This document shows positions 1 to 64,000 of a DNA stretch of 64,000 bases, in pieces. The notes beneath the pieces are model-generated. The model did not search any database. It was not told the DNA's origin and was given only the letters and a program-made list of their open reading frames with translations. Source of the DNA: Flavobacterium cupriresistens (GTDB taxonomy: Bacteria > Bacteroidota > Bacteroidia > Flavobacteriales > Flavobacteriaceae); assembly GCF_020911925.1 (NCBI RefSeq), contig NZ_CP087134.1:5394001-5458000 (forward strand), in the 5' to 3' direction. The position numbers and the translations under genes were made by a program. The first letter of the stretch is position 1. Each line of letters opens with the position of its first letter.

Positions 1-364
1 AAAACTGATACATTTTATTTCTGGTATGTTTTTTTGCAGCCAGTTTAAATCGTTCCAAAATCCATTCTCTTCTGCTTTCCGGATTGTCTTGAATACTTTC
101 AAGAATTTTTTTTGCTGTATATTTTTTAAAATCTCTTATTAAATCAGATAATTTACCCTCTTCAGATTGTACGATCATGTGAATGTGATTACTCATAATA
201 ACGTAACCGTATAAAATCATTCCTTTATTTGCAATGCAATAATCTAAAGATTCAATTACAATATCTCTATAACTTTGGCACGTAAAAACATCTATCCAGT
301 CTACAACTGTTGGCGTTATAAAATGTGGAAGTGTTTGATCTCTTATTATGTATCCTTCTTTCAT
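1..364 (-). CDS. REP-associated (Y1/IS200-like) transposase, 3' end cut by window edge
   Basis: Reading from an ATG at 364 leftward gives an open frame of about 121 residues that runs off the window. It starts MKEGYIIRDQTLPHFIT and contains the segment MSNHIHMIV. HIH is the metal-binding HUH pair of Y1 single-strand transposases, and 'GYVIMSNHIHMI' is the family hallmark. The segment that follows (LSDLIRDFKKYTAKKI) fits the helix carrying the family's conserved region. Enzymes of the RAYT group are single-copy domesticated relatives of IS200 TnpA and act on REP-type hairpins. A REP-like hairpin is present at 61690-61754. The catalytic tyrosine is expected downstream of the cut, so intactness cannot be judged. 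Confidence 0.85.
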   Translation of the reverse strand, partial: MKEGYIIRDQTLPHFITPTVVDWIDVFTCQSYRDIVIESLDYCIANKGMILYGYVIMSNHIHMIVQSEEGKLSDLIRDFKKYTAKKILESIQDNPESRREWILERFKLAAKKHTRNKMYQF

Positions 365-448
365 TATTTTTCCAAACAAAAATATAAGATTTAACTTATG
401 TTTAATGTGTTTCTATGAAATAAATAAAAAAAGCCTGGAGACTCTTAA

Positions 449-670
449 GAGATTTATGTTCTTAACAAAAAAAATTGCGCAAAGTCGGAGACATTTGCGC
501 AGCTTTTCAGTAGAACTCTTTGGAGAGCTGGGGTTCACGTTCTCTACGTATATGATGCGCTTATGTGTGAAGAAAAAGACAGAGAACTCGTAGCTCAGAC
601 CATGAACCGCATTATTCTGGAGCATGGTGTGAAAACCAGCGTTAAGGTAGATAATAGTGATTATGATTGA
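449..670 (+). pseudogene. Unidentified gene remnant (C-terminal tail only)
   Basis: A plus-strand frame opens after a TAA at 446-448 and ends at TGA 668-670. It reads like real protein from about 482 onward (for example LWRAGVHVLYVYDAL, then MNRIILEHGVKTSVKV), but there is no convincing start; the first ATG in frame is at 563. An intrinsic terminator follows at 717-747. I read it as the C-terminal end of a larger gene whose front was lost, perhaps when the neighbouring transposase region was rearranged. I do not recognise the family. Confidence 0.4.
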
Positions 671-716
671 ATCTAAGGATATTGTTCATTAGGTCATTAG
701 TAGAGTAATAAAAACC

Positions 717-747
717 AAAAGCCACTACATAATGAAGTGGCTTTTTT
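717..747 (+). terminator. Intrinsic terminator after the remnant
   Basis: GCCACT (721-726) pairs with AGTGGC (736-741) across a 9-nt loop. It is preceded by AAAA and followed by a run of six T, giving an extended A/T-closed stem. The orientation suits transcripts ending the plus-strand remnant. Confidence 0.75.
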
Positions 748-840
748 GTTTGTTTAAGATTGTGGGTGAGAAGTCAGGAGACATTCTCAACAGCAGACAC
801 AAATTTATTCTTTAATAAGAACTCATCGAAGAGCAGGGCT

Positions 841-1284
841 TCATTCGGTAACGACATTATCTGCACATGAAATTTTCTTATCCAACGAAGTTTTATTTAA
901 TCTTATTTTTCTATTTTTTCTGTTCTTTTCTAAAAAAACTAATTCATTATCCCCACGTACTTTAATAAATCTCATCTCTTGCTTCTCATCTTCAAAGTAA
1001 CTGATTAATATCAATTCTCTACCATTTACTAACCATTTTCCAATATGTTCGGAACAATCTAATACATAATAATCTTCTACTCTTTTTCCTCCCAATCTTG
1101 ATTCTGTATGAAGTAAGTAGTTCCCATCTTGGTAAAGAATTAACTGTAAAAAAGTCATACTTTTATTTGTTTGATTAGCACTAACAAATAAATTGTTTTT
1201 GCTTTTATATTGTCCCAAATACATCTCTTGCGAATATAATGAAATAGAGAAAAAGCAAATAAAAAGTTTAAATAGTATGTTCAT
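841..1284 (-). CDS. Small exported protein, candidate immunity protein of the Rhs toxin
   Basis: This 147-residue protein begins MNILFKLFICFFSISLYSQ, a clear Sec signal peptide ending near residue 19, so the mature protein should be outside the cytoplasm. The rest has a beta-rich pattern with short charged turns and I recognise no family. The ATG at 1284 follows the stop of the giant Rhs gene (1286-1288) after one base, so the two are translationally coupled and it is the last gene of the operon. A small unrelated gene directly after a variable Rhs C-terminus is the normal place for a cognate immunity gene. That role is inferred from position only. An exported immunity protein would fit a toxin acting in the periplasm or on the cell surface. 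Confidence 0.75.
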   Translation of the reverse strand: MNILFKLFICFFSISLYSQEMYLGQYKSKNNLFVSANQTNKSMTFLQLILYQDGNYLLHTESRLGGKRVEDYYVLDCSEHIGKWLVNGRELILISYFEDEKQEMRFIKVRGDNELVFLEKNRKNRKIRLNKTSLDKKISCADNVVTE

Positions 1285-1285
1285 G

Positions 1286-4200
1286 TTAATTATTTTTTGG
1301 TAAAATTATCATTGGGATGTCATCAACTTTCCCCTTGCCTCTATAAATAAAATCTTCCATTCTTTTAAAGTAACTTTTTGCGGTTTCTTTAGCTTGTTTA
1401 TCATTTAAGTTACTATCTCCAAAAAAGATTGCCCCTCTCAAAGAGTAATCGTTAGAATAATTGATTCTTATCACAGGTAATCCCATTTCTCTTCTTAAAT
1501 TATTCATAAGTTGGCTTTCAACAGCCCCTGGGTTAATTTCATCTCTATCAAACATTGAATTATCACCTAAACCTTCTAAAATATGTCCCATCCATTCATG
1601 TTCAAATACTCGTCCTATATTATAGGCTCTTAAAGGAACATTCTGATATTTCATTCCTTTTATACCACCATCCTTGCTAAAATCTGCCAAATCTATCCAA
1701 GCATTACCCGAACCCCTGACAGACCCACCTAGCCAAATCCCTCCAGGAGAACCATTGGGAGTATCAATATTATAGCCAAAATGTAATTGCCCAAAACCTT
1801 TTATTGCTTTTGGATTAGATTCCTTTAATGCATCAACAAGTGTTCTTTTTGCTGTTGGTGATACTTGTTCAGATGTGTTTATTTCACCATCGTAATATAA
1901 CATTTCAGTTTTAGAATTATACCCAACTTTTACACCATATTCTGTATTAAACATCTTTTGAACTACATTAGGTACTGAATTTAATAATTTCTTGTCAATA
2001 TCAGTAAATCTAGTTTTTATTGAATCTCCTAACTTATCATTATGGTATATTGGATTATTACTCATACTAGAATATACTGATTCATTTGGATTTCTCTTTG
2101 GGTCTACAGTCAACCATCTTCCAATTCTTGGGTCTAATAATCTAAAGTGGGTAGTATAACTATTACCTTCTCCTTTCACCTCATTATCTTTTTCACTCCC
2201 TTGGTATCCGTATCGATATTCGTTGGTAGAGCCATGTCTTGTTGGGACTTGCATTCCAAAAGGATAGTAATCTGAATAACTAAGAACGTCTGCTTTATAC
2301 TGATCGTGATCAAAAAGACTACGATCTGAAACCACTGAAAGCACATTCCCCAGATGGTTCGCTAATTCGTACTGTTTGTCGCCTACAAAACGGTAAGCCG
2401 TAATGGGTGCTCCGGCCTCGGTGTTTTTACCTTCACCTTGTGCTAAACCTTCGCATACATCTCCAATACCGTTATGGTTCACATCGGCCTGATCGGTATT
2501 GGCGGTTAGTCTGCAATTGTCACATACATCACCGATTCCGTCAAGATCGGTGTCGATCTGGTCAAAGTTAGTTTTATTTTTGCAATTATCACAAACGTCT
2601 CCCACGTTATCCTGATCGGCATCGAGCTGATCGGTATTGATTGTGGTCAGACAGTTGTCGCAAGGGTTCCCTACACCGTCCTGATCTCCGTCTTCCTGAG
2701 CAGGGTTGAAAACCAAGGGACAGTTGTCTTTTTTGTCGACTTTGCCGTCGCCATCCTGGTCTGCGTCTTTAGTACTACAAAATCCTGTGCTGCGTGTGGT
2801 ACCGTTTCTTAGCGTCATCGAAGCTCCTGTTGGCGATAAGGCCAGTCCGGTTCCTTCGTCAAAACTGTATTCGTTGGTTTGCAAGTCTTCGGGCATTTGG
2901 TTGTTGTCAATCTTATAACTAAAATCGCAGATCTCCGCCAGATGGGCATTGTAAACACTCTTGTGTTGCGTGCCCGATCCCCTTCTTTGAGGCTGGTAGT
3001 ACACCACTGTCGAACCACCTAAAGCGTTAGACGGCAAAGCGATCAGAAGCTCCGGAGCGCTTAGTCGTTTTCCTTTTACTTGATCACTTCCATCTGCTTC
3101 GGTAATGACATTAGAAACAGTTGTGGCATATACGTTTCCATTTACCGTTATCTCTACGATATACTGATCCTCTTTGTTTCTAGAAATGATGGCTTTTAAA
3201 TCCCATTCATCTTCGGGAATCGGTGTCGATTTAATTTCATAATTAACCCTGTATCTGTAATTTCTGAAACTAAATTTGTTTTTATCGTGTCTGTGATGCG
3301 CTCTCCTGTAGTCTACCAGGGAAACTGCGGGCAGATACCCATTTTCTGTTTTTTTAACCGTTAGTAAAACCGTATTTAAGTACGACATGGAGCGATCACC
3401 GGGCCAATTGTCACCACTTTTGGAGGCCCCGTGTAAGGCCGCCACCACATTGACAGAATTAACGGCATTGGTCGCATCCATTTTTAAATGTGTTACCAGT
3501 GTGATCGCTTTGGTTCGGGGGATCTCACTATTGAATAAATTAATGGAATTCTCCGGTTTTTCTGTCCAGAACGTTCCGTCGGTTGCGGCATCAAAAAGCA
3601 AACCGTATTGTGCCGGAGGATCAGCTGTAACCGTTGTTGCTTCTGCCACCCGTGCTGCATCGGCAAGCAATTTACTGCTTGCGGCACTTCTGCGAAGAGC
3701 GGCTGTAAGGGCTGTGACACTAATTGATTTTCTGCCTTTCTCGACTCCAAGTCGGCTGCTGCCGTAAATGTCCTGTTCGATCAGATCGTAAGTAATCTGA
3801 TTCGCCGTTTTATTCATTTCATAGGTACTCAACACATTGCCCTGAGCATCGCGCTCGTAGAAAGTGGTGGTGGTTTTGCCCGGAGTGGTCACTATTTTTG
3901 CAATTCTGTTACCCAAACCGTCGTATTCAAAAGCAATTACGGTACCATTGTTTTTTCTAACCGATTTTACTTTGCCATCAACACGCCAATCAATATCAAT
4001 TCCCTCTTGTTTGTCTTTGGTAAGCTGGCCGATCGCATCGTATTCATAATTTTCATAATCCGGATTAGAAGGGTTAAGCTTGTCGTATTGGTTGTCAATG
4101 TCTAATGAGGTATCATTAGGATTTGACGGGTCATTGGAGAATACTCCATTGGCCACAGCATCGTTTACCCTTTTTAACTGATTGGTTCCGGGTTTGTAAT

Positions 4201-7200
4201 GGTACGTCAATTGGTCCATAGCCACCGGCGCCGTACGACCGGCAAGCGGAGCGGTGTTAAAAAGCGATTTCAGGTTACCGTTTCGATCATAGCTGTAAGC
4301 AGCGCTGTAACTGTCTGTCTCTACTGTACCCGTAATCGCTTTAGAAGTCATGCCTTTGATTCTGTTCAGCTGATCGTATTGGTAATAATTGTACTGTGTG
4401 GGTATAGCCGTTTCCATATGGTCGGTTAACGAAGTAACCATTTCTTTTATATTCCCATTGTACAAACTGCTGTTGGCTTTAGCCAGAGCGGGATCGTTGC
4501 TGTAACTGAATATCGCTGCATCTCTGTTGCCCGAGCGGGATTTGTAATCTCCTGTATAATAGTTTAAAGCAAAACCAAAGGCATCACGGGCGACATTTAA
4601 TCCGTCTTTTCCGGCATCGTATGCTGTCCCGATCTTTTCAGAGTTAACGCCTTTTAACCAGCCTTGCAAAGTATAGATATAATCGAGCCCCTGCACCTGT
4701 TTGTCTCCGATTTCAACACGTGCCAAAGGACCGTGATCGTAATACAAATAATTGGCTTCTTTTTCCCAAATCATATCATCTTTACTGGTATACACCTGCT
4801 GAATCCTGTTGTCGGCATCGTATTCATAACGGTGTATGAATTGCTCTTTGGCACTATTAGGCTGATAGGTAACTTTATTGACATTGCCGCTGATCAGATC
4901 GTAATCGTATACTATTTTTTTGGTACTCTTATGCAGCTGAGCTAAATCGCTGTTGTTGCGATGATGCACCAGCTCTTTGACGTTTCCGTGAACGTCATAA
5001 TCATAAAATATACCATTGGTATATCCTGTAACAGGTGATGAAGGAGTCAATGTATCAAAATACAATACCGCCGTCACCCGTTTGTGACTATTGTCTACTC
5101 CGTAAGCGGTAAACCAACTTTGGGAATCCGGCAAGGGATTGTCATAAAGAGTTTTGGTTACCTGCTCGGTGTCATTGGCAATGTTGTACGGATAATTGAC
5201 CGTTTTGTTTACCGCGTCAACGGCAACCGGTATTTTATCGGCATCTTCTAATCTTCCGTTTTCGTTAATTTTTAAGGTCAGCCCTCCTTTTGTATGCAAC
5301 TGTCCGACTTCTGTGATGCGGCCTTGAGCGTCGTATCGGGTATAACTAAACTGTGCCTGTTTTTTTTGTTTTTCATTTTGACTCGCGACGATTCGACCCA
5401 GTTTGTCGTAAGCAAAAAGGGTTTCTCCGCCATCGGGCGTCTGCTGCCAGACTAATTGGTTTAAGGAATTGTAACGGTATTGTGTCTGAAGGCTGTGTGC
5501 CGGAGACACCGCAATGCCATTTACTTTTTCAATATCTGTTCTTTCCGTATCTTGTTTTCTGATGGTATCAATCGCTGCCTCGGAGGCAGGGGTTAATCGG
5601 TGTACTCCTTCGGGTGGCACAGTCTGCACCAGATTACCTGCCTGATCGTAATAATACAGGGTGTATTGGTATTCTTTATCGGCGGTGTTTTGTACCAACT
5701 GTTCTTTTATTCCTTCTAAGGCCGCTTTTAGATAGTTTCTTTTAAAAGCTTCTCTTTTTTGGGCATAAAAAGCATCTGAAACTTGTTGGATATTAATCTG
5801 ATTAATGGCCTTTTTATAAATTTCACAAGGTGTTTTGTTGTCATCTCCCCCGGGTAAATCGATACTAAACGAAGGTACCATAGTGGCCGGCGCACAAATT
5901 TTATGCGTGGATACATACAAGTTGGCAAAATCATTCCAGTTTTGCGTTTCGCCCTGCGGATGGGTTGCCTGCGATTTTATATACGTATCGTACGCCTTTA
6001 TAACATTTGGGGTTTCGGGATTGCCATATTTTAATTTGGTGCTTCCAAATTCCGCAATGGTTAGAAACAACGGATCCTGTGCGGTCTTAATATTAAATTG
6101 AATCAAATAATCTATATACTCTTTGCTGATATACCCAAAATTGGCCTCACAGAAAAAAGTCCCGTTCTCTTTTAATTTTTTCGGAATTTCATAGGTTGGC
6201 ATTTGTGCTTGTAAACGTGTTTTATATTCGTTCCATTGGTCTGCGCATACTACCGGAGCTACTGTCGGAGGAATGCATAAACTGCTGCAAGAAGACAAAC
6301 CTGAGGATGCAGTTGGCGCCGAAGCAAATCCTGCTTCGGTTGTTAACAACTCCGTTCTTCCTGTAACAACGCCATTGGCATCCATAGTGAGTTCCGGGAG
6401 TTCTTTACTTTGAAATTTCATTGATCTTGCTCTTTTTGCTATGCTTGAATTTGAATCTTCAAAAAATCTACATATCTCAAAAGGCGTTCCCAACCATCCC
6501 TCATTTGGCTTTTTTTTATGCCAAACTGTAATACTAAAATAGCCTGTCGAAACAGCACTATTTCCGTTCGTATCAATATACTGAATTTCAATTATACTAT
6601 TATAACTAAAGGGATCATCTTTTAAATCAATGGAGTTAATTTCTTTGATATCCTTTAAAGAAGAATGTGTAATACTAAAATCACCGCTATAGTGATCATC
6701 TCCTAATCCAGAATAAGGAAAATTATTAAACTTCAAACCTATAGAATTGTCATCTAATCCAATAGAATACTCGTCGAATACTACCGGTGCCTCAAAATTT
6801 GTATTATAATATGATAAGATGTTCTTCCAACGTTGCTTTATTTGAGAATTACCTACAAAATTAGACACCGAAGGATTGTCAGATACATACCTGTAAGTCC
6901 CTCGAGGATCTCGAGGATCTCTTCCAATAGTTGATTTAAACGGTCCCATCCACCCCATACTAATCCTATGATTTCCGGGTTTTAAAAAATCATTCAAAAT
7001 ATTCTTTAAACCTTCTTCCATTAGGATTTCATCACTGGTGAAATTCTGGCACGCAACAGTTTTTGGGTAATCATAATTCATAAACTGGCAGAAGCTGGCC
7101 TTATAACCATGAAAAAAGGTCGGGTAAGCCGTATTCCCTATCTTGACATTTTCGGCAACAAACACTTCATTCTGCACATTGGTATAGGTTACCCTTGCAT

Positions 7201-10200
7201 ATTGACCATCGATGAGATCAATTGACTGGATGCTCTTCATGCCTGCCGAAATGGCCGGAAAACTTAAAACAATCTCTGCTTCTTTTTCGTTTGCGCTGTC
7301 CTGGAAAGAAAAGGAAAGCTGAGGATTGCTGAGATCACCATTATTGACAAAATAAAATTTAGACAAACTTATCCTTGGAACTGTAGGGGACTTAGGATAA
7401 GGTTGATGTTGATAGTTGTACTCTAAATACGCCTGAAAATGATTTACCAAGTTGGATTCGGTTACAAAATGACGCATTAAGCTACTAGCCGATGTAGTAG
7501 AGGTATACGCACTGCCACTCGTATTTTTTGCCAGTGCTTCATTAAGTACATTTTTTAAATTTTGCTCATAATCCGATTCAACACCTTCCGCAAGCTCACA
7601 AGCCGTATTCGTATTTCCAGGTCTGTTCGGATCTCCACAAATATCTCCATAGCCATCACCATCAAAATCATTTTCACCGCAAGGTGCACAACAGGCAAAA
7701 TACAAAGCATTGTTTTTACCCGCACTCACCGACCAGTATTCTGCTCTTGCTCTGCCCAAAAGACCGTTGGCTCTTCCGGTAACTACTCTGACCGTATTGC
7801 TCTTGGTGTCTGCAGACAGGCTGCCTATCGATAAGTCTTTAACCGTTTGCATCGGCCTGTCAGTACTTCCTCCGTAGAGTTTCATGCGAACCACATCATT
7901 TACACTTATCGTAAAAATCCTTTGACCGGCCGTTTCCTCATAATTCCATTTTACGATATCTGCGGAATTTATGCCAAAATACGACTTTAAATAAGGATTT
8001 AAATCGGTGTGATTCAGAATCGTTTGCGTTGCTGTTAAGAGATTGCTTTTTTGCAACTGCAGCACAACTTCTTTCAGGCCTGCACCAAACAGGTCTTTTT
8101 TGTTGCACTGGTTGTCGCCAAAAGCAATGACTTCTCCAACACCCGATCCGCCCGAAAAATGGCATTCGCCCACAGCCGCTTTGGTATAACCTTCTACAAT
8201 CACCTCTTCGGGAGTGCTGCAGCCCGTCGTGGTTCCTTTGCGTACGATAGTAGCTAAAATTCTGAATTTAAAAGTTTTACTTCCGCGATCATATGATACA
8301 TAGTGAAAATTTTTGAAACCTGCTACCTCTGCCCACGTCGGAGGAGTCGCTGTTTGACCACAAGGATTTTTATAGTTTGGCTCAACCCCCGCAAATTTTA
8401 ACAAAATTGGGGTGGCAATACTTTGTCCTTGTACTGTAAAATCGATATTTAAATCGGCATTATTTGTCCCTGTAAGAGAGCCATAGATTTTTGGGGAATC
8501 GGCGGCAGTACTTAAATTAAAGTCCGGATGGATCTGAGCCTTAAATATACCGGCAGTTAAATACGGCATACTGTAGGCAAATCTGTTGAGTAATACACCG
8601 TCGGGCTGAATAGTCGGATCTGTTAAACCATTTAAAAAGTTTTCCATGTCCAGCGCCAAAGGGCATTTTCCGGTTTCCAGAAACAAATTGGCTTTGGCTT
8701 TTACCTCGGCAGCGGCCAGTGTTTCGGCATCGGTTAACCCCGAATCATAACTCAGGTCTGCCGGAACAAAGCGTTTTTGTCTGTCGGCATAATACCCAGC
8801 TGTTTCATCTGAACAAATCGGCTCTATACCGTCTGAACCCGAAGGAATTGTTGCTGCGACAGCTAACGTAGTTTCAAGCAAAGCCGGTATTGTAACAGCA
8901 TTATAAGAAACATTGTATTTTTTTAGTAATGTAACATATGAATCGGTATTTTTTGTCTCTCCGATACAACTGCTGTTCCTTTGTGTTTTATTGGCATAGT
9001 GATGCGCAAATACAGTACGGGTTTTTTCTTTAAGCGCGCTGTAATAGGATTTAAAGTTGGCCCATATTCTTTGTTTTAAATAAGGATCAGCCAATCCATT
9101 TATCACAGTCAGCAAATAGCTGTTGCTTCTGTTTAAATCATCCTGATAGGCTGATACAGGTGCAATTCCGTTAGAAAAAGCCGCAAAGAAATAAGCCGTT
9201 TGCAGCATATTCATTTTGACCTCTGTACCTTGAGAATTTTTAAAAGACATTCCGTCAAAATTGCCGCTTATTGTCGAGAAGTTCCCTAAACCTTCTTTCA
9301 TAATAGTTCTTCTCAAACCATATTCGGTTTCCGTTTCGCTGCTCAACTCTTCTTTATAAAAAGGGTCCGTTGTTTCTATGCTATTAATCAGTTTTGCAAT
9401 AATTCCGGTCTGCGAAAAAATAGTGTTGTCCTTAACACCGGTCTCAGTGTCAAAGTATTCCAGGTCTTTTAATTTGTCATCAAACCCATCAGAGCTTTCA
9501 CCGTCAAATTTTAGCTCGCAAATGGCTGTATTGTACAGATAATATTGATATTCCGGATGATAAGGCAACAGCGCTTTTGCCCATCCTGATTGCCATGCCT
9601 TCAGAAAATCGGCTACACTGCCCAAATACTGAGGCTCTGTCAAACGAATAGATTCATCATCATTTGCGGGATCATCTACGGTAGGATCAGGCTCATTTTC
9701 ATCAAAATGACGTAAAGTTGGTGAATAGGTACCGTCTTCCTTTTTCACAACGGTTATTTTAGAAATCTGCCCGTCTTCATCTTTATAGGAACCTCCAACA
9801 GGGTATCTCCAATTGTATTTTGAAACTTTTTTTACTATATCGGCATTAGGATTATTAGGATCTTCTTCCGTGGTATTCTTGTAACCTCCAAACAACAGCT
9901 GGTTGTTTTCGTTAAAAACACTTAAAATAGCACCATCGGTTTCCGGCTGCGCTTCCGCTTCACCTTCCGGAGTTTCTCTCTCAAGACCTGAAACAGCGCC
10001 ATATTGTCCGCCCGGACTGACATCTTTCAATAGCAATTGTTCGTTCATGCTGCAAAGCCCTATCGGTTCTTTGCATAACGCTCTGCAATTTTCAATTAAA
10101 ACTCTGAATTCTGTTTTAAAGTGTCTGGTATAACTCACTATTTCCTCAGGCGTAAGCTCATCAGCAGGAAAGTTATAGGCAATATATCGTGCTTCGGCCA

Positions 10201-12646
10201 ACGTTAGGTACGGCTCTCTTCCTGCTGTATCTCCAAGACTGCTTTCATCAGCGGGAAACTTTGCTTTATAAGCCGTTTTGTCGGCTTCATTTACCAAATT
10301 TGCTGTTACCAAAGCCTCTTCACAGCTTCTGCAACTAACGTTACAATCCGTTTCCTGAATGATGGTATCAAACTGAGTCGTCACCGGTTTGCAGGTGTTT
10401 CCAATGGTTAACTGATTGATATAATCAGTTGTATATTGCTCTAATACAGTTGCATCGACCTGAAGTTCTTTGGTTAGGTTGTAACTTCCTTCACTTAAGA
10501 AATCAGTGGTTCCATCTATTTTTGTGGTCAATCCTTCAAATGTTTTCCCCACCTCTAATGTACGAGGCGCGTACGATTGGAGGTCAAAGACGCCAATTTT
10601 AGAGGATCGTGTCGCCCCATTTTGTCCAAACAACAACTCATTTGCACAGTCATCTGTCATACTCATAGACCAATTGTATACAAAAGGATAATATTTATTG
10701 CTTAGACAACTGTCGTTATAACTTCCAATAGGCTTACTAAAATTGTACTTAAATGTAATACTGTCTTTTTTTACTACTTCAATAGCCGTTTTTAACAGTA
10801 TTTCATCTTCGGATATACCATTATTTCCTGAAATATGTTTGTCATTTTTATCAATCAAATCTGTGCTTGTTCTCAGATGCAAAGCTGCATTGGATTCGTC
10901 GTCAAGAGCAATTAAATTTCCTTTCTTGTCACCTGCGAGCGCTGTGGCAATAGTTCTGCCCTGTGGATCAAGATAACTGACACTCAGCTGCCCGTTTGGA
11001 TCCATAACGCTATTTTTCTTATAATGAACAGCGTTTCCTACCTTATAACCAAATAATCTGTTCAGTTGTTCTTGCGATGGGGTTACATAGAAATACTTCA
11101 TTTCATGCCCTGTTCCGATCTGATGGTCCTTTCCTACTCCGCCTTTACTTTTAATACGTCCGGTATTGTCTGGTGTATATACTATTTGAGAAAAAGGACG
11201 CAATTGGGCATCGGGAACCAGGTCCTGAAAATTATTCTGTACTGCATTGTTTGCCGAATAATATTTACTGGCACCACTCCCATTAGACATTCCTTCAATA
11301 GCCACAGATTCGCAATCTTTCTTCGTTGGGTCATCCCAGTCAAAATCATTGTGGCTGTATATAGCAGTCCCCGTACTGTTTTTATTTAAACCGGGATAAA
11401 AATGTACTCCGGACGATTCTACCGGAACCGGCAATATTTCTACTGCAGCACGACCCTGGTTGTCGTAAATAACTTCACCAACAACAGCTTTATTATTTGA
11501 GTTTATTTTAGTTACCGTTTGACGGTTTCTCAACGAACCGTCAAAATAGCTTACCACTTCTTTCTTCTTTCCATTTTCAGCAAAAGAAGATTGAAATTGC
11601 CAATTTTTCTTTCCCTCTTCGTGATTCTGATCAATTGTTACATAATGAGACCAGTCGCTCAGGAGTTTGTGCGATTCGGCATATCCTGAGGTCCAGTTTC
11701 CATAATAATTTTTGGTGATATCGTCCAAAAATCTTCCTACAGGTCTTACACGGTAGACAATGTACCCTTTAGAGTATACTATAGGAATCCTGTAATTCAG
11801 ATCTACTGTCTGTATTCTGGTACTATTTAATTTAAAATCCTGGTCACTTAAGCCAATTTCCGCTGGGGCCAATGAACCACCATTTGCTGCAAAATTATCA
11901 ATCCACGTCCATTCCAGTTCATATTCTACTGCCGGTGCCACGGCATCTTTTTGCCAGGAAATAAGGAGTTCCTCCCCACCTTCGCTTACACTGTTTACGA
12001 TTACTTCCTGTGTTGCATTATACTTTATAAATTTATGCTGCAAAGGAAGTACCGAACTGATTTCTGTACTACTTAGCTGTAAATTGTAATAGCGATCTGT
12101 GCTGAACTTTAATTGCAGATAAACCGGTGAATTATGAATAGCGGTAACTACTCCCTCCTGGTTGTAATACGTAATCGATTCTACTTTTACGTTCGCTTTG
12201 TGAATACCAGGCAGGTTATAAACGGCATAATCATCAAATTTTAGTCCTTTTGATACGTTATCATGTGTTATTTTTAAACTTACTACCTCATAAGGAACCA
12301 TTAAACCGGCAGCATTTTTATAAGAGCTTAGTTTGTTTCCGTCATTATCGTAAGGAGTGATCCTCAATACTACTTCGCATGAGTATACTTTCTGATAAGC
12401 AGCTACATCACTTTTTTCATCGTTAAAACCAAAAAGAACCGATACAGCCGGATGAACAGAGCTAAAAACATTTTGTTTCTTTATGTCTGCGTATTTGGGA
12501 TCTGTGATTTCTAAGGTTGGCTGATTTTGTAACTGATTTCCAACTAATCTAAGCTCTGTATGGGTTTCCTGCTGTGCGAATGTCAACAATGAAAAAAGAG
12601 TCCATGCAAGTGTTATTACATATTTATTGATCGGCATATATCTCAT
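1286..12646 (-). CDS. Giant Rhs/YD-repeat protein with C-terminal HEXXGH metallopeptidase-like tip
   Basis: About 3786 residues. I start it at ATG 12646 (MRYMPINKYVITLAWTLF, signal peptide). That gives TAA-T-ATG coupling to the upstream gene, whereas the longest frame (12676) overlaps it by 29 nt. In order: signal peptide; DUF6443-like region around residues 340-470; a long, Cys-containing central part; YD repeats about 2325-2960 (YYYDQAGNLVQTVPPEGVH, YDKLGRIV); a LamG-like insertion; five or so thrombospondin type 3 calcium repeats about 3290-3400; the strand YELANHLGNVLSVVSD; and the Rhs core about 3480-3530 (RLLDPRIGRWLTVDP). Then comes a ~250-residue unique tip containing HEWMGH at about 3683-3688. 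Rhs proteins form a shell that encloses a C-terminal toxin, released by self-cleavage near the core. HEXXGH is the zinc motif known from dipeptidyl peptidase III (M49). Protease activity of this tip is inferred. It is the seventh gene of the operon. Confidence 0.93.
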   Translation of the reverse strand: MRYMPINKYVITLAWTLFSLLTFAQQETHTELRLVGNQLQNQPTLEITDPKYADIKKQNVFSSVHPAVSVLFGFNDEKSDVAAYQKVYSCEVVLRITPYDNDGNKLSSYKNAAGLMVPYEVVSLKITHDNVSKGLKFDDYAVYNLPGIHKANVKVESITYYNQEGVVTAIHNSPVYLQLKFSTDRYYNLQLSSTEISSVLPLQHKFIKYNATQEVIVNSVSEGGEELLISWQKDAVAPAVEYELEWTWIDNFAANGGSLAPAEIGLSDQDFKLNSTRIQTVDLNYRIPIVYSKGYIVYRVRPVGRFLDDITKNYYGNWTSGYAESHKLLSDWSHYVTIDQNHEEGKKNWQFQSSFAENGKKKEVVSYFDGSLRNRQTVTKINSNNKAVVGEVIYDNQGRAAVEILPVPVESSGVHFYPGLNKNSTGTAIYSHNDFDWDDPTKKDCESVAIEGMSNGSGASKYYSANNAVQNNFQDLVPDAQLRPFSQIVYTPDNTGRIKSKGGVGKDHQIGTGHEMKYFYVTPSQEQLNRLFGYKVGNAVHYKKNSVMDPNGQLSVSYLDPQGRTIATALAGDKKGNLIALDDESNAALHLRTSTDLIDKNDKHISGNNGISEDEILLKTAIEVVKKDSITFKYNFSKPIGSYNDSCLSNKYYPFVYNWSMSMTDDCANELLFGQNGATRSSKIGVFDLQSYAPRTLEVGKTFEGLTTKIDGTTDFLSEGSYNLTKELQVDATVLEQYTTDYINQLTIGNTCKPVTTQFDTIIQETDCNVSCRSCEEALVTANLVNEADKTAYKAKFPADESSLGDTAGREPYLTLAEARYIAYNFPADELTPEEIVSYTRHFKTEFRVLIENCRALCKEPIGLCSMNEQLLLKDVSPGGQYGAVSGLERETPEGEAEAQPETDGAILSVFNENNQLLFGGYKNTTEEDPNNPNADIVKKVSKYNWRYPVGGSYKDEDGQISKITVVKKEDGTYSPTLRHFDENEPDPTVDDPANDDESIRLTEPQYLGSVADFLKAWQSGWAKALLPYHPEYQYYLYNTAICELKFDGESSDGFDDKLKDLEYFDTETGVKDNTIFSQTGIIAKLINSIETTDPFYKEELSSETETEYGLRRTIMKEGLGNFSTISGNFDGMSFKNSQGTEVKMNMLQTAYFFAAFSNGIAPVSAYQDDLNRSNSYLLTVINGLADPYLKQRIWANFKSYYSALKEKTRTVFAHHYANKTQRNSSCIGETKNTDSYVTLLKKYNVSYNAVTIPALLETTLAVAATIPSGSDGIEPICSDETAGYYADRQKRFVPADLSYDSGLTDAETLAAAEVKAKANLFLETGKCPLALDMENFLNGLTDPTIQPDGVLLNRFAYSMPYLTAGIFKAQIHPDFNLSTAADSPKIYGSLTGTNNADLNIDFTVQGQSIATPILLKFAGVEPNYKNPCGQTATPPTWAEVAGFKNFHYVSYDRGSKTFKFRILATIVRKGTTTGCSTPEEVIVEGYTKAAVGECHFSGGSGVGEVIAFGDNQCNKKDLFGAGLKEVVLQLQKSNLLTATQTILNHTDLNPYLKSYFGINSADIVKWNYEETAGQRIFTISVNDVVRMKLYGGSTDRPMQTVKDLSIGSLSADTKSNTVRVVTGRANGLLGRARAEYWSVSAGKNNALYFACCAPCGENDFDGDGYGDICGDPNRPGNTNTACELAEGVESDYEQNLKNVLNEALAKNTSGSAYTSTTSASSLMRHFVTESNLVNHFQAYLEYNYQHQPYPKSPTVPRISLSKFYFVNNGDLSNPQLSFSFQDSANEKEAEIVLSFPAISAGMKSIQSIDLIDGQYARVTYTNVQNEVFVAENVKIGNTAYPTFFHGYKASFCQFMNYDYPKTVACQNFTSDEILMEEGLKNILNDFLKPGNHRISMGWMGPFKSTIGRDPRDPRGTYRYVSDNPSVSNFVGNSQIKQRWKNILSYYNTNFEAPVVFDEYSIGLDDNSIGLKFNNFPYSGLGDDHYSGDFSITHSSLKDIKEINSIDLKDDPFSYNSIIEIQYIDTNGNSAVSTGYFSITVWHKKKPNEGWLGTPFEICRFFEDSNSSIAKRARSMKFQSKELPELTMDANGVVTGRTELLTTEAGFASAPTASSGLSSCSSLCIPPTVAPVVCADQWNEYKTRLQAQMPTYEIPKKLKENGTFFCEANFGYISKEYIDYLIQFNIKTAQDPLFLTIAEFGSTKLKYGNPETPNVIKAYDTYIKSQATHPQGETQNWNDFANLYVSTHKICAPATMVPSFSIDLPGGDDNKTPCEIYKKAINQINIQQVSDAFYAQKREAFKRNYLKAALEGIKEQLVQNTADKEYQYTLYYYDQAGNLVQTVPPEGVHRLTPASEAAIDTIRKQDTERTDIEKVNGIAVSPAHSLQTQYRYNSLNQLVWQQTPDGGETLFAYDKLGRIVASQNEKQKKQAQFSYTRYDAQGRITEVGQLHTKGGLTLKINENGRLEDADKIPVAVDAVNKTVNYPYNIANDTEQVTKTLYDNPLPDSQSWFTAYGVDNSHKRVTAVLYFDTLTPSSPVTGYTNGIFYDYDVHGNVKELVHHRNNSDLAQLHKSTKKIVYDYDLISGNVNKVTYQPNSAKEQFIHRYEYDADNRIQQVYTSKDDMIWEKEANYLYYDHGPLARVEIGDKQVQGLDYIYTLQGWLKGVNSEKIGTAYDAGKDGLNVARDAFGFALNYYTGDYKSRSGNRDAAIFSYSNDPALAKANSSLYNGNIKEMVTSLTDHMETAIPTQYNYYQYDQLNRIKGMTSKAITGTVETDSYSAAYSYDRNGNLKSLFNTAPLAGRTAPVAMDQLTYHYKPGTNQLKRVNDAVANGVFSNDPSNPNDTSLDIDNQYDKLNPSNPDYENYEYDAIGQLTKDKQEGIDIDWRVDGKVKSVRKNNGTVIAFEYDGLGNRIAKIVTTPGKTTTTFYERDAQGNVLSTYEMNKTANQITYDLIEQDIYGSSRLGVEKGRKSISVTALTAALRRSAASSKLLADAARVAEATTVTADPPAQYGLLFDAATDGTFWTEKPENSINLFNSEIPRTKAITLVTHLKMDATNAVNSVNVVAALHGASKSGDNWPGDRSMSYLNTVLLTVKKTENGYLPAVSLVDYRRAHHRHDKNKFSFRNYRYRVNYEIKSTPIPEDEWDLKAIISRNKEDQYIVEITVNGNVYATTVSNVITEADGSDQVKGKRLSAPELLIALPSNALGGSTVVYYQPQRRGSGTQHKSVYNAHLAEICDFSYKIDNNQMPEDLQTNEYSFDEGTGLALSPTGASMTLRNGTTRSTGFCSTKDADQDGDGKVDKKDNCPLVFNPAQEDGDQDGVGNPCDNCLTTINTDQLDADQDNVGDVCDNCKNKTNFDQIDTDLDGIGDVCDNCRLTANTDQADVNHNGIGDVCEGLAQGEGKNTEAGAPITAYRFVGDKQYELANHLGNVLSVVSDRSLFDHDQYKADVLSYSDYYPFGMQVPTRHGSTNEYRYGYQGSEKDNEVKGEGNSYTTHFRLLDPRIGRWLTVDPKRNPNESVYSSMSNNPIYHNDKLGDSIKTRFTDIDKKLLNSVPNVVQKMFNTEYGVKVGYNSKTEMLYYDGEINTSEQVSPTAKRTLVDALKESNPKAIKGFGQLHFGYNIDTPNGSPGGIWLGGSVRGSGNAWIDLADFSKDGGIKGMKYQNVPLRAYNIGRVFEHEWMGHILEGLGDNSMFDRDEINPGAVESQLMNNLRREMGLPVIRINYSNDYSLRGAIFFGDSNLNDKQAKETAKSYFKRMEDFIYRGKGKVDDIPMIILPKNN

Positions 12647-12647
12647 A

Positions 12648-13364
12648 TTATTTATTGGAAATGTTTCTTTGGTCAATAACCTGGTACTGTTTTAATCGCG
12701 ATGCAAGCACACATATATTCTTACCGCATGAGGTAAAATAATACGGACTTGTAAAAAGTGTTGCATTGACTGCTTTTCTGCTAAAATTGGTATTGGTAAC
12801 TTCTAATCTTGGATAAGAAGGCTTGGGCATACGATAATCTTTAGAGAAATTGACAGTAGAACTATAATAAAAAATTGACTTTTGTAAAAAGAACTTTCTG
12901 GAAACCTGAATAATAATCCTCGAATAAGGAAGACTGGAATAATTTTTCGCGGTTAAGGTTATTTCCCAATAGGTTTTACAATCCTTAAAAGATTCAATTT
13001 CACAAAATTCCAACAGCGGTTTGATGTCTAAACTTCCAAAATAATTTCTAATAGGATCCGATAACAAAATTGCTTTTTCGGGATGGCTAATTTTAATATT
13101 TACCGTTTTAGAATTCAAGATCTCAGTCTGATCAATTTTCAGATAAATTTCATTTGCGGCATTCTTCATGAAAATGCCTTTATACGATTGTTCAATCTTT
13201 TTAGATTCGGCATTTTTATACAAGGTATACTCTGAATGGTATTGAAATGGCCGGGCAGCACTATACTGCTTTCCCATTTGCTGTAAAACTTCATTTACAG
13301 TCTGGCAGTGTCCTATAGTGCCAATTAATAAGAGACTGGTAGTAAGTAATATTCTCTGAAACAT
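12648..13364 (-). CDS. Small exported protein of the Rhs operon
   Basis: The product has 238 residues and the signal peptide MFQRILLTTSLLLIGTIGHC, with possible cleavage before Q21. The body is beta-rich (YHSEYTLYKN, NEIYLKIDQTE, YWEITLTAKN) and resembles outer-membrane lipoprotein-carrier (LolA-like) folds in style, but I cannot identify it. The Cys at the end of the signal lacks a proper lipobox, so I do not call it a lipoprotein. It lies 3 nt after the vWA gene and 1 nt before the Rhs gene. Position between two large exported proteins suggests a periplasmic helper for export or folding; this is inference. Confidence 0.8.
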   Translation of the reverse strand: MFQRILLTTSLLLIGTIGHCQTVNEVLQQMGKQYSAARPFQYHSEYTLYKNAESKKIEQSYKGIFMKNAANEIYLKIDQTEILNSKTVNIKISHPEKAILLSDPIRNYFGSLDIKPLLEFCEIESFKDCKTYWEITLTAKNYSSLPYSRIIIQVSRKFFLQKSIFYYSSTVNFSKDYRMPKPSYPRLEVTNTNFSRKAVNATLFTSPYYFTSCGKNICVLASRLKQYQVIDQRNISNK

Positions 13365-13367
13365 AAA

Positions 13368-15476
13368 CTAGTTGTTAATAATAGTACCCGAACGGGTTTC
13401 CTGAATGGTTTTTACTCCTTTGGCAGTTTCCTTCTTTATGCGCACCAAGCCTCCTTCATTATCATATTCATAAAAAGAAGCATAATTATTCTCATCCAGC
13501 TCAGACATTAGCTTGAAAGTCTCCGCATCATAAACAAATGTTTTTACACTGCCGTCAAGAGGATGTATCCTGATGTCATCAAAATAGACCGGAACCCCAC
13601 TGCTTTTGTTTTCAAGTTCAATTCCAATTGTTTTTGTTCCTGCAGGAATTAAAAACTTGCTTGTCACTCGCTGCCATCCGTCTATTATATCTCCTTTGGC
13701 TACAAAACTTTGCGAACCAATTTTATACCTGACATCGTTAGTGTTCACGTTATTAAAGAAGACTACATTTATTACTGCATTTTCATAGCTTTTTACCTGA
13801 ATTGCCATTTCCTCTTTAACCCAAGCACTCAATAAATACTCCTTTTCAGGAACAGGCTGAAACGACAAACAATCTGTACAATAGTTTTTGTCTGTTGGAA
13901 GTCCACATGAAAATTCACTCAGTTTTAAATAATCTGAGAAAAATGCTTCATTCTCGAAAGTTCCTAAGAGGTCAAAATTTTCATGCCCGTAAAAGTCGTA
14001 ACGAAAATCATCTATCTTATCTCTTGGGTACTCGGTTTCACCAAAGCTCAGCAAATATTTTAAAGATGTTCTCAGAACAGGAGCCACTCTGGATTCAGTT
14101 GATCCCGCTGTTACTTCCGGAACATAGTTCGGATCCTCATTTCTGGGTAATGCCGTATTAGTCAGACCACCGTCAACATAATATCCGTTTGCAATACCTG
14201 CTACATACAAATGAGGTTTGTCTGTATTGGTAAACAAAGTACTTTTGGAATTACTGAATCGGGCCATCGTCTGGTCTCTCAGCGCTTCCACATTATTGGT
14301 TTGGCAACCGTCGGTGATCATTACCACTATCTTTGGTTTCATGGTAGCATTTAAGGTCACATCCAGAGCTGTTTTCCAATAATCTGAAGAGGCACTTATA
14401 CCTTCGCCACTGCGTTGTCGGTACTTGTCAATCCACCTGTTGAATCTTTGCAACGTAGCCGGGTCATTGTTAGATAACCTTGCTGCCGCTAAATTATCTG
14501 TTCTGGTGTAGCTGTCACTATCTGACATTCCCGTGATCGAAACATAAATATTCGATTGCAGTTTGTCATTGTCATCAGCCTGTTGCTGAACGTATTTCTT
14601 TAATTGTTTTCTAACTTTGGCTGCCTGCGCAGGACTTATAGATCCCGATTCGTCTAAAACAAAAGCAATGTGATTGACACAATACAAATCAGAGCAAAAA
14701 TTAATTCTGTTTACAAAACTCGTAACACCCGAAGCCACCGTGGTGGTTAAATGGGTCAGTATTTCACTGGATTTATACTTGTCTAAAGTAAAGTCGACAA
14801 TCTGATTCCCGTTTGTTGCAATTTTAATGTCGTAATTAGGACGATCTGTAAAAGAGAAGGCAACAAATCCTTTTTGTTTGTTATGCACAAAATTGTATAT
14901 TCCCGGATTCTGGTCTTTAATGTAAAAGGCTAGCGCATTTAGTTCGTCGCAGGTATATCCCTTTACTATTGTTGCTTCGGGAAGACTGATCAGCTTGTTG
15001 ACCAAAGTGGCAAAAATAGCTTTTATAACCGGCGTGTTCAGATTGTCCTTTGTACAGGAATTTTCTGCAGCACAATCTATTGCGATAATCTCTTTTTTGA
15101 AGGTCTTACTGCAATTATCAGTATCTGTTACAGTTAATTTTACGATGTAATTCCCTGCACTTGTAAAAGTGTAAGAATACATTCCACTTGTATCTGCAGG
15201 AGAAAGATTCAAAACTTGTCCTGACGCCGTTTCGGTAGACCAAACATAGTTTAAATTGACTCCTTTCGTCTCAAATGTGAAAGTAACTTTCTCGTTAAGG
15301 CAATGGGTCTCAGAAATTCCATCAACGTCAATTCCGGAGGAAAAACCAGAGAAAGCGGTTCCAAAAATTGAGTTTATCACAGGCTCTTTATATTCTTTAG
15401 CCAAAGAAGAAAAAGAACAAAATACTACACTCAAAATCAAAAACCAGTATTTTTCTATTTTTAAATAATTCATCAT
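13368..15476 (-). CDS. Exported PKD / von Willebrand factor A domain protein with YD-like tail
   Basis: This protein has 702 residues. An N-terminal hydrophobic segment (residues 8-25) acts as signal peptide. A PKD-like beta sandwich follows at about 55-135 (YTFTSAGNYIVKLTVTD). A von Willebrand A domain starts near residue 268 with IAFVLDESGSISPAQ, the metal-coordinating MIDAS motif DxSGS. A carbohydrate-binding-like domain (ISLELENKSSG region, about 540-650) comes next. The last 50 residues resemble a YD repeat (FVYDAETFKLMSELDENN, YASFYEYDNEGGLVRIKK). vWA/PKD proteins commonly mediate surface adhesion. The YD-like tail links it to the Rhs protein encoded two genes downstream. It follows the DUF5977 gene after 32 nt. 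Confidence 0.88.
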   Translation of the reverse strand: MMNYLKIEKYWFLILSVVFCSFSSLAKEYKEPVINSIFGTAFSGFSSGIDVDGISETHCLNEKVTFTFETKGVNLNYVWSTETASGQVLNLSPADTSGMYSYTFTSAGNYIVKLTVTDTDNCSKTFKKEIIAIDCAAENSCTKDNLNTPVIKAIFATLVNKLISLPEATIVKGYTCDELNALAFYIKDQNPGIYNFVHNKQKGFVAFSFTDRPNYDIKIATNGNQIVDFTLDKYKSSEILTHLTTTVASGVTSFVNRINFCSDLYCVNHIAFVLDESGSISPAQAAKVRKQLKKYVQQQADDNDKLQSNIYVSITGMSDSDSYTRTDNLAAARLSNNDPATLQRFNRWIDKYRQRSGEGISASSDYWKTALDVTLNATMKPKIVVMITDGCQTNNVEALRDQTMARFSNSKSTLFTNTDKPHLYVAGIANGYYVDGGLTNTALPRNEDPNYVPEVTAGSTESRVAPVLRTSLKYLLSFGETEYPRDKIDDFRYDFYGHENFDLLGTFENEAFFSDYLKLSEFSCGLPTDKNYCTDCLSFQPVPEKEYLLSAWVKEEMAIQVKSYENAVINVVFFNNVNTNDVRYKIGSQSFVAKGDIIDGWQRVTSKFLIPAGTKTIGIELENKSSGVPVYFDDIRIHPLDGSVKTFVYDAETFKLMSELDENNYASFYEYDNEGGLVRIKKETAKGVKTIQETRSGTIINN

Positions 15477-15508
15477 GTTTATTATATATTACTGTCGTGC
15501 ATCAACGC

Positions 15509-18500
15509 TTACCACCCCCCTCTTTCAGGAGGGCCTTCTTCACCTCCGCCGGGTCCAACTTCTTCACCTCCTCCGGAGCATGCTGAACCATTAAAAAGCT
15601 TTCTAATAGCTACAGCTACTATAGCACCACAAGGCCCCGTTCCCCAGTTGATTAATTCATGCGTTACCTCGTCCCCATAACGATCAATATAAACGATATA
15701 ACTTCCCGGACCATGTCCTCTATAATGGAACACCTGTGTCACAAGCTCACATTTACCATGAATATTTGCAAAATTTTGCCCGTTGTTATTTACATCTGCC
15801 CATGCTTTTGCATCTGCATCTGCCTGCGAAATATTAGAGGTTGCTGTTGCCGAATACTCTACATTTGATCCAATTCCTCCAGCGGTATCACAATTGTTTC
15901 TTGCAAAATAACTACTTTTTGTACTCTTATAAGTACAACTGCCATTGGTACCCGCATTGGCATACGCCTGCCCGTTTTTGTTGACATCGTCCTGAGCCAA
16001 AGCATCTGCTGCTACCTGTGTAGCGGCTGTATATTTTCCTGCAGCTACCGTATAGATAACCACCGAGCCTGTGCCTCCCACTCCACAATTGTTTTTCGTA
16101 AAAGAACCGCTTTTGGCTACGTTCTTAAAACTACAACTGCCATTAGCATTGGCATAAGCCTGTCCGTCATTTTGTGCTAATTGATCTGCTAACGCCTGAG
16201 TCTCTGCTGTATATTTTCCTGCAGCCACTGTATAAACTACTGCTAGTCCAGTTCCACCTGTAGGACAATTATTTTTGATAAATCCACTTCTTACAACATT
16301 GCCAAAACTACATTTGCCATTGGCATTGGCATAAGTCTGTCCATCATTCATTGCTAATTGATCAGCTAACGCCTGAGTCTCTGCCGCATATTTTCCTGCC
16401 GCTACCGTATAAACCACTGCTAAGCCGGTTCCACCAACTCCACAATTGTTTTTAACAAATCCGCTTTTTGCAACATTGCTAAAACTACATTTACCATTCG
16501 TATTGGCATAAGCTTGTCCATCATTTTGTGCTAACAAATCAGCTGCCGCCTGAGTTTCTGCTGTATATTTTCCTGCCGCTACCGTATAAACTACTGCTAA
16601 GCCAGTTCCACCAACTCCACAATTATTTTTGATAAATCCGCTTTTTGCAACATTGCTAAAACTACATTTACCATTAGTATTAGCGTAAGCCTGTCCATCG
16701 TTTTGCGCTAACAAATCAGCTGCTGCCTGAGTTTCTGCTGTATATTTTCCTGCCGCTACCGTATAAACTACTGCTAAACCGGTTCCACCAACTCCACAAT
16801 TATTTTTGATAAATCCACTTTTTGCAACATTGCTAAAACTACATTTACCATTAGTATTAGCGTAAGCCTGTCCATCGTTTTGCGCTAACAAATCAGCTGC
16901 TGCCTGAGTTTCTGCTGTATATTTTCCTGCCGCTACTGTATAAACTACTGCTAAACCGGTTCCACCAACTCCACAATTGTTTTTAACAAATCCGCTTTTT
17001 ACAACATTACTAAAACTACATTTACCATTGGTATTGGCATAAGCCTGTCCATCGTTTTGCGCTAACAAATCAGCTGCTGCCTGAGTTTCTGCTGTATATT
17101 TTCCTGCCGCTACTGTATAAACTACTGCTAAACCGGTTCCACCAACTCCACAATTGTTTTTAACAAATCCGCTTTTTACAACATTACTAAAACTACATTT
17201 ACCATTGGTATTGGCATAAGCCTGTCCATCGTTTTGTGCTAACAAATCAGCTGCCTCCTGAGTTTCTGCTGTATATTTTCCTGCTGCTACTGTATACACT
17301 ACTACTGATCCCGTTCCGCCTGCAGCACAATTGTTTCTCACAAAGCCACTTTTAGCAACGTTCTTAAAACTACAGCTGCCATTGGTACCCGCATTGGCAT
17401 ACGCTAGCCCGTTTTTGTTGACATCGTCCTGAGCCAAAGCATCTGCTGCTGCCTGTGTAGCGGCTGTATATGTTCCTGCAGCTACCGTATAGATAACCAC
17501 CGAGCCTGTGCCTCCCACTCCACAATTGTTTTTGGTAAAAGAACCGCTTTTGGCTACGTTCTTGAAACTACAGCTGCCGTTGGTACCGGCATTGGCATAC
17601 GCCTGTCCATTATCATTTACATCATTTTGTGCTAAAGTATCCGCATTCGCCTGAGAAATAATAGACGTAATCGTTTTTGAATATACAACCACTGATCCCG
17701 TTCCGCCTACACCACAGTTGTTCTTTGTGAAAGAACCGCTCTTGGTACTGCTAAATGTACAGGTACCATTGGCATTGGCATAGGCCTGGCCGTCATTTTG
17801 TGCTAACAAGTCGGCGGCGGCCTGAGTAGCTGCTGTATATTTTCCTGCTGCTACTGTATACACTACTGCTGATCCTGTTCCTCCTGCAGCGCAATTGTTT
17901 CTCACAAAGCCACTTTTAGCAACGTTCTTGAAACTACAGCTGCCGTTGGTACCGGCATTGGCATACACCTGTCCATTAGCATTTACATCATTTTGTGCTA
18001 AAGTATCCGCATCCGCCTGAGAAATAATAGACGTAATCGTTTTTGAATATACTACCACTGATCCTGTTCCTCCAACACCACAGTTGTTTTTTGTGAACGA
18101 ACCACTTTTGGTACTGCTAAATGTACAGGTACCATTGGCATTGGCATAGGCCTGGCCGTCATTTTGTGCTAACAAGTCGGCGGCGGCCTGAGTAGCTGCT
18201 GTATATTTTCCTGCTGCTACTGTATACACTACTGCTGATCCCGTTCCGCCTACAGCGCAATTGTTTCTCACAAAGCCACTTTTAGCAACGTTCTTGAAAC
18301 TACAGCTGCCGTTGGTACCGGCATTGGCATACACCTGTCCATTATCATTTACATCATTTTGTGCTAAAGTATCCGCATCCGCCTGAGAAATAATAGACGT
18401 AATCGTTTTTGAATATACAACCACTGATCCCGTTCCGCCTGCACCACAGTTGTTCTTTGTGAAAGAACCGCTTTTGGTACTGCTAAATGTACAAGTCCCA

Positions 18501-21487
18501 TTGGCATTGGCATAGGCCTGGCCATCATTTTGTGCTAACAAGTCGGCGGCGGCCTGAGTAGCTGCTGTATATTTTCCTGCTGCTACTGTATACACTACTG
18601 CTGATCCTGTTCCTCCTGCAGCGCAATTGTTTCTCACAAAGCCACTTTTAGCAACGTTCTTGAAACTACAGCTGCCGTTGGTACCGGCATTGGCATACAC
18701 CTGTCCATTAGCATTTACATCATTTTGTGCTAAAGTATCCGCATCCGCCTGAGAAATAATAGACGTAATCGTTTTTGAATATACAACCACTGATCCCGTT
18801 CCGCCTGCACCACAGTTGTTCTTTGTGAAAGAACCGCTTTTGGTACTGCTAAATGTACAAGTCCCATTGGCATTGGCATAGGCCTGGCCATCATTTTGTG
18901 CTAACAAGTCGGCGGCGGCCTGAGTAGCTGCTGTATATTTTCCTGCTGCTACTGTATACACTACTGCTGATCCTGTTCCTCCTGCAGCGCAATTGTTTCT
19001 CACAAAGCCACTTTTAGCAACGTTCTTGAAACTACAGCTGCCGTTGGTACCGGCATTGGCATACACCTGTCCATTATCATTTACATCATTTTGTGCTAAA
19101 GTATCCGCATCCGCCTGAGAAATAATAGACGTAATCGTTTTTGAATATACTACCACTGATCCTGTTCCTCCAACACCACAGTTGTTTTTTGTGAACGAAC
19201 CACTTTTGGTACTGCTAAATGTACAGGTACCATTGGCATTGGCATAGGCCTGGCCGTCATTTTGTGCTAACAAGTCGGCGGCGGCCTGAGTAGCTGCTGT
19301 ATATTTTCCTGCTGCTACTGTATACACTACTGCTGATCCCGTTCCGCCTACAGCGCAATTGTTTCTCACAAAGCCACTTTTAGCAACGTTCTTGAAACTA
19401 CAGCTGCCGTTGGTACCGGCATTGGCATACACCTGTCCATTAGCATTTACATCATTTTGTGCTAAAGTATCCGCATCCGCCTGAGAAATAATAGACGTAA
19501 TCGTTTTTGAATATACTACCACTGATCCTGTTCCTCCAACACCACAGTTGTTTTTTGTGAACGAACCACTTTTGGTACTGCTAAATGTACAGGTACCATT
19601 GGCATTGGCATAGGCCTGGCCGTCATTTTGTGCTAACAAGTCGGCGGCGGCCTGAGTAGCTGCTGTATATTTTCCTGCTGCTACTGTATACACTACTGCT
19701 GATCCCGTTCCGCCTACAGCGCAATTGTTTCTCACAAAGCCACTTTTAGCAACGTTCTTGAAACTACAGCTGCCGTTGGTACCGGCATTGGCATACACCT
19801 GTCCATTAGCATTTACATCATTTTGTGCTAAAGTATCCGCATCCGCCTGAGAAATAATAGACGTAATCGTTTTTGAATATACAACCACTGATCCCGTTCC
19901 GCCTGCACCACAGTTGTTCTTTGTGAAAGAACCGCTTTTGGTACTGCTAAATGTACAAGTCCCATTGGCATTGGCATAGGCCTGGCCATCATTTTGTGCT
20001 AACAAGTCGGCGGCGGCCTGAGTAGCTGCTGTATATTTTCCTGCTGCTACTGTATACACTACTGCTGATCCTGTTCCTCCTGCAGCGCAATTGTTTCTCA
20101 CAAAGCCACTTTTAGCAACGTTCTTGAAACTACAGCTGCCGTTGGTACCGGCATTGGCATACACCTGTCCATTATCATTTACATCATTTTGTGCTAAAGT
20201 ATCCGCATCCGCCTGAGAAATAATAGACGTAATCGTTTTTGAATATACTACCACTGATCCTGTTCCTCCAACACCACAGTTGTTTTTTGTGAACGAACCA
20301 CTTTTGGTACTGCTAAATGTACAGGTACCATTGGCATTGGCATAGGCCTGGCCGTCATTTTGTGCTAACAAGTCGGCGGCGGCCTGAGTAGCTGCTGTAT
20401 ATTTTCCTGCTGCTACTGTATACACTACTGCTGATCCCGTTCCGCCTACAGCGCAATTGTTTCTCACAAAGCCACTTTTAGCAACGTTCTTGAAACTACA
20501 GCTGCCGTTGGTACCGGCATTGGCATACACCTGTCCATTAGCATTTACATCATTTTGTGCTAAAGTATCCGCATCCGCCTGAGAAATAATAGACGTAATC
20601 GTTTTTGAATATACTACCACTGATCCTGTTCCTCCAACACCACAGTTGTTTTTTGTGAACGAACCACTTTTGGTACTGCTAAATGTACAAGTCCCATTGG
20701 CATTGGCATAGGCCTGGCCATTTCGGTTAACATCGTCCTGTGCCAAAGTATCTGCCGCAGCCTGTGTAACTGCTGTGTAAGTTCCTGTCGGTACTGTATA
20801 AATAAACACTGATCCTGTACCTCCAAATCCACAATTGGTTTTGGTAAAAGAACCACTTTTTTCTATATTCTTAAAACTACAGGTTCCTGTTGTATTGGCG
20901 TATGCCTGTCCATTTCGGTTAATATCGTCCTGAGCCAAAGCATCTGCCGCAGCCTGCGTAACTGTTGTGTAAGTTCCTGCCGGCACCCTATAATTAACCG
21001 CTGATCCTGTACCTCCTACTCCACAATTGTTCTTGGTGAATGTTCCGCTTACCGCAGTGTTTTTAAACAAAGATTCAACATTAATAACTATACTAACAGG
21101 AGTTCCAAAACACTTATCAGATCTTGGCGTAACCATATAAGTTACAATCCCCATCTCATCTCCCGTGTTTGTTAATACTTGCGCTATTACATTTCCACTG
21201 CCCGAAGTTGCTCCTTCTACACCGGTCTGTGTTACTGTCCAGCTAAATGTTGTTTCTGCTTTACTTGATGCCAACACAATTGCTATTGCTTTTCCAGAAG
21301 AAATTGTTTGCAGAGAAGGATTCGCAAAAACATCTGCTATACAGGTTTCAGGCAATATTGGAGGCTGTATTTTTACATCTCCTATAATTGATGGGCAATC
21401 CTGTGCTGATAAAACTAAGGAATAAAGCATCATTATAAGAGTGACAATACTATGCCTCTTTATTCTAAAATTATTTTCCATTTTCAA
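15509..21487 (-). CDS. DUF5977 tandem-repeat exported protein
   Basis: The product has 1992 residues. The start MKMENNFRIKRHSIVTLIMMLYSLVLSAQ is a signal peptide; a second Met at residue 3 is possible. After about 140 unique residues come more than twenty DUF5977-type repeats of ~60 residues, each with the pattern FxKNNCGxGGTGSxVxYT ... ADxLAQND ... GQAYAN. Most copies hold two cysteines, which may form a disulphide. The protein ends with a short Cys-containing module and a Gly/Glu-rich tail. At DNA level the array is two tandem blocks, 177-bp period and 366-bp period (listed separately). DUF5977 proteins are regular partners of Bacteroidota Rhs loci; their role is unknown. The repeats look like an extended surface stalk, which is inference. 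Confidence 0.9.
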   Translation of the reverse strand: MKMENNFRIKRHSIVTLIMMLYSLVLSAQDCPSIIGDVKIQPPILPETCIADVFANPSLQTISSGKAIAIVLASSKAETTFSWTVTQTGVEGATSGSGNVIAQVLTNTGDEMGIVTYMVTPRSDKCFGTPVSIVINVESLFKNTAVSGTFTKNNCGVGGTGSAVNYRVPAGTYTTVTQAAADALAQDDINRNGQAYANTTGTCSFKNIEKSGSFTKTNCGFGGTGSVFIYTVPTGTYTAVTQAAADTLAQDDVNRNGQAYANANGTCTFSSTKSGSFTKNNCGVGGTGSVVVYSKTITSIISQADADTLAQNDVNANGQVYANAGTNGSCSFKNVAKSGFVRNNCAVGGTGSAVVYTVAAGKYTAATQAAADLLAQNDGQAYANANGTCTFSSTKSGSFTKNNCGVGGTGSVVVYSKTITSIISQADADTLAQNDVNDNGQVYANAGTNGSCSFKNVAKSGFVRNNCAAGGTGSAVVYTVAAGKYTAATQAAADLLAQNDGQAYANANGTCTFSSTKSGSFTKNNCGAGGTGSVVVYSKTITSIISQADADTLAQNDVNANGQVYANAGTNGSCSFKNVAKSGFVRNNCAVGGTGSAVVYTVAAGKYTAATQAAADLLAQNDGQAYANANGTCTFSSTKSGSFTKNNCGVGGTGSVVVYSKTITSIISQADADTLAQNDVNANGQVYANAGTNGSCSFKNVAKSGFVRNNCAVGGTGSAVVYTVAAGKYTAATQAAADLLAQNDGQAYANANGTCTFSSTKSGSFTKNNCGVGGTGSVVVYSKTITSIISQADADTLAQNDVNDNGQVYANAGTNGSCSFKNVAKSGFVRNNCAAGGTGSAVVYTVAAGKYTAATQAAADLLAQNDGQAYANANGTCTFSSTKSGSFTKNNCGAGGTGSVVVYSKTITSIISQADADTLAQNDVNANGQVYANAGTNGSCSFKNVAKSGFVRNNCAAGGTGSAVVYTVAAGKYTAATQAAADLLAQNDGQAYANANGTCTFSSTKSGSFTKNNCGAGGTGSVVVYSKTITSIISQADADTLAQNDVNDNGQVYANAGTNGSCSFKNVAKSGFVRNNCAVGGTGSAVVYTVAAGKYTAATQAAADLLAQNDGQAYANANGTCTFSSTKSGSFTKNNCGVGGTGSVVVYSKTITSIISQADADTLAQNDVNANGQVYANAGTNGSCSFKNVAKSGFVRNNCAAGGTGSAVVYTVAAGKYTAATQAAADLLAQNDGQAYANANGTCTFSSTKSGSFTKNNCGVGGTGSVVVYSKTITSIISQANADTLAQNDVNDNGQAYANAGTNGSCSFKNVAKSGSFTKNNCGVGGTGSVVIYTVAAGTYTAATQAAADALAQDDVNKNGLAYANAGTNGSCSFKNVAKSGFVRNNCAAGGTGSVVVYTVAAGKYTAETQEAADLLAQNDGQAYANTNGKCSFSNVVKSGFVKNNCGVGGTGLAVVYTVAAGKYTAETQAAADLLAQNDGQAYANTNGKCSFSNVVKSGFVKNNCGVGGTGLAVVYTVAAGKYTAETQAAADLLAQNDGQAYANTNGKCSFSNVAKSGFIKNNCGVGGTGLAVVYTVAAGKYTAETQAAADLLAQNDGQAYANTNGKCSFSNVAKSGFIKNNCGVGGTGLAVVYTVAAGKYTAETQAAADLLAQNDGQAYANTNGKCSFSNVAKSGFVKNNCGVGGTGLAVVYTVAAGKYAAETQALADQLAMNDGQTYANANGKCSFGNVVRSGFIKNNCPTGGTGLAVVYTVAAGKYTAETQALADQLAQNDGQAYANANGSCSFKNVAKSGSFTKNNCGVGGTGSVVIYTVAAGKYTAATQVAADALAQDDVNKNGQAYANAGTNGSCTYKSTKSSYFARNNCDTAGGIGSNVEYSATATSNISQADADAKAWADVNNNGQNFANIHGKCELVTQVFHYRGHGPGSYIVYIDRYGDEVTHELINWGTGPCGAIVAVAIRKLFNGSACSGGGEEVGPGGGEEGPPERGGW
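16100..17330 (-). repeat. 177-bp tandem repeats coding DUF5977 units
   Basis: About seven units with a 177-bp period (59 residues), for example identical text at 16971 and 17148. The central five or so units are nearly identical, differing in single bases (GFIKNN versus GFVKNN). The block forms the C-terminal part of the stalk of the DUF5977 protein. Confidence 0.9.
17575..20720 (-). repeat. 366-bp tandem repeats, about 8.6 copies
   Basis: The same landmark (TGCCGTTGGTACCGG) recurs at 17575, 17941, 18307, 18673, 19039, 19405, 19771, 20137 and 20503, exactly 366 bp apart. Each unit encodes two DUF5977 modules (122 residues). Copies differ at only a few positions: GVGG/GAGG, NANGQ/NDNGQ and AVGG/AAGG. 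The pattern of those variants repeats every three units at the N-terminal end, which points to multi-unit duplication and recent homogenisation. Confidence 0.95.
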
Positions 21488-21795
21488 TTTTATTGTCTCG
21501 TATTTTTTTAATCGATCGATTTTTTACTGACATTAATACATTTCTAATATGCCTCTTCCCAAGTCCATTCTCACTAAGGAAAACATGCTTTTCGCAGAAG
21601 TCAATATCGGATTAATCTCATTAATTTTTAACGCCGGTGTTTCGATTTTCTGTTTACCACCTTATTTCTTTTTTAAGAGGCTTTGTTTTTTCAAATTAAA
21701 AACAGTGTTTTTAATTGCTATCTTATAAGAGCGGGTACGATAACTGCAAAAACAACCTTGTCCAATTTAATTTGAATCTTACTTTGCCTATTACT
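21488..21795 (-). other. 308-bp intergenic gap inside the Rhs operon
   Basis: This is the only long gap inside the minus-strand operon. It holds an inverted repeat, ATTAAAAAC (21695-21703) and GTTTTTAAT (21707-21715) with a 3-nt loop, which could attenuate or process the transcript after the SpvB-like gene. I found no good TAnnTTTG promoter box in front of the DUF5977 gene and no ORF I would call. Confidence 0.4.
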
Positions 21796-24700
21796 TTACC
21801 TTGTTCCCGACGGCAGACATGGTATAACTTGTTTCTTTACTAATGCTTTACGGCTTGGGGCTACTCTCAGACTTTTTCTTCCCGTGTGCGACTGGGCAGT
21901 AGTAACGCTTATATCATTTTGTTTTAGTTGTGCTTTATAGTCAAAATGAGAAGCTCGTGCACATTCAGGACTACTGTCGTAGTCTTCGAAACCATCAGAA
22001 GCTAATTCGCTGTATGCCGTATTAGAAGCTACAGCAACCGGAAGCCTGTTATTGTAACCGTACAGCGCAGAGGAATAACGACTTAGTGCGTCTTTATTCT
22101 CTACTTCCTGCCCGTAGGGATTATACTGTGTGACTTCTGAAGCATAGGTCCATTTTTCTAAATTATGACTCGAAATCCCCCATTTGCCTTGATTCATAAC
22201 ATATAACGGATAAAAATCTGCAAAAAAACCAGTTTTACGAGGTGTTGGATCTTTGGTATAATTTCTTCCCGTTAGGAAAGCATACGATTTATTAGCCCTC
22301 CAGTTTCCAAGAACATTAAACACATATGGATTATAAAAATTAGCAGAATCTGCATCATCATCAGAGACAATTGTTTTTTCATACGCAAACTCTAAATCAC
22401 CTTTTTTATCAAATACCATTTTAGGCAAATTACATTCGCATTGTGACGGCCAAATATCATTATAAGATACTGCAGATGCATTTACAATTCTATAGCTTGC
22501 ATCGTCTGATTGAAATGGATTCTCTTCAATCTTTGGTTTTATAGAAACAATTTTATTATTGCTGTCATAATTATACAGCGGATTTCTCATGGAAGTGATC
22601 CCTGCCATTGTTGCCATTTGCATGTTGCGATAACCGGAGCGGATCACCTTAATTTTTCCTGATTTGTCTACGTTTTGAATTAATTTTCCATCTATATCAA
22701 GAATCTTAAAATTTTCATCATTAACTTTAACAATCCACGCCTTTGTCCTTATTCTGTTATCATCGGCATCAAACCCGGTAATAAATACTTCATCTCCATT
22801 GATTAAGTAATCACTGGCTCTCGCAGTACCTTCTAATTTATACCCACTATTAAATTTTTCTATTTTTGAGGTAAAATCGACATTTTTAGCTGCCTGACTC
22901 ATTCCTTTGTAACTCCAATAGGCCGGAAAATTGAAACTGAAATAATTATCAGTATACTCATTAGTAGTCTGTGTCAATAATACTTCTCCAGTATCTGCAT
23001 CCCATGCCAGGTTTTTTGTTGTAACTTTCGACCCCAGATCACTTGCAACTTTTTCAACAAGTATACCCGAACTATGGATCACTTTTGTCGTTGTTGCCAT
23101 TCTAATCTGATCTTCGTGTTCAGAATAGCTAAAAACTAAAGTAGGAACAATAATTAAAACGATCGTAAAGGGAAGCTGAGCCACGTTAAAATTGATCCCA
23201 CCAGTTGTAGATCTGGTGGTACTTTCTCTAAAATCATTTATAACATCATAATCTACCCCTACCAATTTCTTTGCAATGGTTCCTTCAGAATCAATTGTCT
23301 CTACGATGTTGTTTAATCTTCCATTTTCTACATTTGCCGGATTCGCTTCCAAATTGTACTTGTACTCCACTTCAGAAATAACTGTTTCTTGTCCTTCTCC
23401 AAATACTTGCTGCTTTTTCATTTTTCCATCCATATCATTTGTATGTATAGAAAATCCCTGCGCCAAACCAATATGATTTCTAACTTTCAAATTTAAAATA
23501 CCAGCCAAAGCTGTCGATGAATCAAAATTAGATGATAAAGTAGTTCTGTCTACAATAGTTGGAAACTCTTTGGAGGTGTAGAACTCTGTTACTACTGATC
23601 CCGTCGCATGTTTTTTAACCACCATCATCTGATTATTTATCATTTTCTCTCGTGGTAAATTTGCAACCGTTACACGACTATAGGTCACTTTTGGACTTGG
23701 AAAAAAGGACTCACCCAAAGGCTCTTCAACATAATTATCACTTTCCGGTCCTAATAAAAGATCTCTTTTATTTCTATCGTATAATGGTTTGACAAATGGA
23801 TTCTCTTTAGATCCCAGAGGCTCATAAGTGGCAACACCGGAAGAATTTCCGTTTTTATCAGTATAAGTATAGACCTGTCCATAAGACTGGTGATAAAGCG
23901 GATCATTACTATTCCCCGTCATTACATTCCACTGGTCATGAAGTTCTATATTCTTAACTCTGCTACCTCCTCCAATTTTATGTGAATTAGTATTCATTAA
24001 ACGAATCCATGATTTTCCTGCTATAAATTTGCTGGCAATTTTTGTGTCTTTCAATTTCTCATTTGGACCTGAAAATATATCTAAAAATCCTGACATACTA
24101 AAAATTAGCTCCATCACTATTCCTTTCAGATCATTAGTGTCTTCTTCATTATTAATATTGTAAACAAGTCTATTTAAATTTTGCCTTCCAAAATTCCATC
24201 CGGCTTTTTGTATCGGATTTGTATCCCTGTCACTTTCTTTACTAAATCCATCACCTTGTCCGACAAACAACATTGGAATTGAAGCGTACTTTTTTCCGTT
24301 TGTTGTAAAAAAACCGCAATCCATGTCCGTATTTGTCCTTAAATATCCCGTTACGTAATCGTACTTATCTGTATTTCCTCCCAGTATAGGATCCGGATTA
24401 ACCATGTTGAGTAAAAACCTGAAATAAAGCGGATTCTCTTTTGTACCAATAGACTTGAGATAAGTATCTCTAAAAGTCCTATTGTCCATGTCTTTATCAA
24501 TTTCAACATAGATATATTCGCCTAAAAATCTTTCTTTTATAGTATTATCAAGGTCATTCAAGTTGACAGGAATTTGTGTGCCGCTACCTACCACTTTAAA
24601 CATTTCCATCGCTTGTTTGTCCTGTACACAAGCATAATCATCTGATTCAAAATTAACTTCAATCTGGCCACCAGATGGCAGGCGTATTGACTTTAATAAC

Positions 24701-27465
24701 CAAGCAGCTGCATACTGATCTGCTTTTGCACGATCTCCTTGATCAATATAAGGATACTCTGCGTTTGATAAATCACCAACTGTGCTACCATTCAGATCTG
24801 GGCTTGATGGTCTGTAATTTCCCCAAACATCATAGCCCTTCATGTCATAAGAAGGATTGTTAATTGAATCTTTTTCAATCTTATAGTCTGTGTTTACACT
24901 ACCATCTTTGTTCTCTGTCAAGGCTTTCGGAGCATATTTAAAAACATAAGGGGTAAACTTTCCCATCTTCGAATTTTTGTACGTAAAATATACTTTTGTA
25001 AGAGTTAATTTTCCTTTCTGTCCCGTTAGTAAAGGATTCTTTTCATCCTTATCTTTATTATTATCAACCCCTTGACATAAAGTGTAATTGTACTCAAAAT
25101 GAGCCTCTTTTATGGGAGTTGGCTTTTCTCCTTTAGCAATTTTACTATCGTACTCCGGTTTAGAATACAAAGAGATTTTGTCCAGTTTATACATTTTCGA
25201 ATCTTTACCCAGCGATCCATTTTCGTCCACTACTCCATATCCGTCATTTCTTTCAGAAAGATGAAAAAGGGCTATATGTGTTTTTGTTGTAATCTTTTTT
25301 ACATATAATAATTCTTTTTCTCCATATATATAATTCCCTTTATTGTCTTTTCTACTGGATCTGAGACCTTCATCATGGTTGGCCATATTTTTTTTAAACG
25401 GAATTCTCCATTTATAGGTATGTGCTCTGTCAGCATTTTTATTCTCATATTCAAACTTGGTATAAGTTCCTAAATCATCATCCGTAAGCCCATCATCTTT
25501 AATATCCTGGTAATCTGATGATAAAACAGAAGTTAACAAATACGAATGTGCATAAGATGGTGTAGTAACACGATTAAAATATTGATCCCCTTCACGTCTA
25601 TTCCCAACAGAATTATCTCCTTCTCTATATTTTACTAATCCGTTTTTGTAATCGACACTATCTTTTCCAACATCAAATGTGACCTCTTTTTTAACCACAT
25701 TATAAACAGCTCTGCCATAAACATATCGCTCTCCGCCGTCTTTTGTTATTTTTATTTCTGAAGTATGGTGATCCTGTTTCCCTTTAAGTGAATAAGGGCT
25801 CAGCAGATCAGAACCATAACTTCTGGCTTCCGTACGATTTAACTTTTGTATTGCCTGATTCCTGGATAAACGTTTCTTACGCAACAATGAACCCGTTCCT
25901 TCAATCGGATTTTTATTGCCGTCTGCATGCTCTTTGCCATAATAATTCTGACTGGTTCTTTTCGAAAATTTACCTCCTTCGATATTTAACGTTATAGGGC
26001 TATATCCTCCTAATTTTTCTGTTAAAATATTCAATTCCTGATCGACATGATTCCCTCCTATATTTTTAAAAAACACTTTCTCATAGTCCAGTCTGTTATT
26101 GTTCCTTTTTTCTTTAAATCGATTTAAAGCCGGATTAGAGTTTTCCCATACCGCCGAACGACTGTCTCCTAAAGTTACAGTGGCATCGAATCCATAGTGT
26201 GTACCACCACCAATACCAAACTCAGCACCTATTGATCCTCCAGAACTGTTATCTGTAATTTCATTATCGTACACATAACCCACCTGAGATTTGTATGGTC
26301 GGTACATACCCGAAATTCCTTGCCCTTGAATACTATACAAATCATAGGTGTTGTTTGTAACAGGTAATGAGCGTGTATTTTTATTAAACGTCCGGTCTTT
26401 CTCTCTGTTAAAATCCAAAACATCAGATTTACCCGCATTATAGGTGTTTTCAAAACCGAATGCTCTTTCAATATTATATTTCTCGGACTCTTTAATTCCC
26501 TGGCTGGTTCTGTAGCCGGAGAATTTCATCCCTCCTTCAATCCCCCAAAATTCTCCTTCTAAATTTACGCTAAACATATGATTAGTAGATGACATTCCTA
26601 CTCTTTTGGTCGGAGTAAATGTGGCATCTATAAAAGAAACAGAACCAGAGTTGGATCTTGATTCATCAGAATTTATGTCTATGTCATTATTCTTTGCATC
26701 AGTCATTGTTTTAGAAAAAGCTCTTCCGGCCGAAACTCCCAATGTCATGTTTTCCAATCCTTTTCTGTTATTGTAGCTTATTCCTAAACTGGCTCCCATA
26801 TTATTGTTAGCATCATCTTTCCCTTTAAATTTTTTATTAAAGGAAAGACTGGGCGATACGGAAACACCTTCTGAAGCGGAAGAAGAGATATCCATACCAA
26901 CTGAAAGATTGTTAGCAACCTGAAAACTTATACCGGAGCTTGAAGTTACTGTAATTCCATCATAATTATTGTACTTTACTGCCATGCCGCCTTTTATTTT
27001 TGCTCCGATACTTTTCTTATCTTCCTTCATACCAAAAGCAGTCAAAAAAACATTGGCATTTGAACCAATAGTGACATTAGGTTTCATATTATTTTCATAA
27101 ATCATCTCATCTCCGTCAAAATCATCCGGTAAACCTCGTAACTGCCTTGTGATCTGCCCTACATCAAGATTCCAGCCAAGTCCCACCCATGAAGCTTCCT
27201 GATCCATAGAAACCCCCGAATTATATGCTAAATTTAACGGATAACCACCCACATCCATTATCGGAATATTATAGTTAAAATCACCGCTGGATAAATCCAC
27301 CATGTCCGATGTTCCTATCGGCGTAAACGATTCAAATTCAGGCTGAGAAGGCCCTCCTGTCAATGCATAAAGCTGCATAGGCTGGAAAGTTTCCAACAAT
27401 ATCATCATTGCTAAGTAAATAGCCACCGTTTTTTTAAATTTACTTATTTTTTTTTGCGTAATCAT
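21796..27465 (-). CDS. Large exported SpvB-like, YD-associated protein
   Basis: The product has 1889 residues and a signal-like N-terminus (KTVAIYLAMMILLETFQPMQLYA). Immediately after it comes the conserved opening of this Bacteroidota family: TGTSDMVDLSSGDFNYNIP-type text, then YPLNLAYNSGVSMDQEASW and VGLGWNLDVGQITRQLRGLP. This opening is analogous to the SpvB/TcaC N-terminal beta-propeller side of Tc and Rhs shells. The rest is long beta-structured sequence with a mid-protein stretch LPFTIVLIIVPTLVFSYSE. Its ATG overlaps the stop of the lipoprotein gene by 4 nt. It probably works with the Rhs protein, in the way SpvB-like and Rhs parts combine into one cocoon in TcB-TcC; this is inference. 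The C-terminus (VIPCLPSGTR) looks abrupt and may be truncated. Confidence 0.85.
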   Translation of the reverse strand: MITQKKISKFKKTVAIYLAMMILLETFQPMQLYALTGGPSQPEFESFTPIGTSDMVDLSSGDFNYNIPIMDVGGYPLNLAYNSGVSMDQEASWVGLGWNLDVGQITRQLRGLPDDFDGDEMIYENNMKPNVTIGSNANVFLTAFGMKEDKKSIGAKIKGGMAVKYNNYDGITVTSSSGISFQVANNLSVGMDISSSASEGVSVSPSLSFNKKFKGKDDANNNMGASLGISYNNRKGLENMTLGVSAGRAFSKTMTDAKNNDIDINSDESRSNSGSVSFIDATFTPTKRVGMSSTNHMFSVNLEGEFWGIEGGMKFSGYRTSQGIKESEKYNIERAFGFENTYNAGKSDVLDFNREKDRTFNKNTRSLPVTNNTYDLYSIQGQGISGMYRPYKSQVGYVYDNEITDNSSGGSIGAEFGIGGGTHYGFDATVTLGDSRSAVWENSNPALNRFKEKRNNNRLDYEKVFFKNIGGNHVDQELNILTEKLGGYSPITLNIEGGKFSKRTSQNYYGKEHADGNKNPIEGTGSLLRKKRLSRNQAIQKLNRTEARSYGSDLLSPYSLKGKQDHHTSEIKITKDGGERYVYGRAVYNVVKKEVTFDVGKDSVDYKNGLVKYREGDNSVGNRREGDQYFNRVTTPSYAHSYLLTSVLSSDYQDIKDDGLTDDDLGTYTKFEYENKNADRAHTYKWRIPFKKNMANHDEGLRSSRKDNKGNYIYGEKELLYVKKITTKTHIALFHLSERNDGYGVVDENGSLGKDSKMYKLDKISLYSKPEYDSKIAKGEKPTPIKEAHFEYNYTLCQGVDNNKDKDEKNPLLTGQKGKLTLTKVYFTYKNSKMGKFTPYVFKYAPKALTENKDGSVNTDYKIEKDSINNPSYDMKGYDVWGNYRPSSPDLNGSTVGDLSNAEYPYIDQGDRAKADQYAAAWLLKSIRLPSGGQIEVNFESDDYACVQDKQAMEMFKVVGSGTQIPVNLNDLDNTIKERFLGEYIYVEIDKDMDNRTFRDTYLKSIGTKENPLYFRFLLNMVNPDPILGGNTDKYDYVTGYLRTNTDMDCGFFTTNGKKYASIPMLFVGQGDGFSKESDRDTNPIQKAGWNFGRQNLNRLVYNINNEEDTNDLKGIVMELIFSMSGFLDIFSGPNEKLKDTKIASKFIAGKSWIRLMNTNSHKIGGGSRVKNIELHDQWNVMTGNSNDPLYHQSYGQVYTYTDKNGNSSGVATYEPLGSKENPFVKPLYDRNKRDLLLGPESDNYVEEPLGESFFPSPKVTYSRVTVANLPREKMINNQMMVVKKHATGSVVTEFYTSKEFPTIVDRTTLSSNFDSSTALAGILNLKVRNHIGLAQGFSIHTNDMDGKMKKQQVFGEGQETVISEVEYKYNLEANPANVENGRLNNIVETIDSEGTIAKKLVGVDYDVINDFRESTTRSTTGGINFNVAQLPFTIVLIIVPTLVFSYSEHEDQIRMATTTKVIHSSGILVEKVASDLGSKVTTKNLAWDADTGEVLLTQTTNEYTDNYFSFNFPAYWSYKGMSQAAKNVDFTSKIEKFNSGYKLEGTARASDYLINGDEVFITGFDADDNRIRTKAWIVKVNDENFKILDIDGKLIQNVDKSGKIKVIRSGYRNMQMATMAGITSMRNPLYNYDSNNKIVSIKPKIEENPFQSDDASYRIVNASAVSYNDIWPSQCECNLPKMVFDKKGDLEFAYEKTIVSDDDADSANFYNPYVFNVLGNWRANKSYAFLTGRNYTKDPTPRKTGFFADFYPLYVMNQGKWGISSHNLEKWTYASEVTQYNPYGQEVENKDALSRYSSALYGYNNRLPVAVASNTAYSELASDGFEDYDSSPECARASHFDYKAQLKQNDISVTTAQSHTGRKSLRVAPSRKALVKKQVIPCLPSGTR

Positions 27466-28067
27466 AAGGCTATTTGGGTGTAGGTATCTTTAAATTGAAA
27501 TTTGAGAGTTCCTTTTCTAAAAAGAAAATCAGTATATACTAATTGTATTTTTTCATTCGGATCTATTCCGGAGAAGAATAGCAGCACTTTTTGATAAGGT
27601 GCAATTTTGTAACTTCGTTCGTAGGTAACTCCTGAGCAAGCAATCGTGTCCTTTTTGGAGGTGATAACATAAAAGTCCTTCTCAAGTCCAAATGACATAT
27701 ATTTTACGGCAGCGGTGTAATCCATACCTGTAAATTTTTTATCGAGCAGATCTTTCTCTTCTTCTTGTTGGAAAGTAAATTCTACAACTCTTTCCCGCTT
27801 ATTTTCTTCATAAATAGAATCTACGGTCTTTAGGTCTTCATTCCCCAAATCTTTTAATAAGTAATATTGAACAGGAACTTCTGTGGCGATAAAACCAACA
27901 TCTTCTACCTTTTGTGTATAAACGCGAGATTTCCAACCTATTTTCTCGAGGTTGAAATAGCGGTCTCTAATCTCTGAATTATCTGAGGTTGTTGTTTCTT
28001 TATCTTTTTTGCAAGAAGACAAAATAATAAACGCGAGGACAAAAACAATTTTAGTTAAGTCCTTCAT
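27462..28067 (-). CDS. Lipoprotein of the Rhs operon
   Basis: The product has 201 residues. MKDLTKIVFVLAFIILSSC is a lipoprotein signal with lipobox LSSC; the modified Cys is residue 19 and is followed by KKDKE. The remainder is a small beta-rich domain with one further Cys (IACSGV). I recognise no family. The gene overlaps the OmpH-like gene by 17 nt upstream and the SpvB-like gene by 4 nt downstream, so translation of the three is coupled. A periplasmic or outer-membrane accessory role for the giant proteins is inferred from context. Confidence 0.8.
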   Translation of the reverse strand: MKDLTKIVFVLAFIILSSCKKDKETTTSDNSEIRDRYFNLEKIGWKSRVYTQKVEDVGFIATEVPVQYYLLKDLGNEDLKTVDSIYEENKRERVVEFTFQQEEEKDLLDKKFTGMDYTAAVKYMSFGLEKDFYVITSKKDTIACSGVTYERSYKIAPYQKVLLFFSGIDPNEKIQLVYTDFLFRKGTLKFQFKDTYTQIAL

Positions 28068-28560
28068 ATTTTTTATTTAAGTAGATAAGTAAATCATCTG
28101 TTACATCAATCTCGTCATCTGCAAACAAAACATTAGACTGACTGTTGGAACCAATAATCAGCTTGTAATCTTTGTCTTTGGAGAATTCTGAGGAATAACT
28201 TTTGATTCTTTTCCAAATTTTTGAAGATTCTTCTGAAATAAAAGCTTGCTCAAATTGGTGAAATTCTTCTTTGCCTCTTACAAACTCCTGCATTAATTGC
28301 GCTTTTACAGCTTCAGAAGTTTCAGGGTTTTGCAAAGTGGCGTATAAATTATCTAAAACTGCTTTTCTTGAATTAAACTCTTTCTCTCCTACCTTCTTCA
28401 TTTCTTTGGTCATCACAAAACCATCAAATAGTTTAACAGAGTCAACATAAACAATCTCTTTATTCGATTTAATAAAATAAAACGAAAGCAATAAAACAAT
28501 TAGCAAACTTACTGCCAACACTTTAGCAATAAATTTAGCCGTAAATTCGTATTTAAACAT
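28051..28560 (-). CDS. OmpH/Skp-like periplasmic chaperone-type protein
   Basis: This is the first gene of the minus-strand operon. I take the second ATG (28560, MFKYEFTAK) rather than the first at 28572, because the -7 box at 28587-28594 puts transcription start close to 28580. The product has 169 residues. A hydrophobic segment at about residues 12-27 is followed by the Skp/OmpH pattern: YVDSVKLFDGF, then a charged helical hairpin (KEMKKVGEKEFNSRKAVLD ... FHQFEQAFISEESSKIWKRI), then the short KDYKLIIGSNSQSNVLFADD / DVTDDLLIYLNKKYE ending. Skp holds unfolded outer-membrane and exported proteins in the periplasm. A dedicated copy heading this operon would suit export of very large proteins. 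Confidence 0.8.
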   Translation of the reverse strand: MFKYEFTAKFIAKVLAVSLLIVLLLSFYFIKSNKEIVYVDSVKLFDGFVMTKEMKKVGEKEFNSRKAVLDNLYATLQNPETSEAVKAQLMQEFVRGKEEFHQFEQAFISEESSKIWKRIKSYSSEFSKDKDYKLIIGSNSQSNVLFADDEIDVTDDLLIYLNKKYEGLN

Positions 28561-28586
28561 AAATAATCCCATTTTCTTAGGAGCGG

Positions 28587-28620
28587 CAAAAGTATTGTTT
28601 TTTAAGAATTTACCACCAAA
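28587..28620 (-). promoter_or_regulatory. Promoter of the Rhs operon
   Basis: On the minus strand the -7 box is TACTTTTG (28594-28587), a perfect match to the Bacteroidota TAnnTTTG. A TTTG lies 22 bp upstream (complement of 28617-28620) as -33 element. The predicted start near 28580 decides the choice of ATG 28560 for the first gene. Confidence 0.6.
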
Positions 28621-29064
28621 AAAGGCTGAAATTTATTTAAAACAACAGAAAATAACATAAAAAAAAGTTAAATTATAAATTATCAGCAAAATATACCACA
28701 CTAAAAATCAAATATTTAAACAGTAAAGTATCCAAAATTTTTAACACGAAAAAAAATAAAAATTTAACCCGTAACTCTTCTAATTACTGTTCTTTTTTTA
28801 ATGCAGTAAGATTTCTTTAAAATGAAAAAATCCTCACTAATTAATCCGAATTTGACTCATTGTTGGTTTTAACCAATGGTCTTTGTACTCTTTAAAAATT
28901 GCAAAATTTCCACTATTATTTCTAAGTTAACAAGTATCATAATGAAATTAATAATACCCTTTATCAAAAATACGTTTTACAAAAACCTAAAACACACCTA
29001 ATCAACAAGTAAGACTTTAAAACATTATTTACAAAAAAATTAGTCCTAACAAACTGACGTTTCA

Positions 29065-29094
29065 TTGATAATGAAAAGAAAAAAAAGTAACTTG
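29065..29094 (+). promoter_or_regulatory. Promoter of the type II-like operon
   Basis: TTG at 29065-29067, a 20-bp spacer and TAACTTG at 29088-29094, one T short of the TAnnTTTG consensus. The predicted start near 29101 leaves a ~20-nt leader before the TTG start codon at 29122. Confidence 0.5.
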
Positions 29095-29121
29095 CGCACC
29101 TTTTAAAATCATAATAACCCC

Positions 29122-29952
29122 TTGAAAACACACAAAATACCGCATTATATTCTACTACTTTTTGCTTTTACACTGCTATCTTTTGCTGATCCTTACCTGA
29201 TAAAAAGGATCACTGATAAAGAATACAGATACGAATTTTACACTTCAGACAAAAAGATAACTCCCAAAGAAAACAAAACTTACTATTGGTTTAAAGGCGG
29301 ATTAATACATGAAGCCCAAGGTGGTATTGCTGGCGATTTATTAGATGATAAATTTGTTAAAATGTATCATAACAATCAATTGGCGGAACAAGGTCAATTT
29401 AAAAACGGACTTCGTATCGGTTTATGGAAAACCTGGCATCAGAATGGTATTTTAGCTACTACCCTAACCTACAGCAATGGATTCAGATCCGGGAAATATT
29501 TCAGATACGATGAAAGCGGCAATCTAGTTGAAAATGGTAAATACAGCTCGAATCTCAAAACAGGAAAATGGAGTAACATCGAAAGTAAAGAGACAGTAAC
29601 GTACCGAAAAGGTTTGGTGGTAAAAGAAAAAGAAACTTTTACAAGATCAGAAAAATATCGTATTCAGCAGGACAATGTCCGATTAGAAGAAGCCAAAAAG
29701 AAACAAAAAGAAGCAGAAGAAACTTCTGATGCTGCTAAACTTGACGGTTATAAAGCTAAAAATAAAGAAGAAAAGGCAAAGAAAAAAGAAGAGGCTAGAA
29801 AAGAAGCCGAATCAAAAGCTGCTTCAAAAAAAACGGCGAAAAAAAATCAAAAAGACGCCAAGCTAAAAGCTAAAAATGAACCAAAAAAAGAGTCAAAATT
29901 AAAGAATTTCTTTAAAAATCTTTTTAAAAAGAAGGATAAAGCTCCAGAATAA
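29122..29952 (+). CDS. Exported MORN-like repeat protein with lysine-rich tail
   Basis: The product has 276 residues and starts at TTG. The signal peptide is residues 1-22 (HYILLLFAFTLLSFA). Residues ~85-160 hold MORN-variant (toxin-antitoxin type) repeats: KMYHNNQLAEQGQFKNGLR, IGLWKTWHQNGILATTLTY, GKYFRYDESGNLVENGKY. From ~190 onward the sequence is almost only K, E and A, predicted helix or coiled coil, ending FFKNLFKKKDKAPE. It is the first gene of the secretion operon and its stop overlaps the ATG of the next gene by 1 nt. Function unknown. A basic tail of this kind could bind an acidic surface such as nucleic acid or LPS; that is inference. Confidence 0.8.
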   Translation: MKTHKIPHYILLLFAFTLLSFADPYLIKRITDKEYRYEFYTSDKKITPKENKTYYWFKGGLIHEAQGGIAGDLLDDKFVKMYHNNQLAEQGQFKNGLRIGLWKTWHQNGILATTLTYSNGFRSGKYFRYDESGNLVENGKYSSNLKTGKWSNIESKETVTYRKGLVVKEKETFTRSEKYRIQQDNVRLEEAKKKQKEAEETSDAAKLDGYKAKNKEEKAKKKEEARKEAESKAASKKTAKKNQKDAKLKAKNEPKKESKLKNFFKNLFKKKDKAPE

Positions 29953-31163
29953 TGATTAGAGCTCACAGTTTGTTGTATGCCATTTATGTCTGCTTGATTG
30001 TATCAATTATATGTGGTGCACTACTGTATTTTTCAAATTTGTACAATCAACTCAATCTTTATTACAACTTACAGGAAGAACTTTACATTCAAAATCAATC
30101 TGTTTTAAACTTTGCCTTAGGGAATAAAACTGTCGTTACAATAATCGAAAAAGACGAGGACTCAGAGATTGAAGGCAGCTATGAAACTAAACAATACGGA
30201 TTACTCTCTTTGGTTATAGCCAATTCATATCTTGCTAACGATACTGTATCGTCAGTACATTTTGTTGGGGCACGACATACCGATAAAACTGCGATTTACT
30301 TAACCAATTTATCCAAATCTCTCTCTTATTCCGGAAAAGTAAACCTCATCGGAAACAATCAATTGCCTCGTACTTTTATTGAAACTTCTTATATCGACAA
30401 CAGTTTAAATCAACTCACTGTACAAGGGGAAAATACACTCTCAGATATAAAATTACCGGAACTAAATCCGAATTTTAAAACGTTGTTTTCAAATATAAAA
30501 TCCGAACAAGTACAACTTTCCGATCTAGAGAAAATCAAGGACTCTTTATATTATAATTCATTTAATAAGGTTACTCAAGAAATTCAAGTAAAATCAATTT
30601 TGGCTAATGTTATTTTCAAAGGCAACTTTATTTTACGATCTGAAGATTCTATACGGGTAAAGAAAAACGCAGTGTTGGAAGATGTTATTTTGATGGCTCC
30701 AAAAATAACATTTGAAGAGGGTTTTAAAGGAACTGTTCAAGCTTTTGCGACTCATGGAATTGAACTCGAAAAAAAAGTAACTTTAAACTATCCATCGGTC
30801 GTTTGTGTTTACAATGTGAATAAAGAGGAAGCTAAAATAAAAATAAAAAAAGAATGTAAAATAACGGGAGCAATTGTCCTGTTTGGTACTACGCCCGAAG
30901 AGATTGATAAAAACAGCATCGAAATAGAGAAAGATGGCTTATTGTTTGGCGATTTGTACTGCACCGGAAAACTAATGTTGGAAAGCAATGTTTACGGTTC
31001 GGTTTATACCAATCGCTTTTTTATGAAAACCGGATCGTCCAGCTATGAAAACCTCATCAGTAATATCGAAATTAATACCACAAAACGACCTGATTATTTT
31101 ATTTCTATCCCTTTGTTCAATACTCAAAAAACGACCTATGGTGTTATCAAAAAAGTGTTGTAA
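29952..31163 (+). CDS. GspK/PilX-like minor pseudopilin
   Basis: The product has 403 residues. The N-terminus MIRAHSLLYAIYVCLIVSIICGALLYF has a very short leader, a possible cleavage after A4 and a long hydrophobic helix, as in pseudopilins. Position +5 after the cut is Tyr rather than Glu; lack of Glu5 is the known trait of GspK, the tip pseudopilin. The large soluble part is rich in short beta strands of the right-handed-helix type around residues 215-330 (FILRSEDSIRVKKNAVLEDV, GTVQAFATHGIELEKKVTL), unlike the alpha-helical insert of classical GspK. The K assignment therefore rests on the N-terminus, size and gene neighbourhood. Confidence 0.6.
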   Translation: MIRAHSLLYAIYVCLIVSIICGALLYFSNLYNQLNLYYNLQEELYIQNQSVLNFALGNKTVVTIIEKDEDSEIEGSYETKQYGLLSLVIANSYLANDTVSSVHFVGARHTDKTAIYLTNLSKSLSYSGKVNLIGNNQLPRTFIETSYIDNSLNQLTVQGENTLSDIKLPELNPNFKTLFSNIKSEQVQLSDLEKIKDSLYYNSFNKVTQEIQVKSILANVIFKGNFILRSEDSIRVKKNAVLEDVILMAPKITFEEGFKGTVQAFATHGIELEKKVTLNYPSVVCVYNVNKEEAKIKIKKECKITGAIVLFGTTPEEIDKNSIEIEKDGLLFGDLYCTGKLMLESNVYGSVYTNRFFMKTGSSSYENLISNIEINTTKRPDYFISIPLFNTQKTTYGVIKKVL

Positions 31164-31479
31164 AGTACCCGCCAATTCTATACTGGAATCGGTTATTGCG
31201 CTGACAATAATTTCAATCTGCCTCTATTTTGCAATCCTGATTTTTGCCTCTGTCTATACGCCAAAAACAACTGCTAAATTTTATAACACCCAGAATAAAG
31301 TTAATGAACTTTTCTATTTGTCTGAATTAAAAAGTGATTCTGTTTTAAACAACAACGAAAACCAAAATCTGCTTATAGAAGAAGAAACTATTACCAATGA
31401 TCTTAAAAAAATTTCAATAATATATAAAGACAGTACCCAATCTAAATTTGAAAAAAAATTCTATGTCCAAAAACCGTAA
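31138..31479 (+). CDS. GspI-like minor pseudopilin
   Basis: The product has 113 residues. I choose ATG 31138, which overlaps the previous gene by 26 nt; an upstream ATG at 31045 would add 31 residues with no pilin character. The start MVLSKKCCKVPANSILESVIALTI shows a prepilin leader, cleavage after A12, Ser at +2 and Glu at +5, then a hydrophobic helix of ~22 residues. The small soluble domain is only ~70 residues, as in GspI. It lies directly before the GspJ-like gene, the usual I-J pair. Confidence 0.75.
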   Translation: MVLSKKCCKVPANSILESVIALTIISICLYFAILIFASVYTPKTTAKFYNTQNKVNELFYLSELKSDSVLNNNENQNLLIEEETITNDLKKISIIYKDSTQSKFEKKFYVQKP

Positions 31480-31960
31480 AAACCTGCAATCCTTACCTGC
31501 TTTTTCAATTATTGAAGCAGTCGTTGGTATGGCTATTACGGCTATTATCATGGGAATATTGTTTGTTATTTTTTCGATTATTACGGGAAGAATGCTGGAT
31601 TTTAAAAATCAAAATCAATTAATAAACGACTTAAACCGATTAACCTATAGCTTAAACAAAGATATTTTTGAGAAAGAGAAAATGATCGTTGTCGAAAATG
31701 AAATTTACTTAAACGGATATACAGGAGAACGTGTTTCCTATCAATTCTCGGAAGATTATATTCTAAGAAACAGTGAAACTTTCATTGATACTTTCAGAGT
31801 CAAATTTAATCGCATACTACTGGACACTGTAAGAAGTAAATCAGAGCAATTTGTTTTCCAAAAAGTGAAATTAAATATCAAAGCAAATGAAAAGGAAATG
31901 GATTTAAGTTTTTACAAAAGAGTATATCCAAACGAACTATTACAAACGATTAAAAAATAA
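31463..31960 (+). CDS. GspJ-like minor pseudopilin
   Basis: The product has 165 residues from ATG 31463 (an ATG at 31448 adds five residues). MSKNRKNLQSLPAFSIIEAVVGMAI gives cleavage after A13, Phe at +1, Glu at +5 and a long hydrophobic helix. The soluble domain begins NDLNRLTYSLNKDIFEKEKM, similar to the first helix/strand region of GspJ. It overlaps the GspI-like gene by 17 nt, and its stop TAA overlaps the ATG of the GspF gene by 1 nt. Probably part of the pseudopilus tip with the I- and K-like proteins. Confidence 0.75.
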   Translation: MSKNRKNLQSLPAFSIIEAVVGMAITAIIMGILFVIFSIITGRMLDFKNQNQLINDLNRLTYSLNKDIFEKEKMIVVENEIYLNGYTGERVSYQFSEDYILRNSETFIDTFRVKFNRILLDTVRSKSEQFVFQKVKLNIKANEKEMDLSFYKRVYPNELLQTIKK

Positions 31961-33081
31961 TGAGTTTCGATTTAACGACCTATAAAACACCAAAAGCCAA
32001 GACAAAAGATCTCAAGATTCAAACTGGTTCTTTTCAGTTTTCTAAAAAACTTTCCGACAAAAAAAAGGAAATTTTCTATAGAGAGCTAGGCATGCTTTTA
32101 CGTTCGGGAGTAGATTTTAAAAAAGCACTCGAAATTTTAAGCAATCAATCGAGCAATACATTTGAAAAGGAATTAATTCTTCGAATCAAAGAAAAAGTCG
32201 TCGAAGGAAGAAGCATTTACGAATCAATGCGGGAGAGCAATCAATTTTCTGCTTACGAGTATTATAGCATTCAAATTGGAGAAGAAACCAGAAAACTGGA
32301 GGAAGTTTTAGGGGAATTACAAAAGTATTTCAATCGAAAAATTCAGATGAAAAGACAGATCATTTCGGTTATGACCTATCCTACAATTGTTATGCTGGTA
32401 ACAGTTCTGGTTTTATATTTTATGTTGAATAAAGTAGTTCCGATGTTCAGCTCTGTCTTTAAACAATTTGGAAGCGAATTGCCAAAAAGCACTCAAATTA
32501 TCTTGAAAATATCCAATCATTCCGGAATGATTTTTTCTATTGTCATTGGAATTATTATTGGATTAATAACGATTCATGTCCTGTTAAAAGAGAAAGATAG
32601 CTACAGATCGTTTACCACAAAAATAATTCTTAAAATTCCGTATTTCGGAAATCTGATTCGAAAAATATATATTTCACGTTTTTGCCAGGCCATGAATTTA
32701 CTGATTACTTCTAAAACAACTCTTATAAATTCATTGACATTAACGGCAAAAATGATCGGTTTTTACCCGATTGAAATTGCCATTCAGCAAATAAAAGAAG
32801 ATATCACCAGAGGGGCTTCGCTAAATGAAAGTTTAAAGAAACACCCTGTATTTGAAAACAAAATGGTGTCGATGGTTGAAGTCGCAGAACAGGTAAATCA
32901 GCTTGAGAGCATGTTTGAGCGCTTAACCGAGCAATACAACGAAGAAATAAGTCATCAGACCAAGATGATCGGCGTTATTCTGGAGCCTATGATTATTATT
33001 GTAATTGGTGCCATTGTAGGTGTAATTATGGTTTCTATGTATGCTCCAATGTTTGATTTAAGTAAGATTATAAATAAATAG
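31960..33081 (+). CDS. gspF: Type II secretion / type IV pilus inner-membrane platform protein GspF/PilC
   Basis: The product has 373 residues, close to the family length of ~400. Two T2SF domains are visible. The first, at ~50-170, has FYRELGMLLRSGVDFKKALEIL and ends in a membrane helix (VMTYPTIVMLVTVLVLYFML). The second, at ~240-365, has ISRFCQAMNLLITSKTTLINSL and ends in PMIIIVIGAIVGVIMVSMYAPMF. A third membrane helix lies near 190-212. GspF is the polytopic platform that couples the cytoplasmic ATPase to pseudopilin assembly. It sits between the J-like and the major pseudopilin genes. Confidence 0.95.
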   Translation: MSFDLTTYKTPKAKTKDLKIQTGSFQFSKKLSDKKKEIFYRELGMLLRSGVDFKKALEILSNQSSNTFEKELILRIKEKVVEGRSIYESMRESNQFSAYEYYSIQIGEETRKLEEVLGELQKYFNRKIQMKRQIISVMTYPTIVMLVTVLVLYFMLNKVVPMFSSVFKQFGSELPKSTQIILKISNHSGMIFSIVIGIIIGLITIHVLLKEKDSYRSFTTKIILKIPYFGNLIRKIYISRFCQAMNLLITSKTTLINSLTLTAKMIGFYPIEIAIQQIKEDITRGASLNESLKKHPVFENKMVSMVEVAEQVNQLESMFERLTEQYNEEISHQTKMIGVILEPMIIIVIGAIVGVIMVSMYAPMFDLSKIINK

Positions 33082-33088
33082 TTATTTA

Positions 33089-33112
33089 AGTAAAACTCAT
33101 TTATGTTTTACT
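33089..33112 (+). other. Hairpin in front of the major pseudopilin gene
   Basis: AGTAAAAC (33089-33096) and GTTTTACT (33105-33112) form an 8-bp stem with an 8-nt loop in the only 73-nt gap of this operon, right before the major pseudopilin. It may protect or attenuate the transcript so that pseudopilin is made in a different amount from the rest. No T-run follows, so I do not call a terminator. Confidence 0.4.
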
Positions 33113-33154
33113 GTAATTGCTTAACAATGTTTAATAAAAATAAAAAATAGATAT

Positions 33155-33589
33155 ATGTTGAATAAGATTAAAAAATACCACACGCTAAACAAAAAATTTA
33201 GCGTAAAAGCCTACTCGCTAACAGAAATTTTAATTGTGTTGTGTATCATTGGTATATTACTACTGATGGTGCTACCCAATCAAACCTCAGTAATTGGACA
33301 GGCAAAAGCCATTGAGGCACAAGCGATGCTTAATCAGGTTTATGGACTTGAAAAAAGTTACTTTTATAAGCATTCAAAATACTCCGGCAGTTTAGAAGAA
33401 ATTGGTTTTGAACAGGAGAAAACGGTAGAAGAAGGCGGACAGGCGGTTTACCGAATCGAAATACTGGATGCTACAAACGAATCCTTCTCTGCCAGAGCAA
33501 CTGCGACTTCTGACTTAGATGGTGACGGTAGTTTTAATACTTGGGAAATTGACAGTAAAAAAATATTAACTGAAGTAACAAAAGAATAA
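33155..33589 (+). CDS. gspG: Major pseudopilin (GspG/PilE-like)
   Basis: The product has 144 residues. A 19-residue basic leader ends KAYSLTEILIVLCIIGILLLMVLP: cleavage after A19, Tyr at +1 and Glu at +5. The helix is followed by QAMLNQVYGLEKSYFYKHSKYSGSLEEIGF, typical of type II/IV pilins, and a short C-terminal domain with LDGDGSFNTWEID. That acidic loop resembles the calcium site that stabilises GspG. It is the most pilin-like gene of the four and so the likely major subunit. Confidence 0.88.
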   Translation: MLNKIKKYHTLNKKFSVKAYSLTEILIVLCIIGILLLMVLPNQTSVIGQAKAIEAQAMLNQVYGLEKSYFYKHSKYSGSLEEIGFEQEKTVEEGGQAVYRIEILDATNESFSARATATSDLDGDGSFNTWEIDSKKILTEVTKE

Positions 33590-33590
33590 A

Positions 33591-34073
33591 TTGAAAATAG
33601 CTTATGCCATTTTATTGCTTTGTTTGATTGTAATTTTTATTCAGGATTTAAAATACAGAAGAATACACATTGCGCTGCCAATCGTAATTTTCATTTTATC
33701 CTGCTTTCTGATTTTATCTAAAATTAAAATCTTAAGTACGATACTTATTTCTAATATCAGTTTCTTTTTAATTACGTTAAGCATTTTGACGGCCTATATG
33801 AGTTTTAAGGCTAAAAAGTTTTTAAATCCCTTCCAACATTATTTTGGATTGGGTGATTTATTATTTTACGTGGCCATAAGTCCTCTGTTCTTACTTAAAA
33901 ATTACATATTGTTTTTCATATTGTCTCTTTTATTTGCCATTTTCCTGCAAACTGCATTAAAAAGATTTATGAAAGAAGAAACGGTTCCGTTAGCTGGATT
34001 TTCAGCCCTGTTTTTACTGATTGTACTGCTGAAAGACCACTTTATGTTTCTCCAAAAAATCACTTTTTTATAA
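33591..34073 (+). CDS. Prepilin peptidase, short A24 form
   Basis: The product has 160 residues and starts at TTG 33591, one base after the pseudopilin stop. It is almost wholly hydrophobic with about five to six membrane helices. The two catalytic aspartates of A24 peptidases are visible: D19 in FIQDLKYRRI and D89 in GLGDLLFYVA (the GxGD motif). It lacks the N-terminal methyltransferase domain and zinc Cys motif of GspO/PilD, so it resembles the short TadV/archaeal forms and would cleave but perhaps not methylate pseudopilins. Its substrates are presumably the four pilin-like proteins encoded around it. Confidence 0.88.
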   Translation: MKIAYAILLLCLIVIFIQDLKYRRIHIALPIVIFILSCFLILSKIKILSTILISNISFFLITLSILTAYMSFKAKKFLNPFQHYFGLGDLLFYVAISPLFLLKNYILFFILSLLFAIFLQTALKRFMKEETVPLAGFSALFLLIVLLKDHFMFLQKITFL

Positions 34074-35479
34074 TGACACAAGATATCGTAATTCAATCTG
34101 ACGTGCAACATATGGTCACTAATGACCTTGCCAATCAATATCGAATATTGCCAAAGTCTTACTTTGAAAATACTTTAGAATTGTATGTTGATAACTCGAA
34201 CAATAATGAAGAGGCACAAGATGAGCTGGAGCTTTTTTTAGGAAAAAATATCGTTTTTCATCCTATACAAGCAGAAGAAATAGAAAAGGCATTGTCAATT
34301 TATTACAGAAAAGAGCGAGCATTAAACTCTAATAAATCTTTAAATGTTGACAAAGGCGATTTTCTCGAAAATCTATTACTTGAAGCTAAATCTTTAAAAT
34401 GCAGTGATATTCATTTTGAAGTTTATGAAGATTCCTCCCGTATTCGTTTTAGGATCGACGGACAACTAATTGAACGTTACAAAATAGAACGTGATAATTA
34501 CCTCGAATTAGTCAATAAGGTTAAAATAAAAGCCAAATTAAATATTACCGAAAAAAGACTGCCCCAGGACGGAAGAATTACCAATGAATCCTTTGATATC
34601 AGGGTCTCTATTTTACCCACTTTATTTGGAGAAAAAATAGTGATGCGTCTTTTAGGTCAGGATGCCTCAAATATAGATTTGAGTACTTTGGGTTTACAAA
34701 AAGAAGAATTAGAAAATTACCTCGAAGCTGTAAAAAAACCAAACGGAATCATCTTAATAAGCGGCCCAACAGGATCGGGAAAAACCACGACCCTTTATGC
34801 TACCTTAAGATTATTAAACGATAGCCGAAGAAATATTGTTACAGTAGAAGATCCGATTGAATATACTTTGAAAGGAATTAATCAGGTACAATTAAAAGAA
34901 GATATTGGCCTGACCTTTTCTGCCGCTTTAAAATCGTTTTTACGTCAGGATCCTGATGTTATTATGCTGGGAGAAATTCGAGATTCGGAAACGGCACTAA
35001 TGGCAATTCGGGCTTCATTGACCGGTCACTTGGTTTTATCAACGATACACACCAACTCTGCAATAGGAACAATCTCCAGATTAATAGATATGGGGGTTCC
35101 GTCTTATTTAATTGCCGAAACTTTAAACCTTTCAGTGGCTCAGAGATTGGTTCGAAAACTTTGCGATCATTGCAAAAAAGAAACAAACTGCAATAGTAAA
35201 GACTTTCCCTTAAACTTTAAATTTCCTTATGACATTACTACGTATTATAAGCCTGTGGGTTGTAATACGTGTTTTCATACCGGATATAAAGGCAGGACGG
35301 CAATTTATGAAATTCTAACTATCGATCCGGTAATTACAGAAGCGATTAAAAATAACACAATCACAAAATTATACCACAACAATAAAGATTACAAATCTCT
35401 TCCTGAGAAAGCTTTTGACCTCTTAGCCACAGGGGAAACTTCTCTGGAAGAAATATATTCAATTTTAATAAACATATAA
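34073..35479 (+). CDS. gspE: Secretion/pilus assembly ATPase GspE/PilB
   Basis: The product has 468 residues. Visible motifs: Walker A GPTGSGKTTT (231-240), Asp box (TVEDPIEYTLKG), Walker B VIMLGEIRD (296-304) and His box HLVLSTIHTN (319-328). A four-cysteine zinc site has C364, C367, C397 and C400, as in GspE and PilB. The N-terminal domain is short (about 90 residues). It hydrolyses ATP on the cytoplasmic side to drive pseudopilus assembly. No second ATPase of PilT type is in the operon, which argues for a secretion system rather than retractile pili. Confidence 0.96.
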   Translation: MTQDIVIQSDVQHMVTNDLANQYRILPKSYFENTLELYVDNSNNNEEAQDELELFLGKNIVFHPIQAEEIEKALSIYYRKERALNSNKSLNVDKGDFLENLLLEAKSLKCSDIHFEVYEDSSRIRFRIDGQLIERYKIERDNYLELVNKVKIKAKLNITEKRLPQDGRITNESFDIRVSILPTLFGEKIVMRLLGQDASNIDLSTLGLQKEELENYLEAVKKPNGIILISGPTGSGKTTTLYATLRLLNDSRRNIVTVEDPIEYTLKGINQVQLKEDIGLTFSAALKSFLRQDPDVIMLGEIRDSETALMAIRASLTGHLVLSTIHTNSAIGTISRLIDMGVPSYLIAETLNLSVAQRLVRKLCDHCKKETNCNSKDFPLNFKFPYDITTYYKPVGCNTCFHTGYKGRTAIYEILTIDPVITEAIKNNTITKLYHNNKDYKSLPEKAFDLLATGETSLEEIYSILINI

Positions 35480-35483
35480 ATAA

Positions 35484-37388
35484 ATGCTTAAACAGGTTGC
35501 ATACGTACTAGCTGCGTTATTTTTTACCACTATTATTTCAGCGCAGCAGGATATTGTTGAACTAAGTAAAAAATTTGACGAATTATCGATACAAAAAAAA
35601 GGACTGAATGAAACCATTAAAATTGATGTTTCAGGACTCGCTTTACATGATTTTATTGCTTCAATTGCCGAAGAACATCAATTAAATATTGATGTCGATA
35701 CAGAACTAAATCAACCGGTAGCCAATAACTTTTTTGATGTAACAGTAAAAGATGTGTTGATACATCTTGTGCAGAAATATGATTTGGAAGTTAGCTTCAC
35801 CAATAACATTATCATTTTCAAAAAAAGGAAAATTATTGCCGTCGTTGAGAAAAAACGTCCCAAATTTATTGATGTAAGTTACAATCCGGAAAATGATTTT
35901 TTATCCATAAAAATAGAAAACGATACTTTATCTGCGGTTGCAAAAGCAATTACTGACAAATCGGGGAAAAATCTAATTCTGGCACAGGATATAAAAAATA
36001 TCCGAATCTCTTCTTATATTTTAAATCGTCCTTTTGATCAGGTTATCGAAATGATGTCAAAATCAAATGATTTATCTGCGATTAAGGATAATAATGATGT
36101 TTATTTTATACAAAAAAACACAGCCGCTACTGCCAGCTTACAAAGCAACAGCCCTAAAGCAAAACAGCCTAAAGCAAACCTTGGAGTTCCTGGTTTTTAT
36201 GACGTAAACCTCAACAAAAACGGATTTCTACAAGTAAATGCCTTTGTTGCAGATGCAGCAGATTTGTTGACTGAAGCAGCAGAAAAACTGCATATTAATT
36301 ACTTTTTATACAACAAACCTGAAAACGAAAAAACAACGCTTTCAGCAGATAATATAACTTTCGATCAACTCTTGGAACATATTTTTAAGGGAAAAAAATA
36401 TACCTATAAAAAACAGGATCATTTTTATATCATTGGTGAAGAAGCAACAGAGGGTTTGAGAATTACAGAACTGATTCAATTAGAAAACAGATCGATCGAA
36501 TCTGTTATTAATACCCTACCTAAACTCTTTTCTGAAAAATTAGAAATAAAAGAATTTATAGAGCTAAACGGGCTGATTGTCTCAGGATCCAGATCGATCC
36601 TTAATGAACTGAAAATCTACATGAAACAAATTGACAAAGTTGTACCAATGGTACAAATAGAAGTCATTATTGTTCAGTACAACAAATCATACGACATACA
36701 AACAGGATTAAAAGCAGGTTTAGACAAAATTAATACGCCTAAAACGAGCGGTGTTTTATTTCCAAACTCCGATGTCACGCTAAACGGGTCTTCGGTAAAT
36801 AGTTTAATAGATGCTTTTAACGGATTTGGTCTTTTTAAATTAGGAAAAGTAACCTCATCGTTTTACCTAAACCTAAAACTCCTCGAAAACAACTCCGTTT
36901 TAAAAATAGAATCTACTCCTAAAATTGCTACAATTAGCGGACATGAAGCCAAATTATCAATTGGTGAGACCAGTTATTATTTTGAGCAAAATAACCGATT
37001 GATAAATAGTAATATCGGAAACGATATCCTAAACTCGGGAACATGGAAATCTACTGATGCTAATTTGAGTGTTTCTATTAAACCTCATGTCTCTACAGAC
37101 GAAAATGTAACATTGACCATTGCGGTAGAAAAGAGTTCTTTTTTGGCCAGAGTTGGTGAAGATGCTCCTCCAGGAAAGGCTACACAAAAATTTGAATCTT
37201 TAGTACGCGTAAAAAACGGAGAAATGATTTTACTCGGTGGTCTGGATGAATTGAAAAAAGAAAATTCAGGAACAGGAACTCCACTACTGTCAAGGGTTCC
37301 CGTTATAAAATGGTTCTTCAGCAGCAGGAAAAAAGCTAAAAATGATTCTAAGCTTCACATTTTTATTAAACCAACAGTTATTTACTAA
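35484..37388 (+). CDS. gspD: Outer-membrane secretin GspD/PilQ
   Basis: The product has 634 residues with signal peptide residues 1-21 (ends IISAQ). The periplasmic N-domains include an STN-like start (VSGLALHDFIASIAEEHQLNI) and a further N1-type repeat (ITELIQLENRSIESVINTLPKLF). The C-terminal secretin domain is recognisable from ~410 (VPMVQIEVIIVQYNKS) to the end, with MILLGGLDELKK and TPLLSRVPVIKWFFSSRK, the conserved secretin signature. It forms the outer-membrane gate. Its stop overlaps the next ATG (TAATG). Confidence 0.93.
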   Translation: MLKQVAYVLAALFFTTIISAQQDIVELSKKFDELSIQKKGLNETIKIDVSGLALHDFIASIAEEHQLNIDVDTELNQPVANNFFDVTVKDVLIHLVQKYDLEVSFTNNIIIFKKRKIIAVVEKKRPKFIDVSYNPENDFLSIKIENDTLSAVAKAITDKSGKNLILAQDIKNIRISSYILNRPFDQVIEMMSKSNDLSAIKDNNDVYFIQKNTAATASLQSNSPKAKQPKANLGVPGFYDVNLNKNGFLQVNAFVADAADLLTEAAEKLHINYFLYNKPENEKTTLSADNITFDQLLEHIFKGKKYTYKKQDHFYIIGEEATEGLRITELIQLENRSIESVINTLPKLFSEKLEIKEFIELNGLIVSGSRSILNELKIYMKQIDKVVPMVQIEVIIVQYNKSYDIQTGLKAGLDKINTPKTSGVLFPNSDVTLNGSSVNSLIDAFNGFGLFKLGKVTSSFYLNLKLLENNSVLKIESTPKIATISGHEAKLSIGETSYYFEQNNRLINSNIGNDILNSGTWKSTDANLSVSIKPHVSTDENVTLTIAVEKSSFLARVGEDAPPGKATQKFESLVRVKNGEMILLGGLDELKKENSGTGTPLLSRVPVIKWFFSSRKKAKNDSKLHIFIKPTVIY

Positions 37389-38575
37389 TGTTAGCGACTT
37401 TATCTAAATTTATAAAGCTAAATGACATAAATGTCGTTGGTGTAATTAAAAAAGAAGACTGCGAAGTTTACAATCTGCTTTCTATTAAAAAGAAAGCGAA
37501 TAAGATTACTATTGTTTCCAAACAAACTTTTGAAAACTTTGAAATATTAGCCAAAACAACAGATAAAAAAATACCTCTTATAATTGTAATAGAAGGAAAA
37601 GGTGTTTTAAATAAAGAAATTAATTTTGAAAATGAAGCTGATGTAAATTGGCAGAAAAACATTGATTATAATACCATTTATTACACAGACATCAAAGGAG
37701 CAAATTCTAATTTTATCAGTTTTTGCAGAAAAAACATTGTAGAAGAAACTCTTTCCAAATTTCAGAAAAAAGGGTTCCAGGTTATAGATGTTTATATTGG
37801 TTCTTTTTTGGCAGCTTTATTAAACAATACCTTAAAAAAAGAAATACTGTTTTCAACTGATTTATCTTTAGAATTTGAGAACGATAAATTATTGCGTTTC
37901 ACCAAGCAAAACGAAACGGTAAAAACGGTAGCCTACAAAATTGGAGAAGATAGTGTTTCTTCTACTTTTTTACCGCTTTATGGCACCATAATTCATTTTT
38001 TTGTTCAGCCTGACGGTGTTTCAAAAACGACCAATGAAACATTGAACAGTGAAGAACTTATTTATAAAAAAGCGTTTCATTACTTAGGTGTCATTATGCT
38101 TGTTGGTTTCCTTTTTTCATTATTAGTAAGCTACTTTCTAATACAATATTATGGTACCAAAAATGCAGAATTAAATCTCCAGACCGTATATTCGAACCAA
38201 TCGTATCAACTGATCTTGGATCTGGAAGCTCAAAAAGAAAAAAAACTGAATATCTTAAAAGAATCGGGTGTTTTATCTTCCAAGTTTCTTTCTTATTACG
38301 GTTATCAGCTTATAAAATCTGTTCCGTATGATATTTCTTTAAATGAGCTAAACATTATACCGCTAAGCGGAGAATATAAAGAAAATAAAAAAGTTTTTTT
38401 TGAGAACAAAACTATCCTGATTAAAGGTGAAACTTTTCAAGAATCCTCTTTTAACAACTGGCTTGAAGACATAAAAAAAATGGATTGGCTACAGCGCTTT
38501 GAAATCATCAGCCTAAAAAAAGACAAAAAAAACAAATCAATATTCGAAATAAAAATAACACTGAAAAATGTTTGA
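37388..38575 (+). CDS. GspL / PilM-PilN-like inner-membrane platform protein
   Basis: The product has 395 residues. The cytoplasmic part of ~230 residues has the layout of an actin-like PilM/GspL domain, though weakly conserved. A single membrane helix follows at ~232-256 (YLGVIMLVGFLFSLLVSYFLI). Then come a coiled segment (NLQTVYSNQSYQLILDLEAQ) and a ferredoxin-like periplasmic domain (ILIKGETFQESSFNNWLEDI), as in PilN/GspL. So PilM and PilN functions appear joined in one chain, as in GspL. It overlaps its neighbours on both sides. Confidence 0.7.
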   Translation: MLATLSKFIKLNDINVVGVIKKEDCEVYNLLSIKKKANKITIVSKQTFENFEILAKTTDKKIPLIIVIEGKGVLNKEINFENEADVNWQKNIDYNTIYYTDIKGANSNFISFCRKNIVEETLSKFQKKGFQVIDVYIGSFLAALLNNTLKKEILFSTDLSLEFENDKLLRFTKQNETVKTVAYKIGEDSVSSTFLPLYGTIIHFFVQPDGVSKTTNETLNSEELIYKKAFHYLGVIMLVGFLFSLLVSYFLIQYYGTKNAELNLQTVYSNQSYQLILDLEAQKEKKLNILKESGVLSSKFLSYYGYQLIKSVPYDISLNELNIIPLSGEYKENKKVFFENKTILIKGETFQESSFNNWLEDIKKMDWLQRFEIISLKKDKKNKSIFEIKITLKNV

Positions 38576-39092
38576 GAATTATTCCTATAAACAAAAATTT
38601 CACGCTTTGATAGTGCTCTTTTTTATGCTGTCTTTTACCGCATATAAAAGATCTTTTCATACTTTATTTGATGTGATTACAGAATATCGAATACTATCAG
38701 AAAAAGCAGACAACATTAATAAAAAAGCAAAAAACACAAATGGTCTCACAAGAGATCTTGCCTATTTAGATAAAATAATTGGAAAAGAAGGCGTATCAAA
38801 AGAAATGGTACAACAAGGTATTATAAGTTTTGCTTCCGAAAACTCCCCAGGAATCTCTATAAGTGATCTGAAACCCATACATAATTTTCCTGAAGATGAT
38901 TATCATATTATTACCAATCAATTAGACGTAACCGGCAACAGTAATCAGCTCTTAAAACTAGCTTATGATTTTGAAAAAAAATTCAATCTTTCCAGAATAG
39001 TCAGCACGAGTTTCTATACAACCAAAAATAATAATAAATCCGAAGTTTTACATTTAAAAATGATTTTTCAAAACTATGAAAACAACAAATAA
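38568..39092 (+). CDS. GspM/PilO-like inner-membrane protein
   Basis: The product has 174 residues: a short cytoplasmic start, one membrane helix at ~12-27 (FHALIVLFFMLSFTAY), a coiled segment (EYRILSEKADNINKKAKNT) and a small ferredoxin-like domain ending VLHLKMIFQNYENN. This is the architecture of PilO/GspM, which pairs with PilN/GspL in the inner membrane. It overlaps the L-like gene by 8 nt and the lipoprotein gene by 17 nt. Confidence 0.7.
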   Translation: MFENYSYKQKFHALIVLFFMLSFTAYKRSFHTLFDVITEYRILSEKADNINKKAKNTNGLTRDLAYLDKIIGKEGVSKEMVQQGIISFASENSPGISISDLKPIHNFPEDDYHIITNQLDVTGNSNQLLKLAYDFEKKFNLSRIVSTSFYTTKNNNKSEVLHLKMIFQNYENNK

Positions 39093-40029
39093 AATTATAC
39101 TAGTTCTTTTGTCATTCCTAACCTATTCCTGCGAAGATATTCTTGAAGAAGATATTAGCGACGATACGGTTCAAATTCTTTCACCAACAAATAATTCTGA
39201 AATTGAGAGTAACGTGGTCAGCTTTAAATGGAATAGTCTGAAGGGTAGCGATAAATATCGTATTCAGGTATATGGATCAGATCAAATATTGATACTTGAT
39301 TCTTTAACTACAAAAACGGCCATAACTTTACCTTTAGAAGCTGGAGATTATGTCTGGAGGGTAAGAGGAGAGAATTATGCCTATGAGTCTATTTATTCTT
39401 TTCCCTCTAATTTTTCGACCACAATTTCTAAAGATTTAAGCAATCAGCAAGTGATCTTGAAAAGTCCTGAAAATGATAAATTTGTTAATTTTATTAATGT
39501 GACTTTACATTGGGATGCTCTTAATTATGCCAGCAGTTATAATGTAAAAGTTGTCAATACAGTAACAGGGCGAGAAGTATATTCCAATCCTAACATAACG
39601 GATACCTCTATTACACTCAATTTACTAACACTGGAAGATGGAAATTACGAATGGCGATTAAAGGCTAAAAACATTGATTCGGAAACAAAACAATACGCGG
39701 CACGAAAATTCAATATCGATACCACTAATCCAAATCAGCCAAAAAATATTTTGCCTGCTGATAATTCAACCCAAACAATCAATTCGAGTATGAACTATAC
39801 CTGGAGTATTCCAAATGATGTGGGAAGTGCAAAATCGCCAATTTCATATATAGTGGAATTTTCCAATGATGTCGATTTTAATATAATTATGCTAACTCAA
39901 AACAGCGATTCGACAACACTTCAACAATCCTTCTCTACTGCAGGGGTTTATTATTGGAGAATAAGAGCAATTGATGGCGCCGGAAATGTTGGTCCAAATA
40001 GCACCAAATTTAAGTTTACTGTTAAATAA
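39076..40029 (+). CDS. Lipoprotein with three fibronectin III-like domains
   Basis: The product has 317 residues. The lipoprotein signal ends LTYSC with lipidated Cys19. Three beta-sandwich domains of ~90 residues follow; each begins with a 'SPxNN/ENDxxxxFxW' strand (SPTNNSEIESNVVSFKW; SPENDKFVNFINVTLHW; PADNSTQTINSSMNYTW) and ends with a YYWRIRAIDGAGN-type strand. The folds are FN3/Ig-like and common in Bacteroidota surface lipoproteins. Its place between the M- and C-like genes suggests a pilotin-like or surface accessory role for the secretin, or a substrate. I cannot tell which. Confidence 0.8.
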   Translation: MKTTNKIILVLLSFLTYSCEDILEEDISDDTVQILSPTNNSEIESNVVSFKWNSLKGSDKYRIQVYGSDQILILDSLTTKTAITLPLEAGDYVWRVRGENYAYESIYSFPSNFSTTISKDLSNQQVILKSPENDKFVNFINVTLHWDALNYASSYNVKVVNTVTGREVYSNPNITDTSITLNLLTLEDGNYEWRLKAKNIDSETKQYAARKFNIDTTNPNQPKNILPADNSTQTINSSMNYTWSIPNDVGSAKSPISYIVEFSNDVDFNIIMLTQNSDSTTLQQSFSTAGVYYWRIRAIDGAGNVGPNSTKFKFTVK

Positions 40030-40030
40030 A

Positions 40031-40540
40031 ATGGTAAAAAAGAAAATAAATATAATTCTAATTATAGCCGTTCTTGCACTTTGGGGAACGGTTGGTTATA
40101 GGACGATTAATCGTCAGTTTTCCAGTAATGAGGTTTCTTTGGAGAACGAGAATCAACTCAAGAATATAACCCTCAATCAAATTAACAAAGATACTTTTGA
40201 ATTAGAAAAAATAAATCGAGATCCGTTCTTAAATAAACAATTTCAAACTACTCCAACTGTTGTCACCAGAAAGGTAATTTCGAATTACATTCCTGTAAAA
40301 AAAACAACTGCAGCTGTACTTCCAAAAATAGATAACAGTCTCAAATGGCCCGTGTTGTCTTATCACGGATACATTGTATCTAAAGAAAGAAATGAAGATT
40401 TGGTCTTGCTTAAAATTAATTCGAAATTATGTCGGTTAAGACTTAATGTTCCTTCAAATGGGGTATTGGTTAAAAAAAATTACAAGGATTCTATTGAAGT
40501 TTATTTCAATTCACAAAGTAGAATTATTAAAAAACAATAA
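40031..40540 (+). CDS. GspC/PilP-like inner-membrane protein
   Basis: The product has 169 residues from ATG 40031, directly after the stop of the lipoprotein gene. One membrane helix is at residues ~6-22 (INIILIIAVLALWGTVGY), then a linker with KINRDPFL, the short 'RDPF' element typical of GspC/PilP linkers. A small beta domain follows (LSYHGYIVSKERNEDLVLLKIN, then SNGVLVKKNYKDSIEVYF) that matches the HR domain binding the secretin. It is the last gene of the operon and is followed by a terminator. Confidence 0.75.
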   Translation: MVKKKINIILIIAVLALWGTVGYRTINRQFSSNEVSLENENQLKNITLNQINKDTFELEKINRDPFLNKQFQTTPTVVTRKVISNYIPVKKTTAAVLPKIDNSLKWPVLSYHGYIVSKERNEDLVLLKINSKLCRLRLNVPSNGVLVKKNYKDSIEVYFNSQSRIIKKQ

Positions 40541-40622
40541 ATCTTTGCTTGGGGTTTAACCACAAGGAGTACTATTATAACATGGATTTCTTAAAAGTCT
40601 TCTGATTTTTTGATTCAAAACA

Positions 40623-40652
40623 AAAGCCCAATCCTATTTCGGTTTGGGCTTT
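40623..40652 (+). terminator. Terminator of the type II-like operon
   Basis: AAAGCCCAA (40623-40631) pairs with TTGGGCTTT (40644-40652) over a short loop. The A- and T-rich ends make it usable in both directions, so it may also serve the converging M56 gene. Confidence 0.75.
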
Positions 40653-40746
40653 ATTGCATTTGAGTTGTAGTCTTACACCTCAACTGTTTTTTGTATTTGG
40701 TCTAAACTTACAGACCTAAAGTAAGTAACGAAATTTGTGGTCTGAT

Positions 40747-42837
40747 TTATCTGCCAACAATAGCTTTCAGTTCTACATACTTTTCAAGGTTTTTAAAATT
40801 ATGCCCTTTTTCTTTCATCGATTTGACAAACTGAGGCGAAGCTCCCATCGCTTTTGCAGCAATAACATCATCCAAATTTAAATCACTAAATCCCAAGTCT
40901 TTGTATTGTTTGATTAAATCAGCTGTGATATTCTGTGACTTCAAAGCAAATAAATCATCCGGTTTGATGTTTTTATAACCTGTTTTTTCGATATCATTTA
41001 TATATTTCGCCGTAATATTCATGGATTTTAAAGCAAACAAATCGTCGACTTTGATGTTTTTGTACCCCATTTTTTCAAACTCTTTTACGTATTCCGGAGT
41101 AATATTTAAGGATTTTAAGGACATCAGTTCATCATTGGAAAGATCATTGTATCCTAATTGTTTAAAGGAATCAACAAATTCTTTATCGATATCCATTGAT
41201 TTAAATCCTATAATATCATCCTCGGTTATCTTACCTGAATTTCCTTTATTGGCATCCTGAAAATCGGCAATATATTTCCCGTCAATACCCTGAGATTTTA
41301 AGGCAATGAGTTTATCGGCACTAATATCTTTATAGCCTGCTTTGCGGATTTCGTCGATAAAAGCTTTATCAATTCCCATTGACCTAAAAGGAATTAAATC
41401 TTCCAAATCAAAATTTACAAGCCCCGATTCTTTGATAGAAGTAACATAGTCTTCGTTTACATCTAAAGCTGCCAACGGAATCAACTGGTCTTTATCGACA
41501 TTTTTGTAACCGTTTTTCTTCAGCATTTTCACATAAGAACTTTTTAAATTTACGATAAAAAACACCATCAGATCTTCATCATCTGCAACTTCAACTCCTT
41601 CTTGAGCCATTTCTTTACTGAAATTTTTATTGGCAACAAATTTATAGGTTCCCATTCCGGTTTGTCCTTCAAATTTTCCTATAAAATTCATGGTTCCTGC
41701 TTCACGTGTTATGGTGAACTCGCTTTTTTTATCCATTTCCAATCCTTTCAATTCGCTCAATTGAAAAGTCGTTGACGAACTATTATCGCCGTCGTTTTTG
41801 AATTGGATATTTACCGTATTGCCTTTGATAGTGGCAAACCAGTTTCCTTCTGTTTCCATTCCGTTTTGAATGTTTGACTGTGCTTTAGATTCTTTCTCTT
41901 TTAGATCGGAATTTAAAGTCTGACTTTGCGCTGCCGGTTGATTAAAAAGGCAGGCAAACAATACCAATAAAGGCACCAGGAAAAAATATTTCCAGGTGGT
42001 GTGTACGTTTGATTTTTTTGAATTCATCATAATGATTCGTTTTTTGAGTAATGATTGATTATAGTTGGTTGTAAGACTCAATGGAAACTGTGGCGCTGCT
42101 ACTTTGAGCAGGCTAAACTGATAACTTTCTTTTTCGACTGTGTTCTGTTCTAACATTTTGTTGTCTGTCAAAAATTCGAGATTGCTCTCCAGTACTTTTC
42201 GCCACTGCCAGGCAAATGGATTAAACCATTGAAAAATAAGAACTACCTCAGCCAGTAAAAGATCAATAGTGTGTTTTTGCTGCACATGTATTTTCTCATG
42301 CAACAAAATCTGATTGTACGTATCCCACTCGTATTTTTCGGGATTGATAAAAATGGTATTCGCAAACGAACAAGGGGCTTTGTCGTCTTTTATCTCGACA
42401 ATCCTGAATTTGCCATCCTGAATGACCGATAAGGAATAGGATCGATATAACAGTACAACGGCCTGCATCAAAAAATTAAGCCCAAAGATTAGTACGCCAA
42501 ACCAATACAAATAAACCAGCCATTGTAACATTACCTCAACATTAAAGTGTTGCTGAGTTTTTTCAACCAAAACTTCCTGAACGGGTGGTGTTTGTTGTGC
42601 TACAGTTGTTGTTTTGTCAACAGCAACCTTAGCCGCCAGAATAGTTGTCAGTACAGTATCTTTTCTAAATGAAAATTGATGTGGTACGGGAAGCAACGGC
42701 AAAATAAAAGCCACAAGCATACAGCCCAATAAAACAAATCTATTGAGATCAAAGAACGTTTCTTTCTGCAGCAGTACTTTATAGAATACAAAACAGGCAG
42801 AGAGAATCAGGGCGGTGTATAAGATATAAGGTATCAT
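40747..42837 (-). CDS. M56 (BlaR1/MecR1-like) membrane metallopeptidase with C-terminal helical repeats
   Basis: The product has 696 residues. Membrane helices lie near 1-22, 32-52, 102-130 and 283-302. The zinc motif HEKIH is at residues 180-184 in LLHEKIHVQQKH. The usual penicillin-binding sensor of BlaR1 is absent. The outer part instead has a small beta domain (~330-420) and then about eight repeats of ~27-34 residues with the pattern 'DLFALKSMNITxxYIxxxEKxGYKNI' up to the C-terminus. M56 sensors cleave or trigger cleavage of the paired BlaI repressor when they detect a signal. Here the signal is unknown. The start overlaps the BlaI stop by 4 nt. Confidence 0.88.
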   Translation of the reverse strand: MIPYILYTALILSACFVFYKVLLQKETFFDLNRFVLLGCMLVAFILPLLPVPHQFSFRKDTVLTTILAAKVAVDKTTTVAQQTPPVQEVLVEKTQQHFNVEVMLQWLVYLYWFGVLIFGLNFLMQAVVLLYRSYSLSVIQDGKFRIVEIKDDKAPCSFANTIFINPEKYEWDTYNQILLHEKIHVQQKHTIDLLLAEVVLIFQWFNPFAWQWRKVLESNLEFLTDNKMLEQNTVEKESYQFSLLKVAAPQFPLSLTTNYNQSLLKKRIIMMNSKKSNVHTTWKYFFLVPLLVLFACLFNQPAAQSQTLNSDLKEKESKAQSNIQNGMETEGNWFATIKGNTVNIQFKNDGDNSSSTTFQLSELKGLEMDKKSEFTITREAGTMNFIGKFEGQTGMGTYKFVANKNFSKEMAQEGVEVADDEDLMVFFIVNLKSSYVKMLKKNGYKNVDKDQLIPLAALDVNEDYVTSIKESGLVNFDLEDLIPFRSMGIDKAFIDEIRKAGYKDISADKLIALKSQGIDGKYIADFQDANKGNSGKITEDDIIGFKSMDIDKEFVDSFKQLGYNDLSNDELMSLKSLNITPEYVKEFEKMGYKNIKVDDLFALKSMNITAKYINDIEKTGYKNIKPDDLFALKSQNITADLIKQYKDLGFSDLNLDDVIAAKAMGASPQFVKSMKEKGHNFKNLEKYVELKAIVGR

Positions 42838-43196
42838 ACTTTTCCTTTTTTAATGATGCCAACTATTTCATCCAATTCATTCTCGCTGAGCTTTTGCTCC
42901 TTGGCAAAAAAAGCAAGCATTCGGGGATACGAATTATCAAAATATTGACTAACGATATCTTTTAAGGCAAATTTCTGATACTCTTCTCTACTGACTACCG
43001 GAAAAAAACAATGCATGTTTCCTGTAGTTTCATGATTCAGGAATCCTTTTTCTTCCAGAATCTTGACTATTGTGGCGACACTGTTGTAATGTGGTTTGGG
43101 ATCGGGCAACAATGGAATTACGTCTCTAATAAAGGCTTTGTTCAAATCCCAATAGACCTGCATGATCTGTTCTTCTCTTTTGGCTAATTTTATCAT
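42834..43196 (-). CDS. BlaI/MecI-family transcriptional repressor
   Basis: The product has 120 residues, the family length. The winged helix at the N-terminus (LAKREEQIMQVYWDLNKAFIRDVIPLL; HYNSVATIVKILEEKGFLNHE) is typical of the family, followed by the dimerisation helices (SQYFDNSYPRMLAFFAKEQKLS). The dimer binds inverted repeats in its own promoter; such a site lies between the promoter elements at 43221-43238. Cleavage of the dimer domain in response to the M56 partner is the known release mechanism in this family. Confidence 0.93.
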   Translation of the reverse strand: MIKLAKREEQIMQVYWDLNKAFIRDVIPLLPDPKPHYNSVATIVKILEEKGFLNHETTGNMHCFFPVVSREEYQKFALKDIVSQYFDNSYPRMLAFFAKEQKLSENELDEIVGIIKKGKV

Positions 43197-43211
43197 GGTT
43201 AAATCTTTTCA

Positions 43212-43242
43212 CAAATATAACTACTAATTAGTTAGTAGCAAA
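43212..43242 (-). promoter_or_regulatory. blaI-M56 promoter with embedded operator
   Basis: On the minus strand the -33 element TTTG (complement of 43239-43242) is followed after 19 bp by a perfect -7 box TATATTTG (43219-43212). The spacer is almost entirely the inverted repeat CTACTAA-N4-TTAGTAG (43221-43238). A bound repressor would cover the promoter, so the pair is autoregulated. The predicted leader is only about 10 nt. Confidence 0.75.
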
Positions 43243-43261
43243 ACTAATTTATTAATATTTA

Positions 43262-43277
43262 AACTAATTTGTTAGTT
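43262..43277 (-). promoter_or_regulatory. Second BlaI-type operator
   Basis: AACTAA-N4-TTAGTT, the same ACTAA/TTAGT half-sites and the same 4-bp centre as the operator inside the promoter, 24 bp farther upstream. It could allow cooperative binding. No gene is found in 43197-43517; the rest of that gap holds only the terminator below. Confidence 0.55.
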
Positions 43278-43380
43278 ATTTATTAGTTACGGGGATTTAA
43301 CCGCAAGGATCGCAATGGGTTACGCAAGGGGCGGAAGGTTTAGTTATAGCTTTTCGGTTATTTTATAGCCATGAATTAAT

Positions 43381-43419
43381 AAAGGGACTGTCTCGTTAAA
43401 ACTACGACACAGTCCCTTT
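43381..43419 (-). terminator. Terminator after the GH19 protein gene
   Basis: AAAGGGACTGT (43381-43391) pairs with ACAGTCCCTTT (43409-43419), with extra pairing of TCGT and ACGA in the loop. It lies 99 nt beyond the stop of the minus-strand gene at 43518. Confidence 0.7.
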
Positions 43420-43517
43420 GTTAGTAAATGTTTTTATTATTTATAAATCTTTAAAAAAATCTTTTAGTGTAATTTTATTGATATCTAAAATTTTAATCCA
43501 CATTATGATCCTTTTTT

Positions 43518-46500
43518 TTATTGTTTTACCTCAACATGTATTGCACCTTCTTTCGAATCATGTACCAGCTTTTTATGCGCTTTAAGTCCTGGAAAAGGAT
43601 GTATAATTTTAGTCACAGCATCTATCCTAAGTAAACTTTGTATAAAATCTAATTTATTAATTAACCCACGACTAAAAGAAACATCAACAATATTGTTATT
43701 TTTAAAAACCTCTTCTGGTACGCAATGCTTTGAAACTAATTCACCCAATTTATAAAGTGCTGTTATTTTTTCAGCCATCAATTTCAGGGTTTCATTTTCA
43801 GATTTTCCTTTTTTTACACAATCATTATATAGCTTAACTACTTTTCTACCCGGTTCTGCATATCTAATATGATTGCCAGATGACTCATTATCATACATCG
43901 CTTTGGCTTGTTGCATAGGATTTCTAATTGTACTGGTTATGATTATCGATTTATTTAGGGAATCATTGGCCGCATTTTCTAAAACTGTTATCGTCTTATT
44001 ACTAATTTGGTTAATTCGCTCTTGTGACAAACCACGATCAAACGTAACAATATTACTATGTTTCCTTTTTGCCTCAGCTACTTTTGTACTCTTGTTTATT
44101 TTTATCATTTGCTCAAAATCTTCAGCATCATTTGCTATTGACCTGGCTTGATCCTTTCCATTAATAACTTTTCTGGCACTAACATAATCCGTTTTTGACT
44201 CATTTACATACTTGCTGATACTAACACCCGTGAAAATACCATTGTTCATTCCCCAAATCATAATTTTGGCAGCAATTTTTGGCTCCATTGCCTTATCAGG
44301 ATAGTTGACTAAATCTACACCAAACTGGTCTTTCATCTTTACATAGTTATTTTTCCATGTTAATTGCACATAACCTCTACCGGAATATTTTACTCCATCT
44401 CCTTCTTTTGTATTCCCTCTTTCAATTGCCGTTTTTCTTCTTTTTTCAGTATTTGCCAAAATCGGATCGTACCTGTGATAGGTTCTTTCTCTTGAAGTTT
44501 TATCCTTTATCCAAAAACTTTCTCTTACGGGTTTAAATGTTTTAAATGTTTCCGTGTAAACCGTAGCAAGCATATAAGCTACCTGTTCTTTTAGTGGCAC
44601 TATTTTTTCTAACATAAAATATTCATTCATGTCAGTCAACAACACTTTAAGATTCGCTTCATTTTCTCCTTTGTATTTTTCCAGAAAATAGGCGATATCA
44701 ATAGCATTTTTGCTACCTCCTTTCGAGTCATTCTTCATAGAACTTGTAGTCCCCACAACCATATTCACTCCTTTATAAGTTAAATGTTTCGTAGAATAAC
44801 CTTCAACTCCCACATAATAACTCATTTTTTCTCCATTTTTCGATCCTTCAGGACGTTTTATAGAAAAACTTGTAGCCGCCACACCTGCTGCATTTACTTT
44901 TGCTTTATTCGAAAAAACTGCTTTTTCTCCCACTTTATGAGCGGTTAGCACAACCTCATCACCAATCATATTTTGGGTTTTAGCGACTATAGTCAAAATG
45001 GTGCCTTTCGCATTAAAAGAAATCTCATCTTCTGCTGTTACCCTATTGCCATCGTATCTGAAATAAGCGTCAATGATTTTTTTCTCAACGCTAACACGCA
45101 ATGCTACATCTGTTTCTTTATAAGCAGGTTTTTTAAATGGATATAATTTTCCTTGTTGCATTCCTTCCAGTTTAAACCCGATATTGGCCGTTTTTCTGTT
45201 TTGGAATCCGATTTGTCTCTTAAAATTAGAATCAAATTTTATTTCTTTAAAAATCTCGCCATTTTCGTTTGTTTTTACATCACAATAATGATTCGTTTTA
45301 ATCGTATTCAAATAGAAATAGATCCTAACAATCTGATTATTGTAATTAGGAATAGTTGCCTTTATCCAATTGCTTTCTCCCGCAAAACCAGATGTTCCCT
45401 TTTTACTACCATTACTGTACGCCCAACTTGCCTCTGTTGCTTGCGGATATTTCACCTCTATTTTACAAGTTGAATTCGATTTACCTCCCTCTTTTGTACT
45501 ACTGTTACTGTAAGCTTCAATAGTAAACTCTCCTTCTACTTTTGGAATAGTAAAAGCAAAAGATTCTCCTTTAGTTAAATATTGCTTTTTGGCTTGATTA
45601 TTTTCTACTTGCAATGTCATGCCATTCGGAATGTATACTTTGTTATTTTTATCATAAACCAGCCATTTTACATTTTGTTTTTCCTCGAGAGTAGCCGGAA
45701 TTTTAAATGTTTTAACTTTAAATTTGGCTTCCTGACTCACTGGTTTTAATAAATAAATAGTATTCTCGCCCCCTTCTTTTGTTATAGTATCAACAAAATT
45801 CTTAATCGTTTTAATATTATAATTTTTGCTCAAGGCATACTGGTCTTTACTCCATACTTTAATAGTAAATTCACCCAAATCAGCCATAACAAGTTTAATA
45901 GTACCTGTTGAATCCAATTCTTGTTCTTCTGAAATTGTACTTACTTTATTGACATTTGTATACACGACCTGATAATAAAGTTTTAACGGATTTAATGTTT
46001 TTACTTTCGTGTCTTTTAAAGCGACTTTAAATAACTGTGCTTCTGCAGAAGGTCTTGTAAGTTTGTTTTTAATAACAGCAGGAGGGGTAATTACAATTTC
46101 CTGAGCAATTATTTCTACTTCTACAAAAGCAGATCCTTTTATCGTTTTAGTATTGTTTGCTCCGGGTCTAAATCCGTATGCTTCTATTTTATAAGTTCCT
46201 GCTTTGTCAAAATTATAGTGAAACGAAGTTCCTTTGTCTGCAAAAACAATTCCTTTGTCCTTTTTGTTTTTACTGTTAAAAACAATCCAGTTTATGTTTT
46301 CTTTCTCATGCAGACTTTCATATATAAAGGTTTCATCAACGAAAAATTCGAGACTTTCTCCTGTAATAAAAGAAATTGCTTCTACATTTTTAATTTTCAC
46401 ACCTCCTTTGTTTACGCCACTTCCTTGAATGTCTTCTATTTTTCTCAGGAATACGTAGACCTCTTCTCTTCCAATTGATGCATATAGTTTGTCGGCACTT

Positions 46501-47765
46501 AAATTCGGGTATATTTTGGTTTTGGAAGTTATTGTGATGGTATTCGGTAAGGCATCGAGCCCTTCGACTTCTTTTAGCAATAAGAAAAGTTCATCATATT
46601 GCTCAAAAAGGTTAGCAACGTTAATACTATCATCGCCTAATTGTTTTTTAATCGTCGTCCAACGCTCTTTACTTCCTTTAGAAATTCTCCCATGCAATAT
46701 ATTAGAGTCAATTGCTTTAATCATTTTTTTGCGGACAATGTCCCAATTAAAGTTTTGAGTTTCTATAACCTTTTGATTGGATTGTTTCAATAAGGCATAC
46801 ATTTCTGTAAATAATGTATGCTCCGGTTTACCATCAAAATCTGCTGCAACGTCTCTTTCCTCAAAAGCTTTAGCAATACCCGTCCAGTACGTTATCGCAA
46901 CGGTATCCTCTGTTACAGTCGCGATCGCTAATTTCTTTTTAATTGCTGCTTTTATAACTTCTAATGTTGGTTCGCCCGTGTTTATTTGCATTTTTTGCGG
47001 TACCGCCACGATTTGTTGTGCTGCCACACTAGCATAAGTTTGAGTCGCCAGACCACCACTTAAATTTGGAATGCTACTTGCAGCTCCTGATCCCGGAGAA
47101 GTATTGCCTGTTGATGTGGAAGAACTCTTATTCGTTCCGCCTGTAGTATCAACAGCGCCTCCTCCGGTTGGAGTGGTTAAAGTTTGTTGTGCTGTCTTCG
47201 TAGTCGAAGAAGTAGTGCTCAATAAATTTGGTGAAATGGTAGCTCTTTCTGCCGTTACAGTTGGATGTACGCTGGTTTCTGAAGAAATAGTTTGCTTATT
47301 ATCACTTCCCAAAGTTGTTATAGTGGCATTTGATGAAGTTCCTGAAGAAATACTATTAGCAGTACCCCTTCCTACAGTTGACACAGTATCATTTGATATT
47401 GTTTCCGAAGAAGTTGAAGAAATACTATTATTGGTAGTACCTCCAATAGTTGATGCAGTAAAATCTGACTTTGCCTCCTCAGAAACCAAAGGAGTAGTGC
47501 TAATCGATGTAAACGAATTTTGGTTCGTTCCGACAGTCGTATCGGTAGCGCCTCCTTCGGTTGAGGCATTGGAATTGTTAAAAATAGCAGCTGCCTCACG
47601 GGATTTTTGCTCCTCCCATTCTTGAACGATATCTTTTTGTTGACTCATCTCTTTTGAAACTTTGGCCAACTCTTTTAGAATGTCTTTAGTTAGTTGTTCG
47701 GAGCTACCTATAGCAGTACTGTCTTCTATTGAAATATTGAAATTATGAATGGCATTTTTACGCAT
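43518..47765 (-). CDS. Large GH19 lysozyme/chitinase-like + M15-like cell-wall hydrolase, putative effector or lysis enzyme
   Basis: The product has 1415 residues and no signal peptide. After a helical start (residues 1-60) comes a Ser/Thr/Gly-rich low-complexity stretch at ~60-255. Several Ig-like beta domains follow at ~430-1000 (YNFDKAGTYKIEAYGFRPG; VEGEFTIEAYSNSSTK). A GH19-type domain at ~1020-1240 has VYTETFKTFKPVRES (E1072 candidate acid) and YSGRGYVQLTWKNNY, the family signature. The C-terminal ~140 residues look like an M15-type peptidase: ITSTIRNPMQQAKAMYDN with its Arg, DVSFSRG, and AIHVEV at the end. Together they could cut glycan and peptide bonds of peptidoglycan. It is divergent from the tail genes but shares their promoter module, so it is probably made with the particle. 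Confidence 0.82.
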   Translation of the reverse strand: MRKNAIHNFNISIEDSTAIGSSEQLTKDILKELAKVSKEMSQQKDIVQEWEEQKSREAAAIFNNSNASTEGGATDTTVGTNQNSFTSISTTPLVSEEAKSDFTASTIGGTTNNSISSTSSETISNDTVSTVGRGTANSISSGTSSNATITTLGSDNKQTISSETSVHPTVTAERATISPNLLSTTSSTTKTAQQTLTTPTGGGAVDTTGGTNKSSSTSTGNTSPGSGAASSIPNLSGGLATQTYASVAAQQIVAVPQKMQINTGEPTLEVIKAAIKKKLAIATVTEDTVAITYWTGIAKAFEERDVAADFDGKPEHTLFTEMYALLKQSNQKVIETQNFNWDIVRKKMIKAIDSNILHGRISKGSKERWTTIKKQLGDDSINVANLFEQYDELFLLLKEVEGLDALPNTITITSKTKIYPNLSADKLYASIGREEVYVFLRKIEDIQGSGVNKGGVKIKNVEAISFITGESLEFFVDETFIYESLHEKENINWIVFNSKNKKDKGIVFADKGTSFHYNFDKAGTYKIEAYGFRPGANNTKTIKGSAFVEVEIIAQEIVITPPAVIKNKLTRPSAEAQLFKVALKDTKVKTLNPLKLYYQVVYTNVNKVSTISEEQELDSTGTIKLVMADLGEFTIKVWSKDQYALSKNYNIKTIKNFVDTITKEGGENTIYLLKPVSQEAKFKVKTFKIPATLEEKQNVKWLVYDKNNKVYIPNGMTLQVENNQAKKQYLTKGESFAFTIPKVEGEFTIEAYSNSSTKEGGKSNSTCKIEVKYPQATEASWAYSNGSKKGTSGFAGESNWIKATIPNYNNQIVRIYFYLNTIKTNHYCDVKTNENGEIFKEIKFDSNFKRQIGFQNRKTANIGFKLEGMQQGKLYPFKKPAYKETDVALRVSVEKKIIDAYFRYDGNRVTAEDEISFNAKGTILTIVAKTQNMIGDEVVLTAHKVGEKAVFSNKAKVNAAGVAATSFSIKRPEGSKNGEKMSYYVGVEGYSTKHLTYKGVNMVVGTTSSMKNDSKGGSKNAIDIAYFLEKYKGENEANLKVLLTDMNEYFMLEKIVPLKEQVAYMLATVYTETFKTFKPVRESFWIKDKTSRERTYHRYDPILANTEKRRKTAIERGNTKEGDGVKYSGRGYVQLTWKNNYVKMKDQFGVDLVNYPDKAMEPKIAAKIMIWGMNNGIFTGVSISKYVNESKTDYVSARKVINGKDQARSIANDAEDFEQMIKINKSTKVAEAKRKHSNIVTFDRGLSQERINQISNKTITVLENAANDSLNKSIIITSTIRNPMQQAKAMYDNESSGNHIRYAEPGRKVVKLYNDCVKKGKSENETLKLMAEKITALYKLGELVSKHCVPEEVFKNNNIVDVSFSRGLINKLDFIQSLLRIDAVTKIIHPFPGLKAHKKLVHDSKEGAIHVEVKQ

Positions 47766-47785
47766 GGCTAGAATATTTTTCTGAG

Positions 47786-47849
47786 TGTAAAAGTAGTATC
47801 AGAGTTCGTGATTTTAAAATTTCAATCCACTTGTATTCAGTAGTTTCAG
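47786..47849 (-). promoter_or_regulatory. Tail-locus promoter module, copy driving the GH19 protein gene
   Basis: On the minus strand CTGAAACTACTGAATACA begins at 47849. The -7-like box TACTTTTACA begins at 47795, 54 bp downstream, and lies 20-29 nt before the ATG at 47765. The same pair of elements occurs at four other promoters of this locus with 54-55 bp spacing. With its divergent twin it forms a long imperfect inverted repeat (47827-47886). Confidence 0.75.
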
Positions 47850-47864
47850 CAGAAATAGAACTTA

Positions 47865-47929
47865 CTGAAACTACTGAATACAGTGGTCTTTTTTTAGGTC
47901 GTTTTACATTTCTCTACCTTACTTTTACA
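47865..47929 (+). promoter_or_regulatory. Tail-locus promoter module, copy driving the first tail operon
   Basis: CTGAAACTACTGAATACA starts at 47865; with the preceding A it gives ACTGAA-N3-ACTGAA. TACTTTTACA starts at 47920, 55 bp later. The transcript would have a ~260-nt leader before the small membrane protein at 48200. That leader holds a small hairpin (AGGTGC 48142-48147, GCACCT 48152-48157) and no ORF I would call. There is no good -33 TTTG, which suggests dependence on an activator. Confidence 0.7.
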
Positions 47930-48199
47930 CCCTCAAATAACTGCTAATATGCTTGTCTTATAGGTAGCCGAAATTTCAAAATTTACCAAACCAATCTTAT
48001 AAAACAGTCCAAGTCTCATTAGATACTAAATGGGGAAAACGAAAATTTTTAAGCATTAATTATTTCTCGTTCGCTCCTGTCTATGAAAACAACACAACAA
48101 CCTCAGCAAAGGTTTTAACATTCTAAAATATTTACTGTATAAGGTGCAAGCGCACCTGCCATTACGTATTGAATCTCTTAATTATTTAAACTATAAAAA

Positions 48200-48379
48200 A
48201 TGAAAAACATGATTAAAAACTGGAAAACAACAGTAACAGGAATTATTGTTGGAGGAGTAGCAGCGGCAGTTGCTTTGGGTTATATCACAACAGAAGTTGG
48301 CACACAAATAACAGGTCTTTGCATTGCTCTTGGCTTAATTGTAAGCAAAGATGGTGATCAGACCGGTGTAACAAAGTAA
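48200..48379 (+). CDS. Small holin-like membrane protein
   Basis: The product has 59 residues, starting MKNMIKNWKTTVTGIIVGG, with two hydrophobic stretches (about 12-28 and 33-47) and a charged C-terminus (SKDGDQTGVTK). Short proteins of this shape are common next to tail fibres and lysis enzymes in Bacteroidota phages and are usually described as holin-like. It is the first gene after the divergent promoter pair shared with the GH19 hydrolase, which fits a lysis role. Holin function is inferred. Confidence 0.65.
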   Translation: MKNMIKNWKTTVTGIIVGGVAAAVALGYITTEVGTQITGLCIALGLIVSKDGDQTGVTK

Positions 48380-48391
48380 ACGCATTTCTCA

Positions 48392-48489
48392 GGAGGACGG
48401 GAAGTAAAAAATAGTCCTCCATCAGTAAAAAAACATCAAATCAGTTACCTAAAAAAGGGAATACTACGCGGAAACCGATATCGTATTCC
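48392..48489 (+). other. Two hairpins between the holin-like gene and the first fibre gene
   Basis: GGAGGAC (48392-48398) pairs with GTCCTCC (48414-48420). GGAATAC (48458-48464) pairs with GTATTCC (48483-48489), with an inner CGG-AAA-CCG stem. Neither has a T-run on the plus strand, so they may be processing or attenuation structures rather than plain terminators. Confidence 0.4.
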
Positions 48490-48570
48490 TTCCAAAATCA
48501 ATCTCAGGAAAGTTTGACTTTCTAAAAATCTACCATTTAATTACACTATTAAAATTAATACCAATACACT

Positions 48571-49263
48571 ATGACGACAGATATCAAGACAATTTTAAGC
48601 TGGTTTAAAACCGGCAAAAAGCCAACTGAAAAACAATTTTGGGATTCCTGGCTAAGTTTCTGGCATAAGGATGAACAGATTTCACAAAAAAACATAACCA
48701 ATCTGGTGGATACCCTGAATAATAAAGTAGAGACCGATCTATTTAATAGTCACCAAACAGATGAAACAGCACATGCCCAATTATTTGCAAAAACTAAAAT
48801 TGTCAAACCCGGAGAATTTATCGTTTTTAAAGTTGAACCAAATACAGCTGATTATTTAGAAATAGGCGACAGTGTGATTGGTTATTGTCAAGACAATTTC
48901 CTTTGTGAAGCAACGTACTACGGTGGAGATACCAGCTTGATGACCAGTTTTACCAAACTAAACAATAAAGTAGGCAGAATTGTATCATTCACTTCCAATG
49001 ATTCAAGTAATGATGACTTTATCATTTATGAACTTAATAATGAAGTCCTGCTTAGATCTTTGAGCTGTGGTGCATATAGCGGAGTTTATCTTATGTACAA
49101 AAAACCGGGAGAACAAGAATTCTCAAACGCATGGTTTAATGGCACTTATCCGAAAACATGGGTAACCTGGTTTGATTTTACTGCGGGTACAGTTATTAAA
49201 TTAATAGATACGATTGGTGGTTTGGAGGATTCGGAAGAATTTATAATTGGACAACCGGAGTAA
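48571..49263 (+). CDS. Short tail-fibre-like protein (paralogue A)
   Basis: The product has 230 residues. The first ~75 residues (ILSWFKTGKKPTEKQFWDSW, then LSFWHKDEQISQKNI, then HQTDETAHAQLF) are nearly identical to the starts of the proteins at 50803 and 53168. In phage-tail-like loci such a constant N-terminus attaches a variable fibre to the baseplate. The remaining ~150 residues form a compact beta-rich domain without fibre repeats, so it may be a short tail spike, a fibre-tip chaperone or a degenerate fibre. The ATG is preceded by a ~190-nt untranslated stretch with hairpins. Confidence 0.75.
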   Translation: MTTDIKTILSWFKTGKKPTEKQFWDSWLSFWHKDEQISQKNITNLVDTLNNKVETDLFNSHQTDETAHAQLFAKTKIVKPGEFIVFKVEPNTADYLEIGDSVIGYCQDNFLCEATYYGGDTSLMTSFTKLNNKVGRIVSFTSNDSSNDDFIIYELNNEVLLRSLSCGAYSGVYLMYKKPGEQEFSNAWFNGTYPKTWVTWFDFTAGTVIKLIDTIGGLEDSEEFIIGQPE

Positions 49264-49294
49264 ACCAGAGCAAAACCTTAAAAAAATAATACCT

Positions 49295-50437
49295 ATGAAA
49301 AAAACAATTACACTATGCATTTTAGCCATCGGAACGATCGTAAATGCTCAAAACCAGATTATAACTAAAAAATTACAACTTGATAATGTGCCCCCTGGGA
49401 ATAACACTGAAAAAATTCTTGTCATTGGAACAGATAAAATTGTAAAAAAAGTCGATATCCCTGCTGCTGCCAATGGCAGTGAAACCAAGATACAAGCCGG
49501 AACTAATATGACTATTACAGGAACCGGAACGAACTACAACCCTTATATTATTAATACTTCCGGTGGATCTTCTTCTACTCCCGTAAGTGCATCACTACCG
49601 GGAATTGTTGACAACAAAGTATTACAAGAATTGGGTGGAGTTGATAAATTAATCAATGGGATCAGAATTGGAAAAGGTAATTCCAACGTTTCTAACAACA
49701 CTGCAATAGGCGTAAACACGCTAAGATCTAATACTACCGGAGAATATAATACCGCAATTGGTTTTCTTGTCTTAGAATATAATACAACAGGAAAATCAAA
49801 CACCGGGCTTGGAGTTGGGGCATCTTATTATAATACTACCGGATATGAGAACACAGCCTTAGGCCATCAAACTTTAAATTTTAATACTGTTGGAAGTGGT
49901 AATACTTCTGTAGGATTTCAAAGTTTAGTTCGAAATTACGCGGACCAAAATACTGGAATAGGAACCTATTCCTTATGGAGAAATACTACAGGTGTCAGAA
50001 ACGTAGCGCTCGGATATGGCTCGGGAGTCGGCATATCTTCAGGATCGGGGAATGTAATAATTGGTACCTTAACACCTACTGCTGATTATAAATTGACCGT
50101 TAGCACGGGTAGCAATAACTTAGTAATAGCCCCAAACGGCGGTATTTTTAATGGTATAACTACTGGTTCCGGAAACATTGTCCTTGGAAAAGCAGAAGGA
50201 TTGCCGGCGGCTTTAGAGAATAATATTGTAATTGCTAACGGTATAGGCCAGATAAAAGCTCAAAACAATGGCACAAACTGGACGTTTAACGGGCAAATCA
50301 ATAAAAGTGCCTTTGATACCGCCCCAGTCTCTGCAACTGCTCCGGGCACACTTGGGGAAATTAGAATAACAACAACTTACATCTATGTTTGTACAGCAAC
50401 AAATACATGGGTTCGTTCTTCTTTAACAACCTGGTAA
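49295..50437 (+). CDS. Exported adhesin-like protein with YadA-head-type repeats
   Basis: The product has 380 residues from ATG 49295; the upstream in-frame ATG at 49247 overlaps the previous gene and would spoil the signal peptide. MKKTITLCILAIGTIVNAQ is a clear Sec signal. Residues ~115-240 carry repeats of the type 'NTAIGVNTLRSNTTGEY', spaced about 23 residues apart, like the left-handed roll of trimeric adhesin heads and some fibre proteins. The C-terminus (GTLGEIRITTTYIYVCTATNTWVRSSL) is of phage-fibre type. A signal peptide inside a tail-gene cluster is unusual. It may be a surface protein of the producer rather than a particle part. Confidence 0.75.
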   Translation: MKKTITLCILAIGTIVNAQNQIITKKLQLDNVPPGNNTEKILVIGTDKIVKKVDIPAAANGSETKIQAGTNMTITGTGTNYNPYIINTSGGSSSTPVSASLPGIVDNKVLQELGGVDKLINGIRIGKGNSNVSNNTAIGVNTLRSNTTGEYNTAIGFLVLEYNTTGKSNTGLGVGASYYNTTGYENTALGHQTLNFNTVGSGNTSVGFQSLVRNYADQNTGIGTYSLWRNTTGVRNVALGYGSGVGISSGSGNVIIGTLTPTADYKLTVSTGSNNLVIAPNGGIFNGITTGSGNIVLGKAEGLPAALENNIVIANGIGQIKAQNNGTNWTFNGQINKSAFDTAPVSATAPGTLGEIRITTTYIYVCTATNTWVRSSLTTW

Positions 50438-50802
50438 AATAGTACAAAATTTAGACTTGGTTGTGTCCTATTCTTGTAAAAACTACTTCCACATTTTACT
50501 GCATTAGAGCGATCAATAAGGGCATCATTCTCAGAAACAGCAATCTAAAAAATCAGCTAAATCATTATTTTTAAATAATTTAACTAAACTCAAAGCCAGA
50601 CTTGGAGAATTAAAACCTTCTAATGCTGGCTTTGTTTTACGTTTTGAACTCCCGGAGAGGTTTAATTCCATCCTTTTCAAATCAAAACAGGAGATCAATT
50701 TTCTGCAAATAACAGTCTCTGTAAATTATCCTTTTTACTCTTGCAAATACTACAATACTCTTATAAAAAAACAATTCAATTAATTCTTAATTCCAAAACA
50801 GC
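50438..50802 (+). other. 365-bp gap with terminator and paralogous leader
   Basis: The gap holds the terminator at 50591-50639. It also has a leader that matches the one before the third fibre gene: TTCTGCAAATAACAG at 50701 and AAAAAAACAATTCAATTAA near 50765. A weak box TACTCTTG (50736) could be a -7 element, but no CTGAAACTA is found 54 bp upstream of it. No ORF. Confidence 0.55.
50591..50639 (+). terminator. Terminator after the adhesin-like gene
   Basis: CAAAGCCAG (50591-50599) pairs perfectly with CTGGCTTTG (50626-50634), followed by TTTTAC. Confidence 0.8.
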
Positions 50803-52803
50803 ATGCCAACGAACATTAATATCATTTTAGGCTGGTTTAAGACCGGTAAAAAACCAACTGAAAAACAATTTTGGGATTCCTGGCTAAGTTTTTGGCATAA
50901 AGACGAACAAATTCCCCAAAACAGCGTAGCCAATCTAACGGATACTCTTGATGCTAAGGTCGGGAAATCTATATTTGACTCACATCAAACAGATAAAAAT
51001 GCACATGGCCCTTTATTGAATTTAAAAGAAGATAAATCCGAAAAAGGTCAAGCAAACGGTTATGCTCCGTTAGATGAAAATCAAAAGATATCAACTACTT
51101 ATTTACCTACTGTTCCTGCTCCTGTTTTAGACTCCGTACTTGCAGTCGGTAATATTTCTGCTAAAGACATTACTTTACAGGAAAGTTATTTTACAACCAC
51201 TGTTTCAAAAGGGACTGTTAATTTAGAATATGATGCCGGAGCAGATTTACTGAATAATCAAGTGAATTACAACGGAATGATTTTAAATTATTCACAAGAA
51301 GGAATACCAATGCATTCAACAATTTTAAATGCAGGATCTATATCCGTAAAGGATGAACAAAAGGGGGATGCTACAAGCTTAGACCCTACCCGATTTATAA
51401 TTTCACATTCCGGAACTAAACTAAATATAAAGGGAGAAAATGCTACAGGTACAGAGAAAAATTTACAATTGCCAAATGCCAATGCCACTCTTGCGGTTGC
51501 CGTAAATGGAAACGCTGCAGATGCCAGTGGTAATATAACTTTACCTATTGATACAACGAGTACCATTTCAAATCTTAGCACAGTTCAGGGAACAACCGCA
51601 ACAGCTGCACTCAACACATTAAACAGTCTAAAAGCAGATTTGTCCTCTCCAACTTTTACAGATATTCCAAATGCTCCTACAGCCGCAATAGGAACTAATA
51701 CATCTCAAATTGCAACTACTGCTTTTGTAGCTCAGGCTATGAGTTCAGCAACTGATACCGAAAATGTTAAACTAACCGGAAATCAGTCCGTCTCGGGTAA
51801 TAAATTAATGGTCAATACGGGTTCAAACTTATCTATTTTCAGGGTTTTAACACAATCAGATGCAGCAAATCCGGGAATTATTGCAACTACGGCATCTACA
51901 ACTCAACCAGCACTTCGCGTAAGCGCTACTTCTGCAAATGATACCACTGCTCAAAAAATTGCAATTGGACAGCAAGGCACGACAGGTTTAGAAGTATCCA
52001 ACATAGATGTTAATACAAATCCTACCAGCAGGTTATTAGTTCTTAATAATACTGCTTCAAAAAATAATGGCGTTCCTTTAACCGTTATAAAAAATGCAGC
52101 GACAGTGGCTTCTATTTCTGATGTGGGAGATATCACTGGCTTATCGTTTGTCAAAACCGGTGGAACCAAAACGCAATTTCTGAAAGCTGATGGCTCCATA
52201 GACTCTAATACTTATATCACTACAAGCGCAGATAGTAATTATCTAAAACTTACCGGTGCTCAAACTATTGGTGGTGAAAAAACGATTTCTAATAGTTCAG
52301 GTGCTTTGTATTTATCATCGGTAGCACGAAACTCAACTGTTTTCAAATCTGAAATATCAGGAATCGCCAATATAAGTCCTTCTTTTTCAACAGCCAATGA
52401 CATACCGGCTGTAGTTTTAAACAGTACCAATACCGGAGTTTTGTTAGAAGGCAGGAATAGTGGAAATCCAACTTTTACGCTCGACAAGACAGGAAATGCA
52501 ACTGCCAATTCTTTTATAAAAACGGGTGGAACTTCGAACCAATATTTACGAGCTGACGGAACTAGTTCGGTTATACTAAGCGGATCGGCAATCTTAAATC
52601 TTTCAAGCGCATCATCTGATGCAACGCTTCAGGTAGAAGGTGCGGAATTGAGTGACGTCGTTTCTTTAGGTATTGATCATGCTTGTGTTACTAAATATAC
52701 AGAATATTATGCTTGGGTAAGTTCCTTAAATACCGTGACAGTAAGAGTTAAAAATTTAGATCAGCCGGTATCGGGCTTATTCAAAGTAAAAGTCTTCAAA
52801 TAA
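50803..52803 (+). CDS. Tail-fibre-like protein (paralogue B)
   Basis: The product has 666 residues. The N-terminal ~75 residues match paralogues A and C (ILGWFKTGKKPTEKQFWDSW). Then follow 'GYAPLDENQKISTTYLPTV' and the fibre-type segments IDTTSTISNLSTVQG, AAIGTNTSQIATTAFVAQAM and 'FVKTGGTKTQFLKADGSI', the last repeated near the end as FIKTGGTSNQYLRADGT. These are widespread in long tail fibres. The C-terminal ~90 residues (ASSDATLQVEGAELSDVVSL) are a small beta domain that probably contacts the target surface. It is a stand-alone transcription unit between two terminators. Confidence 0.85.
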   Translation: MPTNINIILGWFKTGKKPTEKQFWDSWLSFWHKDEQIPQNSVANLTDTLDAKVGKSIFDSHQTDKNAHGPLLNLKEDKSEKGQANGYAPLDENQKISTTYLPTVPAPVLDSVLAVGNISAKDITLQESYFTTTVSKGTVNLEYDAGADLLNNQVNYNGMILNYSQEGIPMHSTILNAGSISVKDEQKGDATSLDPTRFIISHSGTKLNIKGENATGTEKNLQLPNANATLAVAVNGNAADASGNITLPIDTTSTISNLSTVQGTTATAALNTLNSLKADLSSPTFTDIPNAPTAAIGTNTSQIATTAFVAQAMSSATDTENVKLTGNQSVSGNKLMVNTGSNLSIFRVLTQSDAANPGIIATTASTTQPALRVSATSANDTTAQKIAIGQQGTTGLEVSNIDVNTNPTSRLLVLNNTASKNNGVPLTVIKNAATVASISDVGDITGLSFVKTGGTKTQFLKADGSIDSNTYITTSADSNYLKLTGAQTIGGEKTISNSSGALYLSSVARNSTVFKSEISGIANISPSFSTANDIPAVVLNSTNTGVLLEGRNSGNPTFTLDKTGNATANSFIKTGGTSNQYLRADGTSSVILSGSAILNLSSASSDATLQVEGAELSDVVSLGIDHACVTKYTEYYAWVSSLNTVTVRVKNLDQPVSGLFKVKVFK

Positions 52804-52832
52804 ATACTTTCTAAGGGCAATTTAATTTAATA

Positions 52833-52877
52833 CAAAGTCACCATTGAAGGTCTAAAAATCTTCTTATGGTGACTTTG
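52833..52877 (+). terminator. Terminator after fibre B
   Basis: CAAAGTCACCAT (52833-52844) pairs over 12 bp with ATGGTGACTTTG (52866-52877); the loop also contains GAAG/CTTC. It ends the fibre B transcript just before the next promoter module. Confidence 0.75.
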
Positions 52878-52952
52878 CTATAGTGAATAAACTGCTTCCT
52901 GAAAAACTCACAACAGCCTAAAAATCACAAACTAAATACTGTTTATTTTCTA

Positions 52953-53016
52953 CTGAAACTATCGAAACCAAGGGTTCCATTTTTCTTTTTTTCTCTTCTT
53001 CTAAACTACCTTTACA
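52953..53016 (+). promoter_or_regulatory. Tail-locus promoter module, copy driving fibre C
   Basis: CTGAAACTATCGAAACCA starts at 52953 and TACCTTTACA at 53007, 54 bp apart. A T/C-rich stretch between them (TTTTTCTTTTTTTCTC) is shared with the copy at 55703. The leader to the ATG at 53168 is about 140 nt; nothing else is seen in the 364-bp gap besides the terminator of fibre B. Confidence 0.75.
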
Positions 53017-53167
53017 TCCCCAAATATCAAATATCAGCATTGTATGCTGCATTCCGGTTTACAAAATTTCGGGATGTTTCTGCAAATAACAGCCATTCTG
53101 AGACCCATAAAAAAGCGCACTAATCGTACAAAAAAACAATTCAATTAACCATTAATTTCAATGTAAT

Positions 53168-55495
53168 ATGATAACAAACATCAATACCATTTTAGGCTGG
53201 TTTAAAACCGGAAAAAAGCCAACCCAAAAGCAATTTTGGGACACCTGGCAAAGTTTTTGGCATAAAGACGAACAAATTCCCCAAGCCAAGATAACCGATC
53301 TAACGGACGCACTAAATGCTAAAACAGAGAAAGTACAGTTTGAAGCCCACAAAATCGATAAAACCGCACACGCTTTTTTGTTTGAAGCTAAAGAAGACAA
53401 AAACCAAAAAGGTATTGCTGGCGGATACGCTCCATTAAACCATTTTACAAAATTAGCGAGTCAATATTTAGACATTGTAAATGATTTGATTTCCGGTGGT
53501 TCTGCTTCGCTTTTAAGTGCTGAACAGGGTATGATTTTGCAGGAGCAAATTAATACTATTACTATTTTGCTGACTTCAGACAATAGTAATCTGGACACAG
53601 TTCAAAAAATTGTAGATGCCATTGAAACTATCCAGGCTACTTTAAGTACTATTTTGGTAAACGATCTCACGAGCGGTGGAACTGCAAAAGCATTAACTGC
53701 CGAGATGGGAAAGCTATTAGAAAATAAAAAAGTAGACAAATCTCCTGGTAAAAGTTTACTTGCTGATACTGAAATCACCAGACTTGGTACACTTGCAAAT
53801 TACACTCATCCTGTTAATCATTCCCCTGATATTATTACTCAGAATCCCAATAATAGATTTGTAACAGATGACGAGAAAACGACTTGGAATACAAAACAAC
53901 CTGCATTAGGATTTATTCCTGAAAACGCTGCAAATAAAAATACCGTTAATGGTTATGCAGGGCTTGGTGCAGACGGAAAATTACTTTCTTCACAACTTCC
54001 TGCCCTAACTATAAACAACACTTTTGTAATTGCTTCCCAAGCAGAAATGTTGGCTTTAACAGTTGAAACCGGAGATATTGCAGTTAGAACCGATTTAAAC
54101 AAATCTTTCATTCTAAAAGGAACAAATCCAGCCGTACAATCAGATTGGCAGGAATTACTTACTCCTACCAGTGATGTTACAACGGTCTTTGGCCGTAATG
54201 GCGCTGTTACCTCCCAAAACGGAGATTATACGGCTAATCAGATTACGGAAACGGCAGAAAGAAAATTTCAATCGGCAACGCAACAAGCGTTTAATGATGC
54301 TACTTCCAGTATTCAGACACAATTAGACGCAAAAAAATCCAACGCCATCCATACAGGTGATGCGACCGGCGAAAATGTTTTAACGGTAAAAGGAATTAAT
54401 GGAACTTTACTTTCAGGATTGGCAACTGGTATTTTAAAGAATACAACGTCTACCGGAGTTCCTGTTATTGCCCAAGTTCGAACAGATTATGCTGAACCTA
54501 CAACAGCTCTGGAAACCGGTATTCTGAAAAACACCACTTCCAGCGGAGCCCATACCATTGCAGTAGCGAGCGATTTTCCAATCTTAAACCAAGATACAAC
54601 TGGCACAGCCAATAACGCAACAAATCTTGCCGGACAACCTGCCTCCTATTACGCACCAATTTATTCCCCTAGACTTTTGGGGGCACCAACAGCAATAACC
54701 CCAGCGCCGGGATCCGATTCCAGTCAAATAGCAACACTTGGTTATGTTACCATTATAGATAGTGACAATGTGAAGAAAACCGGAAGTCAAACTATAAGTG
54801 GTCATAAAACTTTTAACAACTTTGTAATGCTAGATTACGGTACGCTTTTTCTAAAACGACCAGACAATTCTGCCTACAATATGTTAACTGCAATAGAGGA
54901 TGGAATGCTGCTTAGCCCCAATTCTAACGGTAATTTTAAAACTGAAATAAGCTCCCATGGAATAAAATTTGGCAGATCATCGGTTCAGGCAGAACTTAAT
55001 ACCGATAATTTAACCGCCTCAAGAACCTTTCTAGTACCGAACAAATCCGGAACATTAGCCTTGAAAGATGATTTTATAGTAACATCTCCCGGTAACACCG
55101 TAAATCCGGCATTCATAATTCCAAACGGACAGTTAACCACGACCCCGCAAAATGGAGCGATAGAGCGTGACTCTAGTGGAATATTATGGGAAACTCATGC
55201 CGGAGTAAGAGATAAAATAAGCGTACCTGACGTTCCATACAAAAGTATCACGAATCTAAACACTTTATTTACGGGTTACAGACGAAGCTCGGTCAACACC
55301 TGTCAGGTACATACCGAAAGTGCTTTTTGTCCTGAGACAGGCACCTCCGCAACATGGGGAATACTAACCAGTTGTAAAACAGATGACACTGAAGATTACG
55401 GAATCCAAACCTATGTATCAATGGGTGCAGTACCTAATACTTATGTTCGAAATTGTAAAAATGGAATCTGGACAACGTGGACAAAATTAAGCTAG
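53168..55495 (+). CDS. Tail-fibre-like protein (paralogue C)
   Basis: The product has 775 residues. The N-terminal ~75 residues are the shared attachment region (ILGWFKTGKKPTQKQFWDTW). Next come GGYAPLNHFTKLASQYLD, a helical segment (LLTSDNSNLDTVQKIVDAIE), FVTDDEKTTWNTKQ and VFGRNGAVTSQNGDYTANQI, all standard long-fibre modules. The C-terminal ~90 residues (NLNTLFTGYRRSSVNTCQVH, then TWGILTSCKTDDTEDYGIQ, ending NGIWTTWTKLS) form the fibre-tip domain common to phages, where WTxWxxLS ends the chain. Receptor choice probably lies there. Confidence 0.87.
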   Translation: MITNINTILGWFKTGKKPTQKQFWDTWQSFWHKDEQIPQAKITDLTDALNAKTEKVQFEAHKIDKTAHAFLFEAKEDKNQKGIAGGYAPLNHFTKLASQYLDIVNDLISGGSASLLSAEQGMILQEQINTITILLTSDNSNLDTVQKIVDAIETIQATLSTILVNDLTSGGTAKALTAEMGKLLENKKVDKSPGKSLLADTEITRLGTLANYTHPVNHSPDIITQNPNNRFVTDDEKTTWNTKQPALGFIPENAANKNTVNGYAGLGADGKLLSSQLPALTINNTFVIASQAEMLALTVETGDIAVRTDLNKSFILKGTNPAVQSDWQELLTPTSDVTTVFGRNGAVTSQNGDYTANQITETAERKFQSATQQAFNDATSSIQTQLDAKKSNAIHTGDATGENVLTVKGINGTLLSGLATGILKNTTSTGVPVIAQVRTDYAEPTTALETGILKNTTSSGAHTIAVASDFPILNQDTTGTANNATNLAGQPASYYAPIYSPRLLGAPTAITPAPGSDSSQIATLGYVTIIDSDNVKKTGSQTISGHKTFNNFVMLDYGTLFLKRPDNSAYNMLTAIEDGMLLSPNSNGNFKTEISSHGIKFGRSSVQAELNTDNLTASRTFLVPNKSGTLALKDDFIVTSPGNTVNPAFIIPNGQLTTTPQNGAIERDSSGILWETHAGVRDKISVPDVPYKSITNLNTLFTGYRRSSVNTCQVHTESAFCPETGTSATWGILTSCKTDDTEDYGIQTYVSMGAVPNTYVRNCKNGIWTTWTKLS

Positions 55496-55541
55496 ACATC
55501 AAATCCAAAAACAAATAGCTTCTAAATAATAAAAAATAGTG

Positions 55542-55587
55542 CATCAAAGTCTATTCGAGCTTTTAAGCTTTCTTGTAGACTTTGATG
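55542..55587 (+). terminator. Terminator after fibre C
   Basis: CATCAAAGTCTA (55542-55553) pairs over 12 bp with TAGACTTTGATG (55576-55587), followed by a T-rich stretch (TACTTTGTTTG). Confidence 0.75.
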
Positions 55588-55702
55588 TACTTTGTTTGTA
55601 AAAAACAAATGGTAAATATTGCCAAACTAACGCAATTCTAAAACCAACAACCACCACAACATAACGTGCTGTTAACCAACAATAAACAGTTACTATTTTC
55701 TA

Positions 55703-55766
55703 CTGAAACTACAGAATCCAAGAGTCCAATTTTTCTTTTTTTCTCTTCTTGTGAACTACTTTTACA
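55703..55766 (+). promoter_or_regulatory. Tail-locus promoter module, copy driving the baseplate operon
   Basis: CTGAAACTACAGAATCCA starts at 55703 and TACTTTTACA at 55757, 54 bp apart, with the same T/C-rich filler as the copy at 52953. The leader to the first gene at 55892 is about 120 nt. The 396-bp gap 55496-55891 holds only this module and the terminator of fibre C. Confidence 0.75.
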
Positions 55767-55891
55767 TACGCTAATGCTACTGTCAGTACGCCTGACAAGA
55801 GCAATTATTCCCTTTCATTTTCAGCTTATTTTAAAGCAAAACCTCAACAATTGTAGATCAATTTTAATAATCAAATAACAATAAACTAATT

Positions 55892-56086
55892 ATGGATTAT
55901 ACACCAAAAGACCTGGGAGAAACACCTAGACCACCGGACATGAGTGCTTTTAAAAATCCCCTGGCACAACCATCGCAAGGAAACATTTTTATAGACAGTT
56001 TTACGATTAGTCCTTTAAGCCCAACTGAAAAAAAGGAAAGCTTGTCTGAAGCCATAAAGAAAGAAAGCAGAGACAGCGCTATTTAG
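55892..56086 (+). CDS. Small protein of the baseplate operon, unknown
   Basis: The product has 64 residues, Pro-rich at the start (DYTPKDLGETPRPPDMSAF) and charged at the end (TEKKESLSEAIKKESRDSAI). There is no membrane segment or known motif. It is the first gene after the promoter module and 76 nt ahead of the chaperone-like gene. Position would suit a small tail-assembly protein, but I do not recognise it. Confidence 0.55.
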   Translation: MDYTPKDLGETPRPPDMSAFKNPLAQPSQGNIFIDSFTISPLSPTEKKESLSEAIKKESRDSAI

Positions 56087-56162
56087 AGTCAAATGCTGCA
56101 AAAAACTTTTAGAGCTACTTCCGGTTCCCCTTAAAACGACCTAATTTATAAAATCACAAAAA

Positions 56163-56633
56163 ATGCCAGACGAAACTGCCCTTCAAAAACTAAAAGAAAA
56201 ATACGGAACGGTATTAAAACTTACTTCCGACGATCAATCGACCACTGCTTACTGCAAAAAACCATCCTTTACTACATTTCTAAAATACCAAAAGATATAC
56301 AAGGACAATCCGCATGAAGCCATCTTGTATTTATTTAAAGAATGCGTGCTTGAAAAAGAAAATTATGAAGACGAATTCATGCTTTCTGCAGGAAATTCGC
56401 TTGTAGCCACGATAAAAGCAGATAGCGAATTTACAATCGATGCCACACCCCAAAGAGATGAATTTAAAAAGTCGGCTGCTCTTATCAGACAGGCTTTTCA
56501 GGTAGATCCGTATCAATTATCGATGGACGAGTTTTACAAATTACTCGAAGAAGCCCTGTGGCTGCAAAAACACAACGAGATAAGACTGGAAAATACCTTT
56601 ATCACAGCCTTTGCTAAAACATTTTCAAACTAA
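56163..56633 (+). CDS. Tail-assembly-chaperone-like protein
   Basis: The product has 156 residues. The opening LQKLKEKYGTVLKLTSDD, then TTAYCKKPSFTTFLKYQKIY, resembles a family found in Bacteroidota tail loci in which a small protein begins '...KxKxGxVxxLTVDGxxxYLKKPDRKTL'. The rest is mainly helical (SAALIRQAFQVDPYQLSMDEF). In long-tailed phages such proteins keep the tape measure soluble. No tape measure is found next to it here, so the call is tentative. Confidence 0.55.
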   Translation: MPDETALQKLKEKYGTVLKLTSDDQSTTAYCKKPSFTTFLKYQKIYKDNPHEAILYLFKECVLEKENYEDEFMLSAGNSLVATIKADSEFTIDATPQRDEFKKSAALIRQAFQVDPYQLSMDEFYKLLEEALWLQKHNEIRLENTFITAFAKTFSN

Positions 56634-56653
56634 AAATAAAAAAAGAAATACGT

Positions 56654-57211
56654 ATGAAATTCAATTTTAATGTAAACGAAATTTTAGACTCCAAAGACAA
56701 CGAATATACCGGTATTAACTATAACAAATCGGAATCGAAAGATTTTATTATAGACAAAACGGGCGGTGAATTTAATCTGAGAGTTTTTGCTCCTTTGGTT
56801 TTCGAACCTCTGGTAAAAAAAGATCTTACCCTTCCCAGCTTGCGAATCGATGCTGTTACCGTTAATCTAAATCGTTCAAAAACCATAAAAAAAGAGAGCA
56901 TCGAAGGAAGAGATTCAACGATCAAAGAACATATTACCAATGGCGATTTTAGTATTTCTATTGACGGATTGATTGCGAATGAAAAAGGGGATGAATACCC
57001 AAAAGAAAAACTTTTTTTATTGAAACAATTTCTAAATGCTCCCTATTCCTTAAGAATTACGCATGCCATTTTGAATCGATTTGGAATTTACGAGTTAGTA
57101 ATCGATTCCTACTCTATCCCATCTATTTCGGGAACAAAAAACATTCAAAAATTTACTGCCAGTGCGACCTCAGATGAAACCGTAGAACTAATAATTAGAG
57201 ACAATGTTTAA
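56654..57211 (+). CDS. DUF6046-type tail/baseplate protein
   Basis: The product has 185 residues. The layout fits the DUF6046 family of Bacteroidota phages: LPSLRIDAVTVNLNRSKTIK, then IEGRDSTIKEHITNGDFSIS, then IDGLIANEKGDEYPKEKLFL and FGIYELVIDSYSIPSISGTK, then FTASATSDETVEL. Members sit just before the baseplate hub and may take the place of the LysM-type tail-tube-to-baseplate connector. It overlaps the hub gene by 8 nt, so assembly partners are likely translated together. Confidence 0.7.
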   Translation: MKFNFNVNEILDSKDNEYTGINYNKSESKDFIIDKTGGEFNLRVFAPLVFEPLVKKDLTLPSLRIDAVTVNLNRSKTIKKESIEGRDSTIKEHITNGDFSISIDGLIANEKGDEYPKEKLFLLKQFLNAPYSLRITHAILNRFGIYELVIDSYSIPSISGTKNIQKFTASATSDETVELIIRDNV

Positions 57212-58505
57212 ACTAAATGCTAAAATTAGAGTCTACGAAACGGTAAAACTTATCCCAACTCCGAAGTTCTACGAATTTACCTATGTAAAAAATGTAGACA
57301 TCAGCAGTTCGTATAAATCGCTTACCGATACGGCTACTCTTGTAATGCCAAAAAAAGTATATACCGATACCAAAGATTTTGATCAGAATCTGTTTTCGAA
57401 TGCAAGTGGTAAAGAAAAATCAATTCATGATTTTTTTAAACTGGAAAATTTTATTGAAATATTTTTAGGCTATGACGGCGATTACAAATCGGCTTTTCGA
57501 GGGTATATAACCGGAGTCCAATCAGACATCAATGCGACTATATCTTGTGAAGACATGATGTATGCTTTAAAAAAGATAAAAGCAGTAAAAAATGATGATG
57601 TTCAGAATCCGAATGATGTCCTTAATGTTGTTGCCGCAAACCCTACTATAAATGTTGAAAATTTTAATCCTAAAACGTTCTTCGAAAAAAGAATCAGAGA
57701 GCTAAAATTACCTTTTAAAGTAAATGCGCTTAACGAGGAATTAGGTAACATCATGATCAACAGAAACCATAGTCTGGCACAGATATTTGAAATGCTCAAA
57801 GATCGCGGGATTTTCACCTATTTTAAAATCGAAAAAACAGGGCCGGTACTTACCATTACCAATAATCCACAGCAATATACGGCCACTGAATTAGGAGGTT
57901 TTATCGATCGAAATTTTATTAAAAGTCCATTAGTAGGAGCGATTACAAAAAAACTAATCAATAAAGGTCTTGACTTGTTAAGTTCCCAATTAAACAAAGT
58001 AATGCAAGTCATTCCCGGAGGTTTTTTAGGAAAAGCACTTTTCAGGTTTCATTACAATATTATAGAAGACAAATTGGTAGTAGTGAACGAGTCCACGAAG
58101 AATACCCGTACACGAGTAGAAAAATACTTTAAAAACTCAAACACTCCCATTTATATTGAATTAGGCGACCCCAACGGACAGTTAATCAAAACCCATGTAT
58201 TGCATAGTGATACAGATGAATTACCTACAGATCCAACGGCTTTTAAAAAAGCTGCTGCAGAAACTGCTGCAGAATTGTTCCAACATGCCGCTTTCAGAGC
58301 AATGGGATCTAAACCAAGTGGTTTTGAAGGTTCTTTTCTCACTTTTGGCGAGCCGTTTGTGCGTCCTACAGATAAAGTGATTCTTGAAAATGCAATGGAT
58401 ATTGAAAAAAACGGAACTTTTCAGGTCGAGAAAGTAGAACGAAGTTATGGCGAGAACGGTTACAGACAAAGGATTTATATAGGTAGAAGAGTCGAAGCAA
58501 TATAA
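57204..58505 (+). CDS. Baseplate hub protein (phage late control gpD / gp27-like)
   Basis: The product has 433 residues. The first third has the hub fold pattern: VDISSSYKSLTDTATLVMPK, then FIEIFLGYDGDYKSAFRGYI, then TGVQSDINATISCEDMMYAL. A second domain follows (NIMINRNHSLAQIFEMLKDR, then GIFTYFKIEKTGPVLTITNN), matching the duplicated tube-like domains of gp27/gpD. The C-terminus (ILENAMDIEKNGTFQVEKVE, then RSYGENGYRQRIYIGRR) is typical of gpD. Trimers of such proteins connect the tube to the spike, whose gene follows after 10 nt. Confidence 0.8.
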   Translation: MFKLNAKIRVYETVKLIPTPKFYEFTYVKNVDISSSYKSLTDTATLVMPKKVYTDTKDFDQNLFSNASGKEKSIHDFFKLENFIEIFLGYDGDYKSAFRGYITGVQSDINATISCEDMMYALKKIKAVKNDDVQNPNDVLNVVAANPTINVENFNPKTFFEKRIRELKLPFKVNALNEELGNIMINRNHSLAQIFEMLKDRGIFTYFKIEKTGPVLTITNNPQQYTATELGGFIDRNFIKSPLVGAITKKLINKGLDLLSSQLNKVMQVIPGGFLGKALFRFHYNIIEDKLVVVNESTKNTRTRVEKYFKNSNTPIYIELGDPNGQLIKTHVLHSDTDELPTDPTAFKKAAAETAAELFQHAAFRAMGSKPSGFEGSFLTFGEPFVRPTDKVILENAMDIEKNGTFQVEKVERSYGENGYRQRIYIGRRVEAI

Positions 58506-58515
58506 AAATACACAA

Positions 58516-59523
58516 ATGGAAAATATAACAGATCTAGTAAAAAATGTTGCTGCTAAAAATCAACGTATTGAAACTTTTGCGGCAAGAGTCATTGAAATAA
58601 ACAAAGAGCAAGCATCACTTCATAATCCCGAAGATGCTTATACCGTAAACATTATGCGAGGCGATGGCGCCATACTTAAAAATGTACGACTAAAAGCCTC
58701 CATTCAGGATTTAGAGCACGGAATTATCACAATTCCTAAAAAAGACAGCTGGGTTTTGGCTACTATAATAGACGGAGTTGAAACCCGTGCCTTTATTTCG
58801 CAATATGCTGAAGTCGACAGAGTAATGGGGCGCATACAAGCCACAAGTGATCCCAAATTGTTTTTTGATTATAGCGCCGATGGTACCAAACTGCATATTC
58901 GTTACATGAAAACAGATACCGAAGGCGAAAGTAATGAGGCCAAAATTACAGATGTCGCTAAAATAGAGTTTGATAAAGACCAAAATTTTAAAATCAGCTA
59001 CTTTGATGCTGACGAAAAACCATTGGCCGTTACCCATTTTTCGCCAGACAGTCTCACCGCTACTTTTAACTCAGTTAAAGATAATGTTGTAACGGAGGGT
59101 TCCGTCTTAAAAATCACAAAAAATACAACAGACCTAAAAATAAATGATGATAAAGGTAAAAAACGGACTAGTTTACTACTAAAACCAAGTAATATCTCGG
59201 CTCGTTTATTTAATGAAGATGAAAAGGAAAAGCTAACATTTGAACTGAGTGGTAACGAAAAGGCAGAAATAAAACTTACAGATTCAAATGATACCATTCT
59301 ATTAGAGAAAGATAAAATTCAATTAAAAAAAGATCCCAACAATTTAATTGAACTTTTAGGTCAAAATGGTGTTAATATACTGACTTCCGGTAATATTAAT
59401 TTAAAAGGAGCAAATATAAATATCGATGCCAGCACCAATATAAGTATTAAAGCAAATAGCGAAATAATAGTAGAAGCCGCTAAGGATACGACCATAAAAG
59501 GAGATAACGTACTAATTAATTAA
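58516..59523 (+). CDS. Central spike protein (gpV/gp5/VgrG-type)
   Basis: The product has 335 residues. An OB-fold domain lies at ~30-100 (ASLHNPEDAYTVNIMRGDGA, then GIITIPKKDSWVLATIIDG), the usual base of spikes. A middle beta part leads into the C-terminal triple beta-helix with short repeats (NINLKGANINIDASTNISI, then KANSEIIVEAAKDTTIKGDN). There is no enzyme domain in the spike itself. It lies 3 nt before the PAAR-like tip gene, the canonical order for contractile injection machines. Confidence 0.85.
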   Translation: MENITDLVKNVAAKNQRIETFAARVIEINKEQASLHNPEDAYTVNIMRGDGAILKNVRLKASIQDLEHGIITIPKKDSWVLATIIDGVETRAFISQYAEVDRVMGRIQATSDPKLFFDYSADGTKLHIRYMKTDTEGESNEAKITDVAKIEFDKDQNFKISYFDADEKPLAVTHFSPDSLTATFNSVKDNVVTEGSVLKITKNTTDLKINDDKGKKRTSLLLKPSNISARLFNEDEKEKLTFELSGNEKAEIKLTDSNDTILLEKDKIQLKKDPNNLIELLGQNGVNILTSGNINLKGANINIDASTNISIKANSEIIVEAAKDTTIKGDNVLIN

Positions 59524-59526
59524 ATT

Positions 59527-61617
59527 ATGGCCAAATATATATGTAACGGTGCTACGTGTAAATGTTCTTCGGGAACTAAAGACGGCGCATTAAAGGTTGA
59601 ATCTCAAAGCAAAATTTTTATCCAGAATAAATTAATGGCTACTGAAAACGAAAAAACGTTTTTAGAAAATTTTGGCGAATGCAACAGTAAAAGCCCTTCT
59701 ATCCCATGCGTACCCAATATCCTTACCCCTTGGAGTAGCCCAAAAAGCAATGTTCTTCAGAATAAACACAAAGGGTTATTAGAAGCTTCTACTGTGATGT
59801 GTGCTAATCTTGGGAAAATTAATATTTTAGATTCTAAACAATCTCAAACAAAAAATGTCAAACTTGGAGATTACTCATCTGAGCCAAAAGAAATATCAAA
59901 GGTGTATGCCAAAGTCAGAACTTTAGAATCTTATAAGGGGGAATTTGGTTTTGATTGGATAGATGTACATCCGGAAACAATGGATATCGAAAAAATACAA
60001 GGCATTCCCTTTGAAAATGTTGAATACTTTTATAAAAAAGGAAAATCACCACAAGAATTAGGGAATATCATAGCTAAAAGTACTGATGAGGCAGGCGCAA
60101 TTCAAGCTGTTCAAGAAAATTACGGACTAATCAATTTTTGTAATCATGTTGACATCCCTTTCGTTTTATTAAAACCAATTCAAGAAATAACATTGGATCT
60201 TGAAGTCTTTTTTGAAGGAGAAAGCCAGGATGATTATATATCTATTACAGGTGATGAATTTTATGATTTTAAAATTGTAGGAGAAGAAGAAAGAAAAGAT
60301 AAAAATGACAAAACGACAAAGAAAAAAATAGTAGCTAATGAAAAGCTCCTCCTTACAATAAAATGTTTGAAAGAATCGTTAGACAAAACCTACTATTTTT
60401 TACACAGTGGCATAAATGGACCCCGTGAAGTTGGAGGTCTTAGTCTGATCGAAAACAAAGTCTTGAAGCTAAAGTTTAGAGTTATTGCTTTGGTCTCAAA
60501 CGAAGGAAATCCTAATACAAAAGCAAAAGCACTTTTCGAAAAATTCAGGGACAATGGCATTACAAAACACCTCGACGAAAACTCGTTGAATCAGGCTGGT
60601 TATAAAATTGAAATTGAAAATGAGGAAATGTTTGACAATTTAGAAAATCCTTCTCTTAATCTTGACGATTACTTATATGCTTTTGACAAGGAAGATTGGA
60701 CAAATAAAAACTATTATAATGCAGGAATGCTCTTCAAAAATATTAAAGTTGATACTGGTAAAAAAGATCCAGAAGGAAACCCAATTACAGTAACTAAGCA
60801 TATAGATTTTGTAACAATTGAGGAGTATATCAAAAAGCTAAAAAGAAAAAATAAACTTTATTCGGGCGGTCTAATTATTCTAACTGACAGTAGATCTATG
60901 GGCACAACAGGAGCTTTTAGCAGATTCAATCCTTTTAACCATTATGCTTTATTTGTATACGCTACTAATATTGGGTCCAAACAAACCTATTCTCACGAAA
61001 TTGGGCATATGTTAGGACTTAATCACACTTTTTATTTAGGAGATGAAGGTTTTAAAGAAAAATGGAATGAGTTGGAAAACTCTAAAAATGATATTCTCAA
61101 AATCCAAAATAATGCATCCCCAATATTTGGAAACTCGGAAATAACAACTAAACGATCACTAATTTTAGATGCATTAAATAAAACCAATGCTGTTTTTCGA
61201 AATGATATTAGAAAAAGAAAGATTGAATATAATAAAACAAAGAACTCTACGGGAAATTTCATATGGGATAAAAAACCTGTTAGTAAAAAAGTGTTTTTAG
61301 AAAAATCACTAGCAGCTATTACTGAAAAAGAAAATCAAGAAAAGTCAAACACTCAAGCTATTAAAGAATTCTCGTTAAAAAAGGATACTATTTATATCGA
61401 TTATACTAAGATTGATAACTCTACCTTTTTTATTCTGAAAGAGAATTATTTGTCAATAAAAAAAGATTATTTAAAATATTACTCTTTTTTCCTCACAAAA
61501 AATTATTTACTTTATAAAAAAGGTTCAACAAAAAATATGATGGATTATTCCTCCAACCAAGAGCGAATTCAATTTCATCAGATAAAAATAATGAGAGACG
61601 ATTATGAGTACTATTGA
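59527..61617 (+). CDS. DUF4280 (PAAR-like) spike-tip protein fused to a metzincin protease domain
   Basis: The product has 696 residues. Residues 1-120 are a DUF4280 domain: YICNGATCKCSSGTKDGALK, IQNKLMATENEKTF, FGECNSKSPSIPCVPN, PW, and VMCANLGKINI. DUF4280 is PAAR-like, and its Cys pattern binds a metal at the needle tip. A beta-rich linker at ~140-330 follows, then a protease domain at ~340-696 with HEIGHMLGLNH at 490-500 (HExxHxxGxxH zinc site) and a Met-turn candidate NMMDYS near 671. Together these define a metzincin. This is the layout of a specialised effector carried into a target cell on the spike. No adjacent immunity gene is seen; the next gene is a repressor on the other strand. 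Confidence 0.88.
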   Translation: MAKYICNGATCKCSSGTKDGALKVESQSKIFIQNKLMATENEKTFLENFGECNSKSPSIPCVPNILTPWSSPKSNVLQNKHKGLLEASTVMCANLGKINILDSKQSQTKNVKLGDYSSEPKEISKVYAKVRTLESYKGEFGFDWIDVHPETMDIEKIQGIPFENVEYFYKKGKSPQELGNIIAKSTDEAGAIQAVQENYGLINFCNHVDIPFVLLKPIQEITLDLEVFFEGESQDDYISITGDEFYDFKIVGEEERKDKNDKTTKKKIVANEKLLLTIKCLKESLDKTYYFLHSGINGPREVGGLSLIENKVLKLKFRVIALVSNEGNPNTKAKALFEKFRDNGITKHLDENSLNQAGYKIEIENEEMFDNLENPSLNLDDYLYAFDKEDWTNKNYYNAGMLFKNIKVDTGKKDPEGNPITVTKHIDFVTIEEYIKKLKRKNKLYSGGLIILTDSRSMGTTGAFSRFNPFNHYALFVYATNIGSKQTYSHEIGHMLGLNHTFYLGDEGFKEKWNELENSKNDILKIQNNASPIFGNSEITTKRSLILDALNKTNAVFRNDIRKRKIEYNKTKNSTGNFIWDKKPVSKKVFLEKSLAAITEKENQEKSNTQAIKEFSLKKDTIYIDYTKIDNSTFFILKENYLSIKKDYLKYYSFFLTKNYLLYKKGSTKNMMDYSSNQERIQFHQIKIMRDDYEYY

Positions 61618-61689
61618 ATTAATTACAAAAACAATATAGATCCCTTTCATTAAAACTAAGAAAACTTTTCGTGCAAACTTTTGTCCATT

Positions 61690-61754
61690 TGTCAGGCTGA
61701 GCGGAGTCGAAGCCCTTATTATTTAACAAGCCTTCGACTCCGCTCAGGGTGACA
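61690..61754. repeat. REP-like inverted repeat
   Basis: CTGAGCGGAGTCGAAG (61697-61712) pairs perfectly with CTTCGACTCCGCTCAG (61732-61747). TGTCA and TGACA flank it, with a GG/GG mismatch between. Hairpins with this GAGCGGAGTCGAAG core are scattered widely in flavobacterial genomes. The sequence is much GC-richer than its surroundings. The rest of the 344-bp gap 61618-61961 holds only the terminator at 61910. Confidence 0.85.
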
Positions 61755-61909
61755 ATCGTATAAAAAAAATCGATTAATACCTTGTAAAACCTTTCTTAAC
61801 CGCTAATATTTGTCCTATTTCTCAAAAAAAACCTTTGCAGACCTTACCTTAAATACATTACCAATATTTAAAAAAGTTTACATTTTATTCACTTAAAAAC
61901 ATCTAAAAT

Positions 61910-61950
61910 AAACGAGGCTATCAAAAAGTAATTTTTAGATAGCCTCGTTT
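61910..61950. terminator. Bidirectional terminator between the tip gene and the repressor gene
   Basis: AAACGAGGCTATC (61910-61922) pairs over 13 bp with GATAGCCTCGTTT (61938-61950); T-rich ends occur in both directions. It separates the converging spike-tip and repressor transcripts. Confidence 0.85.
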
Positions 61951-61961
61951 TTGCTTTTGTA

Positions 61962-62765
61962 TTAATTAAGTTTTTTCTTTAAAGTCTCTTCCAATTCGTA
62001 GAATTTACTTTCAAGTGTATGTAGTTTTTCATAAATATTAATCGGATCCGGCATTTGCTTAGAAGCGTACATACTGGCGTACCAAACTTCCAAAATATCC
62101 TCTGCATAAATCGAATACATCGGATAATTCCCGTCTCTGTTGTCTGATTTAAGGATTAATTTTCCACTCTCTCTGATTCGGTTTAGCACTCTTTTTACAA
62201 CAACTCCGTCATTCTTACTGATAATAACATAAATCCTTCCGTCGAGTATATCATCAAAATTATCAACGTATTTTCCAAAAAGATAATCGCCGTCGTGTAT
62301 GGTGGTTGACATCGAATTTCCTTTAATTTCAAAACATCTGTAGGTTCCGTTTTTTAACATTGGCATGCTAAAGGAAGGAAGACTCTCCATATATTCCGGA
62401 TCAGAATAACCGTCTAAATAACCGGCGCGTGCCTTCACCCCTATAAAATTAATATTCTCGTCTCCTTTTTCATTTACCGTTATAATCTTAGGTAATTTTA
62501 AATTGACGTCATTACTATTTGTTGCAGTCACAAAAATCTCTTCGCTGTCACCAAAAAAATATTCCGGATTTACATTACAGTGTTTAATTATACTATTGAT
62601 CAGATCGAAGCCCGGTTTAGTTCTTTTCCTGTTTCCATCAGATTGTAATCTGCCACCAGTAATACTGTCTATTGTAGTACTGGTTACTCCTATTAACTTA
62701 GCAAAGGAATTATTATTCAGATTCATCTCGTCTATAATACGTTTTATTTTAGCGTGTATTTCCAT
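61962..62765 (-). CDS. XRE-S24 (CI/LexA-like) repressor, autocleavable
   Basis: The product has 267 residues. A helix-turn-helix lies at ~1-60 (NNNSFAKLIGVTSTTIDSIT). A LexA-type S24 domain has its scissile pair A114-G115 (VKARAGYLDG), nucleophile S151 (IKGNSMSTTIHDGD) and general base K191 (GVVVKRVLNR). The C-terminus is a coiled coil (YEKLHTLESKFYELEETLKK). All catalytic parts for RecA-stimulated self-cleavage are present, so the controlled genes should be DNA-damage inducible. Its gene is divergent from the unit starting at 63231, and candidate operators lie at both promoters. Confidence 0.93.
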   Translation of the reverse strand: MEIHAKIKRIIDEMNLNNNSFAKLIGVTSTTIDSITGGRLQSDGNRKRTKPGFDLINSIIKHCNVNPEYFFGDSEEIFVTATNSNDVNLKLPKIITVNEKGDENINFIGVKARAGYLDGYSDPEYMESLPSFSMPMLKNGTYRCFEIKGNSMSTTIHDGDYLFGKYVDNFDDILDGRIYVIISKNDGVVVKRVLNRIRESGKLILKSDNRDGNYPMYSIYAEDILEVWYASMYASKQMPDPINIYEKLHTLESKFYELEETLKKKLN

Positions 62766-62776
62766 CTTATCATTGC

Positions 62777-62832
62777 TTTATGTAATATGTTTTTATTTCC
62801 TGTAAAACATTCCACTATATGTTGCAAAAATA
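62777..62832 (-). promoter_or_regulatory. Repressor promoter with candidate operators
   Basis: A -7 box TATTTTTG is on the minus strand (62832-62825) with a weaker TTG 16 bp upstream. Downstream of it lie ATATGTTG (62817-62824) and TTTATGTAATATGTTT (62777-62792). The last is identical over 16 bp to 63167-63182 in front of the divergent unit, so the same protein, most simply the repressor itself, probably binds both. Confidence 0.55.
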
Positions 62833-63149
62833 AATAATATATGCTTAACAATTGTCTTTCTTTCTCTTTTTTTTCATTAAACACTTAATTATCAATACTC
62901 CATTACTCTTTTTCTTACCTGATTTCCGTAATGCAAAGCTGACTAAACTCGTGCTAACTCACTGATACAGGACACTTACCTGCAATAATACCCAAATTCA
63001 ATTTTTATTTTTTTCTGAAACGAAATAGGTACAACTTTTCTTAAACCCTACTATTTAAAGAGATAAAGACCTCTTTATTGTAGTAAAGTACTGTACTAAA
63101 CAGCCTTTTTTCAGGTCAAAAAACAGCAATTAGCAGGCTTATCATATTA

Positions 63150-63211
63150 CTGAAACTATTGCATTTTTTATGTAATATGTTTGCAATATCTAAACATATG
63201 TTTTATATTTG
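63150..63211 (+). promoter_or_regulatory. Tail-locus promoter module with repressor palindrome, driving the second plus-strand unit
   Basis: CTGAAACTATTGCATTTT starts at 63150 and the perfect -7 box TATATTTG at 63204, 54 bp later. A TTTG -33 is at 63180-63183. Between them lies the perfect 12-bp palindrome AAACATATGTTT (63192-63203), and TTTATGTAATATGTTT overlaps the -33. A repressor here would block the polymerase. The rest of the gap 62766-63230 shows no gene. Confidence 0.75.
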
Positions 63212-63230
63212 CTTAAAAATAATCCAACAT

Positions 63231-63806
63231 ATGATTTTAAAAGATTTTTATAAAGAGAAAAAGAGCGCCATCGAAACACAGTTTATTTCTGATGCGCCAG
63301 TAGTTCATTTGTATAGTGATGCTATTTTTAAAACTACTATCGAAAAACCTTTAGTACTGTTTAAATACAACAATGTAACCTGGGAGACCTCTTCTGAGAA
63401 AAATTACAAAGCTGATGTTTCTTTTTCTCTCTATGTTGTGATGCCCGTTGGTATTATTTCTTCAACAAGTTATGAAGCGGCATTCGAAATTGCAGAGCGT
63501 ATCGACAAGGCCATCTTGACTGCCAGTACCAGTACCAGTTTCATCGATACCAATTCAACATTTAAAATAAACGAAAAACAATGCAACAATGATCAGGTGT
63601 ATTGGAATAAAAACGACCATTTCATCTGGCAAATAACCTATAAAACCACTTTAGTTGAAAACATATTAAAAAAGAAATACATCCTTTTCAATAACGGACT
63701 AAGTAATGAAGCACTCGAAGATCTTGGTTACGACCTCACCAACGGAATAATCGAAATAAACCCAAATAAAGTGGGTGGCACTGTAGAAGTAACAAACAAT
63801 ATTTAA
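63231..63806 (+). CDS. First protein of the second plus-strand unit, unknown, possibly a tail-end protein
   Basis: The product has 191 residues from ATG 63231. An upstream in-frame ATG at 63159 lies before the -33 element of the promoter and cannot be used from it. The start MILKDFYKEKKSAIETQFIS is followed by a beta-rich body (VLFKYNNVTWETSSEKNYKA, then DVSFSLYVVMPVG) and a helix (YEAAFEIAERIDKAIL). That order is reminiscent of small phage tail-completion proteins, but I cannot name the family. It is under the repressor palindrome and the shared promoter module, so it belongs to the inducible part of the locus. Confidence 0.65.
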   Translation: MILKDFYKEKKSAIETQFISDAPVVHLYSDAIFKTTIEKPLVLFKYNNVTWETSSEKNYKADVSFSLYVVMPVGIISSTSYEAAFEIAERIDKAILTASTSTSFIDTNSTFKINEKQCNNDQVYWNKNDHFIWQITYKTTLVENILKKKYILFNNGLSNEALEDLGYDLTNGIIEINPNKVGGTVEVTNNI

Positions 63807-63895
63807 TCTGAACTAACTACCACATTCAGTTTACAGAATAAAGCTTACCGGCTAAAGCAAAAAAAACTAACCCACTACCAATAAATACCACAAAT

Positions 63896-64000
63896 ATGAA
63901 AAGAAGCAGAACACTATTAGACAAAAGAAGAGATTATGTGATTAACTACTTAAATAGTAATCAGGCCAAACAAATGAAGGTTGTAGTCTCTGAACTTTCC
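63896..64000 (+). CDS. N-terminus of a probable helix-turn-helix regulator, cut by window edge
   Basis: ATG at 63896 opens a frame of 35 codons to the window end: MKRSRTLLDKRRDYVINYLN, then SNQAKQMKVVVSELS. The basic start and the 'VINYL...QMKVVVSELS' helices look like the front of a small helix-turn-helix protein of the kind found early in Bacteroidota tail-like loci. It would be an attractive candidate for the activator that reads the CTGAAACTA modules. Both points need the rest of the gene. Confidence 0.5.
   Translation, partial: MKRSRTLLDKRRDYVINYLNSNQAKQMKVVVSELS

Follow-up and report, generated by a model that had tools for sequence, protein, structure and literature searches.

A short site at a fixed distance from the promoters of a tail-like locus in Flavobacterium cupriresistens and its candidate activator, a protein of 59 residues

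Introduction

Production of the R and F pyocins of Pseudomonas aeruginosa has been described as depending on a self-cleaving PrtR-type repressor, which holds down an activator gene, and on the activator itself, which binds a P-box ahead of the tail-like genes (PMC8609362). In phages P2 and P4, the small activators Ogr and Delta use a TGT-N12-ACA site found at four late promoters, and Ogr is described as a zinc-finger protein with the pattern CX2CX22CX4C (PMC3931495). The usual box of the main sigma factor in Flavobacterium is TAnnTTT(G/A), reported as TAnnTTTG at -12 to -5 (PMC9723704). No described control circuit for tail-like particles in Bacteroidota was found among the literature matches listed.

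The locus analysed here lies partly within a 64-kb stretch of the F. cupriresistens chromosome (the window) and extends past its end. Its apparent control resembles that of PrtR and PrtN in having a repressor-controlled activator gene and a conserved box ahead of the tail-like particle genes, a likeness that we propose from sequence; it differs in its eight separate promoters, in the presence of the site on the activator's own promoter, in the fixed spacing, and in an activator candidate without a PrtN family match in Pfam. As with Ogr and Delta, several late promoters are proposed to be served by a small activator that works from a short upstream site, whereas the candidate, a 59-residue protein, contains no cysteine in this genome, and so has neither the zinc finger nor the four conserved cysteines of the Ogr/Delta family, to which it also shows no family match. 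A further likeness is to GerE, a stand-alone LuxR-type protein of Bacillus with an otherwise unrelated function, in that both would be small HTH-only activators; GerE (1fse) is the best solved-structure match of the candidate, although at E 0.05 this match is weak and not significant. The promoters of the locus share their box with the main-sigma promoters of Flavobacterium (PMC9723704), but differ from them in a degenerate -33 element and in an upstream 13-bp element present at all eight.

Results

The locus, known here from its genes, contains those by which an R-type tailocin is recognized (contractile sheath, tube, baseplate and fibres). Matches were obtained for the sheath (PF10758, 1.1e-72, and phrog_907), tube (phrog_4579), hub (phrog_4930 and phrog_5233) and fibre (PF22337), and the locus also has lysis genes of its own, an endolysin (phrog_15351) and a holin (phrog_13191). 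When 20 locus proteins were scanned against PHROGs, the sole head label was phrog_9206 (4.3e-23), on the tube protein that also matches a tail family.

Six copies of CTGAAACTA occur in the window, against 0.72 expected from shuffles (largest shuffle count, 4). Five of these had been listed in a first-pass annotation (Table 1), which placed a box 54 bp downstream in four cases and 55 bp downstream at promoter B, and our reading of the sequence gave the same distances. The sixth copy, at 3264, was unlisted there and has no TANNTTTR box at 49-59 bp. The complete core, A-CTGAAACTA-C(T/A)-G, forms an imperfect direct repeat, with the 9-bp period that the annotation had described.

Across the whole genome, the pattern CTGAAACTA-N40-50-TANNTTTR yielded 11 matches, compared with three for a reversed control pattern. 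Eight are spaced by 54 or 55 bp, and all eight fall inside 5441788-5463930, the 22 kb of the tail-like locus; the other three, with spacings of 51, 49 and 53 bp, are scattered over the genome. A narrower scan (N44-46) returned no match beyond those eight. The original observation is confirmed, but the promoters number eight rather than five, three of them past the end of the window at 5458080, 5462221 and 5463869. Twenty genome copies of the longer core CTGAAACTAYWG were found, of which the seven in the locus all have the box at 54/55 bp and the 13 elsewhere all lack it. Many unrelated matches, which the annotation had named as the outcome that would speak against a signal of this locus, were thus not encountered, none being found at 54/55 bp outside it. 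When up to three mismatches to the 15-bp repeat were allowed, a genome-wide scan gave no useful information (439 matches versus 399 for the control).

Table 1. Promoters and neighbouring features of the tail-like locus, in window coordinates
Feature	Position	Strand	Details
ORF driven by promoter A, 1415 aa	43518-47765	-	
Inverted arms, two of 18 bp	47832..47882		47832-47849 and 47865-47882; formed by divergent sites A and B; read in the sequence
Promoter A, site core	47841..47849	-	box TACTTTTA 47788-47795 (-), 54 bp
Promoter B, site core	47865..47873	+	divergent from A; box TACTTTTA 47920-47927, 55 bp
First ORF downstream of promoter B, 59 aa	48200-48379		read by eye
Promoter C, site core	52953..52961	+	box TACCTTTA 53007-53014, 54 bp
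Fibre ORF after promoter C	53168-55495		
Promoter D, site core	55703..55711	+	box TACTTTTA 55757-55764, 54 bp
ORF after promoter D, 64 aa	55892-56086		read by eye
Hub/DUF4280 genes after promoter D	56163-61617		
S24 (LexA/CI-like) repressor, 267 aa	61962..62765	-	PF00717 1.5e-10; phrog_4 1.7e-22
Promoter E (early promoter), site core	63150..63158	+	box TATATTTG 63204-63211, 54 bp
Inverted repeat ATGTT-N11-AACAT	63177..63197		between site E and box; presumed S24 repressor operator
First gene of early operon, 190-aa protein	63234..63806	+	no family match in searches
HTH-like activator candidate, 59 aa, start	63896..64000	+	gene ends at genome position 5458072 or with the stop just after, past the window end

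At least five sites were found in 10 of 150 Flavobacterium genomes, and the 59-residue HTH-like protein is encoded in precisely this set of 10; the search of related genomes that had been suggested thus finds site clusters limited to carriers of this protein. Eleven of the 150, which have a related sheath but not the protein, show at most one match each. Among 2130 distinct boxes from 28 relatives, CTGAAA occurs 92 times at -54 and 31 times at -55, and other offsets average 1.4. When loci were collected through the protein alone, a site with a box at 53-55 bp was present in 58 of 63 from genomes and in 31 of 34 from viral contigs, many of the latter probably being loci of this kind that belong to isolate genomes. 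Four genome loci (L084, L096, L112 and L113) carry the protein and no such site, and another (L106) carries the protein and the core with no box at that distance. Nor was a site of this kind found in the viral-contig loci L148-L150, whose relatives of the protein are 55-60% identical; in the 3 kb scanned of L179 (G250, another genus, with a distant protein match); in the 24 of 103 kb examined of phage MA9V-3, which encodes a 44% identical protein; in the related-sheath phage pippi8-1; or in ten loci around sheath homologues (L161-L170, 3.4-3.8 kb each). Within Flavobacterium, co-occurrence does not single out the protein as the activator, because the whole locus co-occurs.

A protein about 60% identical to it is present in Chryseobacterium. 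First scans of that genus did not find the Flavobacterium motif with its box, and a profile scan gave four matches only; an altered core was first recognized by reading intergenic sequence and was then counted. This site, ACTGCAACTACAG, keeps the distance of 54 bp to a (G/T)AnnTTT box in 31 of 41 distinct cases. Selection for the Chryseobacterium logo required the core and not the box. With at most two mismatches allowed, 65 matches were counted at 22 loci, as opposed to a mean of 8.5 for permuted cores. Of 21 query proteins sought within 10 kb of these loci, three kinds were detectable: the S24 repressor (24-33% identical, 22/22), the 59-residue protein, and fibre N-termini (8/22). In C. indologenes AA5, one site lies about 960 kb away, ahead of a fibre-like gene pair.

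These distributions bear on the possibility that the site is bound by some other regulator, encoded by the host or by the locus, with the 59-residue protein as a passenger or cofactor. Such a role would accord with the co-occurrence of all tail genes in Flavobacterium and with the few loci that have the protein without the site, yet neither the protein nor a site cluster occurs in 140 of the 150 Flavobacterium genomes, and in Chryseobacterium the site and spacing persist where so little is left of the 21 queries. We consider this alternative unlikely and favour the 59-residue protein itself as the activator. The annotation had guessed that the activator gene starts at 63896, and the guess has gained independent support from the 10 genomes that carry both protein and site clusters and from the retention of both protein and 54-bp spacing in Chryseobacterium.

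The candidate matches no Pfam, NCBIfam or PHROGs family at its cut-off, and its HTH call is weak; an AlphaFold2 model contains two helices (mean pLDDT 89.6, pTM 0.47). Its gene is under purifying selection, with 1491, 950 and 7224 differences by codon position. A site starts no more than about 10 bp from this gene's stop codon in all 10 Flavobacterium genomes that encode the protein, and likewise in five of eight Tenacibaculum, Aquimarina and further Flavobacteriaceae loci. Homology to PrtN was detected neither at E<=1 in Pfam, which presumably contains a PrtN model, nor in 27 members at E<=0.1, a negative limited by the HMMER filters, which drop most weak matches.

At the level of sequence, the promoters show what is expected of activator-dependent promoters, namely a conserved site, a fixed distance and a weak second element. 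The annotation had noted that a -33 TTTG is missing from four of its five promoters, which is correct to the letter. A degenerate -33 element nonetheless seems to be retained, because 97% of 110 distinct sites have a T 23 bp ahead of the box, followed by mostly T/C and then G/T. Since CTGAAACT and TAnnTTT were required for selection in this 110-site logo, only its other columns count as evidence. Element and box travel together as one unit, as they would if this whole 60-bp unit were an alternative-sigma promoter or an UP-like element and needed no activator. UP elements are A/T-rich, however, whereas the element here has a specific core of 13 bp and precedes the box by about 40 bp, and no sigma factor was found among the locus proteins scanned. 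The box, moreover, conforms to TAnnTTT(G/A), the form usual for the main sigma factor (PMC9723704), and we regard this reading as very unlikely.

The S24 repressor, for which PF00717 scores above cut-off, carries ARAG, GNSM and VVKRV, which we take to be the motifs expected of self-cleaving repressors; the S24 domain, Ser/Lys pair and Ala-Gly cleavage site of a LexA/CI-like protein are all present. The repeat at 63177 is the one match in the window to ATGTT-N8-12-AACAT, and in all 26 Flavobacterium loci with a readable site (of 28) the distance from the site's C to the start of the inverted repeat is 27 or 28 bp. The activator candidate's own promoter carries the activator site plus the presumed operator of the neighbouring S24 repressor. 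The earlier designation of late promoters suits seven sites and not the eighth, at 63150, which is instead on the apparently repressor-controlled early promoter of the candidate. It could be supposed that the site is itself the operator of the S24 repressor, which is encoded beside the locus and has one site at its divergent promoter, and that the late promoters are merely repressed. This is highly improbable: the repeat that follows the site is a different one, the sites are located farther upstream than the -33 region, where a repressor would not usually be expected to block polymerase, and in Dokdonia (L083-L086) no S24 homologue was detected (tblastn, 1e-3), yet three of the four loci carry the site. 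Recent duplication without any regulatory function is a scarcely credible account of the copies, for although promoters C and D are alike over about 60 bp, the spacer between element and box varies freely in sequence at the other promoters, with its length and both ends fixed, in several genera.

Discussion

The best explanation of these observations is a PrtR/PrtN-like circuit, in which homology to PrtN was not detected. We think it likely that, as this explanation has it, the 59-residue protein starting at 63896 is the activator that acts through the site, and that the early promoter is held by the S24 repressor. The element, its spacing, its confinement to the locus, the co-occurrence, the conservation across genera and the layout of the early promoter are observed; from them we infer binding, the direction of regulation, the action of the repressor and the trigger (DNA damage).

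In the proposed mechanism, the S24 repressor, presumably self-cleaving, would sit on the inverted repeat and keep the early promoter off until its loss, presumably after DNA damage, allows the early operon to be transcribed. The 59-residue protein would then bind ACTGAAACTACTG, whose core lies at about -67 to -55; two copies of the protein would probably occupy the two half sites, which are 9 bp apart. The Ogr/Delta site is positioned near -55. Once bound, the protein would recruit main-sigma RNA polymerase to TAnnTTTR promoters with a degenerate -33 element, switching on the seven late promoters for the 1415-aa protein, fibres, hub, sheath and tube, lysis and baseplate, and would also boost its own promoter.

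More broadly, phage-tail-like particles throughout Flavobacteriaceae and Weeksellaceae probably have as their master activator an undescribed family of HTH proteins of roughly 50-60 residues. The family would work through one site 54-55 bp from the box, feed back on the repressor-controlled promoter of its own gene and, in Chryseobacterium, also control fibre genes elsewhere in the chromosome. The specificity of the site is sufficient for tracing unlinked members of the regulon, as suggested by the AA5 fibre-like pair, and genetic work in Flavobacterium could use it as an inducible switch. Bacteria commonly use tail-like particles as weapons, and the analysis yields a named regulator candidate, its site, and a presumed repressor and operator; if the fibre genes elsewhere in Chryseobacterium are indeed co-controlled, scattered parts of the weapon would be made together.

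A spaced element at the promoters of the tail locus

The window holds six copies of the element CTGAAACTA, where 0.72 would be expected. The first-pass annotation had listed five of these copies as parts of promoters of the tail-like locus, and all five were confirmed, with TAnnTTTR boxes at 54, 55, 54, 54, and 54 bp. The sixth falls inside a long ORF read from the opposite strand, and no TANNTTTR box was found 49-59 bp from it. Across the 5.74-Mb genome, the element with a box at 49-59 bp gave 11 matches, compared with 3 for a reversed control pattern. The spacing is 54 or 55 bp in eight of these, all within one 22-kb stretch occupied by the tail locus, in keeping with the proposal of a signal particular to such loci; the remaining three are dispersed, with spacings of 51, 49, and 53 bp. 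The locus thus holds eight such promoters rather than the five originally claimed, the other three lying past the window end. The core CTGAAACTAYWG is present in 20 copies in the genome; the seven in the locus all have a box, and none of the 13 outside it has one at 54 or 55 bp. The eighth site is a variant of this core.

The locus, which looks like an R-type tailocin by its sequence, encodes a contractile sheath (PF10758, phrog_907), a tube protein, hub and baseplate proteins, fibre proteins, an endolysin, and a holin. A PHROGs scan of 20 locus proteins, representing part of the ORFs, returned a head label for the tube protein only, which matches a tail family too. The locus sheath shares 35% identity with its counterpart in pippi8-1, a complete phage. 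Three fibre-like genes are paralogues with a common N-terminus; the third alone has a site immediately ahead of it, and the stretch from 50437 to 50803, ahead of the second, yielded none. Left of the tail locus, genes for T2SSF, prepilin peptidase, T2SSE, and secretin make up a cluster that resembles type IV pilus/type II secretion systems.

Coordinates of the sites and genes discussed (window positions unless a contig or locus is named)
Feature	Position	Location or context
Secretion-like cluster	31960-37388	
CTGAAACTA copy without box	3264	
Fibre-like genes	48571, 50803, 53168	
Eighth site	52953	
S24 repressor	61962-62765 (-)	next to tail locus
Early-promoter site	63150	ahead of activator-candidate operon
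Gene for 59-residue protein	63896 (start)	
Sheath promoter	beyond window	directly 3′ of activator gene, ahead of sheath
Endolysin promoter	beyond window	ahead of endolysin
Baseplate promoter	beyond window	ahead of baseplate genes
Eight 54/55-bp matches	5441788-5463930	F. cupriresistens contig
Phage MA9V-3 relative	L180 12001-12201	
C. indologenes AA5 site	CP018786 4197057; L182 2058	
Chryseobacterium sp. E1 site	CP078104 1871582; L183 2083	
CGAACAATGTTCG repeat region	L098 9233-10001	upstream of activator gene

Co-occurrence of the element with a 59-residue protein

With the 59-residue activator candidate as the only query, 63 genome loci were retrieved. Sites at 54/55 bp accompany all 28 of the Flavobacterium loci (one filed as [Flexibacter]). 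A site is also present in four of five loci from Dokdonia and a MAG contig filed as Limnohabitans (one at 53 bp), and in five of eight from Tenacibaculum, Aquimarina, and one unnamed member of the Flavobacteriaceae; the site scan was negative in L084, L096, L112, and L113, where the protein is present. The Limnohabitans contig carries a Flavobacterium-like tail locus and site and is probably mis-binned; Limnohabitans is a betaproteobacterium. Among viral contigs the site was present in 31 of 34 loci and absent from the 14-16 kb scanned in three of ~53 kb (L148, L149, L150), whose relatives of the protein are 55-60% identical. Chryseobacterium phage MA9V-3 (103 kb) encodes a relative 44% identical, with no site in the 24 kb examined.

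When no motif was assumed, CTGAAA at -54 emerged as the most frequent 6-mer ahead of TAnnTTTR boxes in what is mostly non-coding DNA of the Flavobacterium loci (89 of 460 boxes). Of all 2130 distinct boxes, 92 have it at -54 and 31 at -55, with a mean of 1.4 elsewhere; the next peak, 15 at -45, is the position of the second half of the repeat.

Counted as the element plus a box at 53-55 bp, the pattern is present in 37 of 150 Flavobacterium genomes. Ten have 5 to 10 matches apiece (75 total, a few on contigs other than that of the locus), and the reversed control gave 0 to 4 in each of them. The other 27 carry one match or two, 28 in total. The 59-residue protein occurs in exactly the ten with 5 to 10 matches, and a sheath homologue in the same ten and 11 more, each of which has at most one match. 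The element therefore tracks the 59-residue protein and not the sheath per se. The protein search returned 119 homologues; within the phylum, 9 of 395 genomes encode the protein, all in the same order, and eight of these nine three-kb loci have the site with a box at 54 or 55 bp.

A divergent element in Chryseobacterium

In first scans of Chryseobacterium loci, no box-associated element of the Flavobacterium type turned up; their intergenic DNA contains ACTGCAACTACAG in its place. CTGCA(A/G)CTACAG is present in 22 of 22 loci, with a box at 53-55 bp in all except L106. Among 41 distinct sites, (T/G)AnnTTT lies exactly 54 bp away in 31, the other distances between 35 and 74 bp being 53 (1), 61 (7), 62 (1), and 67 (1). 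A profile of 30 non-redundant sites, selected with the box ignored, is highly conserved at +55 and from +57 to +61, as well as at A-rich blocks (+25 to +28, +45 to +49) and a C at +30; the first letter of the box is mostly G.

When 21 Flavobacterium locus proteins were sought in these loci, only three kinds were detected within 10 kb: the S24 repressor (24-33% identity, 22/22 loci), fibre N-termini (8/22 loci), and the 59-residue protein, at 59-63% identity. The last is therefore the leading candidate for reading the site.

On whole chromosomes, three of Chryseobacterium and one of Flavobacterium, the combined pattern gave 3, 3, 4, and 6 matches (control, at most 1), those of the Flavobacterium chromosome all in one 25-kb stretch. 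In C. indologenes AA5, a site with a box stands 346 bp upstream of a gene pair whose members encode a fibre-like protein of 247 aa and a protein of 1285 aa; its distance of ~960 kb to the activator gene suggests that fibre cassettes may be controlled in trans. An unlinked site in Chryseobacterium sp. E1 precedes a 271-aa protein of unknown function.

Site anatomy and a proposed circuit

In 110 distinct Flavobacterium sites, at positions outside the selection criteria, the flanking letters are A before the C (95%), then A (100%), C (86%), T or A (98%), and G (100%), giving half sites AC(T/A)G 9 bp apart; a T 23 bp before the box is 97% conserved. The main-sigma box spans -12 to -5 (PMC9723704), which places the core at about -67 to -55. 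For the element's DNA words, the literature matches listed had unrelated titles; most subscription papers and bioRxiv were outside the scope of this search, and a prior report is possible.

The early promoter combines the site, an inverted repeat (ATGTT-N11-AACAT) that starts 27 or 28 bp downstream of the C of the site, and a good box. This order recurs in 26 of 28 relatives; L061 is one letter off at site position 1, and L066 ends at the contig end. In Chryseobacterium locus L098, a different inverted repeat, CGAACAATGTTCG, beside a TATATTTG box is perhaps where the repressor binds, and no site for the activator was apparent near it. The S24 repressor has motifs of self-cleaving repressors. 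The 59-residue protein may be an HTH protein, as weak matches and source labels on some homologues (e.g., 'HTH domain-containing protein') suggest; structure prediction was no help toward this assignment.

This conserved arrangement suggests a circuit whose binding, activation, repression, and trigger we infer. Loss of the repressor would free the early promoter and allow the 59-residue protein to be produced; the protein would then occupy all eight sites, that of its own promoter included, and recruit polymerase where the -33 element is poor.
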